A stretch of DNA of 64,000 nt from Paraburkholderia sp. BL10I2N1. GTDB lineage: Bacteria; Pseudomonadota; Gammaproteobacteria; Burkholderiales; Burkholderiaceae. A model generated the notes under the pieces. The model had not been told where the DNA came from. It did no database searches and was given only the letters and a program-made list of their open reading frames with translations. Below are positions 1-64,000 of this stretch, in pieces; the first letter of the stretch is position 1; every line of letters starts with the position of its first letter. The position numbers were made by a program, and so were the translations under genes. The stretch spans positions 4,092,001 through 4,156,000 of the forward strand of contig NZ_SNWA01000001.1 in NCBI RefSeq assembly GCF_004361815.1, read 5' to 3'.

Positions 1-49
1 CGGGCGTGGAGTCAGGCCGGAACCTACTAACTTGTTATGAGGTGACACC

Positions 50-370
50 GTGAATGACGCAGTCAACCAGCACATGGATGTGCTGATCGAGAAGAACCTG
101 GCCCAACACGACCGGATCGTGTCACTTGAGGAGACCAACGCAGCGCTGCGCCACCTGCTCGCCGAAGCCTCCAAGGAGATCGCCACGCAGGGCGACATGA
201 TCAAGGAGCTTGAGGTGATCACCGAAGCGCAATGTGGAAAGCTCACCGAAGCCCACATCGAGATCGTCCGCTTGCGCACGCTGATCGCCGAAGCCTCCAA
301 GGAGATCGTCCGCCTGCGCAAGCTGATCGCCGAAGTCTACAACATAGTCAAGAGAAGAGGTAAGCCATGA
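50..370 (+). CDS. Phage coiled-coil protein with internal repeats
   Basis: This 106-residue protein starts at GTG 50, behind the Shine-Dalgarno GAGGTGA at 39-45. It is almost entirely predicted helix and coiled coil. The unit LIAEASKEIVRLRKL is repeated at protein level, and at DNA level the stretch coding AEASKEI recurs near 161-183 and 288-310. No catalytic motif is visible. Its stop overlaps the next start (ATGA), so the two genes are translationally coupled. A structural or scaffold-like role is only a guess; no family is recognised. Confidence 0.7.
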   Translation: MNDAVNQHMDVLIEKNLAQHDRIVSLEETNAALRHLLAEASKEIATQGDMIKELEVITEAQCGKLTEAHIEIVRLRTLIAEASKEIVRLRKLIAEVYNIVKRRGKP

Positions 371-489
371 GAACCCGAGGTCTGTTCCTGGTGCTGGCCA
401 CCACACTGGTGGCGCCGCATCTGTCGCTCAACACGGCCCTCGCGCTCGGCGCGGTGTGGATCGTGCTGTGGTTTCTGTCATGGATCTGA
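367..489 (+). CDS. Small single-span membrane protein (40 aa)
   Basis: This short ORF overlaps the preceding stop by the ATGA tetranucleotide. The product is 40 residues with a basic start (MRTRG) and a continuous hydrophobic stretch from residue 6 to the C-terminus ending WFLSWI. It is one of three or four micro-membrane proteins in this prophage. A holin-like or host-interaction role cannot be told from the sequence. The coupling and the downstream SD (GAGGAG, 488-493) around its stop support a real gene. Confidence 0.55.
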   Translation: MRTRGLFLVLATTLVAPHLSLNTALALGAVWIVLWFLSWI

Positions 490-500
490 GGAGCATGGGC

Positions 501-824
501 ATGAGCACATTCCGTAACATCAGGGTGTTCGTCGACCCCAACATGCCAGCGACATTCCGCTGGGTGAACGTCATAGATGGGCCGACCGTTGGCTTCGATG
601 GCGAGATGGTCGTGGCGGTGTACTTCGGTATGGGTGCGCGTAACTCGATCTGGGTGCTCGCTGAGTGGCGCGAGGCGATCGAGAAAACCCCCCTCGCCAC
701 CATGCGGATCGGCCCGGAGCATACACCCATCGAGACAGTACCGTGGACTGACCTGATCGCGAAGATCGACGCGCTCACGGTTGATGCTGTGGTTCAACTC
801 GTGCGCGAACGCATGGAGGTGTGA
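501..824 (+). CDS. Small phage protein, paralogous family A
   Basis: This is a 107-residue protein. ATG 501 is preferred over upstream starts because GAGGAG at 488-493 sits 7 bases before it. The body looks beta-rich (RWVNVIDGPTVGF, MVVAVYF) and ends in a helix, VQLVRERMEV. Weak but ordered similarity to the products at 1605 and 3063 (W-V/I-x-L-F-E-N core, then a DxL helix) suggests duplication. The last codons ATGGAGGTG double as the SD for the next gene. Function is unknown. Confidence 0.7.
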   Translation: MSTFRNIRVFVDPNMPATFRWVNVIDGPTVGFDGEMVVAVYFGMGARNSIWVLAEWREAIEKTPLATMRIGPEHTPIETVPWTDLIAKIDALTVDAVVQLVRERMEV

Positions 825-825
825 G

Positions 826-1101
826 ATGGACGATATAACGGATGACCTGAAGAAGAAGCTGAACCCAGGCTACTGGGAGCGCGACCATAGCGAGGTCCTG
901 TTCAATGCCGTCGTCATCGCCTACCACATGGGCAGGCTGCTGCAGGATGAGCGGCTGATCAATATCGACATGGATGTGTACGACTGGGCGGTGCAGTTCG
1001 AGATCGAGTGGCGTGCGATCGAGGGATACCGAAGTGATCCATGGGTGAAGCTGCGCGAGTTCACCTCGCTCAAGCTCGTAGAGAAACGCATGGAGGTGTG
1101 A
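826..1101 (+). CDS. Small helical phage protein, paralogous family B
   Basis: This 91-residue, mostly helical protein starts one base after the upstream stop (TGAgATG). It shares a layout with the products at 1103 and 1943: NAxxIAxxxG near residue 22-30, then W-AVQFE-x-EW, then a C-terminal helix ending in ERM or QRM. The last residues LVEKRMEV are encoded by a 23-base stretch (1085-1107) identical to 808-830, which includes the SD and start of the following gene. There is no known domain; function is unknown. Confidence 0.7.
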   Translation: MDDITDDLKKKLNPGYWERDHSEVLFNAVVIAYHMGRLLQDERLINIDMDVYDWAVQFEIEWRAIEGYRSDPWVKLREFTSLKLVEKRMEV

Positions 1102-1102
1102 G

Positions 1103-1372
1103 ATGGATGAAGATGCGATCAACGAGTTGTGCACCAACGCCATGCAGATCGGGTTCTTTCTTGCGCAGTATGGCAAGGGCAGCATCGAGGACGTGAAGGC
1201 CGACGTGCTCGACATCGCGCGCCAGTGTGAGAGCGCATGGCGCGCGTACTGTGAGGAGTGCCACGACGAACGGGCCAAAGGCGGAACACCTGCGCAGATG
1301 ACGTTTGTCGACTGGTGCAGCGAGTGGTGCGCCGTGCAGGTTGTGCTCGAACGCATGGGCGTGTCGGAGTAA
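1103..1372 (+). CDS. Small helical phage protein, paralogous family B
   Basis: This 89-residue paralogue of the preceding gene has NAMQIGFFLAQYG, CESAWRAY and a C-terminal VQVVLERMGVSE. It is richer in cysteine (C10, four around residues 50-60, two near the end) than its relatives, though no clear metal site is obvious. It sits one base after the preceding stop with the SD inside the upstream codons. The stop codon begins the 17-base motif at 1370-1386 that recurs at 12012-12028. Confidence 0.7.
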   Translation: MDEDAINELCTNAMQIGFFLAQYGKGSIEDVKADVLDIARQCESAWRAYCEECHDERAKGGTPAQMTFVDWCSEWCAVQVVLERMGVSE

Positions 1373-1386
1373 CGCACCTATCACGC
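1370..1386 (+). repeat. 17-base repeat at a stop codon, copy 1
   Basis: TAACGCACCTATCACGC begins with the stop codon of the upstream gene and is identical to 12012-12028, also beginning at a stop. A 13-base core of it (GCACCTATCACGC) occurs again inside the AAA ATPase gene near 3821. No role is known. Confidence 0.6.
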
Positions 1387-1428
1387 GCGCAAAACGTCAA
1401 CATTTTTAAGGTGCAGAGGAGAAGGACG

Positions 1429-1608
1429 ATGAGTGACATCGACAACACTCTGAAAAACCGCCGCTGGTACATGCGGCAGCGCATCACGTGGCTGACCAAC
1501 GCCATCGAGCGGGTCGAACGCGGTGAGCCGTACAGCATCACGCTGGACGTGCTGAAGCGCAACCTGGCGGACAGCGTGGTGATGCTCATGGAGATGGAGG
1601 AAACATGA
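1429..1608 (+). CDS. Small phage protein (59 aa), unknown
   Basis: ATG 1429 follows a good SD (AGAGGAG). The product is short, basic in the first half (NRRWYMRQRITWL) and helical, ending SVVMLMEMEET. The final Met-Glu-Met-Glu codons ATGGAGATGGAGG carry the SD for the next gene, which starts by a 4-base overlap. This is the same coding economy seen at 808-830. No family is recognised. Confidence 0.6.
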   Translation: MSDIDNTLKNRRWYMRQRITWLTNAIERVERGEPYSITLDVLKRNLADSVVMLMEMEET

Positions 1609-1946
1609 AGAAGAACCTGTGCGAGTTGAAGCCGATCCTCGTCGAGCTGGAGGACGGGGATGGCCACGAGGTCGACGGCTACCACTGGGTCAAGCTGTTC
1701 GAGAACATGCTGTTCATCCTGTTCGACCCGGAGTATGAGCTGTGTGGCGTATCGCAGGAGGGCAGCGGCGGCACTACCTACGTGACGGAGGACTTCTTCC
1801 CGATGGCTGACCTGAACTGGGGCAGCGGCCGGGGCGAGAGGCCCCAGGACACAGTCGTGGCGGTCTCGCAGGAGGAGCTTCAGCAGCTCGTCCACGAGCG
1901 CATGTGCCAGCACACCATTGAAATGCTTCAGGAGCGCATGACATGA
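1605..1946 (+). CDS. Small phage protein, paralogous family A
   Basis: This 113-residue protein starts ATG 1605, overlapping the upstream stop. The central HWVKLFENMLFILF matches NWIGLFENRVLVLV in the product at 3063, and both continue through a VTEDFF/VTAEYA strand to an ELQQLVHERM or ELAEAINERS helix and a final LQERMT or LSSRFD helix. These shared blocks indicate a duplicated fold. It is probably soluble; function is unknown. Confidence 0.7.
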   Translation: MKKNLCELKPILVELEDGDGHEVDGYHWVKLFENMLFILFDPEYELCGVSQEGSGGTTYVTEDFFPMADLNWGSGRGERPQDTVVAVSQEELQQLVHERMCQHTIEMLQERMT

Positions 1947-2209
1947 GCAGCCACGCAGAGCGGGAGCACGACGATCAGTTGCTGATCGAGAACGCGATCG
2001 AGATCGCGCTGTGGGTTGGGCACACCGGCTACAGCCCGGGCAGCGAGGCGCTGGACGAAGCCGGCGGCATCAGCGCGTGGATACAGGATCGCGCGGTGCA
2101 GTTCGAGAAAGAGCACAAGGACGCGGACTGGGACGACCTCCGCGGATACTACGATGCGATCGAGGACTGGATCACGGCGTATGCCGTTGCGCAACGCATG
2201 GAGAACTGA
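1943..2209 (+). CDS. Small helical phage protein, paralogous family B
   Basis: This 88-residue third member of family B starts ATG 1943, overlapping the preceding stop (ATGA). It carries ENAIEIALWVGHTGY, DRAVQFEKEHKD and a C-terminal AYAVAQRMEN, lining up with the products at 826 and 1103. It is strongly acidic. Family A and B members alternate here (501 A, 826 B, 1103 B, 1605 A, 1943 B, 3063 A), which suggests that A-B blocks were duplicated. Confidence 0.7.
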   Translation: MSSHAEREHDDQLLIENAIEIALWVGHTGYSPGSEALDEAGGISAWIQDRAVQFEKEHKDADWDDLRGYYDAIEDWITAYAVAQRMEN

Positions 2210-2210
2210 T

Positions 2211-2387
2211 ATGGCCAAGTCATTCGTATACAACCGGTTTGATATCGTGCCAAGCGGCAACGAGATCCCCGATGCAGAAGGCGAGTGGGTCAAGGCACAG
2301 GACGCCCTCGATCGCGAAGCCGTGCTGCAGGCGAAGATCCGCACGCTCGAAGTCCAACTGAAGGACCTCAAGGAGGGTGAGGCGTGA
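2211..2387 (+). CDS. Small phage protein with C-terminal helix (58 aa)
   Basis: ATG 2211 follows directly on the upstream stop, with GGAG of the preceding RMEN codons as likely SD. The product begins MAKSFVYNRFDIVPSG and ends in a charged amphipathic helix (AKIRTLEVQLKDLKEGEA) that could form a short coiled coil. The last codons AAGGAGGGTGAGG supply the SD for the next GTG start. No family is recognised. Confidence 0.6.
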   Translation: MAKSFVYNRFDIVPSGNEIPDAEGEWVKAQDALDREAVLQAKIRTLEVQLKDLKEGEA

Positions 2388-2548
2388 ACCCCTACCAGCT
2401 GCGTGAGCTGCTGGCCAGCAGCAACATCCACACCCACGACTACGAGCCGACAGGCTGCCTCGATGCGCCGGACCTCATACCCGATGGCGCGACCCGGCTG
2501 CTGACATGGTGCGAGCCTCGCAGGATGGGCAACCGGGAGGGAGCATGA
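2384..2548 (+). CDS. Small phage protein (54 aa), GTG start
   Basis: GTG 2384 overlaps the upstream stop (GTGA) and lies behind AAGGAGGGTGAGG. The 54-residue product (NPYQLRELLASSNIHTHDYE near its start) is polar and ends RRMGNREGA, whose codons contain GGGAGGGAG, the SD of the next ORF. Coupling on both sides is the main evidence that it is translated. Function is unknown. Confidence 0.5.
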   Translation: MNPYQLRELLASSNIHTHDYEPTGCLDAPDLIPDGATRLLTWCEPRRMGNREGA

Positions 2549-2637
2549 ACGACATTAGAGTGCTTCTCATTACGGCGCTGGTGATGCTCGCCATCAGTCT
2601 GGATCTGATCCTCATCTTCCTGCATAACCTGTTTTAA
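2545..2637 (+). CDS. Micro-membrane protein (30 aa)
   Basis: This ORF of 30 codons starts ATG 2545 behind a very strong SD and ends TAA 2637. Apart from MNDIRV and the tail HNLF it is one hydrophobic helix (LLITALVMLAISLDLILIF). It is the last gene before a promoter-containing gap, so it closes a transcription unit. A single-span membrane peptide is likely; role unknown. Confidence 0.5.
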   Translation: MNDIRVLLITALVMLAISLDLILIFLHNLF

Positions 2638-2642
2638 TTTAC

Positions 2643-2671
2643 TTGCTAACAGGACATACACACGTTAGCAT
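2643..2671 (+). promoter_or_regulatory. Candidate sigma-70 promoter
   Basis: TTGCTA (2643-2648), a 17-base spacer, then TAGCAT (2666-2671). The box carries GCTAAC and GTTAGC, the hexamer enriched in this prophage. The arrangement matches the candidate before the ssDNA-binding-like gene at 20296-20324. It would drive 2697 onwards. Confidence 0.45.
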
Positions 2672-2696
2672 CTAACCTACATTTCGTGAGGTACTT

Positions 2697-2915
2697 ATGG
2701 ACCCGGTGCTCAGGCGGTTTACAGCCGTTGACTGGATCGGCGTCATCGCCACGGTGGCAATGGCGTTCGTGGTTGCGTGGTCGTTCTGGATGCGCGACTG
2801 GATCGGTGTGGCGGCTCTCAGCATCTCGCTGGCGATGTGGACGTTCGCTTGCTGGCGCACGTACGTGCGGCGCAAGAAGCAGATGCTCGAAGAGATTTTC
2901 AACAGGATCATGTGA
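2697..2915 (+). CDS. Two-span membrane protein (72 aa)
   Basis: ATG 2697 follows SD GAGGT at 2688-2692. Two hydrophobic spans (about residues 12-29 and 35-52) are separated by a short loop, then comes a basic tail YVRRKKQMLEEIFNRIM that should face the cytoplasm. Size and layout would fit a small phage membrane protein such as a holin or superinfection factor, but nothing specific proves this. It is the first gene after the promoter at 2643. Confidence 0.6.
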   Translation: MDPVLRRFTAVDWIGVIATVAMAFVVAWSFWMRDWIGVAALSISLAMWTFACWRTYVRRKKQMLEEIFNRIM

Positions 2916-2918
2916 GCC

Positions 2919-3062
2919 ATGGACAGCGAACCGAAGGACCCGGAGCGGCAGGCGAAGATCAGGAGCATCCGGCTGGTACTGCGCCGCGAGTGGCTCACGC
3001 CGGCTGAGCGGCTGGAGCTGGAGGCTGCACTCTTACGGCTGATCGGCCACCAGGAGAAGTGA
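2919..3062 (+). CDS. Small basic helical phage protein (47 aa)
   Basis: ATG 2919 to TGA 3062, 47 residues, starting four bases after the upstream stop. The product (KIRSIRLVLRREWLTPAERLEL in part) is basic and helical. The RREWLTPAERLEL segment looks like a short helix-turn-helix or protein-binding helix pair. Its last codons include GGAG, used as SD by the next gene, whose ATG follows immediately. Confidence 0.5.
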   Translation: MDSEPKDPERQAKIRSIRLVLRREWLTPAERLELEAALLRLIGHQEK

Positions 3063-3368
3063 ATGTCCTCGCCAAAAAGACGTATCGCCCAGGTGTTCCC
3101 GGCGGAACTGGACGACCTGCCCGACCTCAACTGGATCGGCCTGTTCGAGAACAGGGTGCTGGTCCTCGTCAGTAAGGACGGCCCGGTCGCCGTGACCCGC
3201 GGTGGAGCATGCGACGACACGCTGGTGACAGCGGAGTACGCCGTGCCGCTGACACTGCGCTTTGAGGACGACATCATCAAGACCGTTCCCCCCGACGAGC
3301 TGGCGGAGGCCATCAACGAGCGCAGCCGGGAGGCCATGCTCGAATACCTGTCCAGCCGATTCGATTGA
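3063..3368 (+). CDS. Small phage protein, paralogous family A
   Basis: This 101-residue protein shares NWIGLFENRVLVLV, DTLVTAEYAVPL and a helical ELAEAINERSREAMLEYL end with the products at 1605 and, more weakly, 501. It probably has a compact beta-sheet core with two C-terminal helices. It ends the small-gene block before the AAA ATPase. Function is unknown; paralogy is the firmest statement. Confidence 0.7.
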   Translation: MSSPKRRIAQVFPAELDDLPDLNWIGLFENRVLVLVSKDGPVAVTRGGACDDTLVTAEYAVPLTLRFEDDIIKTVPPDELAEAINERSREAMLEYLSSRFD

Positions 3369-3448
3369 CTGCTTACTTAGGAGTGCGACACGTCAGGTTT
3401 TGGTTCATCCCCCCAGCAGTAACTTACTAACCAGGTTAGGAGCATCAA
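3369..3448 (+). promoter_or_regulatory. Leader with C6A box before the AAA ATPase
   Basis: This 80-base gap carries CCCCCCA (3409-3415), then TTACTAACC and TTAGGAGCA just before the start. The same order, a run of six C plus A, ACT repeats and GGAGCA, is seen before the genes at 6206 and 19801, with partial versions at 8243 and 10685. The role is unknown; a shared regulatory leader is the inference. Confidence 0.4.
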
Positions 3449-4456
3449 ATGAAATTCGCAGACATCCATACGTCGGTCATGAAGCAGTTCGCCACCACCA
3501 ACCGCATCGTGCCGTTCATCCTCGGCAAGCCCGGCGGCGGCAAGACGGAACTTGGCCGCAAGGTAGGACGTGACTTCGCGTTCGCAGATGGCGGCGGCTT
3601 TGACAAGGTGATCGAGTTCAACGCATCGCTGCGCGATCCGGTCGACCTGCTGGGCACGCCGAACAATACCGGCGAGTGCACCGTGTGGGTGCCGCCGAAA
3701 GAACTGTATGACCTGCGCCAGGGCCGCAACCTGCTGATCCTCGAAGAGCTCAGCGACGCGTCGGTGCCGATGCAGAACGGCCTGTGCGGTCTGATCCATG
3801 ACCGCAAGCTCAACGAGCTGCACCTATCACGCGACACGTACATCATCGCCACGGGCAACCGCACGGAAGACAAGTCCGGTGCGAACCGCATCACGTCGAA
3901 GCTCGCCAACCGGACGCGGCGCTTTGACTTCGACGAGAACATCGACGACTGGTGCGAGTGGGCGCTCAACGCGGGCATCGACATCATGCTGATCCAGTTC
4001 CTGCGCTTCAAGCCCAACCTGTTGTCCGACTTCGATCCGAACCGCTTCCAGAACCCCACTCCCCGCTCGTGGGAGCGCGTGTCGCTGATCCCGGAGGACC
4101 TCGATGCGGACCTGTTCTACGGCAACGTGGCGGGCGAGGTGGGTGAAGGCGCGGCGGCTGAGTTCACGGCCTTTCGCAAGGTAGCCGCAAACCTGCCGAA
4201 CATCGACAACATCATCATGAACCCGGCGACGGCACCCGTGCCCGAAGGCGACCCGGCGGTGATGTATGCGCTGACCGGCGCAATCGCACAGCGCACGTCC
4301 AAGGACAACCTGGACCGCATCAACGAGTATATGGACCGGTTGCCGGTGGACTTCTCCGTGCTTTTTATGAGTGACGTGGTGAAGATGAAGCCCGAGGTGA
4401 AATCGACAAAAGCCTTTGTGGGCTGGGCGGTAAGGAACGCCAGTGTCTTAGTGTGA
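3449..4456 (+). CDS. MoxR-type AAA+ ATPase
   Basis: This is a 335-residue AAA+ protein. Walker A is GKPGGGKTE (residues 26-34), Walker B is LLILEE (about 95-100) and the sensor-1 region is IIATGNRTED (about 131-140). This order is typical of MoxR/CobS-like remodelling ATPases, which usually work with a VWA-domain partner. That partner is present at 8243, a protein with a metallopeptidase-like motif and a MIDAS-like DxSGS. ATG 3449 has the SD TTAGGAGCA. In the cell it would act as a cytoplasmic hexamer remodelling a protein complex; the target is unknown. Confidence 0.88.
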   Translation: MKFADIHTSVMKQFATTNRIVPFILGKPGGGKTELGRKVGRDFAFADGGGFDKVIEFNASLRDPVDLLGTPNNTGECTVWVPPKELYDLRQGRNLLILEELSDASVPMQNGLCGLIHDRKLNELHLSRDTYIIATGNRTEDKSGANRITSKLANRTRRFDFDENIDDWCEWALNAGIDIMLIQFLRFKPNLLSDFDPNRFQNPTPRSWERVSLIPEDLDADLFYGNVAGEVGEGAAAEFTAFRKVAANLPNIDNIIMNPATAPVPEGDPAVMYALTGAIAQRTSKDNLDRINEYMDRLPVDFSVLFMSDVVKMKPEVKSTKAFVGWAVRNASVLV

Positions 4457-4460
4457 TGCC

Positions 4461-4772
4461 ATGAAACGCCACCGTTACCACATGGACATCCAGAAGGGGC
4501 TCATCCTGGTCAACGGTGGCGTGTCCCACCCCAACGGCTGGATGATCCTGCGCAGCGGGGACTTGAACAAAGCATGGCGCCGCTACTACCCGCCGGGCTA
4601 CAACGAGAGATTCGCCGGGAGGGACGACGCGAGGGCCACGCTGGTGCGCCACTACACCGGCAGCCAGGAGTGGTGGGTCTCGTGGGTGAGCGGCCCGGAG
4701 ACAGGCAGTGAGATCGGTCCGTTCCCGAGCAAGGCAGCGGCGTGGGCCGCGTACAAACTGTTAACGAGTTAG
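4461..4772 (+). CDS. Small phage protein, paralogous family C
   Basis: This 103-residue protein starts four bases after the ATPase stop. It is rich in Trp and Tyr, with a beta-type core (EWWVSWVSGPETG) and a closing IGPFPSKAAAWAAYKLL helix. The block G-P-F-P-S/T-x-x-A-A-x-A-A recurs in the products at 5292, 5608 and 5934. The strand-strand-helix pattern is like small DNA- or protein-binding modules such as AP2-like folds, but no assignment is made. Confidence 0.65.
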   Translation: MKRHRYHMDIQKGLILVNGGVSHPNGWMILRSGDLNKAWRRYYPPGYNERFAGRDDARATLVRHYTGSQEWWVSWVSGPETGSEIGPFPSKAAAWAAYKLLTS

Positions 4773-4781
4773 GAGGTTGGT

Positions 4782-5282
4782 ATGGGTACAGATATCCACA
4801 TGGTGCTCGAACGCGAGCACAACGGTAAATGGGTGGGCGTGCACAACTTCGACAGCAGGCACATGGAATACAACGAGGCCACGCGGCAAGCAGTGGTGGC
4901 GTACAACGCCACGCTGGGGAGTGATGTTGAGTACGGCCTGCGCGCACAGCTGCCCATGTACTGCGACTGGGGTGTGCGACACCGGAACTACGCCCTGTTC
5001 GGTTCGCTGGCGAATGTGCGGCGGGATGGCGATGGCGCACCAGATCCGAAAGGCGTACCGGACGACGTGTCCGACCTGGCCAGAATGGAGATCGATGGCT
5101 GGGGCATCGATGGACATAGCCACACATGGTGGACGCTGCGGGAAGCGCTGCCGGTGTTCGCCGCGCATATATGCCCCGAAGACCTCCTGGGCGAAGAGCG
5201 CAAGAGGCTGTCGAGCAGGCTGTTCGAGGTCGACGAGGAGGATGTAGACCAGTACCGGCTGATCATCTGGTTCGACAATTGA
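4782..5282 (+). CDS. Conserved phage protein of MGTDIH type
   Basis: This 166-residue protein starts ATG 4782 after a perfect TAGGAGG. It begins MGTDIHMVLE and contains RNYALFGSLANVR, GVPDDVS and a DGHSHTWWTLRE segment. That order matches a hypothetical protein met in many tailed phages, recognised here from memory of the family's look. The conserved Asp and His residues (DIH, DGHSH) could bind metal. No activity is established. It lies between two family C genes. Confidence 0.65.
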   Translation: MGTDIHMVLEREHNGKWVGVHNFDSRHMEYNEATRQAVVAYNATLGSDVEYGLRAQLPMYCDWGVRHRNYALFGSLANVRRDGDGAPDPKGVPDDVSDLARMEIDGWGIDGHSHTWWTLREALPVFAAHICPEDLLGEERKRLSSRLFEVDEEDVDQYRLIIWFDN

Positions 5283-5291
5283 GGGTCAATC

Positions 5292-5606
5292 ATGAAGATC
5301 ACCTTCAAGCATCGCAATGGCAGGCATGATGACGTGCCCGGCTGCATCCCGTCCAACCTCACAACGATCTTCTACGATGAGCAGGGGCAAGGCGGCCGGA
5401 TGATGTGGCTTTCGGTACTCCATGATGCACCCACGTGGCTGTACTGCGGCGGGGATAGCCCGGACCTCTGGGAGCGTACCGTGGTTCGCCATCCGGGCGG
5501 GGGCTGGTATATCCATGCCTGGGACACCAGGTTTCCCGGCGAGCCGTCCCAGCGTTTCCCTTGCCGCAAGGCAGCCTTCACGGCTGCGCGCGTGCTGGGG
5601 TTCTGA
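5292..5606 (+). CDS. Small phage protein, paralogous family C
   Basis: This 104-residue protein has SD GAGGG before ATG 5292. Its C-terminal half reads WERTVVRHPGGGWYIHAW, then QRFPCRKAAFTAARVLGF, the family C ending. The N-terminal half (TTIFYDEQG, MMWLSVLHD) is beta-rich. Together with 4461, 5608 and 5934 it forms a cluster of four related neighbours. Confidence 0.65.
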   Translation: MKITFKHRNGRHDDVPGCIPSNLTTIFYDEQGQGGRMMWLSVLHDAPTWLYCGGDSPDLWERTVVRHPGGGWYIHAWDTRFPGEPSQRFPCRKAAFTAARVLGF

Positions 5607-5607
5607 G

Positions 5608-5937
5608 ATGAAGATCATCAAGAAGGTCCACAGGCAGGTCCAGACCGTGGCTGAGCGGTCCTACTACCTGATGGAGGATGAGGACGGCGGCAGGTGGGAG
5701 ACCGACTTCCGCAACGATGCGATGCTGGTGTTTCCTCCCCGATGGCTCGCCAGTAACGGCACCCATATCTGGATGATTGCGCGGTGGCGCGGTGGCGGCT
5801 ACTGGCTGTGCCATTCATTCACCGAGGCATGGGTCGTCGACGACCGTCTCCGCAAGCAGTCCGAGCCGATCCCCGAGATCGGTCCGTTCCCCACACGCAG
5901 GGCGGCGATCGCCGCGATGAGGGTGTTGCATTCATGA
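5608..5937 (+). CDS. Small phage protein, paralogous family C
   Basis: This 109-residue protein starts ATG 5608, one base after the upstream stop. It opens MKIIKKVHRQVQTVAE, like MKIIEKQVETES in the next gene, and closes IGPFPTRRAAIAAMRVLHS. The similar openings and shared ending make 5608 and 5934 the clearest recent duplicates of family C. Function is unknown. Confidence 0.68.
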   Translation: MKIIKKVHRQVQTVAERSYYLMEDEDGGRWETDFRNDAMLVFPPRWLASNGTHIWMIARWRGGGYWLCHSFTEAWVVDDRLRKQSEPIPEIGPFPTRRAAIAAMRVLHS

Positions 5938-6164
5938 AGATCATCGAGAAGCAGGTTGAGACGGAGAGCTGCTACCCCACCATCAAGCTGGAGAACGGCT
6001 GGACGATCGTGTTCCGCGGCGAGGTGACAGAGGTGTGGGTGGACCAGAAGATCTTCGCCCTCAAGGACGAATCGGGCTGGCGCCCTTACCGGCTGTCCGC
6101 AAGATGGAGCAGCGACGAACGCTACCCGTCCCGCCTGGCGGCGATGGTGGCAGCGAGGATGTAG
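5934..6164 (+). CDS. Small phage protein, paralogous family C
   Basis: This 76-residue protein overlaps the upstream stop by ATGA. It is a shorter copy of the preceding gene: MKIIEKQVETES, a central LENGWTIVFRG strand pair, and the end RYPSRLAAMVAARM. It terminates the family C cluster, followed by a C6A leader before the next gene. Confidence 0.65.
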   Translation: MKIIEKQVETESCYPTIKLENGWTIVFRGEVTEVWVDQKIFALKDESGWRPYRLSARWSSDERYPSRLAAMVAARM

Positions 6165-6205
6165 GCAGTAAACCCCCCACTACTGAATAACTTAGGAGCA
6201 GCATC
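6165..6205 (+). promoter_or_regulatory. Leader with C6A box
   Basis: A short gap with CCCCCCA (6173-6179), CTACTGAATAACTT and TTAGGAGCA before ATG 6206. It resembles the leader at 3409 closely, and both precede genes of the MoxR-VWA set. Confidence 0.4.
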
Positions 6206-7096
6206 ATGGACATGCGTGCAACCCCCCTGTGCGCCAAAGCAATGCTCGTCAAACTGACGATCCGCCGCGCGAACCTGTCGCGCCGGGACGCTGCGGCCGA
6301 GACGCTGATCCAGCAGACGCTGGACGACGCCAGCCTGATCGTCAGCAGCAAGCTGTTCCGCGACAAGGCCAACCCCGTCAACCGGATCATGTCGACGGCC
6401 GCCGAGGTCTACACCTATCACAAAAAGCATACGCTACCGTGGGCCGACAAAGGTCCGCGGCTGCTGCCCAACGGGCTCTACTTCGAATACCGTGACGCCA
6501 TGCGCCACCGCATCGCCCAGGTGGACGCGATGCTCAACGAGCACATGCCGCACTACGACTCGTATGTGAGCACGGACATCGCCTGCCGCAGCAAGTCACT
6601 CGGCGCGGCCTCGCGTGCCCAGGTGGGGGACTACCCTTCGGCGGAACAGTTCAGGGAGCGTATGGGGTTTGACCTGCGCTTCTCCCCGCTGCCCGACAGC
6701 CAGCACTTCCTGTTCGATCTGTCCGCCGAAGACCAGGCGGGATTCGAGCAGGCGCTCACCGATGCGCGCATCGGCGCACGCAACGATGCAGTGCGCAGGA
6801 TGTTAGAACCTACCCAGCATCTGGTTAGCAGGTTGAACGTCCCAATCGGCGAAAACGGGAGTATATTTCGTGACTCGGCGCTCACCAATGTGGTGGAAGG
6901 GATCGACCTGGCGAGGAAGCTGACGCTGGACGAAGACCCCGATATCACGGCGGTGACGGAAGAGCTGGCGAAGGCGGTGCGCAAGTGCGTGGACGGCAAG
7001 GAGCTGCTGCGTGAGTCGCCTGCCACGCGCGAGGCGGCGGTGAAGAAGCTCGAGCAGCTGGCCTCGCAGATGAGTGCGTTCATGGTGGGAGTGTGA
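6206..7096 (+). CDS. DUF3150-like phage protein
   Basis: This 296-residue protein is mainly helical. The centre carries THE motif order seen in a phage family usually labelled DUF3150: a VKLTIRR start, YHKKHTLPWADKG, RLLPNGLYFEY, then PSAEQFRERMGFDLRFSPLPD and IFRDSAL. That label is from memory and should be tested. Such proteins are found near MoxR-type ATPases and VWA proteins in phages and mobile elements, and here it sits between the two. It may be the third subunit of that machine. The last 22 bases (7075-7096) recur at 7260-7281. Confidence 0.65.
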   Translation: MDMRATPLCAKAMLVKLTIRRANLSRRDAAAETLIQQTLDDASLIVSSKLFRDKANPVNRIMSTAAEVYTYHKKHTLPWADKGPRLLPNGLYFEYRDAMRHRIAQVDAMLNEHMPHYDSYVSTDIACRSKSLGAASRAQVGDYPSAEQFRERMGFDLRFSPLPDSQHFLFDLSAEDQAGFEQALTDARIGARNDAVRRMLEPTQHLVSRLNVPIGENGSIFRDSALTNVVEGIDLARKLTLDEDPDITAVTEELAKAVRKCVDGKELLRESPATREAAVKKLEQLASQMSAFMVGV

Positions 7097-7281
7097 CCGC
7101 CGCCGAGTGGTCGGCAGCGCTGCTGGTTCGCGCCCGGCTCGCTGGCATGGATGAAAACGTGATACGCGAGTGGCGCTGGCAGCTGGAGTGCGACAACTGG
7201 TATGAGGCGCAGTTGCAGCTGGAACTGGCGCTGCTGCAACTTGAAGAAGGAGGACCCGATGCGTTCATGGTGGGAGTGTGA
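7093..7281 (+). CDS. Small helical phage protein, paralogous family F
   Basis: This 62-residue protein starts GTG 7093, overlapping the upstream TGA. It contains SAALLVRARLAGMDENVIREW, shared with AAMVELRLAGANEHVINRF in the product at 7563. It ends AFMVGV, exactly like the preceding DUF3150-like protein, because a 22-base junction is duplicated. Function is unknown. Confidence 0.55.
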   Translation: MTAAEWSAALLVRARLAGMDENVIREWRWQLECDNWYEAQLQLELALLQLEEGGPDAFMVGV

Positions 7282-7282
7282 G

Positions 7283-7555
7283 ATGAAGGATGCAATCATG
7301 CGCTGGCGCCTGTCGCCGGCCGCCTATGTGGTGTGGGTGGCGCTGGGCGACCCTGCGCAGTGGGACTTCGACTCCGAGTACACGATCGCGCACCGCAATG
7401 GCACGCGGTTCCGGGTGTCGGCGGGCGCGGGTGGCTTTCGCCCCGAGGGAGCAGTCGTGGGCCTGAATTTCGGGTTCTTCGAGCGACGCATCCTGTGGGC
7501 GCAGTACCAGAAAGCGCTGCACCTGACGCTGATCTCCAAGATGTTGCGCATGTGA
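7283..7555 (+). CDS. Small phage protein, family D-like (90 aa)
   Basis: ATG 7283 is one base after the upstream stop. The 90-residue product begins MKDAIMRWRLSPAAYVVWVAL, comparable with the MRWNHSGLTPYDEWYLL and MEWRVLNASPEQWELV openings of the family D proteins at 10012 and 9803. A beta-rich body (GTRFRVSAGAGG) and a C-terminal helix ISKMLRM follow. It is probably a distant family D member. Function is unknown. Confidence 0.6.
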   Translation: MKDAIMRWRLSPAAYVVWVALGDPAQWDFDSEYTIAHRNGTRFRVSAGAGGFRPEGAVVGLNFGFFERRILWAQYQKALHLTLISKMLRM

Positions 7556-7562
7556 GGATGTC

Positions 7563-7787
7563 ATGCCCTACAAAGCCAACAAGCGGCTGCCGATCCATGA
7601 GCGGTACACGGCGGCGATGGTGGAGCTGCGGTTAGCGGGTGCGAACGAGCACGTCATCAACCGGTTCCGCACACTGCACCCGAAGAGGATGCGCCAGTTC
7701 CTGCCGGACATCCGCTACATGCTCGACAACCCGCGGCTGCTTCGGAGTGACCCACCGCCGCCACCAAGAGGATGGGACAAGGTATGA
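7563..7787 (+). CDS. Small phage protein, paralogous family F
   Basis: This 74-residue protein has a helical RLAGANEHVINRFRTLHPKRM segment, like part of the product at 7093, followed by a Pro-rich tail (SDPPPPPRGWDKV). It is basic overall. It overlaps the next gene by 4 bases. The duplicated RLAGxxExVI block is the reason to treat it as real and related to 7093. Confidence 0.55.
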   Translation: MPYKANKRLPIHERYTAAMVELRLAGANEHVINRFRTLHPKRMRQFLPDIRYMLDNPRLLRSDPPPPPRGWDKV

Positions 7788-8017
7788 AGAAGCTCAAACG
7801 CAGAGCGCTGCAGGCGAAGCGCCAGCGTTACAACCTCTTCCTCGCCACGCAGTACCAGGTCGCCGCAGGGATGCTGCGCATCGTAGGAGGCTTTGACGAC
7901 AGCGTGGAGTTCATCGGCACCCTCGACCACGAGCTGCGCAAGAAGAATCGCAGCTGGGTGCAGCACACGCTGGCCACGGCGGGGCTGCCGCAGATTGACC
8001 TGTGGGGCAAGCCATGA
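7784..8017 (+). CDS. Small basic phage protein (77 aa)
   Basis: ATG 7784 overlaps the upstream stop. The first 20 residues are strongly basic (MKKLKRRALQAKRQRYN), then come a hydrophobic-polar middle (GMLRIVGGFDDSVEFIG) and a polar end. It could bind nucleic acid through its N-terminus, but no fold is recognised. It overlaps the next gene by ATGA. Confidence 0.55.
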   Translation: MKKLKRRALQAKRQRYNLFLATQYQVAAGMLRIVGGFDDSVEFIGTLDHELRKKNRSWVQHTLATAGLPQIDLWGKP

Positions 8018-8246
8018 GCGACGACGCTGTTAGCACCCTCTCCCCCGTAGAGGAGCGCATTTACCTGCTGGTGCGGCTGCGCATGCTCGGCGTACGCCCT
8101 CCGCCCTCCGCATATGGGGTGACACCAACCCGCATGACTTTGAGGACATGGCCAGGCTGCGCAAGCGTGTCCAGCTTGAAGAGATGTGCCAGGAAGCACT
8201 CGTGCAGTACCCACTAACTGACTTACCCACCGGAGCAAAGTCATGA
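8014..8246 (+). pseudogene. Small phage gene with a frameshift at a G run
   Basis: The ORF from ATG 8014 reads SPVEERIYLLVRLRMLGVRP sensibly (family F-like), then turns into low-quality sequence and stops at 8217. In the other frame, from about 8118, the reading is GDTNPHDFEDMARLRKRVQL and on to a TGA at 8244-8246 that overlaps ATG 8243 of the next gene, the normal coupling here. One extra G in the run 8116-8119 would join the halves. Either a sequencing or assembly undercall, a real mutation, or a programmed -1 shift would explain it. Confidence 0.6.
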
Positions 8247-9385
8247 GAAACGTTAGCAAGCTGGACAAGGCCAAGGCCGCCATTGTTCTCGATAACCCGT
8301 TCTTCGCCAGCATCCTGCTGCGCCGCCCGATGGTCGCGCGCGAGGACATCCCGCTGTTCGCGATCAACCAGCGCGGCACGATCTATTACAACCCGAAGAA
8401 CATCGAGGCGCTCCCCGTGCCGCAGATCGTCTGGGGCCTGTGCCATGAGTGCATGCACTACATGGGCCAGCACGCTGCGCGCCAGCAGGCCCGCAAGCAC
8501 AAGAAGTGGAACTACGCGACGGACTACTTCATCAACGACACGCTGACCAGCGCCAAGGTCGGCGAGCCGATCCCGGCGACGCTGCAGATGGACGGCGCGA
8601 AGGACAAGAGCTGCGAGGCGATCTACGACGAGATGCCGGACAACGACGACAACGGCAGCGGCCAGGGTGACGGCCAGGGTGACGGCGGGAACCAGGGCGG
8701 CATGGGCGACGACATCCTGCAGGAAGGCACGCCGATGACTGAGTCGGAGATCAAGGAGCAGGCCGCGCAGACCAAGATCGAGATCGCTGAAGCGGCGCAG
8801 GCCGCGAAGATGCGCGGCAAGCTGCCGGCTGCACTCGCCGAGTATGCGGCCGACGTGCTCGATGCAAAGACCCCGTGGCACGACATCCTGGAGCGGTTCA
8901 TGGTTGGCATGACCAACATGGACTCCACCTGGGCGCGGCCGAACCGCCGGTTTATCCCGAGTGGCGTGTACCTGCCGTCGATGGCCAAGCAGCCAACGAT
9001 GGGTGAGCTGGTGGTGCAGATCGACGTGTCGGGCTCGATCAGCAAGCAGGAACTTGCCTACTACAACGGCCATCTTAAGCGCATCGTCTCGCAGTGCAAC
9101 CCGGAGAAGGTCCACGCGATCTATGTGGACACCCAGGTGCAAAAGCACGTCGTGTTCGAGCAGGGCGAAGAGGTCGACCTCGAGTTCTATAGCGGCGGCG
9201 GCACGCACATGCCGGCGGGGTTCGACTGGGTCGAGGAGGAAGGCATCGAGCCCGATGCGGTGGTCGTGCTGACCGATGGCTATACCGGCTGGGGCGAGCA
9301 GCCTGACTTCCCGGTGATCTGGTGCATCAGCAGCGACGTGCAGGCGCCGTATGGTGAAAATGTGCACTTCGAGATGGAGCACTGA
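8243..9385 (+). CDS. Putative metallopeptidase / VWA-like protein
   Basis: This is a 380-residue protein. The N-terminal half has a zinc-peptidase-like HECMH (residues 68-72) in LCHECMHYMGQH. A Gly/Asp-rich linker with GQGDGQGDGG lies around 140, a helical acidic section follows, and the C-terminal VWA-like domain has the MIDAS-type DVSGSIS (from D261) and VVLTDGYT (about 340). This layout fits the putative metallopeptidase plus DUF2201 VWA-like family. It should pair with the MoxR ATPase at 3449. SD CGGAGCA precedes ATG 8243. Confidence 0.82.
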   Translation: MRNVSKLDKAKAAIVLDNPFFASILLRRPMVAREDIPLFAINQRGTIYYNPKNIEALPVPQIVWGLCHECMHYMGQHAARQQARKHKKWNYATDYFINDTLTSAKVGEPIPATLQMDGAKDKSCEAIYDEMPDNDDNGSGQGDGQGDGGNQGGMGDDILQEGTPMTESEIKEQAAQTKIEIAEAAQAAKMRGKLPAALAEYAADVLDAKTPWHDILERFMVGMTNMDSTWARPNRRFIPSGVYLPSMAKQPTMGELVVQIDVSGSISKQELAYYNGHLKRIVSQCNPEKVHAIYVDTQVQKHVVFEQGEEVDLEFYSGGGTHMPAGFDWVEEEGIEPDAVVVLTDGYTGWGEQPDFPVIWCISSDVQAPYGENVHFEMEH

Positions 9386-9386
9386 A

Positions 9387-9596
9387 GTGGGCGACCGCGG
9401 CCCCAGGCCAGATGGATGGGAGCAGATCGCGCCGGACGTCTGGCTATATACCGCATCCGGCACGTCGCGCGCGATGGTGTGGAAGGGGCCGTGGGCCACG
9501 GTGTGGAACGTCACCCCGTCCGACCCGCCACTCATGGAACCTGATCTCGAGACGGCGTGTGCGCTCGCGGTCGCGCTGTACCGGCTGGGAGGCTGA
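9387..9596 (+). CDS. Small phage protein, paralogous family D
   Basis: This 69-residue protein starts at GTG 9387, one base after the VWA stop, with GGAG seven bases upstream. It holds several Trp residues (DGWEQIAPDVWLY, VWKGPWATVWNV) in a strand-rich body and ends with the helix PDLETACALAVALYRLGG. The last codons CTGGGAGGC are the SD for the next member. It is the first of four related tandem genes. Confidence 0.6.
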   Translation: MGDRGPRPDGWEQIAPDVWLYTASGTSRAMVWKGPWATVWNVTPSDPPLMEPDLETACALAVALYRLGG

Positions 9597-9597
9597 G

Positions 9598-9801
9598 ATG
9601 GAATGGACGCTTGATGTCACGGACTATGACCTGCGCGACGGGAATGGCACGCTCCTCGCCTTCACCTATACGCCGGCAGGGCAGACCACCCGGTCATTCG
9701 CGCTGTGTGGGCCGTACAGCGATGGGCACGGGTTCGCAACCGAGGCCGAGGCGCGCGAGGCATGCCTTGCCAGCCTCGTCGCCGCACGCATGGAGGCCTG
9801 A
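9598..9801 (+). CDS. Small phage protein, paralogous family D
   Basis: This 67-residue protein starts ATG 9598, one base after the preceding stop. MEWTLDVTDYDLRDGNG opens a beta-rich body, and FATEAEAREACLASLVAARMEA closes it as a helix. The body-helix arrangement and the ATGGAGG junction match its two downstream neighbours. Function is unknown. Confidence 0.65.
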   Translation: MEWTLDVTDYDLRDGNGTLLAFTYTPAGQTTRSFALCGPYSDGHGFATEAEAREACLASLVAARMEA

Positions 9802-9802
9802 G

Positions 9803-10015
9803 ATGGAATGGCGAGTGCTTAACGCCTCCCCGGAGCAATGGGAGCTGGTTGATGACGGGCGGTTCCAGCTCGCGATCGTGTACCGCAGAGAGTTTGCCGG
9901 GAAGTACAGCTTTGTCACCGCGCACCGCCTCGGCGGGAATCCGTACTTCGAGACGCCCGAGGAAGCCATGCAGGCGGCCCTGGTCGCTGTCGTTGAAGGG
10001 AGGCTTGAGTCATGA
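9803..10015 (+). CDS. Small phage protein, paralogous family D
   Basis: This 70-residue protein reads MEWRVLNASPEQWELVDDG, then FQLAIVYRREFAGKYSFVTA and a final helix FETPEEAMQAALVAVVEGRLES. It is clearly related to the genes on both sides. Its likely fold is three or four strands followed by one helix. It overlaps the next gene by ATGA. Confidence 0.65.
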   Translation: MEWRVLNASPEQWELVDDGRFQLAIVYRREFAGKYSFVTAHRLGGNPYFETPEEAMQAALVAVVEGRLES

Positions 10016-10221
10016 GATGGAATCATTCCGGCCTCACCCCGTACGACGAGTGGTACCTCCTCGACGATGCGGACAATTCCCTCGCCCGTATCTGGCGCGC
10101 TCACATGGCTGACGGCTACGCGTGCCTTGTACGCACGGGGGTGTGCCTCTATGAGCCCACGCTGGAGGCCGCCATGGAGAAAGCCGTTGTCGAAGTCGTT
10201 ACAGGGAGGCTTGAGGCATGA
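10012..10221 (+). CDS. Small phage protein, paralogous family D
   Basis: This 69-residue protein starts ATG 10012 inside the previous stop. MRWNHSGLTPYDEWYLLDD opens it and YEPTLEAAMEKAVVEVV plus TGRLEA closes it. The shared end with 9803 (E-A-A-M-x-x-A-x-V-x-V-V-x-G-R-L-E) shows a recent duplication. Function is unknown. Confidence 0.65.
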   Translation: MRWNHSGLTPYDEWYLLDDADNSLARIWRAHMADGYACLVRTGVCLYEPTLEAAMEKAVVEVVTGRLEA

Positions 10222-10406
10222 CCACCAGAAGTGCTGCGATCGAGGTAGAGGTCATCACGCGCTCGGAGCGTGTGGGGCCGCCGAAGTATTTCGTGAACAT
10301 CAACGTGAACCGCACCCCATGGAAGTCCCTGCCGGTTGACGAGCCCATCACGATCGTCGAGGCGTTGTCGTTAGCAGCTGTCGAGTACAAGTTAGCCCAT
10401 TCATAG
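10218..10406 (+). CDS. Small phage protein (62 aa)
   Basis: ATG 10218 overlaps the preceding stop, and its SD is the GGGAGG of the upstream GRLEA codons. The strands IEVEVITRSE and YFVNINVNRTPW are followed by a helix VEALSLAAVEYKLAHS, so the fold could be the same strand-helix type as family D although residues have diverged. The last codons contain two GTTAGC hexamers. Confidence 0.55.
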   Translation: MTTRSAAIEVEVITRSERVGPPKYFVNINVNRTPWKSLPVDEPITIVEALSLAAVEYKLAHS

Positions 10407-10416
10407 GAGATAAAAG

Positions 10417-10650
10417 ATGGACAAGAACCTTGAACTGCTGCGCACCGTGGTGATCGCGAAGCTCGTGTACTGGGACGCGCTGGGCGAGCTGGAGAAGCGC
10501 CTGGCCCCCGATGGCGAGTTCTCCGACCGCGCGAACAACGATGTGATTGACGAGATCGCCACGCTGGCTTCCGCGCTGCACGGTCCGCATGACGTAGGCG
10601 CCATCACGCAGGAACACCTGAGCGAGATCGAAGAGCTCGCCAGGCAGTAA
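10417..10650 (+). CDS. Small acidic helical phage protein (77 aa)
   Basis: ATG 10417 follows TAGGAGA. The 77-residue product is acidic and helical (MDKNLELLRTVVIAKLVYW, DVIDEIATLASALHG, HLSEIEELARQ). No motif is recognised. It is followed by a gap that carries the C6A box at 10658-10664. Confidence 0.6.
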   Translation: MDKNLELLRTVVIAKLVYWDALGELEKRLAPDGEFSDRANNDVIDEIATLASALHGPHDVGAITQEHLSEIEELARQ

Positions 10651-10684
10651 CGCAGTACCCCCCACTGACTAACTGGAAATCAAA

Positions 10685-11419
10685 ATGTACACATACGCAG
10701 AGCTTAAGGCGTTCTTCGACGGTCGCCGCTTCAAGGACCGCAACTACCGCAACGGCCTGGAGAGCGGGAGCATCGCCATCCATGAGGAGACGGTAGGCGG
10801 CAGGAGCTACATGTCGGTCTACCTGTACAACACCCGCATCGTGATGATGGAGCCCGACAACACATGCACCATCCACATAGGCGGATGGGACTCGCCCTCC
10901 ACCCGCAAGTACATCTGGTGGTTCGCCCGGGTCAACCTCTCGCACGACAGAGACACCACGGGGCTGAACAACCGGCTGCGCGTGGGCTGCTCCAAGGCGG
11001 GCAGCCTCCCCTTCATCGACGGTCTCAGGTTCCGCAACGGCGAGTGCCTCAACCCGGAACTGTGCCCGCCCGATGAGATTGCCCGGGTCAAGCGCTCGGC
11101 CATCACGGAGGTCCAGCGCAAGCTGCGCCCGCTGAAGTCGCTGATGCTCGCACTGGCGCGGTTCGACGCACTCGAGCGGAGCCAGTCCAGCTACATGTGC
11201 GTAATCCCCAGCGACGAGGAACTGGCCGAGCCCACCGTGGAAATGGCGAGCGCGCTGTATGAGCGTGGCCTTGCTATGACCCCCGGCTGGCTGGTCAAGC
11301 AAAAGGTAGCCATCGAGAGCGGACTGCGCTGGCTGCGTCACGAGCTCTACAACAGCGACCCCAACAACTTCAACGTCGAGGTGACCTGCCATGGGCACGA
11401 TCTCAGAAAAGCTGCTTGA
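10685..11419 (+). CDS. Conserved phage protein, unknown function (244 aa)
   Basis: The N-terminal half has a beta-rich segment with VYLYNTRIVMMEPDN, then TCTIHIGGWDSPSTRKYI, a block similar to the LYNTxVV...SGGW.T.TTK pattern common in phage hypothetical proteins. The C-terminal half is helical and basic. There is no clear SD before ATG 10685 (CTGGAAATCAAA), so translation may be weak. It overlaps the next gene by 29 bases. The activity is unknown. Confidence 0.65.
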   Translation: MYTYAELKAFFDGRRFKDRNYRNGLESGSIAIHEETVGGRSYMSVYLYNTRIVMMEPDNTCTIHIGGWDSPSTRKYIWWFARVNLSHDRDTTGLNNRLRVGCSKAGSLPFIDGLRFRNGECLNPELCPPDEIARVKRSAITEVQRKLRPLKSLMLALARFDALERSQSSYMCVIPSDEELAEPTVEMASALYERGLAMTPGWLVKQKVAIESGLRWLRHELYNSDPNNFNVEVTCHGHDLRKAA

Positions 11420-12014
11420 TGAGTACCGCAACATCAACGTCGAGCACGAGGAGTGGTGGGGCTGCGTCTACTCCGACTGGATCGAGAAGCTCGCGGAGAA
11501 AGGCATCACCACCAGCGCTGACCAGATGCAGTTCAGCGGGTTCTGGAGCCAGGGCGACGGAGCGAGCTTCACCGGCCACATCAACCTGCAGCGTTTCATG
11601 GAGGTGCATGCGCTGGTGGATGAATACCCCGGGCCGTACCACTTCGCGAAGCGGGACGAGGTGATCGCGGACCTCGTGCGCAGCCGCTCCTCCCACTACT
11701 GCCACGAGCAGACCGTGCATGCCGAGCTCGACGACGACTGCCAGGTTGACTGGCGGGCGGCCGAGGAAGGCGAGCTGCGCGCGGTGGTCGATGCAGCGAT
11801 GTTCGACCAGTATGAGGAGAGCGATGACGGGCTCACGGACGACATCGACCGGATCTGCCGGGGTTACATGCAGGAGTTCTATCGCGAGCTCGAGAAGGAG
11901 CATGACTACCTGACGAGCGACGAGGCCGTGCGCGAGTGGCTGGAGATCAACGAGATCTTCGATGACGAAGATGAGGAAGATGAAGAAGAAGTAACCGGGG
12001 TGGTCGAAGCATAA
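11391..12014 (+). CDS. Conserved phage protein with FSGFWSQGDG motif
   Basis: This is a 207-residue acidic protein. It carries MQFSGFWSQGDGASFTGHI around residues 43-61, a block I recall from a widespread phage hypothetical family, followed by HYCHEQTVHAELDDD and a very acidic tail (IFDDEDEEDEEEV). It starts within the end of the previous gene. The acidic tail and conserved aromatic block suggest a protein-binding or DNA-mimic role, which is inference. The stop begins the 17-base repeat at 12012-12028. Confidence 0.65.
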   Translation: MGTISEKLLDEYRNINVEHEEWWGCVYSDWIEKLAEKGITTSADQMQFSGFWSQGDGASFTGHINLQRFMEVHALVDEYPGPYHFAKRDEVIADLVRSRSSHYCHEQTVHAELDDDCQVDWRAAEEGELRAVVDAAMFDQYEESDDGLTDDIDRICRGYMQEFYRELEKEHDYLTSDEAVREWLEINEIFDDEDEEDEEEVTGVVEA

Positions 12015-12028
12015 CGCACCTATCACGC
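12012..12028 (+). repeat. 17-base repeat at a stop codon, copy 2
   Basis: Identical to 1370-1386, again starting with the TAA stop of the upstream gene. It is followed by ACTTACTGACGGAGCA before the next start, which resembles the tail of the C6A leaders. Confidence 0.6.
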
Positions 12029-12054
12029 AATCACTTACTGACGGAGCATCGCCC

Positions 12055-12399
12055 ATGAGCATCCAGCAAAGAGCAGTCGAGTTCGCCATCGCCCGGCTGC
12101 AGGCCGCCGGCGCATCGTTTCATATCCGTGACGCAGACGGCGTCGAGTACGGGGAGCCGATCCCCAAGAAGCGCACCCGCATCGCGCAGGTCAACGGCCC
12201 ATCGCTCCTGCATCTGTACCAGGACAAGATCGGCGCCATGGTCAACATGGGCGACGTGTGCGCGATCGACATCCCCGAGGGGGTCGATGCCAGGCGGCTG
12301 AAGCACAACGCGGAGTCCTATGCCCGCAACCGCTACGGGCATGGCTCGGTGATGGGATGTATAGAAAACAATCAGGTGCAGCTGATGCGCCTGAAGTAA
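12055..12399 (+). CDS. Phage protein, unknown (114 aa)
   Basis: ATG 12055 follows CGGAGCA. The product has a helical start (QQRAVEFAIARLQAAGASFHI), a middle segment KKRTRIAQVNGPSLLHLY and a mixed end. The AIARLQAAGASFHIRDADG stretch resembles the small phage proteins that carry a helix plus two strands. No family is named and no active-site pattern is visible. Confidence 0.6.
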   Translation: MSIQQRAVEFAIARLQAAGASFHIRDADGVEYGEPIPKKRTRIAQVNGPSLLHLYQDKIGAMVNMGDVCAIDIPEGVDARRLKHNAESYARNRYGHGSVMGCIENNQVQLMRLK

Positions 12400-12449
12400 A
12401 CGCCGCAGTGGGGAAAACCATGAACGGATCAGGATGAAGGAGCATTGAA

Positions 12450-12668
12450 GTGAACAACACCGACCACAAGCGGCTTGCCCGAGTGGAATCCAGGCTGGTC
12501 CAGCTGATGCTGCACCTGGGCCTCGACCCGCATGAACGCCTCTACGAGACCCCGAACGATGGCAAGGACCCTGAATATCCAGCACACCTTAGAACGTATC
12601 TACGCCGCCCAAGAGAGGATCCCCCATGTCGACGACCTGAAGAAGAAGGAGTTGCAGCTGGCGATTGA
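12450..12668 (+). CDS. Small phage ORF, end uncertain
   Basis: GTG 12450 has AAGGAGC nine bases upstream. The first 35 residues (HKRLARVESRLVQLMLHLGL) look like a real helical protein. The rest (RRPREDPPCRRPEEEG) looks like an out-of-frame reading of the next ORF, which it overlaps by 110 bases. The true product may be shorter in a strain without a frameshift, or the two ORFs may be one broken gene. Confidence 0.35.
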   Translation: MNNTDHKRLARVESRLVQLMLHLGLDPHERLYETPNDGKDPEYPAHLRTYLRRPREDPPCRRPEEEGVAAGD

Positions 12669-12780
12669 CGCCGCGGTCTCGGTGGTCGTTATCTACCTGA
12701 AGCTGGGGCGCGAGCCGGCCATCAAGGAGAAGCACTGGGCCGGCGTGAAAAAGCTGGATTCGGTTATGGAAAGGTGCTAA
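12559..12780 (+). CDS. Small phage protein (73 aa)
   Basis: The segment IQHTLERIYAAQERIPHVDD, then LQLAIDAAVSVVVIYLKLG, is well formed and helical. Start ATG 12559 is the nearest to the conserved-looking part, although its SD is poor, and ATG 12532 is the alternative. It ends the transcription unit before the gap at 12781. The relation to the overlapping ORF at 12450 is unclear. Confidence 0.5.
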   Translation: MARTLNIQHTLERIYAAQERIPHVDDLKKKELQLAIDAAVSVVVIYLKLGREPAIKEKHWAGVKKLDSVMERC

Positions 12781-12781
12781 C

Positions 12782-12823
12782 TTAGCCACCCATGTTAGCG
12801 TGTGTATGGGAATAAGTTAGCAA
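12782..12823 (+). promoter_or_regulatory. Candidate promoter region with GTTAGC boxes
   Basis: The gap holds GTTAGC twice (12794-12799 and 12816-12821), with a GCTAAC at the upstream gene end. Two 17-base-spaced pairs are possible: TTAGCC with TATGGG, or TTAGCG with TAGCAA. Neither is strong, so only the region is given. It would drive 12855 and the polymerase gene. Confidence 0.35.
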
Positions 12824-12854
12824 CACAAATGTACTTTGTCTGGAGTCCCGCACA

Positions 12855-13280
12855 ATGTGGCCTTTCCGTAAAAAGGAGCCCGAAGTGAGCAGCAACGACC
12901 CGAACCTTCAGCCGAACGCGGTAGCGCAGATCACCGGCCAGCAGTTGCAGAACCAGTTGCAGAACCAGATGCAGAGCTCCGGCCTGGCCAACCAGGCCGC
13001 CCAGGGCAGCCTGTTCGGCGCAGGGATCGGCGTGTACGACCCTGGCCACTCCCACAGCATCCTGACCTACCCGTATGGTGGCCAGGGGGTTCAGGCGCCC
13101 ATCACGCAGCAGCCCCGTCCCGACTCGTGGAGCGTCAACATCGAGCGCACCGAGAACGGCTTCCTCGTCGACCTCCTCGACCGGCAGAGCTCGCGCACGC
13201 GGCGCTACATCGCGGCCTCGCTGGATGAAGTGCTGGAGAACATCGCCGCCGGTTTCGCGACAGCAGCGCTGGAGAAATGA
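12855..13280 (+). CDS. Phage protein, family E, Gln-rich N-terminus
   Basis: This 141-residue protein has a basic start (MWPFRKKEPE), then a Gln/Asn-rich stretch with QLQNQLQNQM (two copies of a 12-base repeat), a Gly/Pro linker, and a folded C-terminal part from about residue 88. That part, WSVNIERTENGFLVDLLD and then AASLDEVLENIAAGFA, aligns with the end of the next gene. The N-terminal region is probably disordered. Function is unknown. Confidence 0.65.
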   Translation: MWPFRKKEPEVSSNDPNLQPNAVAQITGQQLQNQLQNQMQSSGLANQAAQGSLFGAGIGVYDPGHSHSILTYPYGGQGVQAPITQQPRPDSWSVNIERTENGFLVDLLDRQSSRTRRYIAASLDEVLENIAAGFATAALEK

Positions 13281-13281
13281 G

Positions 13282-13587
13282 ATGTCGAACGGGATGTACA
13301 GGCCGTTCTCCCGGGAGGAGGCCACACACATACTCGACGCCATGGGCCTGAGCGGCCCGGCAGCGCTGCCCATCCCCTCACCCCCCAGAACGGAGGTACA
13401 AAAAGTGGCAGCAGGTGATTTCAACATCACGCTCGTGAAGGTCGAGAACGGCTACATCGTCTCGGTCATCCCGATGGGCAAGACGGTGGAGTACGCGAGG
13501 AAGTTCGTCGCGCACGAGCTGAAGGAAGTGCTGGAGCTCACCCTCGCGGCCATCGCGGCCGAGCGCATGACGTCACCCCCGGGGTGA
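13282..13587 (+). CDS. Phage protein, family E (101 aa)
   Basis: ATG 13282 is one base after the upstream stop. A short N-terminal part (SREEATHILDAMGLSG) and Pro-rich linker precede FNITLVKVENGYIVSVIP and AHELKEVLELTLAAIAAERM, which align with the C-terminal domain of the product at 12855. The two are a duplicated pair directly before the polymerase gene. The fold again looks like strands plus one long helix. Confidence 0.65.
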   Translation: MSNGMYRPFSREEATHILDAMGLSGPAALPIPSPPRTEVQKVAAGDFNITLVKVENGYIVSVIPMGKTVEYARKFVAHELKEVLELTLAAIAAERMTSPPG

Positions 13588-13590
13588 TCC

Positions 13591-15486
13591 ATGGATCTGG
13601 TGACGGTGGATTGGGAGACGTACTATGACAGACAATTTAGCCTCTCGAAGCTCACGACAGAAGCCTATGTGCGAGACCCGCGTTTCGAGGAGATCGGCTT
13701 CGCCTGGCAGATCAATGATGGCGAGCAGTACTGGGTCACCGGCGGCTACGACGAGATCCACCGTGCGGTGAAGGACCTGAAGCTTGAGAAGCGCGCGGTG
13801 CTGTGCCACCACACCGCGTTTGACGGACTCATCCTGTCGCAGCGGCATGGGGTGGTGGCATCCCAGTATTTAGACACGCTCTCCATTGCACGATCGGTGT
13901 TTGGGGCTAACGGGGGTTGTTCGCTGGCGGCGCTCGCCAGGCGGTTCATGCTGGAGGACAAGGGCGATGAGTTGCTCGGTGCGCTGGGCAAACATCGCGC
14001 TGACTTCACGCCGCACCAGCTATTCAGGTACGGTGAGTACTGCAAAAAGGATGTCCGCATCACCCATGCCCTCTTGCAGATCCTGCGCCAGTTCAGCACG
14101 CCGCAGGAGCTCTATGTCATCGACCTGATGCTGCGCATGTATGTGGACCCGGTGCTGGAGCTGGACCCGGCGGTGCTGTCCGCGCACCTGCAGAGCGTGA
14201 AGGAGAAGAAGGCAGCGCTCCTCAAGCTGGTCGAAGAGACCGCCGGCAAGGACGCATTGATGTCCAACGACCGGTTCGCCGGCCTGCTGGTGGAGCTCGG
14301 CGTCGTGCCACCGATGAAGAAGTCCGAGGCGAAGAGCAGGACCGCCGGGCATGACGTCTTCACGTATGCGTTCAGCAAGACCGATGAAGGGTTCAAGGCG
14401 CTGCTCGAGCACGATGACCCGCGCGTGCAGGCGCTGGTGTCGGCCCGGGTCGGCGTGAAGACCACGATCGAGGAGACGCGCACCGAGGCATTCATCGGCA
14501 TCGCGATGCGCGGGGCGCTACCCGTCCCCCTCTCCTACTACGCGGCGCACACCGGCCGCGCCGGTGGGTGGGACAAGATCAACATGCAGAACCTGCCCCG
14601 CAAGGGGGCACTGCGCCGCGCGATCCGTGCACCAAAGGGACACAAGGTAGTGGCCTGCGACTCGTCCCAGATCGAGGCGCGCGTCGTCGCATGGCTCGCG
14701 GGTCAGACCGATCTCGTTGAAGCGTTCGCGCGCGGCGCGGACATCTACTCTGAATTTGCAGGAGACGTGTATGGCTACCCGGTTGACCGCAAGGCGACGG
14801 CCTTCCACCCTGACACTGGTGAGGAGTACACGCCTCATGATGAAGAGGGTCGTGTTGGGAAGACATCAATTCTCGGGCTTGGGTTCGGCATGGGCAAGGA
14901 CAAGTTCGATGCTTCTCTCAAGAAGGCGGGAGTCCGAAAGGGCCTGGCGTTCTCGGAGCGCGTCGTCGACCTCTACCGCACCAAGTACGCAATGATCAGG
15001 AAGCTGTGGAAGTCGGCTCAGACGGCGCTGGAGAGCGTCTGCAACGGGTATGTCGCCGAGATCGGCGTGGGCATCCGGTTGCGCTGGGACCAGGACGGCA
15101 TCCACCTGCCCAACGGCATGCTGGTCCGCTACAAGAACCTGCGCCGCACTGAAGATGGTGACTACGTCTATGACGGCCGCAACGGCGCCACGAAGATCTA
15201 TGGCGCCAAGATCGTGGAGAACGTGGTGCAGGCGCTCGCACGCATCATCGTCTTCAACCAGATGTGCATGATCGACCAGAAGCTCAAGCCGCTTGACCGC
15301 ACCGATGGACGGTACAAGGTCGTGCTGACGGTGCACGATGAAGTGGTGGGCATCTGCCCCGACCACTTCGCGCCGGCGCTCAGGGAAATGATGGTCACGG
15401 CCATGCGGGTGATCCCCCGGTGGGCCACGGGGCTGCCGATTACCTGTGAGGCAGCGGGAGGCGAGTCGTATGGAGACTGTAAGTAA
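13591..15486 (+). CDS. Family A DNA polymerase with 3'-5' exonuclease
   Basis: This 631-residue phage replicase has an N-terminal proofreading domain with D7-x-E9 (VDWETYYD), HHTAFDG near residue 73 and Y150-x3-D154 (YCKKD). The polymerase core has TGRAGGWDKINMQNLP, motif A DSSQIEAR (from D357), a motif B region RVGKTSILGLGFG (R421, K424) and motif C HDE at 582-584. There is no 5'-3' nuclease domain, as usual for phage enzymes. Motif B has Gly-Phe-Gly where many polymerases have Tyr-Gly. ATG 13591 is 3 bases after the upstream stop. Confidence 0.93.
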   Translation: MDLVTVDWETYYDRQFSLSKLTTEAYVRDPRFEEIGFAWQINDGEQYWVTGGYDEIHRAVKDLKLEKRAVLCHHTAFDGLILSQRHGVVASQYLDTLSIARSVFGANGGCSLAALARRFMLEDKGDELLGALGKHRADFTPHQLFRYGEYCKKDVRITHALLQILRQFSTPQELYVIDLMLRMYVDPVLELDPAVLSAHLQSVKEKKAALLKLVEETAGKDALMSNDRFAGLLVELGVVPPMKKSEAKSRTAGHDVFTYAFSKTDEGFKALLEHDDPRVQALVSARVGVKTTIEETRTEAFIGIAMRGALPVPLSYYAAHTGRAGGWDKINMQNLPRKGALRRAIRAPKGHKVVACDSSQIEARVVAWLAGQTDLVEAFARGADIYSEFAGDVYGYPVDRKATAFHPDTGEEYTPHDEEGRVGKTSILGLGFGMGKDKFDASLKKAGVRKGLAFSERVVDLYRTKYAMIRKLWKSAQTALESVCNGYVAEIGVGIRLRWDQDGIHLPNGMLVRYKNLRRTEDGDYVYDGRNGATKIYGAKIVENVVQALARIIVFNQMCMIDQKLKPLDRTDGRYKVVLTVHDEVVGICPDHFAPALREMMVTAMRVIPRWATGLPITCEAAGGESYGDCK

Positions 15487-15523
15487 TCATGCAAGGAAAA
15501 CCTTAGGACCGGGTAAGGATAAC

Positions 15524-15552
15524 CTGCTAAAAGAATCGGCAACGTATTAACA
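15524..15552 (+). promoter_or_regulatory. Candidate promoter
   Basis: CTGCTA (15524-15529), 17-base spacer, TTAACA (15547-15552), inside a 123-base gap of lower GC than its surroundings. It is similar in layout to the candidates at 2643 and 20296. It would drive the genes from 15610. Confidence 0.35.
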
Positions 15553-15609
15553 CAAATCCAATTACCATGTTGTACACTTCGCGGGGAATTACATCACTGG
15601 GGAACTAAA

Positions 15610-16242
15610 ATGAAATACGACCTGGAGCGGGCAAGGCTTGCGGTCGAATACCTGATCAGCACGCAGTATTTCCCGCAGCGCGTCAAAGGTCTGAGACATG
15701 CTGTGAGGAAGCCGCGTGCACTGCCGTATTCGGGGGAGGCCGAGCCGCTCAACGAGCTCCTTGTTATTGGGAGACAAAACGAACAGGCCATGGAGAACCT
15801 GATCTCGGTTGCGCAGTACAAGCGCGGCGCACAGAGCCGCGGCGAGTACCAGCGCCGGTTCATGAAACAGCAGCGCGACCGCTGGGCCAAGGCTGTACAG
15901 CTGGAGGAGAGACTATTTGGGAAGAAGCTTTCGCTGGATGAAAGAAACATCCTTACACGCGAGGTGCAGGCGACGTGGATGGAGGAGCGCGATGCTTATA
16001 TCGAGATGCGCGCGGCGCAGCAGAAGATCCAGTTTGGGACGGACGCCTCGTTCGAGGATCGCCACATGTTCATTGATCAGTTCTGGGACCGTAAGGACAA
16101 GGAACTGGATGCGATGCTAAATGAATCGCCGGCGCAATCACACCATATACGGCGTAAGAAACGCACCGTCGTGGTGAAAGAAAATAACAAGGATGGTGCA
16201 ATGCAACAGGCGTTCAAAAAACTGATTGACAGACCGAAATGA
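15610..16242 (+). CDS. Phage protein, unknown, basic and helical (210 aa)
   Basis: The product is rich in Arg, Gln and Glu helices (EYQRRFMKQQRDRWAKAVQ, MEERDAYIEMRAAQQKI) and ends with a lysine-rich tail (RRKKRTVVVKENNKDG). DNA or RNA binding is plausible. A terminase small subunit was considered but no helix-turn-helix is convincing. Codons are less GC-rich than in neighbours. It stands alone between two gaps. Confidence 0.6.
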   Translation: MKYDLERARLAVEYLISTQYFPQRVKGLRHAVRKPRALPYSGEAEPLNELLVIGRQNEQAMENLISVAQYKRGAQSRGEYQRRFMKQQRDRWAKAVQLEERLFGKKLSLDERNILTREVQATWMEERDAYIEMRAAQQKIQFGTDASFEDRHMFIDQFWDRKDKELDAMLNESPAQSHHIRRKKRTVVVKENNKDGAMQQAFKKLIDRPK

Positions 16243-16321
16243 TCCGGCAAAACTGCATGCTCGTACCGGTGTTACAAGCAGTTACACCTCGTTACCGGCG
16301 TGCAGTCATTGAGAGGTAAGA

Positions 16322-16984
16322 ATGACCACGCTAAGGGGAAAACCATGGACTTATTCAGCGCTCGAAGCGTTCGAGACCTGCCCTCGGCAGTTCCACGAGG
16401 TCAAGGTGCTGCGCCGGTTTCGCGACCGGCCGAACCCTGCGGGGGACTGGGGCGATCGGGTCCATAAGGCGCTTGAGGACTTTATGGAGACGGGCGCTGC
16501 TTTGCCGGAAGGCATGCAGCAGTGGCAAGTGTTAGCTACCACACTGAAAAATCTCCCTGGGAGGAAACTAACTGAAGTCAAACTGGCTGTCGACAAGTGC
16601 TTCTCACCCACGCCATGGGGCGACGCATGGAGTCGCGGCAAGGTCGATCTGGTAGTGCTGAATGGTCGTGAGGCCGCCGGCTTTGATTACAAGACCGGCA
16701 AGCCCAAACCATCCGAGCAGCTGATGCTGTATGCGGGTTACATGTTCGCCACCTGGCCCGAGCTGGAGAAGGCTCAGACGGGGTTTGTGTGGCTGAAGAA
16801 TCGCAGGATCGAGCCCGCTACGTACTACCGGAAAGACGTGCCACGGATCTGGCAGGAGTTCGCGCCGCGGGTGCACCGGATGGAGCTGGCCCAGGAAAAG
16901 GATGCATGGCCCCCCCGACCAAGCGGGCTGTGCAACGGCTGGTGTCCCGTTACTGACTGCGAACACTACAAGAGCAAGTCATGA
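16322..16984 (+). CDS. Cas4/RecB-like PD-(D/E)XK nuclease
   Basis: This is a 220-residue nuclease. Active-site residues D109 (KVDLVVL) and D122-Y-K124 (FDYKTGKP) form the PD-(D/E)XK core, with H47 (DRVHKALEDF) as the usual upstream His. Cys20 in FETCPRQF and C204, C208, C213 in LCNGWCPVTDCEHY are spaced as in Cas4/AddB-type proteins that hold a 4Fe-4S cluster. It should act on DNA ends during phage replication or recombination. It overlaps the next ORF by ATGA. Confidence 0.85.
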   Translation: MTTLRGKPWTYSALEAFETCPRQFHEVKVLRRFRDRPNPAGDWGDRVHKALEDFMETGAALPEGMQQWQVLATTLKNLPGRKLTEVKLAVDKCFSPTPWGDAWSRGKVDLVVLNGREAAGFDYKTGKPKPSEQLMLYAGYMFATWPELEKAQTGFVWLKNRRIEPATYYRKDVPRIWQEFAPRVHRMELAQEKDAWPPRPSGLCNGWCPVTDCEHYKSKS

Positions 16985-17151
16985 TCGAAAAACAGACAGA
17001 GTTTTCGTCCTTGAACAATGAGGACTTTGTGGACTTTGCATCGTCGCATGCGGGGACGTCCACCCTTCTGGCCGAGGCGCTCTTTCGTCTCATCGTGGCC
17101 ATGGATATGGTGAAGGAACTGCAGGAGGTGTTGAATGTCGTCAACACCTGA
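16981..17151 (+). CDS. Small phage ORF (56 aa)
   Basis: ATG 16981 overlaps the nuclease stop. The product (FVDFASSHAGTSTLLAEALF, then MVKELQEVLNVV) is acidic and helical. Its end overlaps the VRR-NUC start by 17 bases and its codons GCAGGAGGT supply that gene's SD. Coupling on both sides supports translation. Function is unknown. Confidence 0.5.
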   Translation: MIEKQTEFSSLNNEDFVDFASSHAGTSTLLAEALFRLIVAMDMVKELQEVLNVVNT

Positions 17152-17497
17152 AGGGAAAGTCAAGAAGGACATCAAGAAACTTCTTGACGAAGCGGGGTTC
17201 TGGAGGGCTGGTGCCAAACAGCCCGACATACCCGTCGCCGGATCGTATTACATGCCGGTACAGAACGGAATGGGAGTGATTGGCATTCCTGATTTTGTGG
17301 GGGTCGCGTGGGGGGGAAGACGGTTCGACATCGAGGCCAAGGCCCCGGGCGAAGCGCCCACCCCCAACCAGCTGAAACGCCATGAGGAAATCGTTGCAGC
17401 GGGTGGTATAGTCCTGGTTGTTGATGATGTTAGTAAGTTGGCCGAATTTTTTAATGACCACCCTCCTAACGAACCCTGGGAACCACCATGCAGATGA
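17135..17497 (+). CDS. VRR-NUC domain nuclease
   Basis: This 120-residue protein is close to a bare VRR-NUC domain. GIPDFVGVAWGGRRFDIEAK (about residues 50-69) has the conserved D and E-x-K active site, followed by P-T-P-N-Q and AAGGIVLVV strands. Stand-alone phage VRR-NUC enzymes are thought to cut branched DNA and often sit beside phage helicases and polymerases, as here. ATG 17135 lies behind AGGAGGT. Confidence 0.88.
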   Translation: MSSTPEGKVKKDIKKLLDEAGFWRAGAKQPDIPVAGSYYMPVQNGMGVIGIPDFVGVAWGGRRFDIEAKAPGEAPTPNQLKRHEEIVAAGGIVLVVDDVSKLAEFFNDHPPNEPWEPPCR

Positions 17498-17904
17498 ACC
17501 TGCCCGAGATGGTCGAGCTGGATGCGACCGATGGCGACGCCGAGCACGTGCCGTATCGCAGGCTGTTTGCGTCGGTGCTGCTGCAGGCCGTGCGGGACTA
17601 CGATGCAGCCCGGCGCGGGGTGGTGCCACCGATCAACAGCAACTACGGGTTCTCGGTGCCCAAGCTGCACAGCTGGTTTGTTAGCACCTCCATGGAGGTC
17701 TGTTCGTTTGAGTGGATCTGTGCGCTGCTGGACATGGACGCCGGCGTGCTGCGCCAGCGGATTGGCATCGGCCCCTACCCCCCGAGGGACACATCGGCTA
17801 ACCGGAAACTGAAAGGAAAGTATAAAGCTGCTAACGGATTACCTGAATTACCTCTTAGGACTGAGGCAAGACATGAAAGACACCCCGTCGAAGAAACGCT
17901 ATGA
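17488..17904 (+). CDS. Phage protein, possible helix-turn-helix type
   Basis: This 138-residue protein overlaps the VRR-NUC stop by 10 bases. RLFASVLLQAVRDYDAARRG, then KLHSWFVSTSMEVCSFEWIC and ALLDMDAGVLRQRI, recall a widespread small phage protein in which a WxxS...F..VC..lgld..vR pattern appears near the replication genes. The function of that family is not established. The C-terminal tail is basic and polar and overlaps the next gene. Confidence 0.6.
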   Translation: MQMNLPEMVELDATDGDAEHVPYRRLFASVLLQAVRDYDAARRGVVPPINSNYGFSVPKLHSWFVSTSMEVCSFEWICALLDMDAGVLRQRIGIGPYPPRDTSANRKLKGKYKAANGLPELPLRTEARHERHPVEETL

Positions 17905-18145
17905 TACAGCCTACGAAGCCCGTCCCGAGCAGGTCAAGCATCGCGAGGAGCGCAACCGTGCGCGAGCCGAGATGGCGAAGAAAGGGGCGGTAAAGAAAGG
18001 CGATGGTCGAGACGTCGATCACAAGCGGCCACTTGAGAATGGCGGCAGCAGCGCGCCAGGCAATACGCGTGTGGTGAGCGAGACGACCAACCGCGGGTGG
18101 CGCAAAGGACAGAGTGGGTACGACCCTTCAAAGCAGAAGAAATAA
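17873..18145 (+). CDS. Small HNH-like phage protein
   Basis: This 90-residue, strongly basic protein has the sequence DGRDVDHKRPLENGG, then N-T-R-V-V in PGNTRVVSETTNRGW. D-H followed by an N with N-x-R-V resembles a shortened HNH/His-Me finger motif found in many small phage proteins. The usual zinc-binding Cys pairs are absent. Nicking activity is possible but not proven. It lies between VRR-NUC and helicase genes. Confidence 0.7.
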   Translation: MKDTPSKKRYDTAYEARPEQVKHREERNRARAEMAKKGAVKKGDGRDVDHKRPLENGGSSAPGNTRVVSETTNRGWRKGQSGYDPSKQKK

Positions 18146-18146
18146 C

Positions 18147-19715
18147 ATGCTCGTCTACAAACCGAAGAAGGCCCTGTTGTTCAGGCTCAAGAATCCAGGG
18201 CGCATCACCACCGTCATTCCGACCGCGAAACTCGTCAGGCATCAGGGCGAAGTTCTGGTGGCCGTTCCGCACCGCCCGGATGAGACGCAGGTGCTGCGCA
18301 ACCTCGGCTTCGAGGCACCGGACAGCATGCCGCTCTACTACGAGTGGCCCGGTCCCGATACGCCGTTCGCCACGCAGCAGCAGACCTCCACGTTTCTCAC
18401 ACGGCACCGCCGTGCGTTCGTGCTCAACTCCATGGGCACCGGCAAGACGCGCAGCGCGCTGTGGACCTATGACTATCTGCGCGCGACGAAATGCGTCAGG
18501 CGTGTGCTGGTGGTCGCCCCGCTCTCGGTGCTTGAGCGCGCCTGGGCCGATACCGTCTTCAGGGCCTTTCCGCATCTGTCCTGCTCGGTGCTTTACGGAT
18601 CCGCCGCGCGCCGCAAGAAGCTGCTCGCACGCGAAGCCGACGTGTATGTGATCAACATCGATGGCCTTAAGGTCATCAAGGCCGAGCTTAAGGCGCGCAC
18701 CGACATTGACCTCGTGATCGTCGATGAGGTGGCGATGGCGCGTAACCAGGGCACGGACCGCTGGAAGACCCTGAACGAAGTGATCAACAAGCAGTGCCCA
18801 CGCAGGGCATGGGGCATGACGGGCACACCGACCCCGAACGAGCCCACCGATGCCTGGGCGCAGGCGAAGCTGATCAACCCGACCAACCCGGACGTGCCGA
18901 AGTACTTCAGCGCGTTCAGGGACCGTGTCATGCGGCAGACGAGCCAGTACACGTGGGTGGCGCGGGAGACCGCGCTCGAAGAGGTGCAGAAGGTCCTGCA
19001 GCCCTCGATCCGCTTCTCGCTCGATGAGTGTGTCGACCTGCCTCCGCTCACTATCCAGGATCGTGACGTTGAGCTGACCGACGAGCAGCAGAAGGCCTAC
19101 AACGACATGGCGCGGCAGCTCGCGGCCGAGTATGCAGGTGGCCAGATCATCGCGATGAACGAGGCAGTCAAGGCCAACAAGCTGGTGCAGATCGGCTGTG
19201 GCATTGCGTACGACCTCGCCGGCGATGATGTGGTGCTACCCGTGGGGCCGCGCATCAATGAGCTGATGGACGTGATCGAGGAGAGCGAAGGCAAGGTCAT
19301 CGTGTTCGCGCCCTTCACGTCGGTGGTCAAGCACGTGGCCTCAGAGGTCGCCAAACGCTGGTCAGTCGCCATGGTCTATGGCGAGGTCAAGAAGAACGCG
19401 CGCGATGACATTTTCAAGATGTTCCAGAATGCTCAGGAGCCCCATGTAATTGTGGCCGACCCCGGCACCATGGCGCATGGTCTGACACTGACGGCCGCCA
19501 CGACGATCACGTGGTATGCCCCCACCAACAGCAACGAGCACTACGATCAGGCCAACGCGCGCATGCGACGACCCGGGCAGACACGGCCCACGGTCATCGT
19601 GCGGCTGGCGGGCTCGAAGGTAGAGAGAAAGATGTACGCAAGGCTGGACCGGAAAGGCAGCATGCAGGGCCTGCTGCTGGACATGTTCGAGGATCAGGAA
19701 CCCCTGACAGAGTAA
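18147..19715 (+). CDS. SNF2-type superfamily 2 helicase
   Basis: This 522-residue protein shows helicase motif I MGTGKT (96-101), motif II VIVDEVAM (about 190), motif III MTGTPTPNE, and C-terminal RecA-like motifs VIVFAPFT, ADPGTMAHGLTL and QANARMRRPGQ (motif VI). This is the compact SNF2/DEAD form found in phage replication modules beside VRR-NUC and PolA. It should move or remodel DNA with ATP. ATG 18147 is preferred; the upstream GTG lies in the preceding gene. Confidence 0.88.
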   Translation: MLVYKPKKALLFRLKNPGRITTVIPTAKLVRHQGEVLVAVPHRPDETQVLRNLGFEAPDSMPLYYEWPGPDTPFATQQQTSTFLTRHRRAFVLNSMGTGKTRSALWTYDYLRATKCVRRVLVVAPLSVLERAWADTVFRAFPHLSCSVLYGSAARRKKLLAREADVYVINIDGLKVIKAELKARTDIDLVIVDEVAMARNQGTDRWKTLNEVINKQCPRRAWGMTGTPTPNEPTDAWAQAKLINPTNPDVPKYFSAFRDRVMRQTSQYTWVARETALEEVQKVLQPSIRFSLDECVDLPPLTIQDRDVELTDEQQKAYNDMARQLAAEYAGGQIIAMNEAVKANKLVQIGCGIAYDLAGDDVVLPVGPRINELMDVIEESEGKVIVFAPFTSVVKHVASEVAKRWSVAMVYGEVKKNARDDIFKMFQNAQEPHVIVADPGTMAHGLTLTAATTITWYAPTNSNEHYDQANARMRRPGQTRPTVIVRLAGSKVERKMYARLDRKGSMQGLLLDMFEDQEPLTE

Positions 19716-19800
19716 GTATCTGGCTATTTAACCCAACCGTTGTACCCCAAGGCAGTGCTCGCTGAAGTGGCCCCCCAGTCAGTCACTACAGGAGCAGGAA
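19716..19800 (+). promoter_or_regulatory. Leader with C6A box
   Basis: The gap has CCCCCCA (19771-19777), GTCAGTCACT and AGGAGCA just before ATG 19801, matching the order seen at 3409 and 6173. No promoter pair is convincing. Confidence 0.35.
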
Positions 19801-20184
19801 ATGAAACTCAATGAAGTAGTGAGCACGTACATCGCGCTCAGGGACAAGATCGCCGCACGCAAGAAGGCCCACAAGGAAGAGCTCGAACCGATCGAGCAGG
19901 CGATGGAGCAGATCGAGGCAGTCCTCCTCAGGACCTTCGATGCGACCGGTCTCGAGTCCGCCAAGACCGAGAAGGGCACCGCCTACGTGTCCACGCGCAC
20001 CAGCGCCACGGTGGCCGACCGTGAGGTCTTCCTCGACTTCATCAAGGCGAAGGAAGAGTGGCCGCTCGCCGACATCCGCGCAGCCAAGACCGCCATCGAG
20101 GTGTTCAAGGACAGCAACGGCGGTGAGCTGCCACCAGGTATTAACTGGCGCGAGGAGCGCACCATCAATGTGAGGAGGTCATGA
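19801..20184 (+). CDS. Phage coiled-coil plus beta protein (127 aa)
   Basis: A long helix (residues 5-45: TYIALRDKIAARKKAHKEEL and on) is followed by TEKGTAYVSTRTSATVADRE, a W-containing helix and LPPGINWREERTINVRRS. This order is typical of a phage hypothetical protein found beside SSB and primase genes, remembered as a Gam-like or Siphovirus conserved protein. A DNA-end or SSB-partner role is possible. It overlaps the next ORF by ATGA. Confidence 0.65.
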   Translation: MKLNEVVSTYIALRDKIAARKKAHKEELEPIEQAMEQIEAVLLRTFDATGLESAKTEKGTAYVSTRTSATVADREVFLDFIKAKEEWPLADIRAAKTAIEVFKDSNGGELPPGINWREERTINVRRS

Positions 20185-20291
20185 CTGTCCAGCTGTTCAC
20201 GGTCGATCTCGTGGCACTGCTCGCTGTCCTCGCGGGCAGGCCGGAGCTGGGCCTTGTGCTGGCGGCGCTCGCCTATCTGTCCCCCGCTTGA
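20181..20291 (+). CDS. Hydrophobic micro-protein (36 aa)
   Basis: ATG 20181 overlaps the upstream stop and has GAGGAGG in front of it, a very strong SD. The 36-residue product (MTVQLFTVDLVALLAVLAG, then LGLVLAALAYLSPA) is nearly all hydrophobic, with one Arg and one Glu in a central turn. It could be a hairpin membrane peptide. Expression is likely given the SD; role unknown. Confidence 0.5.
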   Translation: MTVQLFTVDLVALLAVLAGRPELGLVLAALAYLSPA

Positions 20292-20295
20292 CAAC

Positions 20296-20324
20296 TTGCT
20301 AACCGGAACTGGTTGGCGTAATCT
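20296..20324 (+). promoter_or_regulatory. Candidate sigma-70 promoter for the SSB-like gene
   Basis: TTGCTA (20296-20301), exactly 17 bases, TAATCT (20319-20324). The start codon used lies 27 bases downstream. It is the best promoter match in the prophage and shares TTGCTAAC with 2643. Confidence 0.55.
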
Positions 20325-20350
20325 ACATCGTCCCCATCGGAGTCATGCAA

Positions 20351-21355
20351 ATGGCAAACATCATCCCGTTCGATACGAACGGCAAAAACCTGCCGGCGTA
20401 TCTGAAGTCCTTCAGCAGCGAAGTGACTAACGCGCTCGCGGCCCACCACTCGATCACCTTCCCGGTCATCTCGATCAAGGGCAAGGTCTGGACCATCAAG
20501 CGGGGTGGCGAGAAATTCATCATTCCAAATCCGAAGGATCCTGAGAGCCCGGCTACCTACGTCGACGTCGTGATCATCAAGGCCAACCCGAAGAAGTCCA
20601 AGGTCTGGTATGCCAATGGCTGGCAGGACGGCGTCGAGAACGGCAAGCCGGACTGCTCCAGCCGCGACAGCGAGAAGCCCGACGCGGACTGCGAGGCGCC
20701 GCAGTCGAAGCTCTGCGCGACCTGCAAGCACAACCAGTGGGGCAGCAAGATCAACGAAAAGGGCGTGGCCACCAAGGGCAAGGCCTGTCAGGATACGATC
20801 CGTCTGGCGATCTCCACGCCCGACCGCCTGAACGACCCGCACCTGGTGCGCGTGCCACCGGCATCGATCAAGGCCGCCGGCGAGTATGGCGAGATGCTGC
20901 AGAAGCGTGGCGTGCCGCTCGAGTCCGTGGTGACGCGGCTCTCGTTCGACCCGGAAGAAGCCACGCCGAAGATCATGTTCAAGGCGATCGGCTTCCTCGA
21001 CGAGAAGGAGTTCGCCGAAGCGCACGAGATCGCCGACTCGGAGCTGGTCGAGAGCATCCTCGGTACCGCCTACGTGCCGGACGCTGACGATGGTGAAGGC
21101 GAGCCGGAAGCCGCCGCAGCAGCAGCCAAGGCCGTGCGGACCGCGAAGTCCACCTCGAAGGTCGAGATCAGCAAGGACAAGACCGTCACCGCCGACGAGG
21201 TGAAGGCCGCCATCAAGGCGGGTGAAGCCGGCGAGACGGTGGCCGAGGCGAAGGTGGTCCAGGCCACGCCGGAGCCCGTGCCGGCTGCGGTGTCCGTGGA
21301 GTCCATCGATGTGGATGGCATCCCGGACCTGTCGAAGATCTCGTTCGACGACTGA
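20351..21355 (+). CDS. Phage ssDNA-binding-like protein
   Basis: This is a 334-residue protein. ATG 20351 (MANIIPFDTNG) is chosen over ATG 20345 because GGAG at 20339-20342 gives an 8-base spacing. A beta-rich core (ISIKGKVWTIKRGGEKFII, YVDVVIIKANPKKSKVWY) is followed by a Cys group including CATCKHNQWGS and GKACQD that could bind zinc, and an acidic Ala-rich tail ending LSKISFDD. The acidic tail is a hallmark of SSBs. Homologues sit beside primase genes in many phages. Confidence 0.75.
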   Translation: MANIIPFDTNGKNLPAYLKSFSSEVTNALAAHHSITFPVISIKGKVWTIKRGGEKFIIPNPKDPESPATYVDVVIIKANPKKSKVWYANGWQDGVENGKPDCSSRDSEKPDADCEAPQSKLCATCKHNQWGSKINEKGVATKGKACQDTIRLAISTPDRLNDPHLVRVPPASIKAAGEYGEMLQKRGVPLESVVTRLSFDPEEATPKIMFKAIGFLDEKEFAEAHEIADSELVESILGTAYVPDADDGEGEPEAAAAAAKAVRTAKSTSKVEISKDKTVTADEVKAAIKAGEAGETVAEAKVVQATPEPVPAAVSVESIDVDGIPDLSKISFDD

Positions 21356-21376
21356 TCCCCCCGCTGTCCATGCAGG

Positions 21377-21410
21377 GCCCGCCTGAGAACCAGGCGGGCT
21401 TCCACTCGTT
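21377..21410 (+). terminator. Possible terminator after the SSB-like gene
   Basis: A perfect 9-base stem GCCCGCCTG/CAGGCGGGC (21377-21385 and 21391-21399) with a 5-base loop, followed by a weak T-containing stretch (TTCCACTCGTTT). It may lower readthrough into the primase unit rather than stop it. Confidence 0.5.
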
Positions 21411-21427
21411 TACTTCCGAAAAATACC

Positions 21428-21679
21428 ATGGCCTACCATATCGACAAGCAGAAGGTCGCGGGAGTGCTCCTCGAGACCAATCTCGCGCTCACGGGCAAGG
21501 ACTTCAACCACGGGGAAGTCATCATCGGCCTGGGTGAGCTGATCGGCCGGGTGATCGTCGAGGCGTCAAATGGCCCGCTCCAGTGCCAGGAGATGGTCAA
21601 GGTCGTGGTCGCGCATCTGGACCGCACGGTCAAGGCGGGCTCCGCCGCGCGAGGGAAGCTGCTGGTCGACCCGGAGTAG
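21428..21679 (+). CDS. Small phage protein before the primase (83 aa)
   Basis: ATG 21428 starts an 83-residue, soluble, helical protein (KVAGVLLETNLALTGKDFNH, VIIGLGELIGRVIVEA, MVKVVVAHLDRTVKAG). No motif is recognised. There is no strong SD. It ends three bases before the primase-helicase ATG, so it probably belongs to that unit. Confidence 0.6.
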   Translation: MAYHIDKQKVAGVLLETNLALTGKDFNHGEVIIGLGELIGRVIVEASNGPLQCQEMVKVVVAHLDRTVKAGSAARGKLLVDPE

Positions 21680-21682
21680 CGC

Positions 21683-24667
21683 ATGGACACGCTCGAATTT
21701 TTCAGGGCGATCCTGCCGGAGACCGGACCCTACTATCTCGCGTACTTCAAGGGCGAGACGCCCTACCCGTACCACGTCCTGTACCCCACACTCGAAGTGC
21801 TCGCCGAGAAGGCGCTGGAGCTCGACGCGCCGGGGACCAACGCGGTCTACCATGCCTGCGCGTCGTACCGGGAAGCGTACGTCATGCTGCCCGACCCGAA
21901 GAAGCCGGGCGAGCTGAAGAAGTGCTGGCGGGTGGCGGAGAACCTGGGCCGCATGAAGTCGTTCTGGGTGGACATCGACTGCGGGCCCGAGAAGGCCGCG
22001 GCGGTACCGCCCAAGGGCTACGCCACGAAGAACGACGCGCGCGACGCCATCATGGCGTTCTGTGGCGCGCGGGGCCTGCCCTACCCGCTGATGGTCAGCT
22101 CGGGCAATGGCCTGCACTGCTACTGGCCCCTCACCAAGTCAATCGGCCCGAAGTCATGGCAGGCCGTGGCGCAGCGCCTGAAGGCCGCGCTCGCCGCGCA
22201 CGGCATCCTCGCCGACCCGACCCGCACCGCTGACGCGGCCTCGATCCTGCGCCCGCCGGGCACCTATAACCGCAAGGGCGAGCCCAAGCCCGTCAAGGTG
22301 GTGTATCCGGGCGGGCAGATTTCCCCCGAAGACTTTCTGGCTGCGCTAGAATCCGTTAGCACCTTGACCGCGTTTAGTGAGCAGAGTGCCCCCGCCTATC
22401 TCGCCACTTATCTCGCCACCGCCGAGGTGTCGAGCTGGGCGCTTGCCGGGCACGCCGCATACAGTGGCCCGCCCGCCTCGGCGCGCATCGTGGCCGAGCA
22501 CTGCAGGCAGGTCAGGCACATGCGGGACACGCTGGGCGACGTGGGCTATGAGGTGTGGCGCGGGGTGATCGGCATCATCAAGCACTGCACGGAAGGCGAG
22601 ACGCTGGCGCAGGAGTGGAGCGAAGAGCGGGCCAACACCGGGCATGAGTCGCTCGACTGGCAGCGCCGTTACGACACGTGGGACTCGGGTCCGACGACCT
22701 GCGGGTTCTTCCTGCAGCATAACCCCACCGGGTGCGATGGCTGTCCACACCGCGAGAAGGAGGGTGCGCCGAAGGTCACGTCACCTATCATGCTGGGCTT
22801 TTCGCTGCCGCCAGCCGAAACGTCGCCGGTCGTGATCGAGGTGGATGACGCCGGCGGGAAGCTGATCGTGGAGGTGCCCCCGAAGCCTGAAGGCTACGTG
22901 TGGGAGGACGAAAGGCTGTACCGCTACCTGAAGGACAAGGACGGCATCGTGCAGCGGTTCTCGATGTCGGACAAGCATTTTTACCTGACGCACTGGATCG
23001 CGACGGAAGCGCGGGATTTCTCGGCGGGCGTGCGCCTGCATATGCCACGGGGCAGCCTGGTGGACTTTGCGGTCACGGCGCGCGACATCGCGGCGCCCTC
23101 CGACATGCTCAAGGCGCTGGGCAGCAAGTCCATCTTTCCGACGCACAACAAGGACGCAGCGATGCACCTGCACGCATACATCAAGGACTCACTGCAGAAG
23201 ATCCAGGCCGAGGCCGAGGAGATGAGCACGATGACGTCCTTCGGCTGGCGCCACGATAGCTCGGGGTTCCTGGTCGGTGACCGGCTCTACCATCGCGACG
23301 GCACGATCCGCAAGGTGCTGGTGGGCGGCTCCGCGCACACCCTGCTGGAGGCCTTCCCTGACCCCCGTGGGACGCTTGACGGGTACTGCAGGGCGGTCAA
23401 CTTCGTCTACGCCCGGGCGGGCATGGAGCCGCTGCAGTATGCGCTGTGCAACGCGTTCGGCTCGATCCTGACGCCCTTCTCCGGCGAGGCGCTCTACAAC
23501 GGGGTGCTGTTCGCGCTGATCGGCGAGCGCACGGCGCGCGGCAAGACCACGGTGGCGATGGCAGGGCTGTACGGGTTCGGCGATGCACGGCTCATGACCC
23601 ATACGCGGGAGTCGACGGTCAATGCCCGCTACGCGCTGATGGGCGTGCACAAGAATGCGCCACTGCTGTTCGACGAGTTCACCGACATCCCGCCGGACCA
23701 GCTCTCGTCGTGGGCGTATTCCACCTCCGAGGGGCGCGAGAAGTCCCGGCTGCAGACCGGCGCCCACGCGGGGGTCAAGCTGGCCCAGGGCACCACCTGG
23801 GCGCTCGCGCCCTACGTCACGGCCAACACGAACCTGCACGCCCGGCTCACGCAGCACCGCAGCAACACCGCGGCCGAGGCCGTGCGGATCGTGCAGGTCG
23901 ACGTCGACCGCTACCAGCTGCCGCAGCTCGAGCCCGCAGAGGTGACCCAGGCGCTCGCGCGCATGGAGCGCAACATGGGCCACGCCGGTGAGCAGTTCGT
24001 CCAGTACGTGGTGACCCACCAGGAGGACGTGCTGGAGCTGGCTGGCAAGATCAAGGCCAGCGTGGACGCCGAGATCCAGGGGCCGGAGTACCGCTACTAC
24101 CGGGCGCACGCCACGTGCACGCTGACCGCCGCATCGATCATGGTCCAGCTGGGGCTGGTCGACTTCGACTTCGACCGGCTCTTCGACTTCACGATCGGCC
24201 TGATGCGCGAGCTCAGTTTCGAGGTCGCCGAGAACAACACGGTGCCACCGGAAGACCTGTTCTCCCAGATGGTCAACGCGCTCGCCCCCCGCATCATCAC
24301 CACGTACGGCTATCAGGACAACCGGATGCACGCGCCAGAAGAGGTGCGGATCTACCAGGAGGTCGTGGGCCGCTACGTGGTCGGCAACGCGCAGACCAGC
24401 AAGGCGCTGCACGGCCGGCTCTGGATCACGGTCGCCGCCGTCAAGCAGTGGTGCATCGAGAACCGCGTGCCGGTCGCCACGATCAAGGGGTTCGCTGACC
24501 CGGTGGTGATGCCCGGCACGGACGACGCCCGGGTGGTGCTGACCCGCGGCACGAAGATGGCCGGTGCGCGGGCGCACTGCTTTGCCTTTGACATGAAGAA
24601 AATGGGCGTCGATTCGTCGGCGCTCACGCTGGTACATGGTGGCGACGCGCAGGACGCCACGAACTGA
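21683..24667 (+). CDS. Bifunctional primase-helicase
   Basis: This is a 994-residue protein. The N-terminal AEP-type primase region has WVDIDCG (about residue 96), SSGNGLHCYWPL, and TADAASILRPPGTYNRKG. A Cys/His cluster (CGFFLQHNPTGCDGCPH, about 340-358) may bind zinc. The C-terminal ATPase has GERTARGKTT (614-623) and PLLFDEF (about 662-667), like DUF927-type phage helicases. It should prime and unwind at the phage fork with the polymerase at 13591. A tail region of about 300 residues has no named fold. Confidence 0.85.
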   Translation: MDTLEFFRAILPETGPYYLAYFKGETPYPYHVLYPTLEVLAEKALELDAPGTNAVYHACASYREAYVMLPDPKKPGELKKCWRVAENLGRMKSFWVDIDCGPEKAAAVPPKGYATKNDARDAIMAFCGARGLPYPLMVSSGNGLHCYWPLTKSIGPKSWQAVAQRLKAALAAHGILADPTRTADAASILRPPGTYNRKGEPKPVKVVYPGGQISPEDFLAALESVSTLTAFSEQSAPAYLATYLATAEVSSWALAGHAAYSGPPASARIVAEHCRQVRHMRDTLGDVGYEVWRGVIGIIKHCTEGETLAQEWSEERANTGHESLDWQRRYDTWDSGPTTCGFFLQHNPTGCDGCPHREKEGAPKVTSPIMLGFSLPPAETSPVVIEVDDAGGKLIVEVPPKPEGYVWEDERLYRYLKDKDGIVQRFSMSDKHFYLTHWIATEARDFSAGVRLHMPRGSLVDFAVTARDIAAPSDMLKALGSKSIFPTHNKDAAMHLHAYIKDSLQKIQAEAEEMSTMTSFGWRHDSSGFLVGDRLYHRDGTIRKVLVGGSAHTLLEAFPDPRGTLDGYCRAVNFVYARAGMEPLQYALCNAFGSILTPFSGEALYNGVLFALIGERTARGKTTVAMAGLYGFGDARLMTHTRESTVNARYALMGVHKNAPLLFDEFTDIPPDQLSSWAYSTSEGREKSRLQTGAHAGVKLAQGTTWALAPYVTANTNLHARLTQHRSNTAAEAVRIVQVDVDRYQLPQLEPAEVTQALARMERNMGHAGEQFVQYVVTHQEDVLELAGKIKASVDAEIQGPEYRYYRAHATCTLTAASIMVQLGLVDFDFDRLFDFTIGLMRELSFEVAENNTVPPEDLFSQMVNALAPRIITTYGYQDNRMHAPEEVRIYQEVVGRYVVGNAQTSKALHGRLWITVAAVKQWCIENRVPVATIKGFADPVVMPGTDDARVVLTRGTKMAGARAHCFAFDMKKMGVDSSALTLVHGGDAQDATN

Positions 24668-24686
24668 GTAGTTGTTGGGGGCCTTA

Positions 24687-24714
24687 CCCCGGGCTTCGGC
24701 CCGGGGATTTTTTT
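24687..24714 (+). terminator. Rho-independent terminator
   Basis: An 8-base GC stem CCCCGGGC/GCCCGGGG with a TTCG tetraloop (24687-24706), followed by A and seven T. It closes the replication unit. The next gene starts 12 bases further on and may depend on readthrough. Confidence 0.9.
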
Positions 24715-24725
24715 CGGGGAATTCC

Positions 24726-25001
24726 ATGAAGACAATCGACATCCTCGTGCAGCAGTTCAACGCTGCCTTCATCCCGCTCGAGGCCGTGCGCCTCGCCTAC
24801 TTCCCGCACCTGTCAGCCGACCTGATGCAGCGCCGCGCACGCAATAACGAACTGGGCCTGCCGGTCACACGGTTTGACCGCTCGCAGAAGTCCGCCCTTG
24901 GGGTCCACGTGGAAGACCTGGCGAGCTACCTGGACGGCCGCAGGGCCGAGGCGCGCAAGGAGTTCAGCGCAACAAAAGATCAAGTGCAACAGTCTGCCTG
25001 A
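24726..25001 (+). CDS. PrtN-like (pyocin activator) regulator
   Basis: This 91-residue protein has FIPLEAVRLAYFPHLSADLM and then LGLPVTRFDRSQKSALGVHV plus DLASYLDGRR. The order fits the pyocin activator PrtN family: an I-P-L-x-x-V...Y-F..L start, a R-x-x-R-S-Q-K-S-x-x-G-V-H box and a YLD-R end. PrtN-like proteins activate late or pyocin genes; near integrases they are often thought to act like excisionases. It lies just before the integrase remnant. The C-terminal codons fall in a direct repeat. Confidence 0.75.
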   Translation: MKTIDILVQQFNAAFIPLEAVRLAYFPHLSADLMQRRARNNELGLPVTRFDRSQKSALGVHVEDLASYLDGRRAEARKEFSATKDQVQQSA

Positions 25002-25054
25002 GCGCAGGAATTCAGTGCAACGCAGTGCAACAGAAGTGCAGCAGTCTGCCTGAG
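24982..25054 (+). repeat. Imperfect 21-base direct repeat
   Basis: 24982-25002 and 25034-25054 differ at one base and share GCAGTCTGCCTGAG or GCAACAGTCTGCC type sequence. The first copy overlaps the end of the PrtN-like gene, so its stop region is duplicated in the gap. It may be a binding site for the recombinase or regulator, or a slip duplication. Confidence 0.5.
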
Positions 25055-25220
25055 AGGCCCGTCAAATAAGGCGATCGGTCCAGTCCATCATCGGTGCGAC
25101 GGACACGCGGCGGGGCGTTGATTTCATTGAATTTTGCTGCAATTTCATAATCTTGCGGATGAATGCTGAACGTCTTGTTCAAGTCCGTTTTCTGTGATTT
25201 TTGCTCGTTTTTTTGCCCGA

Positions 25221-25237
25221 GTGCTACGACGTAGCAC
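25221..25237. promoter_or_regulatory. Palindrome before the integrase remnant
   Basis: GTGCTACG-A-CGTAGCAC is a perfect 8+1+8 palindrome 30 bases upstream of the integrase start. No T run follows on either strand, so it looks more like an operator than a terminator. Confidence 0.45.
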
Positions 25238-25267
25238 GGAAAAACCTCGTGTAACACCGGGGGAGCA

Positions 25268-26112
25268 ATGGGAACGATCACGGAGCGCGTTCGCAAGGAC
25301 AAGAGTATAGGCTACACCGCCAAGATCCGCCTGAAGCAAGGCGGCAGGGTCGTACATACTGAGGCGAAGACCTTCGACCGTAGACCGGCGGCACAGGCGT
25401 GGCTCGACAAGCGGGAGCGCGAGTTGGCGCAACCCGGCGCACTCGAAACAGCCAAAGTGGAAGATCCGACCTTAAGCGAGGCGATCGGTCACTACATCCG
25501 GGAATTGAAACGGAATCCCGGTCGTACGAAGAAACCCCCCGCAAGGTGCTGAAGCGGCTCGGTGCTTCGGGAAAATCCGCCATGCGCCAACATCGCCCTC
25601 CCCTCGACGAACTCGACCGGATCCTGACCCATTTCGAGAGAATCCGAAAGCGCCGCCCGGACAGTGCCCCGATACGCGACCTGACGGCGTTCGCCCTCTT
25701 CTCTACACGAATCCAGGAAATGCTCCGGATCGAATGGAAGGATCTCGACGAAAGCGGAAGCCGCGTGCTCGTACGCAACCTGAAACACCCAGGTCAGAAA
25801 ATCGGCAACGACGTCTGGTGCGACTTGCCTCTGGAGGCGTTCCGGACCGTCAAGGCGCAGCCGCAACTGGATGATCGAATTTTTCCGTATGGCACCGACG
25901 CCGTCGGCGCGGCGCTTTCAGCGCCTGCCGGTTCCTGCAGATCGAGGACCTGCCCCCGCAAGACATGAGGCACGAAGGAACATCGCGACTCTTTGAAATG
26001 GTGTGGGATATCCCACACGTTGCGGCCGTCACGGGACACCGCAGTTGGCAACTGCCTGAAGCGTTACACACACCTAAGGCACTCGGGAGACAAGTTCGCT
26101 GACTGGAAGTGA
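25268..26112 (+). pseudogene. Tyrosine recombinase (phage integrase), broken
   Basis: ATG 25268 has a good SD (GGGGGAG). The arm-type-binding start GTITERVRKDKSIGYTAKIR and AQAWLDKRERELAQP is intact. The reading then shifts frame near 25510. Part of the core-binding domain is missing; the catalytic half continues with R in FSTRIQEMLRIEWKDL. Another shift near 25930 gives DMRHEGTSRLFE and AAVTGHRSW. A third near 26050 gives LKRYTHLRHSGDKFADW with the Tyr. The gene must be dead, so the prophage cannot excise with it. Confidence 0.85.
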
Positions 26113-26268
26113 CTGGACGTCATTGCACCCCGAAAAAGAGGCCAACGACGCTGCAGCTGCGTATGCTCAACGGTGCGATCGCGACGTGCTAACGGACATC
26201 CTGTTCTTGCTGCAATCCGGCATCCCGCGATCGATCCTGCTGAAATGCCGTGAAGAGCATCGCGGCGG

Positions 26269-26424
26269 GCCTCGCATCAGGCTGACGCCGGCACCGACAT
26301 CCGCTTCATCCAGAAAAACCTGTGGCACGCGTCGATCGAGACGGCTGGTATCTATCTGCACGTCGAGGACGATCGGCGCCACGCGCAGACGGTTGCACAG
26401 CAACGTCCGGCGGACCCGGCATAA
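26269..26424 (+). pseudogene. Second tyrosine recombinase remnant (C-terminal end)
   Basis: An open stretch of 51 codons without a start reads ASHQADAGTDIRFIQKNLWH, then ASIETAGIYLHVEDDRRHAQ. This is the C-terminal box of a different XerC/D-like integrase (G-H-A-S-I-x-T-T-x-I-Y-L-H in intact relatives, with W for the usual G and AG for TT). It is not part of the first remnant, whose own C-terminal Tyr box is at 26,060-26,100. It marks an older insertion at the same place. Confidence 0.75.
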
Positions 26425-26468
26425 TGACATGGTGTGCTCGCCGAGTCGGTGACATCAAGGAATGCCCC

Positions 26469-26924
26469 ATGCGATCCATCTCGACAACCGGACTGCTCAC
26501 GTCACGGAGCCTCGCGCTGATTGGTGCAGGGCTGCTCTGCCTGACGATCGAGTCCGCAGTGGCCGCCGATACCGCCGCGACCCTTTACAGACAATGCCGC
26601 GACAAACCTTCGACCGCAGCGCAGCGAGACTGTTATCCCGACGTGGTCAGGCGGTCCGAGATCGAGCTTGTGACCGCCGAGAAGAAGGCACGCGCCCACA
26701 TGATGGAACTCGAAAAGATCAGTGAAGGCAGCCGTTCTATGCATCCCGTACTTGCCTTTGACAAAGCAGCGCGCACCTTCCGCGTATTTCGGGATGCGGA
26801 GAGCAACCGTGTACTGGCTTCCTACGGTTCCGGCAACGGCGGCGACCTTGCCGCGTCCGGCACGGCCATCAAGATGAACATCGCCCGCGCGAGGCTGCTG
26901 AGCGGCGAAGCAGCGGCGCGCTGA
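26469..26924 (+). CDS. Secreted LprI-like (DUF1311) protein
   Basis: This is a 151-residue protein with a signal peptide (MRSISTTGLLTSRSLALIGA, cleavage near AVAA-D). The mature part has Cys in YRQCRDKP and QRDCYPDV, then a helical stretch and AARTFRVFRDAESNRVLASY. The order matches the LprI/DUF1311 periplasmic domain, whose founding member inhibits lysozyme. Only two Cys remain in the mature part where many relatives have four. It is the first intact gene after the integrase remnants. Confidence 0.65.
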   Translation: MRSISTTGLLTSRSLALIGAGLLCLTIESAVAADTAATLYRQCRDKPSTAAQRDCYPDVVRRSEIELVTAEKKARAHMMELEKISEGSRSMHPVLAFDKAARTFRVFRDAESNRVLASYGSGNGGDLAASGTAIKMNIARARLLSGEAAAR

Positions 26925-27297
26925 AGCTGGTCGCTTCGGCGCTCGACTGCTGATAGCGGCATGATCGGGAAACCAGATCGTCTTCGTTGATCAAGGTCTT
27001 AAGCCAAGATTTGCTTTTACCGGCCAACCCTCTCTATCGCCCCGAGCGCCGGCGACTTTGGACCAGTGAGGAAACAGAATAGCTCCGCTTTCAGTTCCCG
27101 GCGGTGCATTTCACGGCCCGCAATGTCGTTGCAACCCTGGCGACCACGTGTCGTTGCGCATACACGAAAACGAGTGATTTACCGGCGCGCGGCAAAGGAT
27201 ACAGTCTGAAAGAGCAGGTACCCGGCAGCACTCCAGAAGTGCGAACTGGCGACAACTCCCCCACGGGACCACATCAGTGGCCGGAAGCAGGTACGGT
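26925..27297. other. Gap without recognisable gene
   Basis: About 370 bases between the LprI-like gene and the minus-strand gene that follows. Short ORFs on both strands here have no SD and poor codon quality. Nothing supportable was seen. Confidence 0.5.
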
Positions 27298-27576
27298 TTA
27301 CGCAGTTTTTCGACGAGGACGCGCACCGATGACGTTCTTGGTCTTGTAGGTGACACCGTGCTGTTCGAGGTATTCGCGAATCAGCTGCCGCACCACCTGT
27401 GAGGGCGTCAAGTCCTGTTCGCCGCCGACGACGAGATCTGAGCGCCGTCGCGTTTCCAGTAGCGCCCCACGTACCTCAACCTGAGGCCCACCTGCCCGCA
27501 CGCGCAGGCGGGCTTCATGACCGGCCGCCTCGTCGTTCACCCACCTGCACTGCACCTCCGGATCGAAGCCGCTCAT
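27298..27576 (-). CDS. Possible ribbon-helix-helix protein (92 aa)
   Basis: This minus-strand ORF starts ATG at 27576. The C-terminal half, DLTPSQVVRQLIREYLEQHG, has the amphipathic helix pattern of CopG-like ribbon-helix-helix proteins. The preceding strand-like part is VRAGGPQVEVRG. A cluster of TGTAGG/CCTACA half-sites lies directly upstream, which is what an autoregulated RHH gene would show. The long N-terminus (EVQCRWVNDEAAG) is unusual. It runs divergently from the response regulator gene. Confidence 0.45.
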   Translation of the reverse strand: MSGFDPEVQCRWVNDEAAGHEARLRVRAGGPQVEVRGALLETRRRSDLVVGGEQDLTPSQVVRQLIREYLEQHGVTYKTKNVIGARPRRKTA

Positions 27577-27577
27577 C

Positions 27578-27628
27578 TGTAGGCGTTTTCCTACACGCCT
27601 TCCGCGCCGCCTACACCAAGTTCCTACA
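27578..27628. promoter_or_regulatory. Cluster of four TGTAGG/CCTACA half-sites
   Basis: TGTAGG at 27578-27583 and CCTACA at 27590-27595 form a 6+6+6 palindrome touching the minus-strand start codon. Two more CCTACA follow at 27610-27615 and 27623-27628. The spacing of 12-20 bases is typical for cooperative RHH binding. It lies between the divergent genes at 27576 and 27672. Confidence 0.5.
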
Positions 27629-27671
27629 GGGACGATTTAATTTTCAGACGCTGCATCCCATACTGCAGCAC

Positions 27672-28112
27672 ATGACTTGCGACACTTCCGTTACAGCACT
27701 GAAGGTCTTTCTCGTCGAAGACTCGATCCCCGTCCGCCGCCGGATGGTCTCACTGTTGAGCGCGATCGAAGGCGTCGAGATAGCCGGCGAAGCCGAAGAG
27801 GCATTCGCAGCGCTCGCTGCGATAGCCGCCATGAAGATCGATGTCGCAATCGTCGATCTGAGGCTGACGGCAAGCACCGGCATGGAGGTTGTCGCGGCGC
27901 TGGCGCGACTTCACCCAGAGGTCACGACGATCGTGCTGACCAATCATGCGGATTCGTCGTTCCGCGAAGCCTGTATGGCGGCCGGCGCGCACCACTTCTT
28001 CGACAAGACCAGCGAGTTCCAGTTGGCCCGCGACACGATTGAGAAACTTGCGCGCGAGCGTGCCGCTTGCGCTGTCCAGGAAAGAGGAGCACATCATGTC
28101 TGGCGTCGTTGA
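27672..28112 (+). CDS. Single-domain response regulator (receiver only)
   Basis: A 146-residue CheY-like receiver: VFLVEDSIPVRRR acidic pocket, phosphoacceptor Asp in VAIVDLRL, Thr in VLTNHADSS and the Lys in FFDKTSEFQL. About 25 residues follow the domain without a DNA-binding output. It ends 17 bases inside the FNR-type gene, so the two are co-translated. It may relay a phosphate signal to a kinase partner or to the anaerobic regulon. No kinase gene is in the window. Confidence 0.82.
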   Translation: MTCDTSVTALKVFLVEDSIPVRRRMVSLLSAIEGVEIAGEAEEAFAALAAIAAMKIDVAIVDLRLTASTGMEVVAALARLHPEVTTIVLTNHADSSFREACMAAGAHHFFDKTSEFQLARDTIEKLARERAACAVQERGAHHVWRR

Positions 28113-28887
28113 ATATCCAGTCGCTGCGCCCGTTGTTCGTCGTGCGCCGCTGGTGCCCCCCATGCCTCACGCAACGCTCAAAGCGGCGGAGCCGACGCCA
28201 CGCGCCACGTCGCGCTGCTCCACCTGTGCCATGCGCGCCGTATGCCTGCCGCAGGGCCTCTCGGCATTCGAGCTTCAGCGGCTCGACTCGATCATCTGTT
28301 CGAGCCGCATGGTGCGGCAAGGCGAAACGCTATATCGCACGAGCGATGCCTTCCAGAGCATCTATGCGGTGCATGCAGGGTCGTTCAAGACCGTCGTCAT
28401 GCATCGCGACGGACGCGAACAGGTGACGGGGTTTCAGCTCGCCGGGGACGCCCTGGGCCTCGACGGTGTCAGCACCGGCCGTCACACCTGCAACGCGATC
28501 GCGCTCGAAGACAGCAATGTCTGCATCATTCCGTTCAGCCTGCTCGAATCGCTGTGCCGCGAAGTCAAGGGTGTGCAGCAGCACGTCCACCGGATGATGA
28601 GCGGCGAGATCGTCCGCGAATCGGTGCTGATGATGCTGCGTGGCACGATGTCGGCCGAGCAGCGCGTGGCGGCCTTCCTGCTCAACCTGTCGGCGCGCCT
28701 CAAGGCACGCGGCTATTCGTCGGCCGAGTTCAACCTGCGGATGACGCGCGAGGAAATCGGCAGCTACCTCGGCATGAAACTCGAAACGGTGAGCCGCATG
28801 TTCTCGAAGTTCCAGCGCGAGGGGCTCGTGGATGCGCGCGGCAAACAGATTCACATCATCGATCCGGATGGCCTCGAAAAGATCTGA
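28096..28887 (+). CDS. FNR-type CRP/FNR family regulator
   Basis: This 263-residue protein has cluster cysteines C-x2-C-x5-C in SRCSTCAMRAVCLP and a fourth Cys in DSNVCIIPF, as in oxygen-sensing FNR with a 4Fe-4S cluster. A cyclic-nucleotide-like beta barrel follows, then the DNA-binding helix MTREEIGSYLGMKLETVSRM. E-x-x-S-R there is the FNR recognition pattern for TTGAT-N4-ATCAA. It has AGGAG before ATG 28096. A matching box lies at 30453-30466. The N-terminus is longer than E. coli FNR by about 20 residues. Confidence 0.9.
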   Translation: MSGVVEYPVAAPVVRRAPLVPPMPHATLKAAEPTPRATSRCSTCAMRAVCLPQGLSAFELQRLDSIICSSRMVRQGETLYRTSDAFQSIYAVHAGSFKTVVMHRDGREQVTGFQLAGDALGLDGVSTGRHTCNAIALEDSNVCIIPFSLLESLCREVKGVQQHVHRMMSGEIVRESVLMMLRGTMSAEQRVAAFLLNLSARLKARGYSSAEFNLRMTREEIGSYLGMKLETVSRMFSKFQREGLVDARGKQIHIIDPDGLEKI

Positions 28888-28978
28888 CAGGCGCAACCAG
28901 CTGGCCTGCCGCTGACATCGTCCAAGGCCGGACCTGCGGGTTGGAACGCATGAGGCAGAAGATAAAGCGCGCTTTGCG

Positions 28979-29965
28979 TCACGCCATCGACAGAACGGCT
29001 GCGCCCGTGACTCGTCCTTCACGCAGGTCGGCGAGCGCCCGGTTGGCCTCACCTAGCGCGTAGCACGTCGTTTCGATGACAAGCGGCACCTCCTGTGCGA
29101 GGCGCATGAACTCGACGCCGTCTTCGCGCGTCAGGTTCGCAACCGACACGACGCGCCGCTCGCCCCACAGGAACGCATACGGAAACGACGGGATATCGCT
29201 CATGTGAATCCCACCGCACACGACCACGCCCCCCTTCACCACCGCCTTCAGCGCGAGCGGCACGAGCGCCCCTACGGGGGCGAACAGGAGCGCGGCGTCG
29301 AGTTCGTCAGGTGGCGCGTCGTCGCTGCTGCCAGCCCAGCTCGCGCCGAGGTGCAAGGCGAGTTGCTGTGCGGCGGCGTCGCCCGGACGGGTGAATGCGT
29401 AGACCTCTCGACCCTGGTGGCGCGCCACCTGCGCGACGATATGCGCCGCGGCACCGAAGCCATAAATGCCGATGCGCTTCGCGTCGCCCGCCATACTCAG
29501 GGTCCGGTAGCCGATCAGTCCTGCACACAGCAGCGGAGCGGCTTCCACATCGGAATACCGCGGCGGCAGGTGGAAACAGTAGCGACTATCCGCGACCGTG
29601 CGTTCGGCATAGCCGCCGTCGATGGTGTAGCCCGTGAAGCCCGGTGCGTCGCAGAGATTTTCGCGCTGGGCAAGACAGTAGCGGCACTGTCCGCACGTGC
29701 GCCCGACCCACGGCACGCCAACCCGGTCGCCGAGCGCAAAGCCGCTGACATCCGGTCCCATGGCGGCAACAGTGCCGACAATCTCATGCCCCGGGATCAC
29801 CGGCTCCTTCGGCTCTGTCAGGTCGCGGTCGACCACATGCAGGTCCGTGCGACAGATCCCGCATGCGTGAATATCGATCAGCAACTGTCCGGCAGCCGGC
29901 ACCGGATCGTCTAGCTGCATATCGCGCAGCAGCGCTGAGGTTCCGTCAAATACCATCGCGCGCAT
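28979..29965 (-). CDS. Zinc-dependent alcohol dehydrogenase
   Basis: This is a 328-residue MDR-family enzyme. The catalytic zinc site is C37 (ACGICRTDLH) with H and E in PGHEIVG. Structural zinc Cys are in TCGQCRYCLAQRENLC. The Rossmann loop is GIYGFGAAAH, with Gly-Ala-Ala in place of the usual GGLG. This looks like the AdhA type often linked to anaerobic or stress genes in Burkholderia. It would use NAD(P)H on alcohols or aldehydes in the cytoplasm. It faces the FNR gene tail to tail. Confidence 0.85.
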   Translation of the reverse strand: MRAMVFDGTSALLRDMQLDDPVPAAGQLLIDIHACGICRTDLHVVDRDLTEPKEPVIPGHEIVGTVAAMGPDVSGFALGDRVGVPWVGRTCGQCRYCLAQRENLCDAPGFTGYTIDGGYAERTVADSRYCFHLPPRYSDVEAAPLLCAGLIGYRTLSMAGDAKRIGIYGFGAAAHIVAQVARHQGREVYAFTRPGDAAAQQLALHLGASWAGSSDDAPPDELDAALLFAPVGALVPLALKAVVKGGVVVCGGIHMSDIPSFPYAFLWGERRVVSVANLTREDGVEFMRLAQEVPLVIETTCYALGEANRALADLREGRVTGAAVLSMA

Positions 29966-30027
29966 TTCCCGCCTCCCTGATGGGTCTTTTCGCTCCTGAC
30001 TGTCTTCCTTCCGCGAACTTCTGTGCT

Positions 30028-30318
30028 TCAGCGTTGAAGTCTCGATGCGTCGACGACCTCATATCTATCCGCCGCGATCTTCCAGTTACTGACCCTCTTT
30101 GCCTGTTCGAACAGCCGGATCGCCTCACGTATCTCTGCATCCTGCTTTGTCGACGGAATGGACACACGCATCAGCTCACACTGATGCGGAAAGCCAAAGT
30201 GATCAAGTATTTCCTTATAGAAGACGACTTCCATCGCGCAGTACAGCGTGTCTGGCACCTGACCGCACCGGCGCAACGCACCTGCAGCGCTCGTATGCTT
30301 CATTGAACTGGCTGGCAT
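30028..30318 (-). CDS. Small conserved protein, likely anaerobically induced
   Basis: A 96-residue protein. ATG at 30318 is chosen because GAGGAG at 30326-30331 gives a 7-base spacing; an upstream ATG at 30354 has no SD. The body has LYCAMEVVFYKEILDHFGF and CELMRVSIPSTKQDAEIREA, a mixed strand-helix fold, and a YEVVDA end. No family name is sure. It has an FNR-dependent promoter about 100 bases upstream, so it should be switched on at low oxygen. Confidence 0.65.
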   Translation of the reverse strand: MPASSMKHTSAAGALRRCGQVPDTLYCAMEVVFYKEILDHFGFPHQCELMRVSIPSTKQDAEIREAIRLFEQAKRVSNWKIAADRYEVVDASRLQR

Positions 30319-30425
30319 GGCAATGCTCCTCATCACCGACGCCTGTCTACTCATCGTTCGTCGAAAGAGCTCGTCCGCTTTGGCGGCATCGCACGCTCCT
30401 CGTGAAATCGCGACAGACTGAAAGA

Positions 30426-30466
30426 AATGTATGCCTCGTGAGACTTGTGACTTTGATCCACATCAA
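30426..30466 (-). promoter_or_regulatory. FNR box and class II promoter
   Basis: TTGATCCACATCAA (30453-30466) is a perfect FNR/ANR site (TTGAT-N4-ATCAA). Read on the minus strand, TACATT (30431-30426) is placed so that the box centre falls near -40.5 to -41.5 from the expected start of transcription. It would drive the gene ending at 30028. Confidence 0.7.
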
Positions 30467-31164
30467 GAACGAAAGGCGCATCTCCCACGTTTAACGTCGA
30501 CACGAAACTGGACGGCAGTGTCACGCCAATGAACGGCGGCAAGGCTGGTCACCCTTGACAGCTTTCGTCGGGCGATTCCTGCGCGCGATCGGAACGCGCT
30601 TTGTCGAACGAGGGAACTATCGAGCCAGTCTCGGGGGCAACATCGTCTTGACCCTGCTGGAGCCCGTGACGCCTACGGGCGATGACTTCCGCGCGGTTGC
30701 GCGACGAGGTCCGTCGCGCTATCGCCCCGCACAGTGGCGAACCCTTACTCGCCAGCGGCGCCATGTATCGCGACGTTGCGCCCAACAAATCCCCTCCGGG
30801 CGCGCATCCCGTATAAGGCGACTCGGATATCGCCAGGACGAATGCACGGGTGAGACGCGGGGCAGCCCGCAAATTCTGGGTTGCAGCTGTGGGGGTGCGT
30901 AACCGAATCCACTTGCGTGTCATTGACGACCCAGGTCGTGAGCGACGCATCAGCCCGTGACAGGCCGGTACGCCTCATCTATTCAATGGTTTCTTGATCG
31001 ATCTCATGCAGCGCGTCGGATGGAGGTCCAGAATGAATTCATGCGCAATTGCGCTCTCGCTTGCCATAGTGCTCAATGCATCCGACCGCGCATCGTCAGG
31101 GACACGGCACATAACCGAAGCGCCCCTGGTGAACAGGTGAGTTGATGATCCAGGCGGTGACGCC
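30467..31164. other. Long stretch without a convincing gene
   Basis: About 700 bases. ORFs of 115 and 133 codons overlap on opposite strands (30555-30902 and 30549-30950), neither with an SD or a recognisable product. A 44-codon frame at 30682-30816 reads DEVRRAIAPHSGEPLLASGA in part and could be a gene fragment. The stretch is probably decayed sequence. Confidence 0.45.
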
Positions 31165-31839
31165 ATGAATCCGGAATGGATGGACACGGAAGCGTCCTTC
31201 AGCGATCGTGCGGATGCAGGACGCGCGCTCGCGCGGCACCTGACCGGCTACACGGGCCGCAGCGACGTGATCGTGCTGGCGCTTCCGCGAGGCGGCGTGC
31301 CGGTCGCTTACGAGGTTGCCGAGGCTCTGGGTGTCGAACTGGACGTGCTGGTCGTGCGCAAGCTAGGCGTGCCGTTCCAGCCGGAACTGGCGATGGGCGC
31401 AATCGCCTCCGGTGGCGCACTGTATCTCGACGAGCGCACCGTGCGGGTGGTTGGGGTGAGCGAGGCGGAGGTTCTCGACGTTCTGAACGAAGAGCGTCGC
31501 GAACTCGCACGGAGGGAAATCCTGTACCGTGGTCATCGACCGCCGCTGAAACTCGAGAGCCGCACCGTCATCGTCGTCGACGACGGTATCGCCACCGGCT
31601 CGTCAATGCACGTCGCGATTTCGGCATTGCATGCCGGTCAACCCTCGCGGATCGTCGTTGCCGTGCCGGTCGCGCCGGCCAGCACAGCGAAGGAGCTGGA
31701 AGGCATTGCCGACGAGTTCGTCTGCCTGCGCCGCGCGCAACAGTTCAGCAGCGTTAGCCAGTTCTACCGGGAGTTCGGGCAGACGAGCGACGCAGAAGTC
31801 CGCGCGCTCCTCGAGCGCTCACAGCGAGACACGCCATAG
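31165..31839 (+). CDS. Phosphoribosyltransferase domain protein
   Basis: This is a 224-residue protein. ALPRGGVPVAYEVAEALG and VLVVRKLGVP are followed by the PRPP loop VIVVDDGIATGSSM, the hallmark of type I phosphoribosyltransferases. It ends SQFYREFGQTSDAEVRALLE. In relatives this sequence is fused to an erythromycin esterase domain, and remnants of that domain follow in the same frame after the TAG here. It has RADAGRALARHL near its start, like the RDAGRxLA opening of the family. Its substrate is unknown. Confidence 0.85.
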   Translation: MNPEWMDTEASFSDRADAGRALARHLTGYTGRSDVIVLALPRGGVPVAYEVAEALGVELDVLVVRKLGVPFQPELAMGAIASGGALYLDERTVRVVGVSEAEVLDVLNEERRELARREILYRGHRPPLKLESRTVIVVDDGIATGSSMHVAISALHAGQPSRIVVAVPVAPASTAKELEGIADEFVCLRRAQQFSSVSQFYREFGQTSDAEVRALLERSQRDTP

Positions 31840-31854
31840 TGCACCGCAGCCCTC

Positions 31855-32116
31855 GACGCGCAGTTCTTCGCGGAACAGTACTACAGGTCGATGTTCGGGC
31901 GGCGCCTGAACACCTGGAATCTGCGCGACGCACATATGCACCGCACGTTATGCGCCCTTGCGCTATCGGCTGCAACGCGGCGGACAGGGGAGTATCGTGG
32001 TCTGGGCGTACAACTCGCACGTGGGCGATGAGCGCGCATCCGAGTCGCGATTGCGCGGCGAATGGAATCTCGGTCAGCTCGTGCGCCGACGCGCCGCATC
32101 ACTGGCACCAGCGTGA
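31855..32116 (+). pseudogene. Erythromycin esterase remnant (C-terminal part)
   Basis: Directly after the phosphoribosyltransferase TAG, and in the same frame, the sequence reads [20 protein letters not shown], then shifts frame near 31950 to [20 protein letters not shown] and [12 protein letters not shown]. These are clear erythromycin esterase family blocks (WNLRD, VVWAHNSHxGD, ELNxGQLVR). Roughly the first two thirds of the domain are missing. This is most easily read as a decayed fusion gene. Confidence 0.82.
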
Positions 32117-32166
32117 GGAGCCCGAGCGGGCGTCATGAGCGCGACGAGGCGAGAGGGAGGTGTCTG

Positions 32167-32826
32167 ATGCAGTCGATCAATGTGCAAGATGTATTGGTGC
32201 CGTGCGGCGATGCTGTGCTGGAAGGCATCCTCGCCCTCCCTACAGAGCCGCGGGGCGTGATCGCGTTCGCTCATGGCAGCGGCAGCAGCCGCTTCAGCCC
32301 GCGGAACCAGATGCTTGCCGCGGCGCTGCAGGAGGCTGGCTTCGCGACCTTGCTGTTCGATCTTTTGAGCGCCGATGAAAATGAGCGCGATGTCGAAACC
32401 GGCCTTTATCGCTTTGACATTCCCCTGCTCGCGCAACGCCTGACTGGCGCAATCGATTGGCTCGCTGCCCTGCCGACAACCGGGAGCCTGGGCGTCGGGC
32501 TGTTCGGTGCCAGCACCGGCGCGGGTGCAGCGCTGATAGCAGGTGCGACACGTCCGGCACGGGTGCGCGCCATCGTATCGCGGGGCGGCCGCCCTGACCT
32601 TGCCGACGACGCGCTTCCCCGCGTGCGGGCGCCTACGCTGCTGATCGTCGGCGAAGAGGACACCGAGGTCATTGAACTGAACAGGATGGCGGCGCGTCAT
32701 CTGACCTGCAACCATCGGATTATCCTCGTGCCGCGCGCTACTCACCTGTTCGAAGAACCCGGTACCCTCGAGGAGGTCGCACGACTGACTACCGCGTGGT
32801 TCATGATCCATTTCTTGCCCACGTAG
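32167..32826 (+). CDS. Dienelactone-hydrolase-like alpha/beta hydrolase
   Basis: A 219-residue protein. HGSGSSRFSPR forms the oxyanion region, GLFGASTGAGAAL gives the nucleophile Ser in G-A-S-T-G, VGEEDTEV the acid and RATHLFEEPG the His. It lacks a signal peptide. In Burkholderia relatives it sits beside the phosphoribosyltransferase/erythromycin esterase gene, as here, as part of a low-oxygen or stress set. The substrate is unknown. Confidence 0.82.
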   Translation: MQSINVQDVLVPCGDAVLEGILALPTEPRGVIAFAHGSGSSRFSPRNQMLAAALQEAGFATLLFDLLSADENERDVETGLYRFDIPLLAQRLTGAIDWLAALPTTGSLGVGLFGASTGAGAALIAGATRPARVRAIVSRGGRPDLADDALPRVRAPTLLIVGEEDTEVIELNRMAARHLTCNHRIILVPRATHLFEEPGTLEEVARLTTAWFMIHFLPT

Positions 32827-32949
32827 CCACGAAGCAGCCAACTGGTCCTCGCCGCTGCGCTGCGATCGGGCCGCTCGCTGATATTCAGAGGCACGACCGC
32901 AGCCGGGTCTCCGGGGCCTCACATGCGCAAGACCTGCGAATCCGTTCCG

Positions 32950-33210
32950 TCAGCCCTTTACTTCATGGGCGCGCAAAATCACGTCATCGACAAATCTCTC
33001 AGCCAATGCGTACGCGTGACCAAGTACCTCCTCCTGACGCCCGTTCAGTTCCTCGCGTACGTCAATGTGAATTCGCTCGGACTTCATTTGGTCGCGTGTC
33101 TCGTCGGTATCTGGAGTAACGGCCCACTGAACCGCATATCTCCCTGACGGAAGCTCCACGCACGAAACGCTGATCTTGAATTCCCGATAGATACGGATGT
33201 AGTCTGGCAT
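32950..33210 (-). CDS. Small conserved protein (86 aa)
   Basis: ATG at 33210 has GGGAGG six bases upstream, so it is favoured over the GTG at 33225. The product has two or three strands (YIRIYREFKISVSCVEL, GRYAVQWAVTP) followed by a long helix (QEEVLGHAYALAERFVDDVI). It looks like the small stress-linked proteins of Burkholderia, similar in layout to the gene at 37686. No name is given. The gap from here to 33508 shows nothing. Confidence 0.6.
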   Translation of the reverse strand: MPDYIRIYREFKISVSCVELPSGRYAVQWAVTPDTDETRDQMKSERIHIDVREELNGRQEEVLGHAYALAERFVDDVILRAHEVKG

Positions 33211-33508
33211 GATCGCCTCCCTCACCCAGTCCCAGGAATCCGAGTATGAGCGATTCAGTACAACACGGCCATCACAGCAATCGAAATAGAGTCAATTCAT
33301 TCGCGATGGGGAGCGTATGGAGAATCCGCTAAAGGTGACGACGAAAACAAGCTGCACTGCTTCAGATAGCTTTCGCCGCCGAACCTTGCGGGTCGATGAG
33401 TGTCCTTTGATGTGTCACGTCAGAGAGGATCGCTAAACTTTTTCCTCACACTTGAGATGCGAGGCTCACGATATCGGTCGACCGCTATCTATCCCTTCTG
33501 TACTCGCA

Positions 33509-34265
33509 CTACAGAGCATATTGCAAAGCGAGATCGAAGCCGATGATGACTAGCGAACAACCGAGGCCAGTCAGCAGATTCGCGACCTTATGTTCGAAAT
33601 CGTGATCCCGGCTTGTCCACGCCCCGATGAGGAAAATACCTCCGAAGGCAACCTGGAGCGCAACGAACACCAGCATCAGCAGAAACTCGTAGCCCATGAA
33701 CCTGAAGTTCGCGAAGTGCATCCCGTAGTCGAAAATCCATCTGCCCACCCGGCGAACCTCATACAGCAGCAAAAGGATCGGAAAGAGGTAACTGGCAACA
33801 TAGGTCGGCACGCTCGCGTGCTGCAGTTCGAGATGAAAGTGATATTTGGTGAAATGCGTGTACTGCAAGCCAATGCGAACGTATTGCACGGGGATCCAGA
33901 AAATCTCGGGCGTCCAGCCTTGCGTGTTAGGGGAGAAACTCGCGCTGCTGGCGTAAGCGGCGCTGTCGGAACTGCCCGTCGTATTGAAGAAGGAAAGACT
34001 TATACCGTATTTGGACTGATAGACGTAAGAGGCCTAGATTCGCTAGCGTATTCAGATTCCCCGACGTGCTATCGCCCAGAACGAAATTGTTCGGGTCATG
34101 GATATTCTCTCGAACATAGCGTGCCTGTGCGGTGACTGTGTGCGGTTCCAGCAGGTACTCGTACTGCCCGTCAACGCCATAATCACGATATCGGGTCGTG
34201 CCCTGGCCGAATATCGGGAAAGCGTTTGCGTCGGTGGGATAGACTTCAACATTGAACCCGAACAT
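33509..34265 (-). pseudogene. Outer-membrane (cytochrome-associated) protein remnant joined to a membrane segment
   Basis: Minus strand from 34265: NVEVYPTDANAFPIFGQGTT, EYLLEPHTVTAQARYVREN, then a shift, NTQGWTPEIFWIPVQYVRIG and LQYTHFTK. These are blocks of a beta-barrel protein often annotated beside cytochrome genes in Burkholderia. After residue 15 of the last frame the sequence turns into a four-span inner-membrane protein (SYLFPILLLLYEVRRVG and on to ALQYAL). The gene is a mosaic: the barrel is truncated and joined to an unrelated reading. Upstream on this strand (to 34570) further degenerate pieces are seen. Confidence 0.6.
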
Positions 34266-34753
34266 GCCTAACAGCGCGCATGATGCAGAAGGTCAGGAAC
34301 ATCCAGCGGTGCGACAAGGTGTCGTTGGCGATCAACATGCCGCCAACGACTGTAGCCAGATCGGAGGCGCTTTGATGGCTGCGAGCGCATCGGTATCCGA
34401 ATGTCCGAAATCGGCGAAGATACGACCATTCGAAGCAGCACGAACGACTGTCCACTGGCCGCGAGTACGCGTTCCGACTTCTCGAAAGCGGATGTTGGGA
34501 ATCGACGAATAGCCCCCCGGTACGAACGGCCAGTATGGCCGATGAACAGACTGCCTTCCGCCAGCGTGACAAGATAACTGGCTATCCGTGTCGCGGCTCG
34601 TGGCGCGATTTGCTGCTATCAGGCAGACTCGTGTCGCGCCCGGGATTCACTGCGCGGCATACAGCACAATGGAACATGAAGCGGCGACCGCATAAGGGCT
34701 CCGCCGGGCTGTCATCGGCGCTGCCACTACAATGAAGGCTTGCCAGGAGACAA

Positions 34754-35536
34754 ATGGGACCAGTCATGAACAGTATCTCGATCACGCGAGCGTGGAAACG
34801 ATTAGCGAGGCCAATCCGGATCGCTGCGTGCACCGCTCTTCTGCTGTCGCCACTCGCTCTCCCTGCCCAGGACGAAAAACCGGGTATTGCCTTTTCCACG
34901 ATCGAGCCCGGCGGACCGCTGCCAGTGGGGTGGAAGAACCTGCCGGTCGTGCACGGCAAGCCGATGACGCAATACACACTTGTTCACGACGGCAACGCAA
35001 CTGTCCTTCAGGCAGACGCGAACCGTTCCGCTTCCGCCCTGATGCATGAAGGCAATATCGATCTGACGCAAACACCGGTCGTGGCATGGCGCTGGAAAGC
35101 AGAAAAGCCGATCGAGGGCGCCGACAATCGCGTCGGATCGAAGGAAGACGCGCCGGCGCGACTGGTGTTCACATTTGACGGCGACAAAAGCAGGCTGTCG
35201 ATTTTCGATCGGGCGAGCATGGAAGTGGCAAAGCGCCTGGGGGGCCAGGACCTGCCCTATGCGACGCTAATGTACATCTGGTCGACCACGGCTGCGCCAG
35301 GCAGTGTCATTGCCAATCCCCATACCGGCCGTGTTCAGATGATCGTCGTCTCCGGTCAGCCCGGCGATGCAGGCCAATGGCAAACCCTGCGTCGCAACGT
35401 CGTGCAGGACTATGAGAAAGTCTTTCACGAACCGCCAGGACGGATCATCGGCTATGGCCTGCTGACCGATACCGACAATACCGGTACTACGACGCGGGCG
35501 TGGTATGGAGATATCCAGTTTCTGCCTGGGCCATAA
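34754..35536 (+). CDS. DUF3047 family exported protein
   Basis: This 260-residue protein has a signal peptide (about residues 1-38, ending LALPAQ). The mature part has ALMHEGNIDLTQTPVVAWRW, SKEDAPARLVFTFDGDKSRL, LMYIWSTTAAPGSVI and GLLTDTDNTGTTTRAWYGDI. These match the DUF3047 pattern (W-R-W-K, D-D-x-x-R, Y-x-W, T-D-x-D-N-T). The family has no known activity and acts in the periplasm. ATG 34754 has AGGAG four bases upstream; ATG 34766 is the alternative. Confidence 0.8.
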   Translation: MGPVMNSISITRAWKRLARPIRIAACTALLLSPLALPAQDEKPGIAFSTIEPGGPLPVGWKNLPVVHGKPMTQYTLVHDGNATVLQADANRSASALMHEGNIDLTQTPVVAWRWKAEKPIEGADNRVGSKEDAPARLVFTFDGDKSRLSIFDRASMEVAKRLGGQDLPYATLMYIWSTTAAPGSVIANPHTGRVQMIVVSGQPGDAGQWQTLRRNVVQDYEKVFHEPPGRIIGYGLLTDTDNTGTTTRAWYGDIQFLPGP

Positions 35537-35634
35537 CAACCTGACGGCGTTGGTCGAAGATCCTGTGGCGCCCCGGAGGTCACTGACCTCCCGGCATGAA
35601 AGACGCGCCGATCGCACGGCAGCCGTCGCTTGAC

Positions 35635-35889
35635 TTATTCATCGCCGCCCCATCGCCATCTGGGTTTTTCGCCTTTTGCCCAACAGATACCGACAAGCAG
35701 GCCAGTCAACGCGAGAACGGACATCCCGAAAACGAAAGGCTCTCTCTCCGGGTGTATATAAATGGAGCTGGCGACGAGTCCAGACACGTATAAAAGCAGG
35801 ACCAGCCAGCCCTGCCACGTCACCGGCAACCCCCATCCCCAGCCATAGCGTTTAGCCGGAAACCAGATTTTCTTTTCCGTCGATGCCAT
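35635..35889 (-). CDS. Small two-span membrane protein (84 aa)
   Basis: Starts ATG at 35889. IWFPAKRYGWGWGLPVTWQG is followed by two hydrophobic spans (about 27-45 and 54-70) and a basic-aromatic end. The K-W-F/Y-P-A-K-x-Y-G-W-G-W-G-L-P block is a conserved opening of a small membrane protein seen in many proteobacteria. Function is unknown. It overlaps the P450 remnant's end on the same strand. Confidence 0.65.
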   Translation of the reverse strand: MASTEKKIWFPAKRYGWGWGLPVTWQGWLVLLLYVSGLVASSIYIHPEREPFVFGMSVLALTGLLVGICWAKGEKPRWRWGGDE

Positions 35890-36580
35890 GCCTTTTCCCG
35901 TTTAGCGCCCAATCACAGCCAAGGATACGCCGCTCCAGGCGTGCAAGTACGAGTGTCGCCTCGAGCATCGCCAGTTGGGCGCCGATGCAGACATGCGGAC
36001 CGATTCCGAACGGCAGATAGTCGAATCGCCCTGGCTGGCGCCCACCCGCAAACCGCGACGGATCGAAGCTGTCCAGCGCATGCCAGCGCTGCGGATCACG
36101 ATGTAGCAGCCAGAAAGGAACCAGCACCGTCGAACCCTCGGGGACTTCCGTGCCGCAGGCCTGATGGGGCCGCTTTGCAAGCCGCGCAGTCAGGAACGCC
36201 GGCGAATCGAGGCGCAAGGTCGCCTGTACCACCGTTCTTGCGAGTGGCAGGTCTGGCAGTTCGACAGGCTGCCCCGCCCTGCCCGCGATCCCCGACAAGT
36301 CCACCGCCGCGGCTTCGCTCGCTGCGCCTGCAACTGCGGCGAACGCGCGAGCAACGTACACGCCCAGAACAAGGTCAACGCAGTCGTCTCGTGACCGGCG
36401 ACCAGCATGGTGGAAACCTCATCGGCAAGAGATCATCAGAACGGTTGCCGTGCGCCTGCGCCAGCATATCGAAGAGGCCTGCGTAGCGCGCTGGTACCGG
36501 AACGGGAATCTCGAGGAGAAATGGCAGTGCGACGTCTCGCCGACATCGCTGAATCGGTCAAACTGCGCCAGCGTTTGCGA
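35852..36580 (-). pseudogene. Cytochrome P450 remnant
   Basis: Minus strand: MLVAGHETTALTLFWACTLL (the I-helix G-H-E-T-T) at 36408, then a shift near 36350 to SPAFLTARLAKRP, VLVPFWLLHRDPQRW, FDPSRFAGG and the haem loop FGIGPHVCIGAQLAMLEA. The conserved Cys is present but the N-terminal half is missing or out of frame (pieces read QASSICWRRR-type sequence). It cannot encode a working P450. Confidence 0.82.
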
Positions 36581-36901
36581 AACATCGCGTGCCGCGCACG
36601 TCGAAACGGTCGGCATCCAGTGCGGTTACCGCAAGCGCGCCCGGAGACCCGTCGGCGTATAAGTGCCAAATCAATTTGACCAATGTTTCCCGTCAGAACG
36701 GGGCCAGAACAGTGGAAATCCGCATCGCACAAGGCGTTCCGCGATTGTTCCTGCTTGAAGAAAAGTAAATTCAAATTATGGATACAAATTTTTGATAGTA
36801 AGGGAATACACTTACTCCATTGACGTTGAGCCGGGTTCCAAGGCAAAGCCCCCTACAACGTTTTCGTAACCGGGAAATCAACGATTATTGGAGTCATCAT
36901 C

Positions 36902-37174
36902 ATGAAGAGCAAGCTTATCGCCGCTGTCCTCATCGCCGCTTCCGCCTCGATCGCCGCGCCTGCATTCGCTAGCGGCTACGGCCCGGCTCCCCACTACAAC
37001 CCGACCGTCGGCGCACCTGCTTCGCAGCAAGGTCAGAACGCGCAGACAGTTGCCGCGGAGCGTTCGCAAGCCGGCAACGGCGAAGTTGCCTACGGTGGCG
37101 TGAACGCGTCGACGTCGCAATCTGGTAGCCGTGCTACCGCGACCGGCCCGGGTTCGGTCTACTTCGGCCGTTAA
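36902..37174 (+). CDS. Small exported Gly/Ser/Ala-rich protein (90 aa)
   Basis: ATG 36902 starts a signal peptide (MKSKLIAAVLIAASASIAAP, cut near AFA-S). The mature part is about 66 residues of low-complexity polar sequence (GPAPHYNPTVGAPASQQGQN, STSQSGSRATATGPG) without Cys. It is likely a periplasmic or secreted unstructured protein of the sort abundant in Burkholderia. The leader from 36680 is AT-rich and suggests strong expression. A terminator follows. Confidence 0.7.
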   Translation: MKSKLIAAVLIAASASIAAPAFASGYGPAPHYNPTVGAPASQQGQNAQTVAAERSQAGNGEVAYGGVNASTSQSGSRATATGPGSVYFGR

Positions 37175-37196
37175 TCGACGGCCAGGCGGCAACGGG

Positions 37197-37237
37197 AAAG
37201 CCGGGTGCCCTCCACGGGACACCCGGCTTTCAGTTTT
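37197..37237 (+). terminator. Rho-independent terminator
   Basis: AAAGCCGGGTG (37197-37207) pairs perfectly with CACCCGGCTTT (37220-37230) across a 12-base loop, followed by CAGTTTTT. It ends the small exported protein gene. Confidence 0.85.
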
Positions 37238-37304
37238 TCCGCTCCTCTCTTAGAGGCCTTTGCCTCATTCCCCTGCAGTTTCTTTCGATCCCTTCTCTGC
37301 GAGT

Positions 37305-37660
37305 TCACAACCGGATGCGGTTGCCGAAGGGGGCGAACAGTTCCATCACCTTGCCCCACTTCAGCACCTCGACGCCGGGTTTGCCACGCCGGTAGTATCG
37401 TTCGCGCCGTTCCGCATGCAGCGCGTCGATGTTCTTTACCGGAACGAAAATCGTCGTCCCGGGTGACGCATCACCATGATGTTCGCCGAAATGGAGCGTC
37501 AGACCCGAGCGGCGGATCTGCACACAGAGCGGGAAACTGTCACTGTACGGTGCTCCCAGTCCACTGAAAAGCCGAGAAAGTCGACGCAAAACTCGCGAGC
37601 CTTCTCTTTTGAAAAGATGCGGACGATCGGGTCACTGCCGACCGATAGCGGACGACCGCC
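37305..37660 (-). pseudogene. Glyoxalase/bleomycin-resistance family gene with a frameshift
   Basis: Minus strand, N-terminal part: PIVRIFSKEKAREFCVDFLG, then FSVDWEHR. One base appears lost near 37545. The next frame continues SDSFPLCVQIRRSGLTLHFG, EHHGDASPGTTIFVPVKNID and LFAPFGNRIRL. Joined, these make a normal VOC-superfamily protein (R-I-F...F-Y-x-D-F-L-G-F, H-F-G-E-H, P-F-G-N-R-I-R). The 5' end was not located exactly. Confidence 0.75.
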
Positions 37661-37685
37661 CCGCCCGTTCGCGCAGAGCGCACAG

Positions 37686-37931
37686 TCAGCCGGTTACGAA
37701 GCCGCCGTCGATCGCCTTGCGCGCCGCGCGAAACCCGGCCTCGGCGGCTGCATGCTCGGTGGACCAGAAACCGTCGATATGCACGAGCTGCCAGTCGGTG
37801 ACGACCGCGTCACCCTTCAGCACCCGAAAATGCGCCTTGACGCCCGTGAGCACCTGTTCGACCGCGACTTCGATGTCGTAATCCTTATAGCGCTCCTGGT
37901 AGTCGCCCATATCATTACCTTTGGGCTCCAT
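37686..37931 (-). CDS. Small conserved protein (81 aa)
   Basis: ATG at 37931 has AGGAGG four bases upstream. DYDIEVAVEQVLTGVKAHFR and VLKGDAVVTDWQLVHIDGFW form strands, then a helix AEAGFRAARKAIDGGFVTG. The strand-helix plan and the A-G-F-x-x-A-R-x-x-I-D-G end are typical of a Burkholderia small protein family of unknown role. Confidence 0.62.
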   Translation of the reverse strand: MEPKGNDMGDYQERYKDYDIEVAVEQVLTGVKAHFRVLKGDAVVTDWQLVHIDGFWSTEHAAAEAGFRAARKAIDGGFVTG

Positions 37932-38100
37932 GCAGCCTCCTGACCGCTCGCTCACAGCCCATTCATCGACAGATAACGCGCAACCACCCAGCGGGCGAAG
38001 CAACGCCCGTCATTCGCAGCTGGCTCATCAATCGCATACAGGCGCAACGATCCATCCGCTAGCTGCCGGATATTGCCGTAGCCCGGCCGCGCTCACCGTG

Positions 38101-38295
38101 TCAGTCGCAATCGCCGGACAGGTATTTTCTGCCGTCGCAGGTGATTTCGACGCGGTCCGCACTCTGGGCTACAACGCCAGCACGCAGCAGTTCGGCCGCA
38201 ATGCCCGACGCCAGTTCAGGCGGAACCTGCCCAGCCGCCACTTCGTTCAGACGCCGCAGCGCTTCAATTGCCTCAGGACTCAAGGACCTCGACAT
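38101..38295 (-). CDS. Small winged-helix-like protein (64 aa)
   Basis: ATG at 38295 lies six bases after GGAG. LSPEAIEALRRLNEVAAGQV, ELASGIAAELLRAGVVA and RVEITCDGRKYLSG look like helices followed by the wing of a small winged-helix domain. It may be a regulator or just a fragment of one. Neighbours give no clue. Confidence 0.5.
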   Translation of the reverse strand: MSRSLSPEAIEALRRLNEVAAGQVPPELASGIAAELLRAGVVAQSADRVEITCDGRKYLSGDCD

Positions 38296-38582
38296 GACCA
38301 TCTCCGTCGTGATGCTCAATTTATCGTAGCACTTTCGTGGGATTGCGCAGTTGCGATCAGCGACGAACCTTCAATCGGTGTCCGTGCGAAGGTAGCCGCG
38401 GCTCCAGAAGCAGGCTGCAAGGAAAAACTCTTGCCGGATCCCGGGTCTACCCTCAAGAACCCTACGGCATTGAAAGCGGTTGAGCAGGGTCGAATGAAAC
38501 AGGTCAAACATGCAGCGATCAAGCGTGTGATCGCGACGTAGTCCGCCCACCGGCGCATCCGGCCGCGAGGCGGTGGCGCGCC

Positions 38583-38798
38583 TCACAGACGCGCGATCGA
38601 TACCTCCGTCGACTTCACCAGCGCGACGACCTCGGCGCCAACCTTCAATTCGAGTTCGTCGACGGAGCGCGTCGTGATCACCGACGTGACGATGCCGAAT
38701 GGCGTATCGACATCGACTTCGGACACGACCGGTCCGCGGATGATTTCCTTGACCTTGCCTTTGAACTGATTGCGTACATTGATTGCGGAAATGCTCAT
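38583..38798 (-). CDS. Molybdopterin/oxyanion-binding TOBE (Mop) protein
   Basis: A 71-residue single Mop domain: MSISAINVRNQFKGKVKEII, VVSEVDVDTPFGIVTSVIT, V-D-E-L-E-L-K-V-G and ALVKSTEVSIARL. Such stand-alone Mop proteins form hexamers that bind molybdate or other oxyanions. It follows ssuB in the same direction, the usual place for it in Burkholderia sulfonate operons. SD is modest. Confidence 0.88.
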   Translation of the reverse strand: MSISAINVRNQFKGKVKEIIRGPVVSEVDVDTPFGIVTSVITTRSVDELELKVGAEVVALVKSTEVSIARL

Positions 38799-38845
38799 GT
38801 CGAGTGACTCCAGTGGGTCGATTAGAAACGGTCAGGCAAGAAACA

Positions 38846-39844
38846 TCAGACGGCCCAACGAACTTCCGTCGGCCGCGCGAGCCGCCCCGACTCACGCACG
38901 TCATGGGCGCGATGCGACAGGGCGTCATCGTTGGGCGCGGTTTTCAGCACGCGTTGCAGCACGCGGTCTTCGAGCGCGGCGAATCCGGCCGACGCGCGCG
39001 CACGCGGACGCGCGAGCGGCACCGGCTGATCGAGCGCGATGCGCCCGTCTTCGATCAGCAGGATGCGCTCGCCGAGCGCGACGGCTTCATGCACGTCATG
39101 CGTGACGAGCAATGCGGTGAAGCGATGCTCGAGCCACAGCCGCTCGATGAGCGCATGCATTTCGATGCGCGTAAGCGCATCGAGCGCCCCGAGCGGCTCG
39201 TCGAGCAGCAGCAGCTTCGGGCGATGCACCAGTGCACGCGCCAGTGCCACGCGCTGACGCTGTCCGCCGGAAAGCTGTGCGGGCCAGTCGTTCGCGCGCT
39301 CGGCGAGGCCAACTTCCGCGAGTACGGCGCGCGCATCTGCGCGAGCGCCGCGACCGAGGCCAAGCATCACGTTCTGCAGCACGGTCTTCCACGGCAGGAG
39401 ACGCGCGTCCTGGAACATGATCCGCGTGTCGAGCGGTTCGCCGCGATCGGCATGCTTTGCGAGCACGCCTGCACCGGGCGCCTCGAGTTCCGCGACGAGC
39501 CGCAGCAACGTCGACTTCCCGCAACCGCTGCGTCCGACGATCGCAACGAAACTGCCGCGCTCGATCGACAGGCTGAAATCCGATAGCACGGAGCGCTCGC
39601 CATACTTTTTGCCGACGCCACGCAGTTCGACCGCGTAATCCGCCTTGCGCTGCGAGTCGCGGACAAGCGGCTGCGGGTCGATGCGTCTGCCCGAAACACC
39701 GCTCACATCGCGCGAGCCAGCGCCACGTTCGAACGCGGCGGCTTCGTCCGCATCGTGGTCGCGCGTGCGCGGCCGGGCGAGTTCCGCTTCGAGATCGGCG
39801 CCGGACACACCACCGAACGACGTCGCAAACGGGATTGCACTCAT
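38846..39844 (-). CDS. ssuB: Aliphatic sulfonate ABC transporter, ATP-binding protein
   Basis: A 332-residue ATPase: Walker [11 protein letters not shown]-loop [10 protein letters not shown], signature LSGGQRQR, Walker [13 protein letters not shown] and H-loop LVTHD. About 65 residues precede the usual SsuB start and a long tail follows, a feature of beta-proteobacterial SsuB. The start overlaps the permease stop by 4 bases. It powers import of alkanesulfonates for sulfur supply. The window shows no ssuA near it. Confidence 0.92.
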
Positions 39845-40647
39845 GCTTTCGCTCCTCGTTGATACGCGGGATGCCAGCGCAGCGTGACGCGCTCGAGCGT
39901 CTTCGCCAGCACGTCAGCGACCTTCCCCAGCGCGGCATAAAGCAGGATGCCGACCACCACCACATCGGTTTGCAGGAACTCGCGTGCGTTCATCGTCATA
40001 TAGCCGATGCCCGACTGCGCGGAGATCGTTTCCGCAACGATCAACGTGACCCACATCAGGCCTAACGCGAACCGCACGCCGACGAGTATCGACGGCAACG
40101 CGCCCGGCAGGATCACATGCCGATATAGCGCGATGCCCTTCACGCCGTAACTGCGCGCCATTTCGATCAGGTTCGCGTCGACGGAGCGGATGCCGTGGCA
40201 GGTATTCACATACACGGGGAAAAACACGCCGAGCGCGACGAGAAACACCTTGGCTTCCTCCTCGATTCCGAACCACAGGATCACAAGTGGGATCATCGCG
40301 AGCGCGGGGATGTTGCGGATCATCTGCACGGTCGAATCGAGCGCAACTTCGGCCGGCCTGAAGAGCCCGGTCGCAAGACCGAGCGCGAGACCGATTCCGC
40401 CGCCGACAGCGAAACCCGACACCGCGCGCCACGTGCTCACCTTCACGTCGGCCCACATCTCGCCGGACTGGATCAGCGACCACGCGGCCTTCACGACCGC
40501 GAGCGGTTCGGGCAGCACGCGTGTCGACAGAATGCCGCTGCGCGCGGCGGCTTCCCACGCGATGAGAATCAGGAGCGGTGCGATCCACGGCGCGACGTGC
40601 GCGCCCAGTCTACGCAGGACTCCTGTGTTTACATTCGTTTGAGCCAT
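39841..40647 (-). CDS. ssuC: Aliphatic sulfonate ABC transporter permease
   Basis: A 268-residue inner-membrane protein with about six spans. The EAA loop is in [20 protein letters not shown], and [20 protein letters not shown] follows, typical of the SsuC/TauC class. It pairs with the ATPase downstream and with a periplasmic sulfonate-binding protein not seen here. It follows ssuD by 80 bases. Confidence 0.92.
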
Positions 40648-40727
40648 GAAGTCTTTCCTTCCCGATGCGTTGTTCTACGCTACGCCGATACGCGCCGGTA
40701 CGCGTCGATTCGCGCCGATGCGCCGTG

Positions 40728-41885
40728 TCAGCTCTGGCTCGCCTTCGGCACATAGTTGTTGCCGACGATCTCGCCGAACGGTCCCGAGAGCGGACCATTC
40801 GCGATCTTGCCCTGCCTGTTGGGCAACAGCGGAAAGACGAGTTCGGCAAAGCGATACGATTCTTCGAGATGCGGATAGCCGGACAGGATGAAAGTCTCGA
40901 TACCGAGGTCCGCATATTCCTCCATGCGCGCCGCGACCTGCTCCGGACTGCCGACGAGCGCCGTGCCCGCGCCGCCGCGCACGAGGCCCACGCCCGCCCA
41001 CAGGTTCGGATACACCTCGAGGTCCTGGCGGCCGCCGCGCTTGCCGCCATGAAGCGCGGCCATGCGCCGCTGACCTTCCGAATCCATCTTCGCAAACGAC
41101 GCCTGTGCACGTGCGACCGTTTCGTCGTCGAGCCTGCTAATGAGTTTATCCGCGGCGGCCCACGCTTCGTCTTCGGTTTCGCGCACGATCACGTGCAGGC
41201 GGATGCCGAACCTGATCTTGCGGCCCCGTGCTTCGGCGCGCGAACGGATGTCGGTGATCTTCTTCGCAACCGCTTCCGGCGGTTCACCCCACGTCAGATA
41301 AGTGTCGATATGCTCGCCTGCCATCTCATGCGCAGCCGGCGATGAGCCGCCGAACCAGAGTGGCGGGTGCGGCTTCTGCACGCTCGGATACAACGCCTTG
41401 CCGCCCTTCGACTTCAGATGCTTGCCGATGAAGTCGATTGAATCGTTCGTGTGCGCCGCCGTCAGCAGGCTGCGCCAGATGCGAAGGAACTCGTCGGTGA
41501 TTTCGTAGCGCGTATCGTGGTCGACGAACACGCCATCGCCCTCCAGTTCAGCGGCATCACCGCCCGTCACGACGTTGATCAGCAGACGCCCGCCGGAGAG
41601 ACGGTCGAAGGTTGCCGCCATGCGCGCGGACAACCCCGGCGACGCAATCCCCGGACGGATCGCAACGAGAAACTTCAGGCGCTGCGTGACCGGAATCAGG
41701 CTCGATGCGACGACCCACGCATCCTCGCACGAACGACCTGTCGGCAGCAGAACGCCGTCGTAGCCGAGCGTATCGGCTGCGACGGCGATCTGCTGGAAGT
41801 AGTCGTAATCGGCCGCGCGCGCACCCTCGGAAGTACCGAGATAGCGACTGTCGCCGTGGGTCGGGATGAACCAGAACACATTCAT
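40728..41885 (-). CDS. ssuD: FMNH2-dependent alkanesulfonate monooxygenase
   Basis: A 385-residue luciferase-like enzyme: [20 protein letters not shown] start, the FMN and sulfonate pocket in [24 protein letters not shown] (with active-site Cys) and the [18 protein letters not shown] block, with R-P-G-I-A-S-P. It frees sulfite from alkanesulfonates with reduced FMN. An ssuE-type FMN reductase is not adjacent, but a flavin reductase-like gene lies at 56886. Start ATG at 41885. Confidence 0.94.
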
Positions 41886-42386
41886 ATGCTGCTCCTGCCT
41901 GTTCGAAACTGGATGGATCCGGTTGGGTCGACGCGTTCAGCAACGCTCGACCGTGGGCGCCCGCCTGATCAACGGCACAGGGGCGAAGCGTGAGTGGACG
42001 CGCGCGCGGCGCCTCAACTCAAGGTCGTGAAAGGCGCGGACATTACCCGGCGACAACCCTCGCTGCATAGCGAGGCGGCTGAACTGCCGAGGATCGATAC
42101 CTGACTGGACATCGCGACGGTTTCCCTCGACGGAACATGCGCACGCATTCGCGCACCGGATGGGCGACGGCAACACCGTCTGCATGGGGAAACAGTCTAT
42201 GGACGGTCCTCAAGCTTTTGAACGATTTTTTTTAGCTTAGGTTTTCCACTTTCGTGATTAGCCCGACGCTTTAGCATACGGGCTGACGCACTCCGGAGAG
42301 AGCGTCGGCGGACTATATAATGGCGCACGTTTTCCGATAATCCGGCACGGCGGCGCTTGCGGCCTGTGCCCCTGGCGGTTCAATGC
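41886..42386. other. Intergenic region between ssuD and a divergent membrane gene
   Basis: About 500 bases without a convincing gene. It must hold the promoter for the ssu genes; an AT-rich stretch (42215-42260, with a run of eight T) is the likely position. No clear binding site for a CysB-type regulator could be named. Confidence 0.5.
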
Positions 42387-42812
42387 ATGCAAAAGATCAT
42401 CCTGCCGTTTGTGTCCGGCTTCCTCGCCTCCCTGTTCTTTCACGAACCGACGCTCGCGCTGCTGCATGCCGCGGGACTCATTGACCCAACCGGCTTTTCG
42501 ACCGACCCGTTCCTGCCGCTCGGTCTGCCGACGTTCATTGCAAACGCGATCTGGAGCGCCGTATGGGCTGTGCTGATGGCGTGGTTGCTGCGCGTAGCGC
42601 CTGAGCGCCGGGCGCCGTGGATTCAGGCGTTCGTGTTCGGCGGCGTGGTGCTGACGGCTGCAAGCGTGTTTGTCGTCGATCCGCTGCGCGGCATCTGGCC
42701 GAGCGGCAACATGCTGCCCCGGCTGACCGTCGGCTTCGCGGGCAATGCGATGTGGGGCTGGGGAGCGCTTGTGTTCATGCGCGCGTTCATGGCCGCCGAT
42801 GAGCATGTCTGA
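42387..42812 (+). CDS. Four-span membrane protein (141 aa)
   Basis: ATG 42387 is taken over the upstream TTG. The product has four hydrophobic stretches (FVSGFLASLFF, LPTFIANAIWSAVWAVLMAW, FVFGGVVLTAASVFVV, LTVGFAGNAMWGWGALVFM). The spans contain several Trp and small residues. No family name is sure; similar short proteins are common in Burkholderia. It stands alone between ssuD and the hydratase. Confidence 0.62.
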   Translation: MQKIILPFVSGFLASLFFHEPTLALLHAAGLIDPTGFSTDPFLPLGLPTFIANAIWSAVWAVLMAWLLRVAPERRAPWIQAFVFGGVVLTAASVFVVDPLRGIWPSGNMLPRLTVGFAGNAMWGWGALVFMRAFMAADEHV

Positions 42813-42893
42813 ACGCGGCCAGGCGTGTTCTTCTCAAGTCGTGGCACTGCCGGACTGAACGGCGGTTAGACTAGCCGCTCAACCCTGCCGTGT

Positions 42894-44033
42894 TCAGCCC
42901 TGCAGTTCGCGCAACGGATGTTCTGAAGCCAGCCACGGGCTCTCGAACATTTTCGCCACGTCTTCCTGGGTCACGTCTTCGATGCGCGCGAAGCGCCAGT
43001 GCGGACGATTGTCCTTGTCGATGATGCGCGCGCGAATGCCTTCGATGACGTCGCCATGCCCGACACACGAGCGCGTCAGATCCAGATCGCGACGCAGACA
43101 GTCGGCCATCGCGCCTTCCGCGCGCGTGACGACTTCCAGCGAGATCGCCATCGATAGCGGCGAGCGCTCGCGCAATACCGCAATAGTCTGCTCGGCCCAT
43201 TCGGCCCGCTCAGGGTCACCGCTGCCCTGTTCGCTTTCGAGCGACGCGAGAATCTGCCCGACGTCAGGTTTCGCGAAATGCCGGTCGATCATCGTCCGGA
43301 CCGCTGCGAGCCGCGACTTCTCCGGCGCATGTGCAAGTTTGTGCTCGCCAGCCTCACGCGCGATGTACGCGACAACGTCGGCACCCAATTCGAACGACTC
43401 GTTCTTCAACCTGTCGATCAGCGCCGGCAGCGCCGCATCGTCGATGCAGATATCGGCAAGACCGGCGTAAAGCGCATCCGCCGTGCCGATCGTCTCGCCT
43501 GTCACGGCCAGGTAGCGGCCGAGCGCGCCCGGCGTACGTGCGAGAAACCATCCTGCGCCCACATCGGGAAAGAGTCCAATGCGCGTTTCCGGCATGGCCA
43601 TGCGGGTCGAACCGGTCGCCACCCGCAGGCCGCCTGTACGATGCGCGCCCTGCGAAATGCCCATGCCGCCGCCCATCACGATTCCGTTCATCAACGCGAT
43701 GTACGGCTTGGCGTACGTGAAGATCGCGTGATCAAGCGCATATTCCTCGATAAAGAACGTGTCGATCGCATTGCGCTCGCCACGCTGCGCCGCCTCATAC
43801 AGGAAGCGGAGATCACCACCCGCGCAGAACGCACGGGGATGCGGACTGCGCACGACAACCGCGAGCACGTCCGGATCGTCTCGCCAGCGTTCGAGCGCGG
43901 CATGCATCGCGCGGATCATGCCGGTTGACAGCGCATTCAGCGCTCGAGGCCTTTCGAGCTCGATGAAACCGACGTGGTTCGCGACGTAGGCGACGATTTC
44001 GTCGCTGACGGCGGTCGATTCAATGGTGGACAT
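42894..44033 (-). CDS. Enoyl-CoA hydratase/isomerase family (3-hydroxyisobutyryl-CoA hydrolase-like)
   Basis: A 379-residue crotonase-fold protein. FIELERPRALNALSTGMIRA is the start, AFCAGGDLRFLYEAA the first oxyanion loop, and IALMNGIVMGGGMGISQGAH the second. MAMPETRIGLFPDVGAGWFL carries the Glu and Asp typical of hydrolases in valine breakdown. The length and the C-terminal extension fit the hydrolase subgroup (HIBCH) better than plain hydratases. Start ATG at 44033 gives the standard opening. Confidence 0.85.
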   Translation of the reverse strand: MSTIESTAVSDEIVAYVANHVGFIELERPRALNALSTGMIRAMHAALERWRDDPDVLAVVVRSPHPRAFCAGGDLRFLYEAAQRGERNAIDTFFIEEYALDHAIFTYAKPYIALMNGIVMGGGMGISQGAHRTGGLRVATGSTRMAMPETRIGLFPDVGAGWFLARTPGALGRYLAVTGETIGTADALYAGLADICIDDAALPALIDRLKNESFELGADVVAYIAREAGEHKLAHAPEKSRLAAVRTMIDRHFAKPDVGQILASLESEQGSGDPERAEWAEQTIAVLRERSPLSMAISLEVVTRAEGAMADCLRRDLDLTRSCVGHGDVIEGIRARIIDKDNRPHWRFARIEDVTQEDVAKMFESPWLASEHPLRELQG

Positions 44034-44088
44034 GGATAAGGACGCGATCGAATCGGGACAATCGGAACAACCGGGAATTTGAACGGTA

Positions 44089-44841
44089 TCACGCGGGCGG
44101 CGTTTCCGGCTTCGGCGCGGCGCGGCGCGTCCGTGCCCGGCTGGGTACGCGTACCGGCACTGCGGATTCGCGCGAGGCTTGCGGCGCGGGTTTTGGATCC
44201 GCCTTGACCTCGTCGGTGGCCACGAACCTGTTCGCCGAGCCGAACCACGCATCAAATGCGACGTCGACGAGCGTGCCGATCGGCGTGCGTGGAAAAACCG
44301 GACACGTGAGATTCAATGCCACGATGCCGTGCATGGTTGCCCACAGCGCATCAGCCCAGATCGCCCCTTCCGCCGACGCCGGCAGCCGGCCAGCGGCTTT
44401 CAGTGCGTCGATTGAATCGACCATCAGACGAAAGGAAGCGTCGCCGGTTTCGTCCGACGCATCCGCGGCCTCGATCAGCGCGGCGTTGGTATAGCTCGGA
44501 TCTTCCATGAAGATGAGCCTGTAGGTTTCCGGATGCGCGGTGCCAAAAGCGACATATGCGTGGCCAAGCGCCCTCAGGCGATCCGCCGGATCAGCGATCT
44601 GCACGAGCGGCTCGAAGCTCGCCAGCAATTGCGCGTAACCCTCGGAACACAACGCCCGCGCGATCTCGTCACGGTTCTCGAAATGCAGATACAGCGTGGC
44701 CGGTGAATATTCGATGGCGTCGGCGATCTTGCGCATCGACAGCGCAGCAAAACCCTCGCGCATCACAATGCGCCGCGACGCATCGAGGATGCGTTCGCGC
44801 AGCGCCTGCTTCTGGCGGTTCTTTCTTTCAGCGATTCCCAT
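44089..44841 (-). CDS. TetR family regulator
   Basis: A 250-residue protein from ATG 44841 (MGIAERKNRQKQALRERI). The N-terminal HTH is ALSMRKIADAIEYSPATLYL. The ligand domain follows and has a TetR C-terminal part with long Pro/Arg tail (SRARTRRAAPKPETPPA). Upstream in-frame starts would overlap the divergent promoter. It lies back to back with the oxidoreductase gene at 45006, with a 21-base palindrome between them, so it should repress that gene and itself. Confidence 0.85.
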   Translation of the reverse strand: MGIAERKNRQKQALRERILDASRRIVMREGFAALSMRKIADAIEYSPATLYLHFENRDEIARALCSEGYAQLLASFEPLVQIADPADRLRALGHAYVAFGTAHPETYRLIFMEDPSYTNAALIEAADASDETGDASFRLMVDSIDALKAAGRLPASAEGAIWADALWATMHGIVALNLTCPVFPRTPIGTLVDVAFDAWFGSANRFVATDEVKADPKPAPQASRESAVPVRVPSRARTRRAAPKPETPPA

Positions 44842-44855
44842 GCTTTGCATTTTCA

Positions 44856-44915
44856 GGTTGACAAACTGAAAAGTCAAATTATACTGAACACTGTTTACTG
44901 AACGCTGTTCAGTAA
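44856..44915 (+). promoter_or_regulatory. Promoter and TetR operator
   Basis: TTGACA (44856-44861), 16 bases, TATACT (44878-44883) reads towards 45006. A perfect inverted repeat TTACTGAAC-GCT-GTTCAGTAA lies at 44895-44915, just after the start of transcription. A weaker copy ACTGAACACTGTTTACT overlaps the -10. The layout is that of repression by the divergent TetR protein. Confidence 0.75.
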
Positions 44916-45005
44916 CTTTTCGACAATCAGCCAGATCAGTGAAATCATCCGGCTTGCCTCGCGGACGAGGCCGAACCGCCTTACATCAGGAGCAAAGGAG
45001 TCGTC

Positions 45006-45974
45006 ATGGAAACTGCAGGACAAACAGGTCTGTTCGGCGCCGCTGGCGCGGCTGGACGCAGCATCGCCGCGGCGCTTGGTGCGGCCGGACGGCCCTACAG
45101 TGTGATCGGGCGCGGACGGGCGGCACTACAGGCATCGTTCGGCACCGATCCGAACGCGGAGATCGTCACATGGAACCCGGAAGATCCCGCTTCGATCGCG
45201 GCCGCAGCAGCTGGCCTGCAGACGGCGATCTACCTTGTCGGTGTGCCCTATCACCAGTTCGCCGCTCACCCGCCGCTGATGCAGAAGACGCTCGACGGGC
45301 TGATCGCCGCGGGCGTCCAGCGACTGATCCTGATCGGCACCGTGTATCCATACGGGCGGCCGCAGAGCCGGCCGGTCACGGAATCCCATCCGCGCGAGCC
45401 CCATACGTTCAAGGGAAAAATGCGCCTCGCGCAGGAAGACCTCGTGCTCGATGCACACGGCCACAACGGGCTCGAGACGCTGGTGCTGCGCCTGCCCGAC
45501 TTCTATGGTCCGGGCGTCGAGCACAGTTTCCTGCACGGCGTGTTCGAAGGCGCCGCGCGCGGCACACGCGCGCAGATGATTGGTCCGGTCGACGTGCCGC
45601 ACGAATTCGTTTTCATCCCGGATCTCGGTCCGGTCGTCGAGACATTGACGCGCACGCCGCAAGCGTTCGGCCGTGTGCTGCATCTTGCCGGCGCGGGCAC
45701 GATCACGCAGCGCGAAGTAGCGGAACGCGCATACGCCCTGTGCAACCGCACGCCGAAGCTGACGGTCGCAGGCAAACCGATGCTACGCGCGCTCGGCCTG
45801 TTCAATCCGATGCTGCGAGAACTCGTGGAAATGCATTACCTGCTGACGGATCCTGTCGTCCTCGACGATACCGCGTTGCAGACCCTGATCGGGCCGATCA
45901 GAAAGACCTCATATGAAGAAGGAATCGTCCAGTCGCTCGCGGCCGCGCGCGCCGCAGTCCGGCAAGCCGCATGA
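45006..45974 (+). CDS. NAD(P)-binding epimerase/reductase family protein
   Basis: A 322-residue short-chain extended-type protein. TGLFGAAGAAGRSIAAALGA is the Rossmann loop, and LILIGTVYPYGRP plus EPHTFKGKMRLAQEDL place the active-site Tyr-x3-Lys-like region (Y in VYPYG, K in FKGKM). The ends EFVFIPDLGPVVETL and VLHLAGAGTITQREVAE fit epimerase-like proteins. Substrate unknown. It is controlled by the divergent TetR gene. Confidence 0.82.
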   Translation: METAGQTGLFGAAGAAGRSIAAALGAAGRPYSVIGRGRAALQASFGTDPNAEIVTWNPEDPASIAAAAAGLQTAIYLVGVPYHQFAAHPPLMQKTLDGLIAAGVQRLILIGTVYPYGRPQSRPVTESHPREPHTFKGKMRLAQEDLVLDAHGHNGLETLVLRLPDFYGPGVEHSFLHGVFEGAARGTRAQMIGPVDVPHEFVFIPDLGPVVETLTRTPQAFGRVLHLAGAGTITQREVAERAYALCNRTPKLTVAGKPMLRALGLFNPMLRELVEMHYLLTDPVVLDDTALQTLIGPIRKTSYEEGIVQSLAAARAAVRQAA

Positions 45975-45986
45975 GCGCGTTGCCTG

Positions 45987-46274
45987 TCACGCGCCGGGCA
46001 CGTTGCCGGGCGGAAAGTGGCCGCTCTTCAGCAGTACCGGCGTGCCGTTGCTGATGCGTAGATGTTCGCGCGCAACGGCTTCGATGTGCGCGCGGCCCGC
46101 GTCGAAAGCCCTGCGCCAGCCTTCACTATCGTTCGATTGCGCACCGAAGTGGTCCTCTAGCGCTTCGACCGAAATCGCACAGGGTACCGGCTCGCCATCG
46201 ACGAGCGCGGGAAATACGAGGGTCAGGTTCGAGTCGCGATAAGCAGGCGCATCCGCGAGGAAACGAATTTCCAT
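45987..46274 (-). CDS. DUF1488 family protein
   Basis: A 95-residue protein from ATG 46274, with GAGGT before it. MEIRFLADAPAYRDSNLTLV, then PALVDGEPVPCAISVEALED, then HFG and WRRAFDAGRAHIEAVARE, match the DUF1488 plan: a strand pair, the V-x-C-x-I-S-x-E-A-L box and a helical F-x-x-x-R-x-x-I-E-x-x-A. Function is unknown. It runs tail to tail with the epimerase gene. Confidence 0.75.
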   Translation of the reverse strand: MEIRFLADAPAYRDSNLTLVFPALVDGEPVPCAISVEALEDHFGAQSNDSEGWRRAFDAGRAHIEAVAREHLRISNGTPVLLKSGHFPPGNVPGA

Positions 46275-46551
46275 GGTTACCTCATCAGGAAAATCCGGCA
46301 GAAAACGCTTCCGACGCACATTGGCGCGGCACGTGCACAGCGCAGATTATGGTACTCGCCCCGGCGCACCGGGGTCCAGTCGCGGTTGACCTCTCGCCTG
46401 TCGGCAACCCACGACCATTCAGTCAATGTCGGTGACAAAGAGTTCGACGCCCGAATGCGCGATCATCTGCGCACTTGTGCGCGCGCCGGCGGTCGAAACG
46501 GATACCCAGCAAGTCGTCGCCGCGCGCAGATTCGAGAGGTGAGACGTCAGT

Positions 46552-46749
46552 ATGGGAAAATATTTCCTCCAAAACAGCGAAGTCCCGGAGCCCGATGCAG
46601 CCAACAGATGGTTTGCATATGCCGAAAGTCACGGCATCGACATACCGAAGGCCATCAGCATATGGGAAGACGCCGCGACCGAAAGCGGCACCGAAAGTCG
46701 CCGCATCATCGGCAGCGCGGGAATCCGGATCGATCCGGGAATCGCATGA
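46552..46749 (+). CDS. Small hypothetical protein (65 aa)
   Basis: ATG 46552 lies after GAGGTGAG. MGKYFLQNSEVPEPDAANRW, then FAYAESHGIDIPKAISIWED, a short helical domain. The tail is Arg/Ser-rich. No family is recognised. The 46275-46551 gap to its left shows no gene. Confidence 0.5.
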   Translation: MGKYFLQNSEVPEPDAANRWFAYAESHGIDIPKAISIWEDAATESGTESRRIIGSAGIRIDPGIA

Positions 46750-46807
46750 CGCCCACCAGCGGCTGCGAGAGTTCGCACTGTCGAAACATCATTCACGAGG
46801 AAACACG

Positions 46808-47161
46808 ATGAAGTCTCTCGAGCGGCGCATGCGCCAGACCAGCCTTTCCGCCATGGCGCGCATCGTCGCTTTGCCCGGAGCGATCCTGCTCATTGCGTCT
46901 CTGTCGGCCTGCGCGTCGTCGAATACGACCTCGCTGATCAACCTGCCGAACGGCGATACCGGCTTCGCGGTGAACTGCAGCGGCGCGGATGCCGGCTCGA
47001 GCTGGGCATCGTGCTACGTGCAGGCCGGCAACGCGTGCGGAGCAACCGGCTATGACATCGTATCGAAAGACAACGACGAAGGCGGCACCGCGGGCGGTGG
47101 TGTCACCAACGTCGTGTCGGCGAATGTCAAGAACCGTTCGATGATCATTCGCTGCAAGTAA
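46808..47161 (+). CDS. Putative lipoprotein (117 aa)
   Basis: The signal peptide runs MKSLERRMRQTSLSAMARIV to a lipobox ASLSAC, giving a lipid-bound Cys at about residue 35. The mature part carries four more Cys (NCSG, SCYVQAG, ACGATGYDI, final IRCK), likely two disulfides, and DNDEGGTAGGGVTNVVSANV. It should be anchored in the outer membrane. Function is unknown, though the Cys pattern recalls small Burkholderia lipoproteins. Confidence 0.72.
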   Translation: MKSLERRMRQTSLSAMARIVALPGAILLIASLSACASSNTTSLINLPNGDTGFAVNCSGADAGSSWASCYVQAGNACGATGYDIVSKDNDEGGTAGGGVTNVVSANVKNRSMIIRCK

Positions 47162-47189
47162 CCTGCCCTGTCGGGAGCAGGCGTGCCCG

Positions 47190-47528
47190 TCAGTGCGCCT
47201 GCATCCCCGAGAACAGATTGAGCACCACCACTCCAGCGACAATCAGCCCGAGTCCACAGACCGCTGCGAAATCGGGCACCTGGCGATACATCACAATCGC
47301 AACGAGTGTGATCAGCACGATGCCGACGCCTGACCAGATTGCATAAACGATGCCGACCGGGATGCTTCGTAGCGTCAGCGACAGGCAATAAAACGAAATG
47401 CCGTATCCGACCACAACGACCGCGGCAGGCAACAGCCGCGAGAAACCGTCGGACGCACGCAGCGCGGAGGTGGCAATGACTTCGGCAACAATGGCAAGGG
47501 CGAGCAAGGCGTAGGGAGGCATGCGCAT
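47190..47528 (-). CDS. Small multidrug resistance (SMR/EmrE) transporter
   Basis: A 112-residue protein with four spans. The essential Glu is in LAIVAEVIATSALRAS (E15), followed by SFYCLSLTLRSIPVGIVYAI, then WSGVGIVLITLVAIVMY and GLIVAGVVVLNLFS, the normal SMR order. It should export cationic compounds by proton exchange. Its start lies 5 bases after the stop of the UPF0303-type gene, so they form one operon. Confidence 0.9.
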   Translation of the reverse strand: MRMPPYALLALAIVAEVIATSALRASDGFSRLLPAAVVVVGYGISFYCLSLTLRSIPVGIVYAIWSGVGIVLITLVAIVMYRQVPDFAAVCGLGLIVAGVVVLNLFSGMQAH

Positions 47529-47532
47529 CGTG

Positions 47533-48030
47533 TCAGGCTCTCGCGAGTGCAAGTGCGCTGTAGTCCTGTCCGAGCAGCGCGCATAGCGCTTCGACAACCA
47601 GTTCATGATCGGAGCGCTGCGGCAACCCTGAGACCGTGATCGATCCGATAACGCCCACGCCCGCCACGGTCAACGGGAACGCGCCACCATGCGACGCGTA
47701 TTCGCTCGCGGGCAATGCATGCTTTTCCGCGAGCGTCGTGCCGGCCTGCTGCATGCGCAGTCCGATCGCATACGAGCTGCGACGAAAATGCGCGACCACG
47801 TTGCCCTTGCGTCGCGCCCAGTCGACGTTATCGGGCGTCGCGCCCTCAAGCGTACAAAAGAATAGCGGCTGACCGAAGGTGCGCACATCGACCGCAAGCG
47901 GGAGGCCGCGCGCTTTCGCGATCTCATGCAGATAGGCACCCACTTGCCACGCTCGATCGGCGTCGAAACGGGGAAACACCAGGGCTTTTTCCTGAGCGAC
48001 AATCGACTGCAGATCGTGAACGATATCCAT
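47533..48030 (-). CDS. UPF0303 / GlcG-HbpS-like protein
   Basis: A 165-residue protein from ATG 48030. [20 protein letters not shown], then [20 protein letters not shown], then [12 protein letters not shown], fit the UPF0303 family, a branch of the GlcG/HbpS fold that binds haem or related molecules in other members. [20 protein letters not shown] and [10 protein letters not shown] complete the fold. Function is not established. Confidence 0.82.
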
Positions 48031-48144
48031 GAGCAAAGACAAAAAGTTGAACGCGCGCCCGCGATGCGGCGCAAAGCGAATTCCGATTCTAGCTCATCGC
48101 ATCGGGCTACCCATTCTGTAGGCGTCGCAAAGCAACGCACGCGC

Positions 48145-48170
48145 GACTTCAACTCATGCGTGTTGAAGTC
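48145..48170. repeat. Inverted repeat upstream of the tRNA promoter
   Basis: GACTTCAAC (48145-48153) and GTTGAAGTC (48162-48170) are exact inverse copies with an 8-base gap. It lies between the UPF0303-type gene start and the tRNA promoter, so it could be an operator or a hairpin. Confidence 0.45.
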
Positions 48171-48186
48171 GGTTCTTAAAAAGGTG

Positions 48187-48215
48187 TTGCGCCACGATGG
48201 TGTTTGCCCTATAAT
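48187..48215 (+). promoter_or_regulatory. tRNA promoter
   Basis: TTGCGC (48187-48192), 17 bases, perfect TATAAT (48210-48215), 15 bases before the mature tRNA 5' end. Confidence 0.85.
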
Positions 48216-48230
48216 CTTTTCTTCGACGGA

Positions 48231-48307
<77 letters not shown>

Positions 48308-48344
48308 ATAAGCACCAACAAGCAGTTCACCGTCGTACCATCAA

Positions 48345-48366
48345 ACCCGCTTATGCGGGTTTTTTG
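48345..48366 (+). terminator. Terminator after the tRNA
   Basis: ACCCGC-TTAT-GCGGGT (48345-48360) followed directly by TTTTTG. A short but clean intrinsic terminator. Confidence 0.8.
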
Positions 48367-48755
48367 TTTTCTGGGCTTCTCCGATGAAACGAAGGCTCTC
48401 CCTTTCCTTGGGATCCGCTTAGAGCACGAGCCATCCCGTCGCGCCTCATACCAACTTTCACGCGAATCCTGCAGGGTCATTGCGTGCCTGTCGTCGCCCG
48501 GGAAACGAGCCTCGCAGAATTTTCTCACCCTACACCTGATCTGGGCGCAGTTGTGCTCTTGCCGCCGATACGGATATCTACCTCGCGTCTCACGAAGCTG
48601 GCCGCCCGGTAACTCCACTCAATCATCGTCGAACGGTGGGGTATCGAACACGAAGATCAAGACAGCACTCCCAAACTGCAACGCAGTCGTTCAAGATGGG
48701 CCGCCTTTCCCCGGACGCGCATCGAGAACAGTTTGAACGCTGCAAGGAGCAAGGC
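48367..48755. other. Gap after the tRNA
   Basis: About 390 bases. An in-frame extension of the next gene (from GTG 48636) has poor coding character, and nothing else is supported. The promoter of the next gene should be here but no strong match was found. Confidence 0.5.
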
Positions 48756-50105
48756 ATGCCTTCCAACGCGACAGTTGACAGTGCCAGACCGCCGCGTGAG
48801 AACACGGTCGATGAAAATCTGGTCGGAAGATACCTGCTCTATTTCTTTCTGCTCGTGTTCATCGTGTCGCCAATGGTCGATCTTGTGACAAGGTGGTTTG
48901 TTTCACCGTTTCCGTCATTGACACATTTGCTGCGAGTCGGGACGTCTGCGTGGGTCACCGGCCTGCCTGCGGCCGAAGACTCCTGGGGACTGATGCGTGC
49001 AGCGCTTGACTGGTTCTGGCAGCATCCGGGCGGTCGCATGTATCACCAGTTGTTCTTTGTCGAGGGGAACAAATTCCAGGATCCGCCGAGCAGTCTGTTG
49101 CCGTTGTACATCCTGTCGCTCTTTGGCATCCATCCAGGCAATGCTGCTCTCAACCGCTTCGACTTCCTCGTCATTCTGCTCAACGTGCTGGCGTCCGGCG
49201 CGTTCGCCTTCACGCTGGCGCTACGCTCGCCCGGCTGTGCCTCCAGGCGCTGGCCGATCGCAGCGGCAGCAGCATGCGGCACGCTGCTGTTTTTCCCTCT
49301 GCTCGGCGCACTGACCATCGGCCAGGTGCAAAGCTGGATCAGCGCGTTGTTTGCATTCGCAGCGCTCGCGTGGCTCCTGCGCCGCAAGGGACTGTCGGGC
49401 CTGCTGATCGGCCTCATCTGCCTGATCAAACCTCAATTCATGTTGTTCTTCGTCTGGGGTCTGCTGCGGCGCGAATGGCGCTTCGTTGCAGGCTGGAGCG
49501 CAGTGGCGCTGGCTGGGCTCGCCGCATCGTTGTCGGTCTTCGGCGTGCAAAACCATCTCGACTACCTCTCGGTGTTGCACGCTCTATCACGCACAGGCGA
49601 AGCCTATCGACCCAACCAGTCGATTAACGGCGTTCTGAACGCCCTCTACCGAACTGGCGATCCCAACGTCTGGGAGGCCCGTGGCTTCCCTTCGTTCAAT
49701 CCGTTCGTCTATGCCGGCACGGTTGCGTCATCTGCCGCGCTGATCGCCGCGGCTCTGCTGATTCCGCTTTTTAGCCGGCAGCGGCTCGGATTGCTGGATT
49801 TTGCCGGAGCCGCGTTGACGTTTACGCTCGCGTCGCCGGTTGCCTGGGAGCACGATTACAGCATCTTGCCGACAGCCTACATCGCCACGATGTTCGCACT
49901 GCTAATACGCAAGGCGACGCCGATGCGCACGCTCGGCTTCGCGACACTGGCGATCTCGTATCTGACGACTGCTCACTGGCTGAGCGGCTACTGGATGCTC
50001 GCGGGGATCCTCGCTCTGCTCACACTGATTCATGCGCTCAATTTTGGCGCGCGTGACAACGCCCTGGGTGCCTCTAACCAGAACCAGACGCAGGGCTGCC
50101 CGTAG
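48756..50105 (+). CDS. GT87/DUF2029-like membrane glycosyltransferase
   Basis: A 449-residue protein with about ten membrane spans. ATG 48756 is used since AAGGAG lies 6 bases upstream. The first loop after span 1 carries PAAEDSWGLMRAALDWFWQH and HQLFFVEGNKFQDPPSSLLP; the Asp residues there are typical of polyprenyl-sugar enzymes of the DUF2029/GT87 family. It should use a lipid-linked sugar on the periplasmic side. The acceptor is unknown. Confidence 0.75.
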   Translation: MPSNATVDSARPPRENTVDENLVGRYLLYFFLLVFIVSPMVDLVTRWFVSPFPSLTHLLRVGTSAWVTGLPAAEDSWGLMRAALDWFWQHPGGRMYHQLFFVEGNKFQDPPSSLLPLYILSLFGIHPGNAALNRFDFLVILLNVLASGAFAFTLALRSPGCASRRWPIAAAAACGTLLFFPLLGALTIGQVQSWISALFAFAALAWLLRRKGLSGLLIGLICLIKPQFMLFFVWGLLRREWRFVAGWSAVALAGLAASLSVFGVQNHLDYLSVLHALSRTGEAYRPNQSINGVLNALYRTGDPNVWEARGFPSFNPFVYAGTVASSAALIAAALLIPLFSRQRLGLLDFAGAALTFTLASPVAWEHDYSILPTAYIATMFALLIRKATPMRTLGFATLAISYLTTAHWLSGYWMLAGILALLTLIHALNFGARDNALGASNQNQTQGCP

Positions 50106-50336
50106 AGGCGCCGCAAAGCGCCGGAAGATCGACAGGTTCGCTCGTGCGGAGCGTTGAATTTCCCTACCCGCGACAGAGGCGGATGGTTCCGGGGACGAAC
50201 ACGCTCTCGCCGGCTGGCCGGGCGGATCGACCTGGCCGGGCCGGTGCCCGACCAGGTTCGTCGCGCCGGCACCGGGCGTCATCGTGCCGCCCCGCCCCGG
50301 TGATAAACTTCCATCACCATTCCTTGCCCACTTTCC

Positions 50337-50882
50337 ATGAAATTCTGTTCTGTTTGCGGCAACGCGGTCAGTCTGAGCATTCCTCCCGGCGACAACCGTG
50401 AGCGCTTCGTCTGCGCCAGTTGCGGCACCGTGCACTATCAGAATCCGCGCAACGTCGTCGGCACGGTCCCGGTCTGGGACGAGAAGGTGCTGCTGTGCCG
50501 CCGCGCGATCGAGCCGCGTTACGGCTACTGGACGCTGCCCGCGGGCTTCATGGAAATGGGCGAAACCACCGCCGAAGCCGCCGCGCGCGAAACGCTCGAG
50601 GAGGCCGGCGCACGCGTCGAGGTGCAGAACCTGTTTTCGCTCCTGAACGTGCCGCACGTGCATCAGGTGCATCTGTTCTACATGGCGCGGCTACTCGACC
50701 TCGACATCGCAGCCGGCGAAGAAAGCCTGGAAGTGCGGCTCTTCGAAGAGCATGAGATACCGTGGGACGACATCGCCTTCCCGACCGTCGGCCAGACGCT
50801 GCGGTTTTTCTTCGCTGACCGTATGTCCGGCAGCTACGGCCTGCATACCGGCGACATCTTCCGCTCGCTGCGCGAAGGTTGA
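50337..50882 (+). CDS. Nudix hydrolase with N-terminal zinc ribbon
   Basis: A 181-residue protein. A zinc ribbon (FCSVCGN and [15 protein letters not shown]) precedes the Nudix box [22 protein letters not shown], a full G-x5-E-x7-R-E-x2-E-E-x-G-x match. The zinc ribbon is like NudC-type enzymes that act on NAD(H), but the specific SQPWPFPxS tail of NudC is absent, so it belongs to the shorter ADP-ribose or nucleoside-diphosphate group. Followed closely by aat. Confidence 0.88.
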
Positions 50883-50895
50883 GCGGGCCGCGCGC

Positions 50896-51633
50896 ATGGT
50901 TCCCTGGCTCGGACCCGACGATCCGTTTCCGCCCGTCGAGCGCGCGCTCGGCGCGGCAAGCGGCGCACCCGGCCTCCTCGCGGCAAGCGCCGATCTGTTG
51001 CCGTCAAAACTCATCGACGCTTACCGGCGCGGCATCTTCCCCTGGTATTCGGACGGCCAGCCCGTGCTCTGGTGGAGCCCCGACCCGCGCATGATCCTGC
51101 GCCCGCGCGAGTTCAAGGTCTCGCTGTCGCTAAAGAAAACGCTCAAGCGCGTGCTGCGCGACGAGGCGTGGGAAATCCGCGTCGACGAGGACTTCGCCGG
51201 CGTCATGCGTGCCTGCGCGATGACACCGCGGCATGGCCAGCGCGGCACATGGATCACCGCCGATGTCATCGACGCCTATTCGTCGCTGCATCGCGTCGGC
51301 GATGCGCACAGCATCGAAACCTGGCACGAAGGCCGGCGCGTTGGCGGCCTCTACGGCGTGTCGTTCGGACGCATGTTCTTCGGTGAATCGATGTTCGCGG
51401 AGGTCACGGATGCTTCGAAGATCGCGCTCTCAGCGCTCATCGGCCACTTGCGACGTCACGAAATAGAAATGATAGACTGCCAGCAGAACACGTCGCATCT
51501 GGCGTCACTGGGCGGTCGCGAGATAGCGCGCAAGGCGTTCGTCGCGCATGTCGACGCCTCTGTCGATGCTGCACCGATCCCCTGGCGCTTCGACAAGACC
51601 GCGCTCGCCGACGTCATCGCGCAACCGGCGTGA
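50896..51633 (+). CDS. aat: Leucyl/phenylalanyl-tRNA protein transferase
   Basis: A 245-residue protein from ATG 50896. [20 protein letters not shown], then [27 protein letters not shown], then SMF and [20 protein letters not shown], are the Aat signatures. It adds Leu or Phe to proteins with N-terminal Arg or Lys to mark them for ClpAP. It stands 13 bases after the Nudix stop and is followed by bpt, the partner transferase. Confidence 0.95.
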
Positions 51634-51737
51634 CGGCCCCGATAAGGGGCAAACGAAGGGCAAACGATCCGGCTAGTCCGCGGCACGGCTTCGGCAACCG
51701 GGTTTGCAATACCAGAAACGCTTCGAGAGCTGCCAAC

Positions 51738-52562
51738 GTGACTCACCCGAATGAGCTGCCGCTTTCACCGCTTTCGGCGCTGCAATTCTATGCAACAGCG
51801 CCCTACCCTTGCAGTTATCTGGAAGGGCGTATCGCACGCTCGCAGGTTGCCACGCCGAGCCATCTCATCAACTCCGACGTCTACACCGAACTCGTCAAGG
51901 CGGGCTTTCGCCGCTCCGGCGTGTTCACCTATCGGCCCTACTGCGACGGATGCAGGGCCTGTGTGCCGGTGCGCGTGCCGGTCGAGCGCTTCGAGCCAAA
52001 CCGCACGCAGCGCCGGGTGTGGAGAAAGCATAGCGAACTGATCGCCACGGTCGCGCCCTTGCACTACGACGAAGAGCACTATGCGCTTTACATGCGCTAC
52101 CAGTCGGCGCGGCATGCGGGCGGCGGCATGGATCGCGACAGCCGGGACCAGTACGAGCAGTTCCTGCTGCAAAGCCGGATCAATTCGCGCCTGGTCGAAT
52201 TCCGCGAGCCGCCGCACCCCGGCCACCCGGGGATGCCCGGCATCCTGCGGATGGTCAGTATGATCGACATCCTCGGGGACGGGCTCTCGTCGGTCTACAC
52301 GTTCTTCGAACCCGATCAGTCGCACACGAGCTTCGGCACCTACAACATCCTCTGGCAGATCGAGCAGGCCCGCAGCCTGAAGCTGCCGTATGTCTATCTC
52401 GGCTACTGGATCCGCGAGAGTCCGAAGATGGCGTACAAGGCGAACTTCCGCCCGCTCGAAGGGCTCCATGACGGTTCATGGACGGTTCTCGATACGACGG
52501 GTCCCGCGCTTGCGCCGGTCGACGCGATGGCGCACGGCGGCCGGCGCGGCAACACGCCCTGA
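51738..52562 (+). CDS. bpt: Aspartate/glutamate leucyltransferase
   Basis: A 274-residue protein from GTG 51738. Signature blocks are [40 protein letters not shown] and [20 protein letters not shown]. It adds Leu to proteins with N-terminal Asp or Glu (bacterial ATE1-like). Aat and Bpt sit together in this group, supplying the two arms of the leucine N-degron. The longer ORF start at 51630 has low coding quality. Confidence 0.95.
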
Positions 52563-52716
52563 GATACGGCACGACCACAGCGCGAACCTCGGCACGACCG
52601 CAGCACAAACGAGCCGCCTGCGATTCCCCTTGCGCGCCACCCACAATCCCGGACTTTGATCTCATTAAACCGCTAAAATAGCGGGTTCTCATTTTCTGGC
52701 CGTCCGGCTTCGTTCT

Positions 52717-53742
52717 GTGTTCAGTTCCCTTTACCCGCTCGTACGCGCCCAACTCTTTCGCATGGACGCGGAAGACGCCCACCATTTGACGCTGCGCCTG
52801 CTCGGCGCCGCCGGCCGCACCGGTCTTGCCGGCGCACTCGCGCCGCGCGTGCCCGACTCGCCGCGCACCGTGATGGGCCTCACCTTCCGCAACCCGGTCG
52901 GCCTCGCCGCCGGTCTCGACAAGGATGGCGCGTGCATCGACGGGCTCGCCGCGCTCGGCTTCGGTTTCATCGAAGTGGGCACGGTCACGCCGCGTGCACA
53001 GCCGGGCAATCCGCGGCCGCGCATGTTCCGGCTGCCCGAAGCGAATGCGGTCATCAACCGGATGGGTTTCAACAACGCGGGCGTCGACCAGTTCGTGAAG
53101 AACGTGCAGGCAGCGCGCTATCGCGGCATTCTCGGCCTGAACATCGGCAAGAATGCGGATACGCCGATGGACCGCGCCGCCGACGACTACCTGTACTGTC
53201 TCGAGCGCGTGTACCCGTTTGCGAGCTATGTGACAGTCAACATTTCATCACCGAATACGAAGAATCTGCGCCAACTGCAGGGCGCAGACGAACTCGACGC
53301 GCTGCTGGCCGCGCTGAAGGACAAGCAGCAGCGTCTCGCCGACCTGCACGGCAAGCTCGTGCCGCTCGCGCTGAAAATCGCGCCGGATCTCGACGACGAG
53401 CAGATCAAGTCGATCGCCGACACCCTGCTGCGCCACCGCTTCGAAGGCGTGATCGCCACCAACACGACGCTCTCCCGTGCCGCCGTAGCCGGCTTGCCAC
53501 ACGCCGACGAGGCCGGCGGCCTGTCGGGTCGGCCGGTGTTCGACGCATCGAACGAAGTGATCCGCAAGCTGCGCGCCGAAGTTGGCGAAACGGTGCCGAT
53601 CATCGGCGTGGGCGGCATTTTCTCCGGCGACGACGCGCGCGCCAAACTGGCTGCCGGCGCCTCGCTGGTGCAGCTCTACACGGGCTTTATCTATCGCGGC
53701 CCGGCGCTCGTCGCCGAATGCGCGCAGGCTCTGGCCGCCTGA
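52717..53742 (+). CDS. pyrD: Dihydroorotate dehydrogenase (quinone), class 2
   Basis: A 341-residue protein from GTG 52717. [20 protein letters not shown], then [20 protein letters not shown], then FNNAGVDQF and the catalytic Ser in [14 protein letters not shown] mark class 2 PyrD, and it has the N-terminal membrane-binding helix region ([20 protein letters not shown]). FMN binding ends with [13 protein letters not shown]. It oxidises dihydroorotate with quinone in pyrimidine synthesis. It is alone in its unit. Confidence 0.96.
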
Positions 53743-53760
53743 TTCACCCTGGTCTGGAAG

Positions 53761-53793
53761 CAGGCAATCGATAGCAAAAATATCGATTGCCTG
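53761..53793. terminator. 13-base perfect hairpin between pyrD and lepB
   Basis: CAGGCAATCGATA (53761-53773), a 7-base A-rich loop and TATCGATTGCCTG (53781-53793). It is perfect and lies between convergent genes, so it may be a two-way terminator, although no T run follows on either strand. It may alternatively be a leftover of a small mobile repeat. Confidence 0.5.
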
Positions 53794-53960
53794 GCAACGG
53801 TCATCCTCGCTGAAATCACTACCCGCCCTGGGCAAATAAGGAACAAAGCTCGCCCTGAAGCCGGAGTTCGTCACGACCGAATGGAGCGCGTGATCACCCT
53901 CACCGAGTTGCTGCGCAGCGCGCAGGAGATCATCGCGTCGACCTGTCAATCATTGCCTGC

Positions 53961-54653
53961 TTATCTCGCAGCCGTCAGCGACGCGCCATCCAGCGCCACG
54001 CCGAAGCGGTCGAAGCGCGGCTTGTAGTAGTGATCCGGGTCGAGCGAAAACGCGACGTGACGCGTGCGCCCCATCAACTCACTGCGCGGAAAGAAACCGA
54101 AGTAACGCGAATCGGCGCTGTCATCGCGGTTGTCGCCCAGCATCAGATACTCGCCCGCCGGCACCATCACGGGCCCGAACGAGCGACGCGGACTCGGCGA
54201 CACCTCAGACAGCCGCACCACGTGCGACACGCCGTCGAAACGCTCCCTCAGATACTCGCCAGGCGAAAAGGTATCGCCCGGCAGGGGCGTCATCGCCAGC
54301 GGCTGGTAGTTCGCGCGCACGCCGTTCACATACAGCACGTTGTCGCGCATCGCGACACGGTCGCCAGGCAAGCCGATCAGGCGCTTCACGATCAGCTCAT
54401 GCGCCGCCGACGAATCGACCGTCACGATATCGCCGCGCTGCGGGTCATGCAGATGCGCGATCGCGATGTGCGTGAGCGGAATGCGCAGGTCGTACGCCAT
54501 CTTGTTGACGAGGATGCGGTCGCCCTCTCGGATCGTCGGCAGCATCGAGCCGCTCGGCACGACGTTCCAGTCGGCCACCGCGCTGCGAAACAGCACCATT
54601 AGAACGAGAAACGCGAAAAGGCTTTTGTTGTCGCGCCAGAATTTGCTCAGCAT
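53961..54653 (-). CDS. lepB: Signal peptidase I
   Basis: A 230-residue protein from ATG 54653. One N-terminal span (SLFAFLVLMVLFRSAVADW) precedes the catalytic Ser in VPSGSMLPTI and Lys in ELIVKRLIGLPGD; the box LMLGDNRDDSADSRYFGFFP is complete. It cuts signal peptides at the periplasmic face. It is shorter than the usual main LepB of this group (one span, not two) so it may be a second copy. Confidence 0.9.
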   Translation of the reverse strand: MLSKFWRDNKSLFAFLVLMVLFRSAVADWNVVPSGSMLPTIREGDRILVNKMAYDLRIPLTHIAIAHLHDPQRGDIVTVDSSAAHELIVKRLIGLPGDRVAMRDNVLYVNGVRANYQPLAMTPLPGDTFSPGEYLRERFDGVSHVVRLSEVSPSPRRSFGPVMVPAGEYLMLGDNRDDSADSRYFGFFPRSELMGRTRHVAFSLDPDHYYKPRFDRFGVALDGASLTAAR

Positions 54654-54731
54654 GCGTGTCACAACCCGCTCCCATCGGAAGGAAATCGAAAGCTTGAGCG
54701 CACCAACCGCCACGCGCCCGCGCAGATCGTA

Positions 54732-55709
54732 TCACTCGCCCGCAAACCGCACGCCAAGCGTCGCGCGCGCGGCGTCGGCCATGGCGATCATCTGCCGCGA
54801 CTTCGCATGTGTCATCACCGGGCTCTCGAGGTGTCCTGCGCGGATCAGTTCGCAGAAGTGTGCCGTCTCGTAGTTGAGTCCGCCGCCTTCGAACGGCGCA
54901 TCGAGTTCCACGACACGGCCGTCCCTATAGCGGATGGTCGCGCGCACCGGATTCCACCAGTTTTCGTGGATCGTCACGTGTCCGCCGGTTGCCGCGATCA
55001 GCGCATCGCCCTTGCCGGCCAGATCGAGACCGCAGAACAGTTGCGCGATGCCGTGTTCGTGCCGGCTGTTCAGACTTGCGAAGACGTCGACACCGGTCGG
55101 CCCGAGGCGCCCGATCGTCTGCACGTCGAGCGGCGCGCCGAGCCAGTCGACCGCGAGAAACATCTCGTAGATGCCGATGTCGAGCAGCGCACCGCCCGCG
55201 TGTTCGAACGACACCGACGGGTGATCGTCGGGCACGCCGGGCACTGAGCAGCCCGCCCGCACGAGCCCGACCGCGCCGATCGGGTCGGCGGCGAGATGCG
55301 CGCGCAACTGGCGATACAGCGGATAAAACGGCGGCTTCATCGCCTCCATGAAGAGCCGTTGCGCGGCACGCGCCGCGCCGATGACGCGATCGAGTTGCGC
55401 CGCGTTCACCGTCGCAGGCTTTTCGCACAGCACGTGGCGGCCAGCCTCGAGCGCGGCGATGGCATAGTCGGCGTGGCTGTCCTGGTGCGTGGCGATGTAG
55501 ACGGCGTCGATGTCGCTCGCGAGCAGCGCATCGAGACTCGCATGCACGGTGCCGCCGAATTCGGCGGCAAAGGCCGCGGCCGGTTCGCGGCGCCGCGACC
55601 AGAGAGAAGTGATCCGTGCGCCGGGAACGTGTGCAAGCCCCACAGCAAAACGGCGCGCAATCCGCCCCGTACCAACGATGCCCCAGCGGACCACGGTGTT
55701 GTCTTTCAT
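54732..55709 (-). CDS. Gfo/Idh/MocA family oxidoreductase
   Basis: A 325-residue protein from ATG 55709. VRWGIVGTGRIARRFAVGLA is the dinucleotide loop, AVYIATHQDSHADYAIAALE and GRHVLCEKPATVN (E-K-P) complete the family pattern. It should reduce or oxidise a sugar or polyol with NAD(P). It is next to a GntR-type regulator that may govern it. Confidence 0.88.
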   Translation of the reverse strand: MKDNTVVRWGIVGTGRIARRFAVGLAHVPGARITSLWSRRREPAAAFAAEFGGTVHASLDALLASDIDAVYIATHQDSHADYAIAALEAGRHVLCEKPATVNAAQLDRVIGAARAAQRLFMEAMKPPFYPLYRQLRAHLAADPIGAVGLVRAGCSVPGVPDDHPSVSFEHAGGALLDIGIYEMFLAVDWLGAPLDVQTIGRLGPTGVDVFASLNSRHEHGIAQLFCGLDLAGKGDALIAATGGHVTIHENWWNPVRATIRYRDGRVVELDAPFEGGGLNYETAHFCELIRAGHLESPVMTHAKSRQMIAMADAARATLGVRFAGE

Positions 55710-55808
55710 CGATGTATCAATTCCAGCGAGGTTGATGGCAACCGCTATTGTCGCCCATCCTGGCGCCATGCCCGCGACAATGGCGCCCGCCTTGCTGGAA
55801 ACACATCG

Positions 55809-56528
55809 TCATCCAGGCATCTGCCGGTCGACGGCATACGTCCTGCATATCTCGTCGGCGGTGAAGTCGATCAGCGCGCGCGAAGCGCTTTCCGCTTCTT
55901 TCGGATCATGCCGTTCGATCGCATCGACGATGCGGCTGTGCGTGTCCACGATCGCTTCCCAAAGGCCAGATTTCTCGGTGACGATCGGATTCACCGTCGA
56001 CAACGCCCCGCGAATGATGGCCGCCATCTGCTGGAAAAACTGGTTGCCGCTCGCCACGACGATCCGCGTATGCAGCAATTCATCGGCAGCCTGATAGCCA
56101 GGCTCACCTGGCCGGACCTCCCGGAAAGCGTTGAATGCCTCGCGAATGCCGACGACATCCGCCGGACTCCCGCGCGAAGCAGCCTGAGCCGAGGCGCGCG
56201 GCTCGATCAGCATGCGGAACTCAATCACGTCGCGCAGAAACGCCGGATCGGGCTTCGCGCGAAAACGCCAGTTCACGACCTCTTCGTCGATCATGCGCCA
56301 GTCCCGCATGGGCCGGATGCGGGTGCCGATCTTCGGCCGCACATCGAGCATGTGACGCGCGAGCAGCATCGACAGTGCCTCGCGCATCACTGTCCGGCTC
56401 ACATCGAATTCCTTCGACAATACATCCTGCGGCGGTAGCACAGCACCGTACTTTTCCTCCACGATGCCCGTGACGAGTCCATCCATCACCTTGCTGACCA
56501 ACGAGCGGTCCTTGTTCGCCTGTTCCAT
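55809..56528 (-). CDS. GntR family (FadR-type) regulator
   Basis: A 239-residue protein. The HTH is GAVLPPQDVLSKEFDVSRTV plus MREALSMLLARHMLDV, followed by the all-helical FCD effector domain with metal-type residues (D, H and H in LLHTRIVVASGN, DTHSRIVDAI). It starts ATG at 56528. It likely governs the neighbouring oxidoreductase or a sugar-acid pathway; its ligand is unknown. Confidence 0.87.
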   Translation of the reverse strand: MEQANKDRSLVSKVMDGLVTGIVEEKYGAVLPPQDVLSKEFDVSRTVMREALSMLLARHMLDVRPKIGTRIRPMRDWRMIDEEVVNWRFRAKPDPAFLRDVIEFRMLIEPRASAQAASRGSPADVVGIREAFNAFREVRPGEPGYQAADELLHTRIVVASGNQFFQQMAAIIRGALSTVNPIVTEKSGLWEAIVDTHSRIVDAIERHDPKEAESASRALIDFTADEICRTYAVDRQMPG

Positions 56529-56885
56529 GACACTCTCCCCGATGCGGCCCCTGTTGCCTGAGTAGCCAGTTGACCCTTGCCCTCGTATGCGGAATAGATG
56601 TTTTTTCAGTACGTTGCTTGGTTCGGAAACGATGCGCCAGTGGGAAACGTCCTGACAGGGTTATCCCTCTGACAAATTGTTTCGTCTGTGTAACGCGGCG
56701 CGCAGCATGGCACGCCCAGTCTGCCTCGGAGGGGATAAGCCATGGAAAAATTGCATCGCGCGGCGCGCGGCGACACCTCGCACCGGCGTTTCTGCGGTAT
56801 GTGCGATATATGTGCGCGTGACAGATGAGGAGGGCCCGTCCGGCTCCGCGAGGCAGGCTCACGGCCGAAATCGCCCGGCAATGGC
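56529..56885. other. Gap between GntR and flavin reductase genes
   Basis: About 360 bases. No ORF with a convincing start is seen. It should hold the promoter of the GntR gene, which starts at 56528 on the minus strand, but no clear box was found. Confidence 0.5.
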
Positions 56886-57440
56886 TCAATGATCCCGGGA
56901 GACCGATGCGTAACGGCCGCCGAAGAACACAAGCGGGGCGTGTTCGTCGAGCGAAAACACCAATACCTCGCCGACGAACAGCGTGTGGTCGCCGCATGCG
57001 TGACGGTCCACGACGCGCGCGGCAAAACGCGCCACCGCGCGGTCCAGCAGCACGACGCCATCCAGCCCGTCGACCTCGGTGAAACGCGGCGCGAGCCATG
57101 TCTGCGGTTCGCCCGCGAAGTGCCGGCTGTGCGGTTCCTGTTCGTCCGACAGCACGCTGACGCCGAACAGTTGGGTTTGCATGAGCCGCTCGTGCATCCG
57201 TGCACGATGCCCGACCGACACGACGATGAGAGGCGGCTTGAGCGAGCCGGACATGAAGGCGTTGGCTGTCATCGCATGAAGGTGATCACCCGAGCCGGCC
57301 GAAATCACCACTACGCCGGTCGCAAAGCGCCCCAGCGCGCGACGGAAATGGCGTTCGTCGAAAACCGGCTCCGCTGCGGCATCGCTTGCCGCGCGATCAG
57401 GGAAGACAGCTTCGCCGACCGGGAATGTTCGCGCGTTCAT
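56886..57440 (-). CDS. Flavin reductase-like protein
   Basis: A 184-residue protein from ATG 57440. FDERHFRRALGRFATGVVVI, then TANAFMSGSLKPPLIVVSVG and LFGVSVLSDEQEPHSRHFAG, and a DHTLFVGEVLVF end, match the NAD(P)H:FMN split-barrel oxidoreductases (HpaC-like). Its start overlaps the ManC stop by ATGA, so it is co-translated with a sugar nucleotide gene, an odd pairing. It could give FMNH2 to SsuD. Confidence 0.87.
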   Translation of the reverse strand: MNARTFPVGEAVFPDRAASDAAAEPVFDERHFRRALGRFATGVVVISAGSGDHLHAMTANAFMSGSLKPPLIVVSVGHRARMHERLMQTQLFGVSVLSDEQEPHSRHFAGEPQTWLAPRFTEVDGLDGVVLLDRAVARFAARVVDRHACGDHTLFVGEVLVFSLDEHAPLVFFGGRYASVSRDH

Positions 57441-59017
57441 TGCTGATCCCTGCCACGGGTCCGCGTCCCGGGCTCGCGCTGCGCGACCCGTCCGTACTGG
57501 TCGTCGAAGCGCACGATGTCGTCTTCGCCGAGATAACTGCCCGATTGCACCTCGATGATCTCGAGCGGCGTCTTGCCCGGGTTCTCGAGCCGATGAGTGA
57601 CGCCGAGCGGAATATACGTGGACTGGTTCTCCGACAGCAGGAAAGTCTCTTCCCCGCGCGTGACGCGTGCGGTGCCGCGCACGACCACCCAGTGCTCCGC
57701 GCGATGGTGATGCATCTGCAGCGACAGACGTCCACCAGGCTTCACCACGATGCGCTTCACCTGGAAGCGTTCGCCGCGGTCGATCGAGTCGTAGCAGCCC
57801 CACGGCCGCTGCACCTTGCGGTGCTCCTTCGCCTCCGGACCCTGCTCTGCCTTCAGCCGGCCGACGATCGCCTTCACGTCCTGCACGCGATCTTTCGACG
57901 CAACGAGCACAGCGTCCGCCGTCTCGACCACGACGACGCCGCTCACGCCGACACACGCGACGAGCCGGCCGTCGGAATGCGCGAAGCTGTCGGTCGCGCC
58001 CTCGAACAGCACGCGCCCGCGCGCGACGTTGCCCGCGTCATCCTTCTTCGACACGTCCCAGACAGCGTCCCATGCGCCCACGTCGGACCAGCCCGCGACA
58101 AACGGCACGACCACGCCGGCGAGCTTCGCGTCGGCACCGATCTGTTCCATCACGGCGTAGTCGATCGAATCCGACGGGCAGCTTGCGAACGTCGCGCGAT
58201 CGAGACGCAGGGCGCCGTCGCTTTCGATCGACGCCCGCGCGAACGCATCGGTACAGGATTCGGCGATCGCTGGACGGCAACGCGCAATCGCATCGAGCCA
58301 GACCGATGCGCGCACGACGAAGATGCCACTGTTCCACCAGAACTCGCCCGACGACACATAGTGCGCCGCGAGTTCCGCATCGGGCTTCTCGACGAAGCGG
58401 TCAATGGCACGGGTGCCGTCGGTACCTTGGGCCGCGCCCGTACGGATGTAGCCGTAACCGGTTTCCGCCCGCTGCGGCGGCACGCCGAGCGCGACGATTG
58501 CACCCGCGGCCGCGTGCGCCACGGCATGCTCGAGCGCAAGCGCAAATGCGGTGCAGTCGGCAATCAGATGATCGGCTGGCATCACCACCAGCACCGGATC
58601 ATTGCCCGGCGGCGCATCGGCCTGCGCGGCCAGGGCCGCGATCGTGAGCGCAGGCGCCGTGTTGCGCGGTACCGGTTCGAGCACGATGTGAAAAGCTTTG
58701 CCGCATCGTTCGAGGCGGTCGACGGTCAACAGGCGCAGATCTTCTCCGCACACGACGAGTGGCGCGGCCTTCACCATGCGCAGCGCCGACGACGCGTGAG
58801 CGTCGGGCATGAAAGCGTGATCGAGTCTCTTCAGCGTGGCCTCGAGCAGCGACTCGTCGTCGATGAGACCGATCAGCTGTTTCGGACACTGCTCGCGCGA
58901 TAGCGGCCATAGACGTGTGCCGGAGCCTCCCGCCAGTATCACCGGTTGCACGGTGCACGACGCCTGAGCCTCGTTTTCACGGGCCTCGAGCGTGACAGGC
59001 AACACGAAATCGTTCAT
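57437..59017 (-). CDS. manC: Mannose-1-phosphate guanylyltransferase / mannose-6-phosphate isomerase
   Basis: A 526-residue two-domain enzyme from ATG 59017. The guanylyltransferase has PVILAGGSGTRLWPLSREQC, PKQ and FVEKPD; the C-terminal isomerase cupin has PGGRLSLQMHHHRAEHWVVV, RGTA and LSENQSTYIPLGVTHRLENP. It makes GDP-mannose for surface polysaccharide. It belongs to the export cluster with genes at 59255, 60076 and 62253. Confidence 0.94.
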   Translation of the reverse strand: MNDFVLPVTLEARENEAQASCTVQPVILAGGSGTRLWPLSREQCPKQLIGLIDDESLLEATLKRLDHAFMPDAHASSALRMVKAAPLVVCGEDLRLLTVDRLERCGKAFHIVLEPVPRNTAPALTIAALAAQADAPPGNDPVLVVMPADHLIADCTAFALALEHAVAHAAAGAIVALGVPPQRAETGYGYIRTGAAQGTDGTRAIDRFVEKPDAELAAHYVSSGEFWWNSGIFVVRASVWLDAIARCRPAIAESCTDAFARASIESDGALRLDRATFASCPSDSIDYAVMEQIGADAKLAGVVVPFVAGWSDVGAWDAVWDVSKKDDAGNVARGRVLFEGATDSFAHSDGRLVACVGVSGVVVVETADAVLVASKDRVQDVKAIVGRLKAEQGPEAKEHRKVQRPWGCYDSIDRGERFQVKRIVVKPGGRLSLQMHHHRAEHWVVVRGTARVTRGEETFLLSENQSTYIPLGVTHRLENPGKTPLEIIEVQSGSYLGEDDIVRFDDQYGRVAQREPGTRTRGRDQQ

Positions 59018-59254
59018 TCGTCGCTCTCCCGAAGCGGTGCGATCAGTTTTCCAGAAGCGAAAATCAGTGTACATGCGTCGATGGAGAGGGTAGCCGCCTC
59101 ATGACCCCATCACAGACTCATTGAATCAGAGAGCGCACGCGGGGCTCTGTTCGAGCGCCCACATTGCCTCAGGACATTATTCGTAGGGGTAGAAGCGTCG
59201 AACGACGCACACCGAAGGAACGCCGGACGCCCGCCGGCGCAACGATGCATCGAC

Positions 59255-60079
59255 TCAGGCGCCGTGAGCAGGCTTACGTGCGATGAAGTGGAACCACCAT
59301 GCGTCGCTGCTCTGCGTTTCGGCATAAATGCGCTCGCCGTCGCAGCTGCCGAACACCGCATCGATCTCGAAGCCGATCGAAGTCAACTGACGCCGCTGCT
59401 CAGGCAGCGTCGTATAAACGATGACAATCCCGAACATATGCGCAGCCGCCGTCTTGATCGAATAGCCTTCGTAGTCGCGATGGAACTTTGCATGGCGCAG
59501 ATAGTTGTAGCTTGCAAGCGGCAGCACCCGCATCGAACGCAGCGTTCGCCAGCCGAAGCGCAACGGGTTCGGAGAAAAGCGCGGCAGCAGTTTCCAGACG
59601 CTTTCCTGAAAACCCGGGCCTTCGCGGTTGTGGCTGGAGAAGAGAACCAGACCACCAGGCTTCGTCACACGATACATTTCCTTCAGGATCTGTTCGCGGT
59701 CTTCGTAGTTCACGCAGTCGATTCCGTTCCAGCTGAACGCCGTGAGGCCGAAGTGATCCGACGGCAGTTTCGACATGTCGCGCGCATCCATATGACGCAG
59801 ATCGAGGCCGGGAAAGCGCCCGCGCGCCTTCTCCACCAGCACCTCCGTGTAGTCGATGCCCGTATAGTCCGACGAAATATGCATCATCAGCGGTATTGTC
59901 CGGCCCGCGCCGATGCCGATATCGAGCAACGGCTGGCCGCGGCATTCGTCGGTAACCCAGTCGAACGCGGACGCCTCACCCGGGTCCGTCCACATCTTTT
60001 CGGTTGTAAATTCGCGCAAGGCATCGCGCGAATTCCACGTGCGCTGATTGATCTGGTCAAGCGGAAGCTGGATGTTCAT
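59255..60079 (-). CDS. SAM-dependent methyltransferase
   Basis: A 274-residue protein from ATG 60079. The SAM loop is PLLDIGIGAGRTI, followed by YTGIDYTEVLVEKARGRFPG, LRHMDARDMS and EMYRVTKPGGLVLFSSHNRE. This is a type 11 class I methyltransferase. Its start overlaps the double hydrolase stop by ATGA, so both act in one unit. In the polysaccharide context it may methylate a sugar or lipid. Confidence 0.85.
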   Translation of the reverse strand: MNIQLPLDQINQRTWNSRDALREFTTEKMWTDPGEASAFDWVTDECRGQPLLDIGIGAGRTIPLMMHISSDYTGIDYTEVLVEKARGRFPGLDLRHMDARDMSKLPSDHFGLTAFSWNGIDCVNYEDREQILKEMYRVTKPGGLVLFSSHNREGPGFQESVWKLLPRFSPNPLRFGWRTLRSMRVLPLASYNYLRHAKFHRDYEGYSIKTAAAHMFGIVIVYTTLPEQRRQLTSIGFEIDAVFGSCDGERIYAETQSSDAWWFHFIARKPAHGA

Positions 60080-61956
60080 TGAGGCGCTCCATCTGGATAT
60101 GAACCGTAAGCCACATGCTCCCCGGTCGATCGCCGGCCCGCTGTCGGAGTGGCCGGGCGTTCATCGGGACTCGTTTCCACAGCTGGCGCCCTGACAAACC
60201 GCTCAAAGAACCACGACTGTGCATCGGCCATCGCGACTTCCCGCGCGGGGCGCGTGAAGAGTGCGTGGTCGAGCTTGGGTAAGGTCACCGCGCTCACGCG
60301 CGAGAAGCGGCGAAGCGCACGCAGACGCGGACCAAACTGGATTTTCAGCTCGTCGAGCCCGAGATCGAAATCGCCATACACGAGGCGCGCTTCCGCGCCT
60401 TTGTCGTGCAGCGTGCGCAGCAGCCGACGCACCTCATCTGGCGCAATCGACAGACCGGTCGTGTTGTCGATCAGATCGGAGACGCGCAGGAACAGACCAC
60501 GGGACGCACGTTGCGCAAGCCCTCGCACGACCCGCATGAGGGACGTCTCGCCGCGCAGCACGCGCATCCATTTGTCGAGCCGGAGTGCCGATTGACGCAG
60601 GACGCGCGTCGACGCAAGGCCAGCGGTGCCGGGCGCACGCGCCTCGCCATCCCAGATGAATTTTTGCAGGTTCACGCCGAAGCAACCGACGATACGCGGA
60701 TGCGCGGCACACGCATGCAGTCCGACAAACGCTCCGCCGCACACGCCAAAGGTGACGACCCGCGGGTGCCCGTGTTCGACGAGCCAGTCGGCGCCCGCCA
60801 TCGCGCCCGCACAGGAGTCCGCCGAATAGATCATGTCCAGCGTGACGGCCGGCACCGCGGGCGTACTGTCGCCGAGACCAGCCAGATCCATGCGCAACGA
60901 CGCGATGCCCTGACTCGCCAGCGTCCGTGCAAAGAGGACAAAAATGCGGCCGTCGCCGATGTGATGACTTGCGCCGGTATTGAAGAAGAGAACGGCGGGT
61001 GCGCCCTCGCGTGGCACATCGGGCCGGCAATAGATGCCGAAATGTCCGCCGAAGATCACTGGGCGTTCGCTCGCCTTGTCGCCCACGAGCGCGAGTTCTG
61101 ATGGTTCCGCGTGAAGCGCGTGCGCGCCTGCGTCAGCACTGGCGTCATGTGCGCCGCGCGGCACGTCCGCCGAAACGGCCTGTGCGCCGGTCACCTTTTC
61201 GAGCCATGCGGCGACGGTCGCGAACGCGTCAACGGGTTCTTCGCTATACAACGCCTCGACAAAGAAGCGGTCTGCTTCGTCGAAGGCGTGTCGCTCGACC
61301 TGCACGCCGTTCGCCGTATAGTGCTCGACTAGCGCCGTACCGCGTGCGCGATCGCTCGAGTCCAGCAGCAGGACGCGGCGCGCGGGTGCCCGCGTGTCGG
61401 CGCGCAGATCATACGCACCCAGTTGCGCGATGTCGTCGCCATGAAAACCGAAGCCGAACGCTTCAATATAGTTCGCGGTATCGGGAATGGGATCGGCGTT
61501 CATGCCCGCGGTCGTGCTCATCCAGCTCTGGCGATGCGCCCGCAGCTCGCGTAGATAGCTTCGCCCAGACTGCGGCGGCGATAGCAGCACAAGCCCGTCG
61601 ATGCCGCCGATCCGCTCGGCAGCAAGCGTTGCAAGCGCGGCGCCGAGGCGCAGGCCACACAATGAAACCTGCGTGACACCCGTGGTCTGAACCAGATGAC
61701 GTACGGCTGCGACGATGCTGTCGAGCCACGCATCGACCCTGCCGGATTCATCTTCCCTGCCTGACGAATCGCCCGTGCCGGGGTAGTCGAAGCGCAGCAC
61801 GGGCATCCCTGCCATCGCGATGCGCTCAGCCAGTCGACGCCATCCGCGGTGCGTGCATAGCGCGTCGTATCCGAACGGATTGCAGAGCACGACGCCGTGT
61901 CGGCCCTGCGCCTCATGAAGCCAACCGAAGCAGCCATCGAAGATGACTGGTCTCAT
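60076..61956 (-). CDS. Tandem alpha/beta-hydrolase protein, atypical nucleophiles
   Basis: A 626-residue protein from ATG 61956 with two hydrolase-fold repeats. The first has NPFGYDALCTHRGWRRLAER, VLRFDYPGTGDSSGRED and SLCGLRLGAALATL at the nucleophile elbow. The second has FNTGASHHIGDGRIFVLFAR, LRMDLAGLGDSTPA and TFGVCGGAFVGLHA at the elbow. Neither elbow has the Ser of G-x-S-x-G: the first has Arg and the second Cys. GLRLGA elbows are known in exosortase-linked hydrolases. It may transfer or bind acyl groups on a surface polymer. Confidence 0.82.
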   Translation of the reverse strand: MRPVIFDGCFGWLHEAQGRHGVVLCNPFGYDALCTHRGWRRLAERIAMAGMPVLRFDYPGTGDSSGREDESGRVDAWLDSIVAAVRHLVQTTGVTQVSLCGLRLGAALATLAAERIGGIDGLVLLSPPQSGRSYLRELRAHRQSWMSTTAGMNADPIPDTANYIEAFGFGFHGDDIAQLGAYDLRADTRAPARRVLLLDSSDRARGTALVEHYTANGVQVERHAFDEADRFFVEALYSEEPVDAFATVAAWLEKVTGAQAVSADVPRGAHDASADAGAHALHAEPSELALVGDKASERPVIFGGHFGIYCRPDVPREGAPAVLFFNTGASHHIGDGRIFVLFARTLASQGIASLRMDLAGLGDSTPAVPAVTLDMIYSADSCAGAMAGADWLVEHGHPRVVTFGVCGGAFVGLHACAAHPRIVGCFGVNLQKFIWDGEARAPGTAGLASTRVLRQSALRLDKWMRVLRGETSLMRVVRGLAQRASRGLFLRVSDLIDNTTGLSIAPDEVRRLLRTLHDKGAEARLVYGDFDLGLDELKIQFGPRLRALRRFSRVSAVTLPKLDHALFTRPAREVAMADAQSWFFERFVRAPAVETSPDERPATPTAGRRSTGEHVAYGSYPDGAPQ

Positions 61957-62252
61957 GTGAGTCCTTATGCCATGGCGAGTGAACACGCGTGCAGAGGACC
62001 GCACGACATGCCGTCACATCGACCACAAACGATCACCGATAGACGGACGGGATAGTCCCGACTGTATCGAGAGCACGTCGACCTATCTGTGCGTCCTCCC
62101 ACACAATGCTCTGACGTGTCGTTGCACACTCGGGCACCGGGCTCGTGGCAACGCATATGGGTGCGCAGACGCACAAACTTCACAGCAGGCACCGGGCAGA
62201 ATCCTGACACTGGGTGGAGGTACATCCGGATCATTCATACAGGGCGCCTGAG
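61957..62252. other. Divergent intergenic region
   Basis: About 300 bases between the minus-strand hydrolase gene and the plus-strand glycosyltransferase. It should carry both promoters. No ORF with a credible start was seen. Confidence 0.5.
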
Positions 62253-63875
62253 ATGATGCACCTCGAGACGACGCAAGCACCAGCCAGCGGTCATTCCGGC
62301 GACGCAGAACCGGCCCTTTCCGGCACAGAAAAGACGATGTCATTCGGCAGGGGAAACCGGATCATCGGATCGATGGACTGGTTCTTGCCAGCTGTTGCCG
62401 GGGTCGTCATGTTGGCCCTCTTCTTTCGGATCCCCACGCTTTCCTCCCGCTCGATCTGGATGGACGAGGCGTACAGCTTCTGGTTTTCGAGTCTCTCATG
62501 GACGGATTTATGGACCAGGACGCCCCTCTATGAAACACACCCGCCCTTCTACTATTCGCTACTGAAGATCTGGATCGCGCTGGCAGGATCCTCGGAAGCC
62601 GCCATGCGATCGCTTTCTGTCGTCGCGAGCCTCGCAACGGTGGCGATCACAGCCTTCGCACCACGCCTCATCGGACTCGGAAAAAGCTACGCTCCGGCAG
62701 GCATCGTGGCGGCTCTGCTTGTGGCCTTGAATGACGGAAATATCGAATACGCCCAGCAGGCGCGGCCCTACGCGCTTCAAACGCTGTTCTGCACGATGCT
62801 CATCGTGACTTCGTTGATGCTGTTGCGCCGTCTGCTCGACGCGCAACGCAAGACAGCACGGATTCGCGGCGCGACTCTCCTCTGCCTCTCGTCAGGCATT
62901 TGTGGCGGCATCGTACTGTGGCTTCACAACACGAGCCCATTCATCATTTTCAGCAACTGGACGGCGATATTCGCGGCCATCCTGCTGTTCTCCCCCTACA
63001 AGCGCGAGGACATGCTACTCGCCGCCAAGGCGTTGGCCGTGGCCCTGCTGGTATGGAGCCCGTGCATCCCGATCCTGTTGATCGAGAGCAGAACCGTCGC
63101 AGCCGCATTCTGGATCACGATCTCGCCCAGAATGATCACATGGCCCTACACGCTGGCAGCAGGTGGCAAGTTCGCATTTATTCCCGCCGTCGTCGTGGCC
63201 TCTCTCGCGTGGCTTGCGATCTGGAGAAGCAGCAAGGCAATCGCCCTGTACCTGGCCACCATCCTGTTCATGCCAGTGGCCTGCATTTTCGTGCTGTCTT
63301 ATCTTTACACACCGATCTTCATCACACGCACCTTCGCATGGATCACCCCGGCTTTCCTGCTTCTGGTCGCTTTCGGCCTGTATCTCCCGGGGAAGATGAA
63401 GACTTTCAGGCTCGCCATCCTGGCCGTTCTCGTCCTCCTGTGCAGCGTACAGAGCATCACGTACCTTCGCTCACCCACCGAAGACCTGCGCGGCGCCGTT
63501 CGCTACCTGGCTGACAACTACCGCCCAGGCGACCTTCTGCTCATCTACCCGAACGAGCTGGAAGTCGGTCTGCACTACTACGCGCGTCAGCAGCCCGTTG
63601 AGTTCGACATTGCGGCGATACCGTCGCGCTACCCGGCTGTCGGGTTCAAGCGTCCCTATCTCGGCAGCAATAAGGGCGCGCCAGCGACGATCGAGAGCGA
63701 CCGCGTGGAAATCGACCGGTTGCTGGCTTCCCATCAGCGGGTATGGTTCGTCGGCGACTGGCCGGGCCTCGGCGGCAAGATGAATATCGTGAGCAGCGAG
63801 GTGTTTCGGCAGCGCGGCGCGCCCTTGTCGTCGGTCGAATTCATTGGACCGCGGGTCACGCTTTTCGACAGATAG
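62253..63875 (+). CDS. GT39-like (ArnT/PMT) membrane glycosyltransferase
   Basis: A 540-residue protein with about twelve spans. LSSRSIWMDEAYSFWFSSLS just after the first span holds the Asp-Glu active site of GT39-type enzymes, and a second ETHPPFYYSLLK loop follows. The C-terminal periplasmic part has LRGAVRYLADNYRPGDLLLI. It should move a lipid-linked sugar onto a lipid, protein or glycan outside the membrane. The start is uncertain between 62253, 62256 and 62337. It runs divergently from the hydrolase gene. Confidence 0.82.
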   Translation: MMHLETTQAPASGHSGDAEPALSGTEKTMSFGRGNRIIGSMDWFLPAVAGVVMLALFFRIPTLSSRSIWMDEAYSFWFSSLSWTDLWTRTPLYETHPPFYYSLLKIWIALAGSSEAAMRSLSVVASLATVAITAFAPRLIGLGKSYAPAGIVAALLVALNDGNIEYAQQARPYALQTLFCTMLIVTSLMLLRRLLDAQRKTARIRGATLLCLSSGICGGIVLWLHNTSPFIIFSNWTAIFAAILLFSPYKREDMLLAAKALAVALLVWSPCIPILLIESRTVAAAFWITISPRMITWPYTLAAGGKFAFIPAVVVASLAWLAIWRSSKAIALYLATILFMPVACIFVLSYLYTPIFITRTFAWITPAFLLLVAFGLYLPGKMKTFRLAILAVLVLLCSVQSITYLRSPTEDLRGAVRYLADNYRPGDLLLIYPNELEVGLHYYARQQPVEFDIAAIPSRYPAVGFKRPYLGSNKGAPATIESDRVEIDRLLASHQRVWFVGDWPGLGGKMNIVSSEVFRQRGAPLSSVEFIGPRVTLFDR

Positions 63876-64000
63876 CCCGCATTTTCGCCACTCGACGAGT
63901 GTGCCGCACGCGCTCGTCCGGCGTCATTCGACCACGTCCATGGCATGCCAACGATGAATGCAATGGTGCCCGATCGCCCTAACCGGATTGCGATATGCGC
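63876..64000. other. Window end, nothing recognised
   Basis: The last 125 bases contain no credible ORF or site. The polysaccharide cluster may go on beyond the window. Confidence 0.4.

Follow-up and report, generated by a model that had tools for sequence, protein, structure and literature searches.

In group 2.2 jumbo phages, a MoxR AAA+ gene and a metallopeptidase-vWA gene form a pair, according to the passages of PMC7824862 that deal with them. A second point of comparison is Island3, whose gp67 and gp68 are presented, in the part of PMC3029335 concerned with them, as unrelated neighbouring small proteins with a common C-terminal end at the DNA level. Tiny orphan proteins crowd the early regions of phages and are hard to study without relatives. 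Here, in a prophage of Paraburkholderia sp. BL10I2N1, one such orphan set can now be treated as a family: its fold is predicted with confidence, its copy numbers span a range, and its genes have a fixed address by a definite machine, predicted to remodel proteins (Table 1). The window is the whole stretch of 64,000 nucleotides that was analysed, and the region of interest is the replication-side operon, with structural genes of SU10 type upstream. A gene caller using codon usage and Shine-Dalgarno (SD) sequences called 20 of the 21 ORFs listed in the sequence-only reading of this DNA, 18 of them at the start given (ORF 501 was called from 495 and ORF 13282 from 13405); F3, at 8014, was left without a gene call.

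Table 1. Features of the prophage region. Bonferroni values are from the all-against-all pairwise test; leave-out values are from family profiles rebuilt without window sequences.
Feature	Position	Strand	Evidence
A2, paralogue of A3	1605..1946	+	A2/A3 Bonferroni 4e-5
A3, paralogue of A2	3063..3368	+	A2/A3 Bonferroni 4e-5
AAA+ ATPase, N4 gp24 relative	3449..4456	+	phrog_1297 ATPase 1.8e-67; N4 gp24 2e-35
C1, C family, 103 aa	4461..4772	+	leave-out C profile E 0.0023
C2, C family, 104 aa	5292..5606	+	C2/C3 Bonferroni 0.03; leave-out profile 6e-7
C3, C family, 109 aa	5608..5937	+	C2/C3 Bonferroni 0.03; leave-out profile 7e-8
C4, C family, 76 aa	5934..6164	+	leave-out profile 4e-11; modelled
Metallopeptidase-VWA protein, N4 gp25 relative	8243..9385	+	DUF2201_N 2.2e-45 and DUF2201 1.2e-23, both over cut-off; N4 gp25 7e-26
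D1, D-family mini-protein, 69 aa, GTG start	9387..9596	+	leave-out D profile E 0.0043; called as gene
D2, D-family mini-protein, 67 aa	9598..9801	+	D2/D3 Bonferroni 0.0055; leave-out profile only 0.086
D3, D-family mini-protein, 70 aa	9803..10015	+	leave-out D profile 6e-7; modelled
D4, D-family mini-protein, 69 aa	10012..10221	+	D3/D4 Bonferroni 2e-10; leave-out profile 1e-4
E1, E family, 141 aa	12855..13280	+	E1/E2 Bonferroni 0.004; leave-out profile 3e-13
E2, E family, 101 aa	13282..13587	+	E1/E2 Bonferroni 0.004; leave-out profile 3e-9
Junction repeat 1a, 23 bp, A1 end / 826 start	808..830	+	second copy 1085-1107, 826 end / 1103 start
Junction repeat 2a, 22 bp, 6206 gene end / F1 start	7075..7096	+	second copy 7260-7281, F1 end

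The 35 small proteins of the window were compared all against all by Smith-Waterman alignment, with shuffled sequences as reference. Five of the 595 pairs survive Bonferroni correction, all of them within families proposed in the sequence-only reading. Family profiles were also rebuilt without any window rows and run on the window ORFs; the best match to reversed sequences was at E 1.4 for the D profile, 2.1 for the C profile and 0.24 for the E profile. By pair tests and leave-out profiles, the D genes from 9387 to 10012, C, E and the pair A2/A3 stand out of the five families and weaker sixth (F) that had been proposed, and repeated duplication inside these sets is supported; D2 is counted because of its pair with D3, its leave-out value being weak. 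The remaining proposals did not hold. Every Smith-Waterman pair involving A1 fails against shuffles, and no relatives of A2 turned up in the loci retrieved. B fails as a trio: B1/B2 and B1/B3 fail, B1 and B2 are recovered only with all three as seeds, which is circular, and a profile of B3 and its orthologues matches its own orthologues only, neither B1 nor B2. F1/F2 is marginal (0.09), and F3 is not a called gene. ORFs 7283 and 10218, once suggested for D, are without a match to the D profile and fail all pair tests; 10218 has orthologues of its own among the relatives. Across 62 loci, a test for paralogues within the same locus yields 32 pairs, where reversed controls give 7. Fifteen of the 32 are in the window (5) and the relatives L001-L007 (L002, 4; L001, 3; L005, 2; L007, 1), and the other 17 are elsewhere. 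Judged by sequence comparison, the tiny proteins are several true duplicated sets within the prophage: D, C, E and A2/A3.

Related loci were retrieved through the VWA gene, with flanks of at most 10 kb, and a second set of 101 loci through pol. D behaves as a family: its profile search of related phages settles at 76 unique ORFs (E<0.01), with no match among reversed controls or on the minus strand of these loci, and exactly 4 matches in the host genome. The model of D3 (pLDDT 92.6) predicts four strands (residues 2-5, 12-16, 22-29 and 34-39) followed by a long C-terminal helix (52-69), the architecture that had been proposed from the letters alone. The proposed signature, EA..A....RM/RL, is likewise real in D: among 56 aligned members, Ala55 is found in 56, R67 in 46, and M or L at position 68 in 52. 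Conserved and variable positions alternate along each strand, with a mean entropy of 1.39 bits at the conserved positions against 3.30 bits at the alternating ones, the two groups having been picked from the same data. It seems from the model that D members have a common predicted fold, conserved in its core and variable at strand positions, which fits the earlier idea of one fold with different surfaces. C agrees only in part, since the model of C4 (pLDDT 81) has six strands and a short helix (67-75), a different topology. Neither D nor C proteins match a Pfam, PHROG, NCBIfam or PADLOC family at a curated or clear score, the best of the stray single-member matches being 0.0043 (Pfam) and 0.0056 (PHROG). 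In the literature searched, mostly outside subscription journals, no account of D was found, and D looks like a new family of one-domain proteins.

The D genes are found at a particular address. Gene 3449 is an AAA+ ATPase of phage type, its Pfam AAA_5 match (0.0068) lying under the cut-off, and gene 8243 is a VWA protein with an N-terminal metallopeptidase domain. Among 34 loci, 92 of the 97 D copies lie beside one of these two genes (69 after the VWA gene, 14 after the ATPase, 9 before the ATPase and 5 elsewhere), against 107 of 554 other small genes (43, 16, 48 and 447, respectively), in zones set after the positions were known, among related and non-independent loci, four of which are short D loci contributing no background genes. 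In the distant loci alone, the counts are 68/73 for D and 80/396 for other small genes. C proteins are located in the interval 3′ of the ATPase gene within the clade. The pair functions without D in some phages, since D was undetected in 47 of 80 VWA-retrieved loci (some with little flank) and in 31 of the 101 pol-retrieved loci, those carrying a more distant VWA gene.

On account of this position beside the two genes, we place first the reading that D proteins are exchangeable putative binding partners of an ATPase-VWA module, which we hold tentatively, at somewhat less than an even chance; the binding is our inference, and the loci in which the pair works without D speak against it. Arrays of tiny paralogous one-domain proteins are anchored to the two genes, and D proteins are replaced gene by gene between phages; D, and perhaps also C, proteins would physically work with the pair, their likeliest role being that of interchangeable adaptors or clients, which would give it different targets. 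A narrower version, in which D is a swappable panel of substrate adaptors with one docking core, varied recognition faces and swaps at ribosome-binding-site junctions, is doubtful; if true, the phage could turn a single protein-remodelling engine on fresh targets, whether of the host or viral. The address makes for a direct question, whether the ATPase-VWA pair and the tiny proteins bind one another.

It is also possible, though we think it rather unlikely, that the locus is an ordinary mosaic hot spot, in which old copies of one small accessory gene undergo exchange at gene boundaries, as other phage genes do, without a joint task and their endings are mainly ribosome-binding sites. The comparison with relatives shows that D copy number varies from 1 to 9 per retrieved locus among loci with any D, and that single genes turn over. 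In the near-identical phages L001, L002 and L005, single genes have been replaced (C2-C3 and Da-Dc), and the switch between divergent and near-identical sequence falls at gene junctions. Such turnover is not peculiar to the arrays, because larger neighbours (the orthologues of 10685 and 11391) were swapped likewise. As the hot spot would predict, conservation at array junctions (65% vs 54% in gene bodies, n=31; figures lowered by doubtful starts, a CTG in L001 Dc and maybe an earlier one in L004 Db) does not exceed that at two control junctions (76% vs 65%, n=14), so a special recombination element there is not supported. Exact repeats of at least 15 bp centred on two junctions are over-represented, at 6/32 in the clade and 11/96 in the distant loci, against expectations of 0.14 and 0.21 that consider position only and ignore the SD-start consensus. 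Tails common to unrelated genes are found at junctions, and Island3 gp67/gp68, as far as described in PMC3029335, offer a precedent.

The endings bear on the same alternative. The arrays are mostly translationally coupled, the 3′ end of a gene holding the SD of the next. Among arginine codons, AGG accounts for 23/56 at coupled ends, an excess in favour of the hot spot, vs 84/1346 in gene bodies; the excess is not restricted to coupled ends, because uncoupled ends (5/26 in the clade, 29/139 in distant loci) also exceed the bodies. R[ML] endings are modestly more frequent at coupled than uncoupled ends (27/87 vs 7/54 in all genes, p 0.016; 27/74 vs 7/40 in small genes, p 0.05). Within D, AGG is found in 23/39 members near the stop and 8/13 farther from it, several of the latter resembling one orthologue group. 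D members in which the motif lies farther from the stop retain RM/RL, so the SD is not its sole cause; this retention, together with the conserved core and fixed address of D, argues against the hot spot. RM/RL has two sources: it is part of the D fold, and where genes are coupled it also carries the SD of the next gene. The similar C-terminus once taken as a common plan holds within the D fold and is partly ribosome-binding site. More generally, C-terminal likeness of coupled small genes can reflect a ribosome-binding site and not homology, for which AGG at the terminal arginine is a simple codon check.

An independent arsenal, in which each tiny protein binds and inhibits a separate host or defence target early in infection and the ATPase-VWA site is merely tolerant of such genes, is in our judgement unlikely. 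Tiny early phage ORFs are frequently host-directed, and a single D fold with variable positions, varying copy number and gene turnover would all suit an arsenal. It leaves unexplained why almost all D copies flank the same two genes across divergent phages, and no PADLOC defence model was matched, though PADLOC would not cover inhibitors.

That all sets from A to F are variants of a single fold, the one plan first suggested for them, is very improbable, given that the D, C and E profile match sets are disjoint, the D and C models differ, and cross-family signals are weak save for D-E. The profile-profile comparison of D with E gives 61.7% over 45 columns, exceeding 100 reversed decoys (the highest, 36.3%, pairs a family with itself, and the second is 8.5%), and D-E is possibly a remote tie, the sole candidate between families. 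D-C, at 23.1%, is equalled by D5-F (29.6%) and E-B3 (19.8%), and D gives 0.2%, 3.2% and 0.5% with A, B3 and F, respectively.

Among known proteins, the likeness to D is of predicted shape only: the BFVD matches share 15-20% identity and none reaches E<=0.001. The small uncharacterised phage protein A0A6J5KMJ5 has a D-like predicted shape (TM-score by query length 0.83, E 0.025), as have A0A291AXC7 of Shigella phage Sf11 (0.60, E 0.0078) and N4 gp8, A0MZA0 (0.63, E 0.23; E 2.5 against the D profile). Of 22 N4 proteins compared with the D profile, none was convincing as a member (best 0.05). The junctions resemble the Island3 boundary sequences, as described in the relevant part of PMC3029335, in the common tails of unrelated genes and exchange close to gene boundaries; the common ends found here differ in their length of 22-23 bp, in holding the SD of the next gene and in their place amid paralogous arrays. 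Genes 3449 and 8243 resemble the phage MoxR AAA+/metallopeptidase-vWA pair, as far as it is described in those passages, in being phage-borne, in lying in one operon and in their homology to N4 gp24 and gp25. They differ from it in that they are 3.8 kb apart, with the C family and other genes between them, and in that multi-copy D mini-proteins accompany both.

D is an expanded mini-protein family. Iterating its profile to convergence gathers 76 unique ORFs (E<0.01) and matches neither reversed sequences nor the minus strand. Four copies each are found in the window and in five close relatives (L003, among the fetched related loci, does not cover that place), and, with identical ORFs counted, L071, L079 and L080 carry 9, 9 and 6. 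The host genome (9.2 Mb in 4 contigs, the window being bases 4092001-4156000 of contig 1) has exactly four D matches at E<=0.1, all of them the window array itself. The predicted D3 model consists of four strands and a helix (pLDDT 92.6). When 56 members are aligned, Ala55 is invariant (56 of 56) and Trp3 is found in each of the 38 that have a residue at that position; within strands, conserved positions (mean 1.39 bits) alternate with variable ones (3.30 bits), two groups picked from the same data. Family-database comparisons gave no clear known-family match for D.

Pairwise comparison of 35 small window proteins (595 pairs) leaves five pairs after correction (D3/D4, A2/A3, E1/E2, D2/D3 and C2/C3); in the window plus relatives (174 proteins, 119 without near-copies), 91 of 7021 pairs fall at E<0.05, compared with 1 in a reversed control. 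Profiles built without window rows recover C1-C4, E1-E2, D1, D3 and D4, and D2 is weak against the D profile (0.086). Of the recurring paralogue families proposed by the sequence-only reading, D, C, E and A2/A3 are retained, the B trio is unsupported in pair and profile searches, and A1, F3 and the genes at 7283 and 10218 are rejected as members. The same reading had proposed one plan across families, which is not supported: predicted D and C models differ, the D, C and E profile hit sets do not overlap, and D-C similarity lies within the range of other family pairs. The D-E profile comparison (61.7%, above 100 decoys) covers the last strands and helix only. An independent arsenal of tiny proteins is possible. 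Upstream of the ATPase gene, the four loci L001, L002, L004 and L005 encode another family of tiny, helical-looking proteins (13 ORFs in all), of which no member was detected in the window.

Phage operon genes and proposed tiny-protein genes (window coordinates)
Feature	Start	Strand	Description
AAA+ ATPase	3449	+	phage operon gene
Metallopeptidase-VWA protein	8243	+	phage operon gene
DNA polymerase	13591	+	phage operon gene
Exonuclease	16322	+	phage operon gene
Helicase	18114	+	phage operon gene
Primase/helicase-like protein	21683	+	phage operon gene
A1-A3	501, 1605, 3063		tiny proteins
B trio	826, 1103, 1943		tiny proteins
C1-C4	4461, 5292, 5608, 5934		tiny proteins
D1-D4	9387, 9598, 9803, 10012		tiny proteins
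E1, E2	12855, 13282		tiny proteins
F1-F3	7093, 7563, 8014		tiny proteins

A plus-strand phage operon spans window 1 to about 25 kb. We take the region to be a putative prophage of an SU10-like phage because SU10-type adaptor and portal genes lie on the minus strand within 20 kb upstream (6.5e-33 and 1.6e-15). The VWA protein is 60-71% identical in seven viral-contig loci, and gene order is common to L001-L005 and L007 where covered. For window 8243-9385, the phrog_1314 label is HNH endonuclease, as it is for N4 gp25, and Pfam instead gives a metallopeptidase and a VWA domain. L001 (15503-18244) and L002 have a DNA polymerase ORF of 913 aa, the usual being about 631, with an intein-like in-frame insertion at residue about 425 after which homology resumes. 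In L184, the structural genes on the minus strand and the replication genes on the plus strand diverge from a region at about 18000-18400, in which repeated TTTAAG-TAGA-like stretches were noted by eye.

D copies have a preferred address. Thirty-four loci carry D together with an ATPase or VWA gene that could be placed, and between them hold 97 D copies: 69 end no more than 1.5 kb past the VWA gene, 14 fall within 0.6 kb downstream of the ATPase gene, 9 fall within 0.7 kb upstream of it, and 5 are found elsewhere; the other called small genes number 43, 16, 48 and 447 of 554 in the same zones, four short loci supplying D copies and zero background genes. With the close clade left out, the counts are 45, 14, 9 and 5 of 73 for D and 36, 9, 35 and 316 of 396 for the others. 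The enrichment (P = 9e-49, or 7e-34 without the close clade) is overstated because zones were set post hoc, loci share ancestry and flanks are <=10 kb. D was found in the window and 33 of 80 VWA-fetched loci (retained from 90 matching in an alignment search; 32-71% identical); the 101 pol-fetched loci, including 31 with a more distant VWA match, yielded no D. In the window clade, C occupies the interval from the ATPase gene to the gene at 6206. The E copies, 45 of 45, are outside all D-address zones. Just upstream of the ATPase gene, L026 (6829-7008), L053 (6278-6466) and L066 (6237-6446) encode tiny proteins carrying a TSRER(V/I)(R)QIEQ-like motif, which may resemble sigma factor region 4.

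Array genes are exchanged one by one. Between L001 and L002, C2 products are 34% and C3 25% identical, with ATPase, C1 and 6206 orthologues at 98-99%; L005 combines a C2 of L001 type (99%) with a C3 of L002 type (95%), and both types have the sequence surrounding the C2/C3 junction in common. Between L001 and L005, the D-array genes Da and Db are 37% and 45% identical and Dc, Dd and D5 identical; larger neighbours (10685 and 11391) are swapped likewise (47% and 49%), the next gene being 99%. A plain mosaic hot spot is a possible explanation. Exact 22-23 bp repeats sit at window gene junctions, and array junctions are no more conserved than control junctions. The products of 6206 and 7093, unrelated, end in the same six residues, resembling Island3 gp67/gp68, whose shared end is of 18 residues (PMC3029335, section 13). 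A 17-bp exact repeat (1370-1386 and 12012-12028) follows the stop codons of the 1103 and 11391 genes, in spacers preceding the next genes, and is perhaps a promoter or operator; a related 14-mer occurs at 3820 and a similar stretch near L184 18143. A 24-bp repeat (159-182 and 285-308) lies inside a coiled-coil-like ORF (50-370).

Across the window and five relatives, 23 of the 56 Arg codons found among the final six codons of coupled genes (next gene starting within 8 bases) are AGG, compared with 84 of 1346 within gene bodies and 5 of 26 where ends are uncoupled; distant loci give 68/192, 735/7331 and 29/139. The final codons therefore also serve as the Shine-Dalgarno sequence of the next gene. 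R-M/L is retained in D members that have it away from the stop, and is therefore also a protein feature of D.

The most economical inference, argued from gene position, is that D proteins would act with the ATPase/metallopeptidase-VWA pair as interchangeable partners. Homologues of this pair are present in N4, and PMC7824862 proposes that such phage genes encode a chaperone and its cochaperone, which would act in virion assembly together with processing of peptides.
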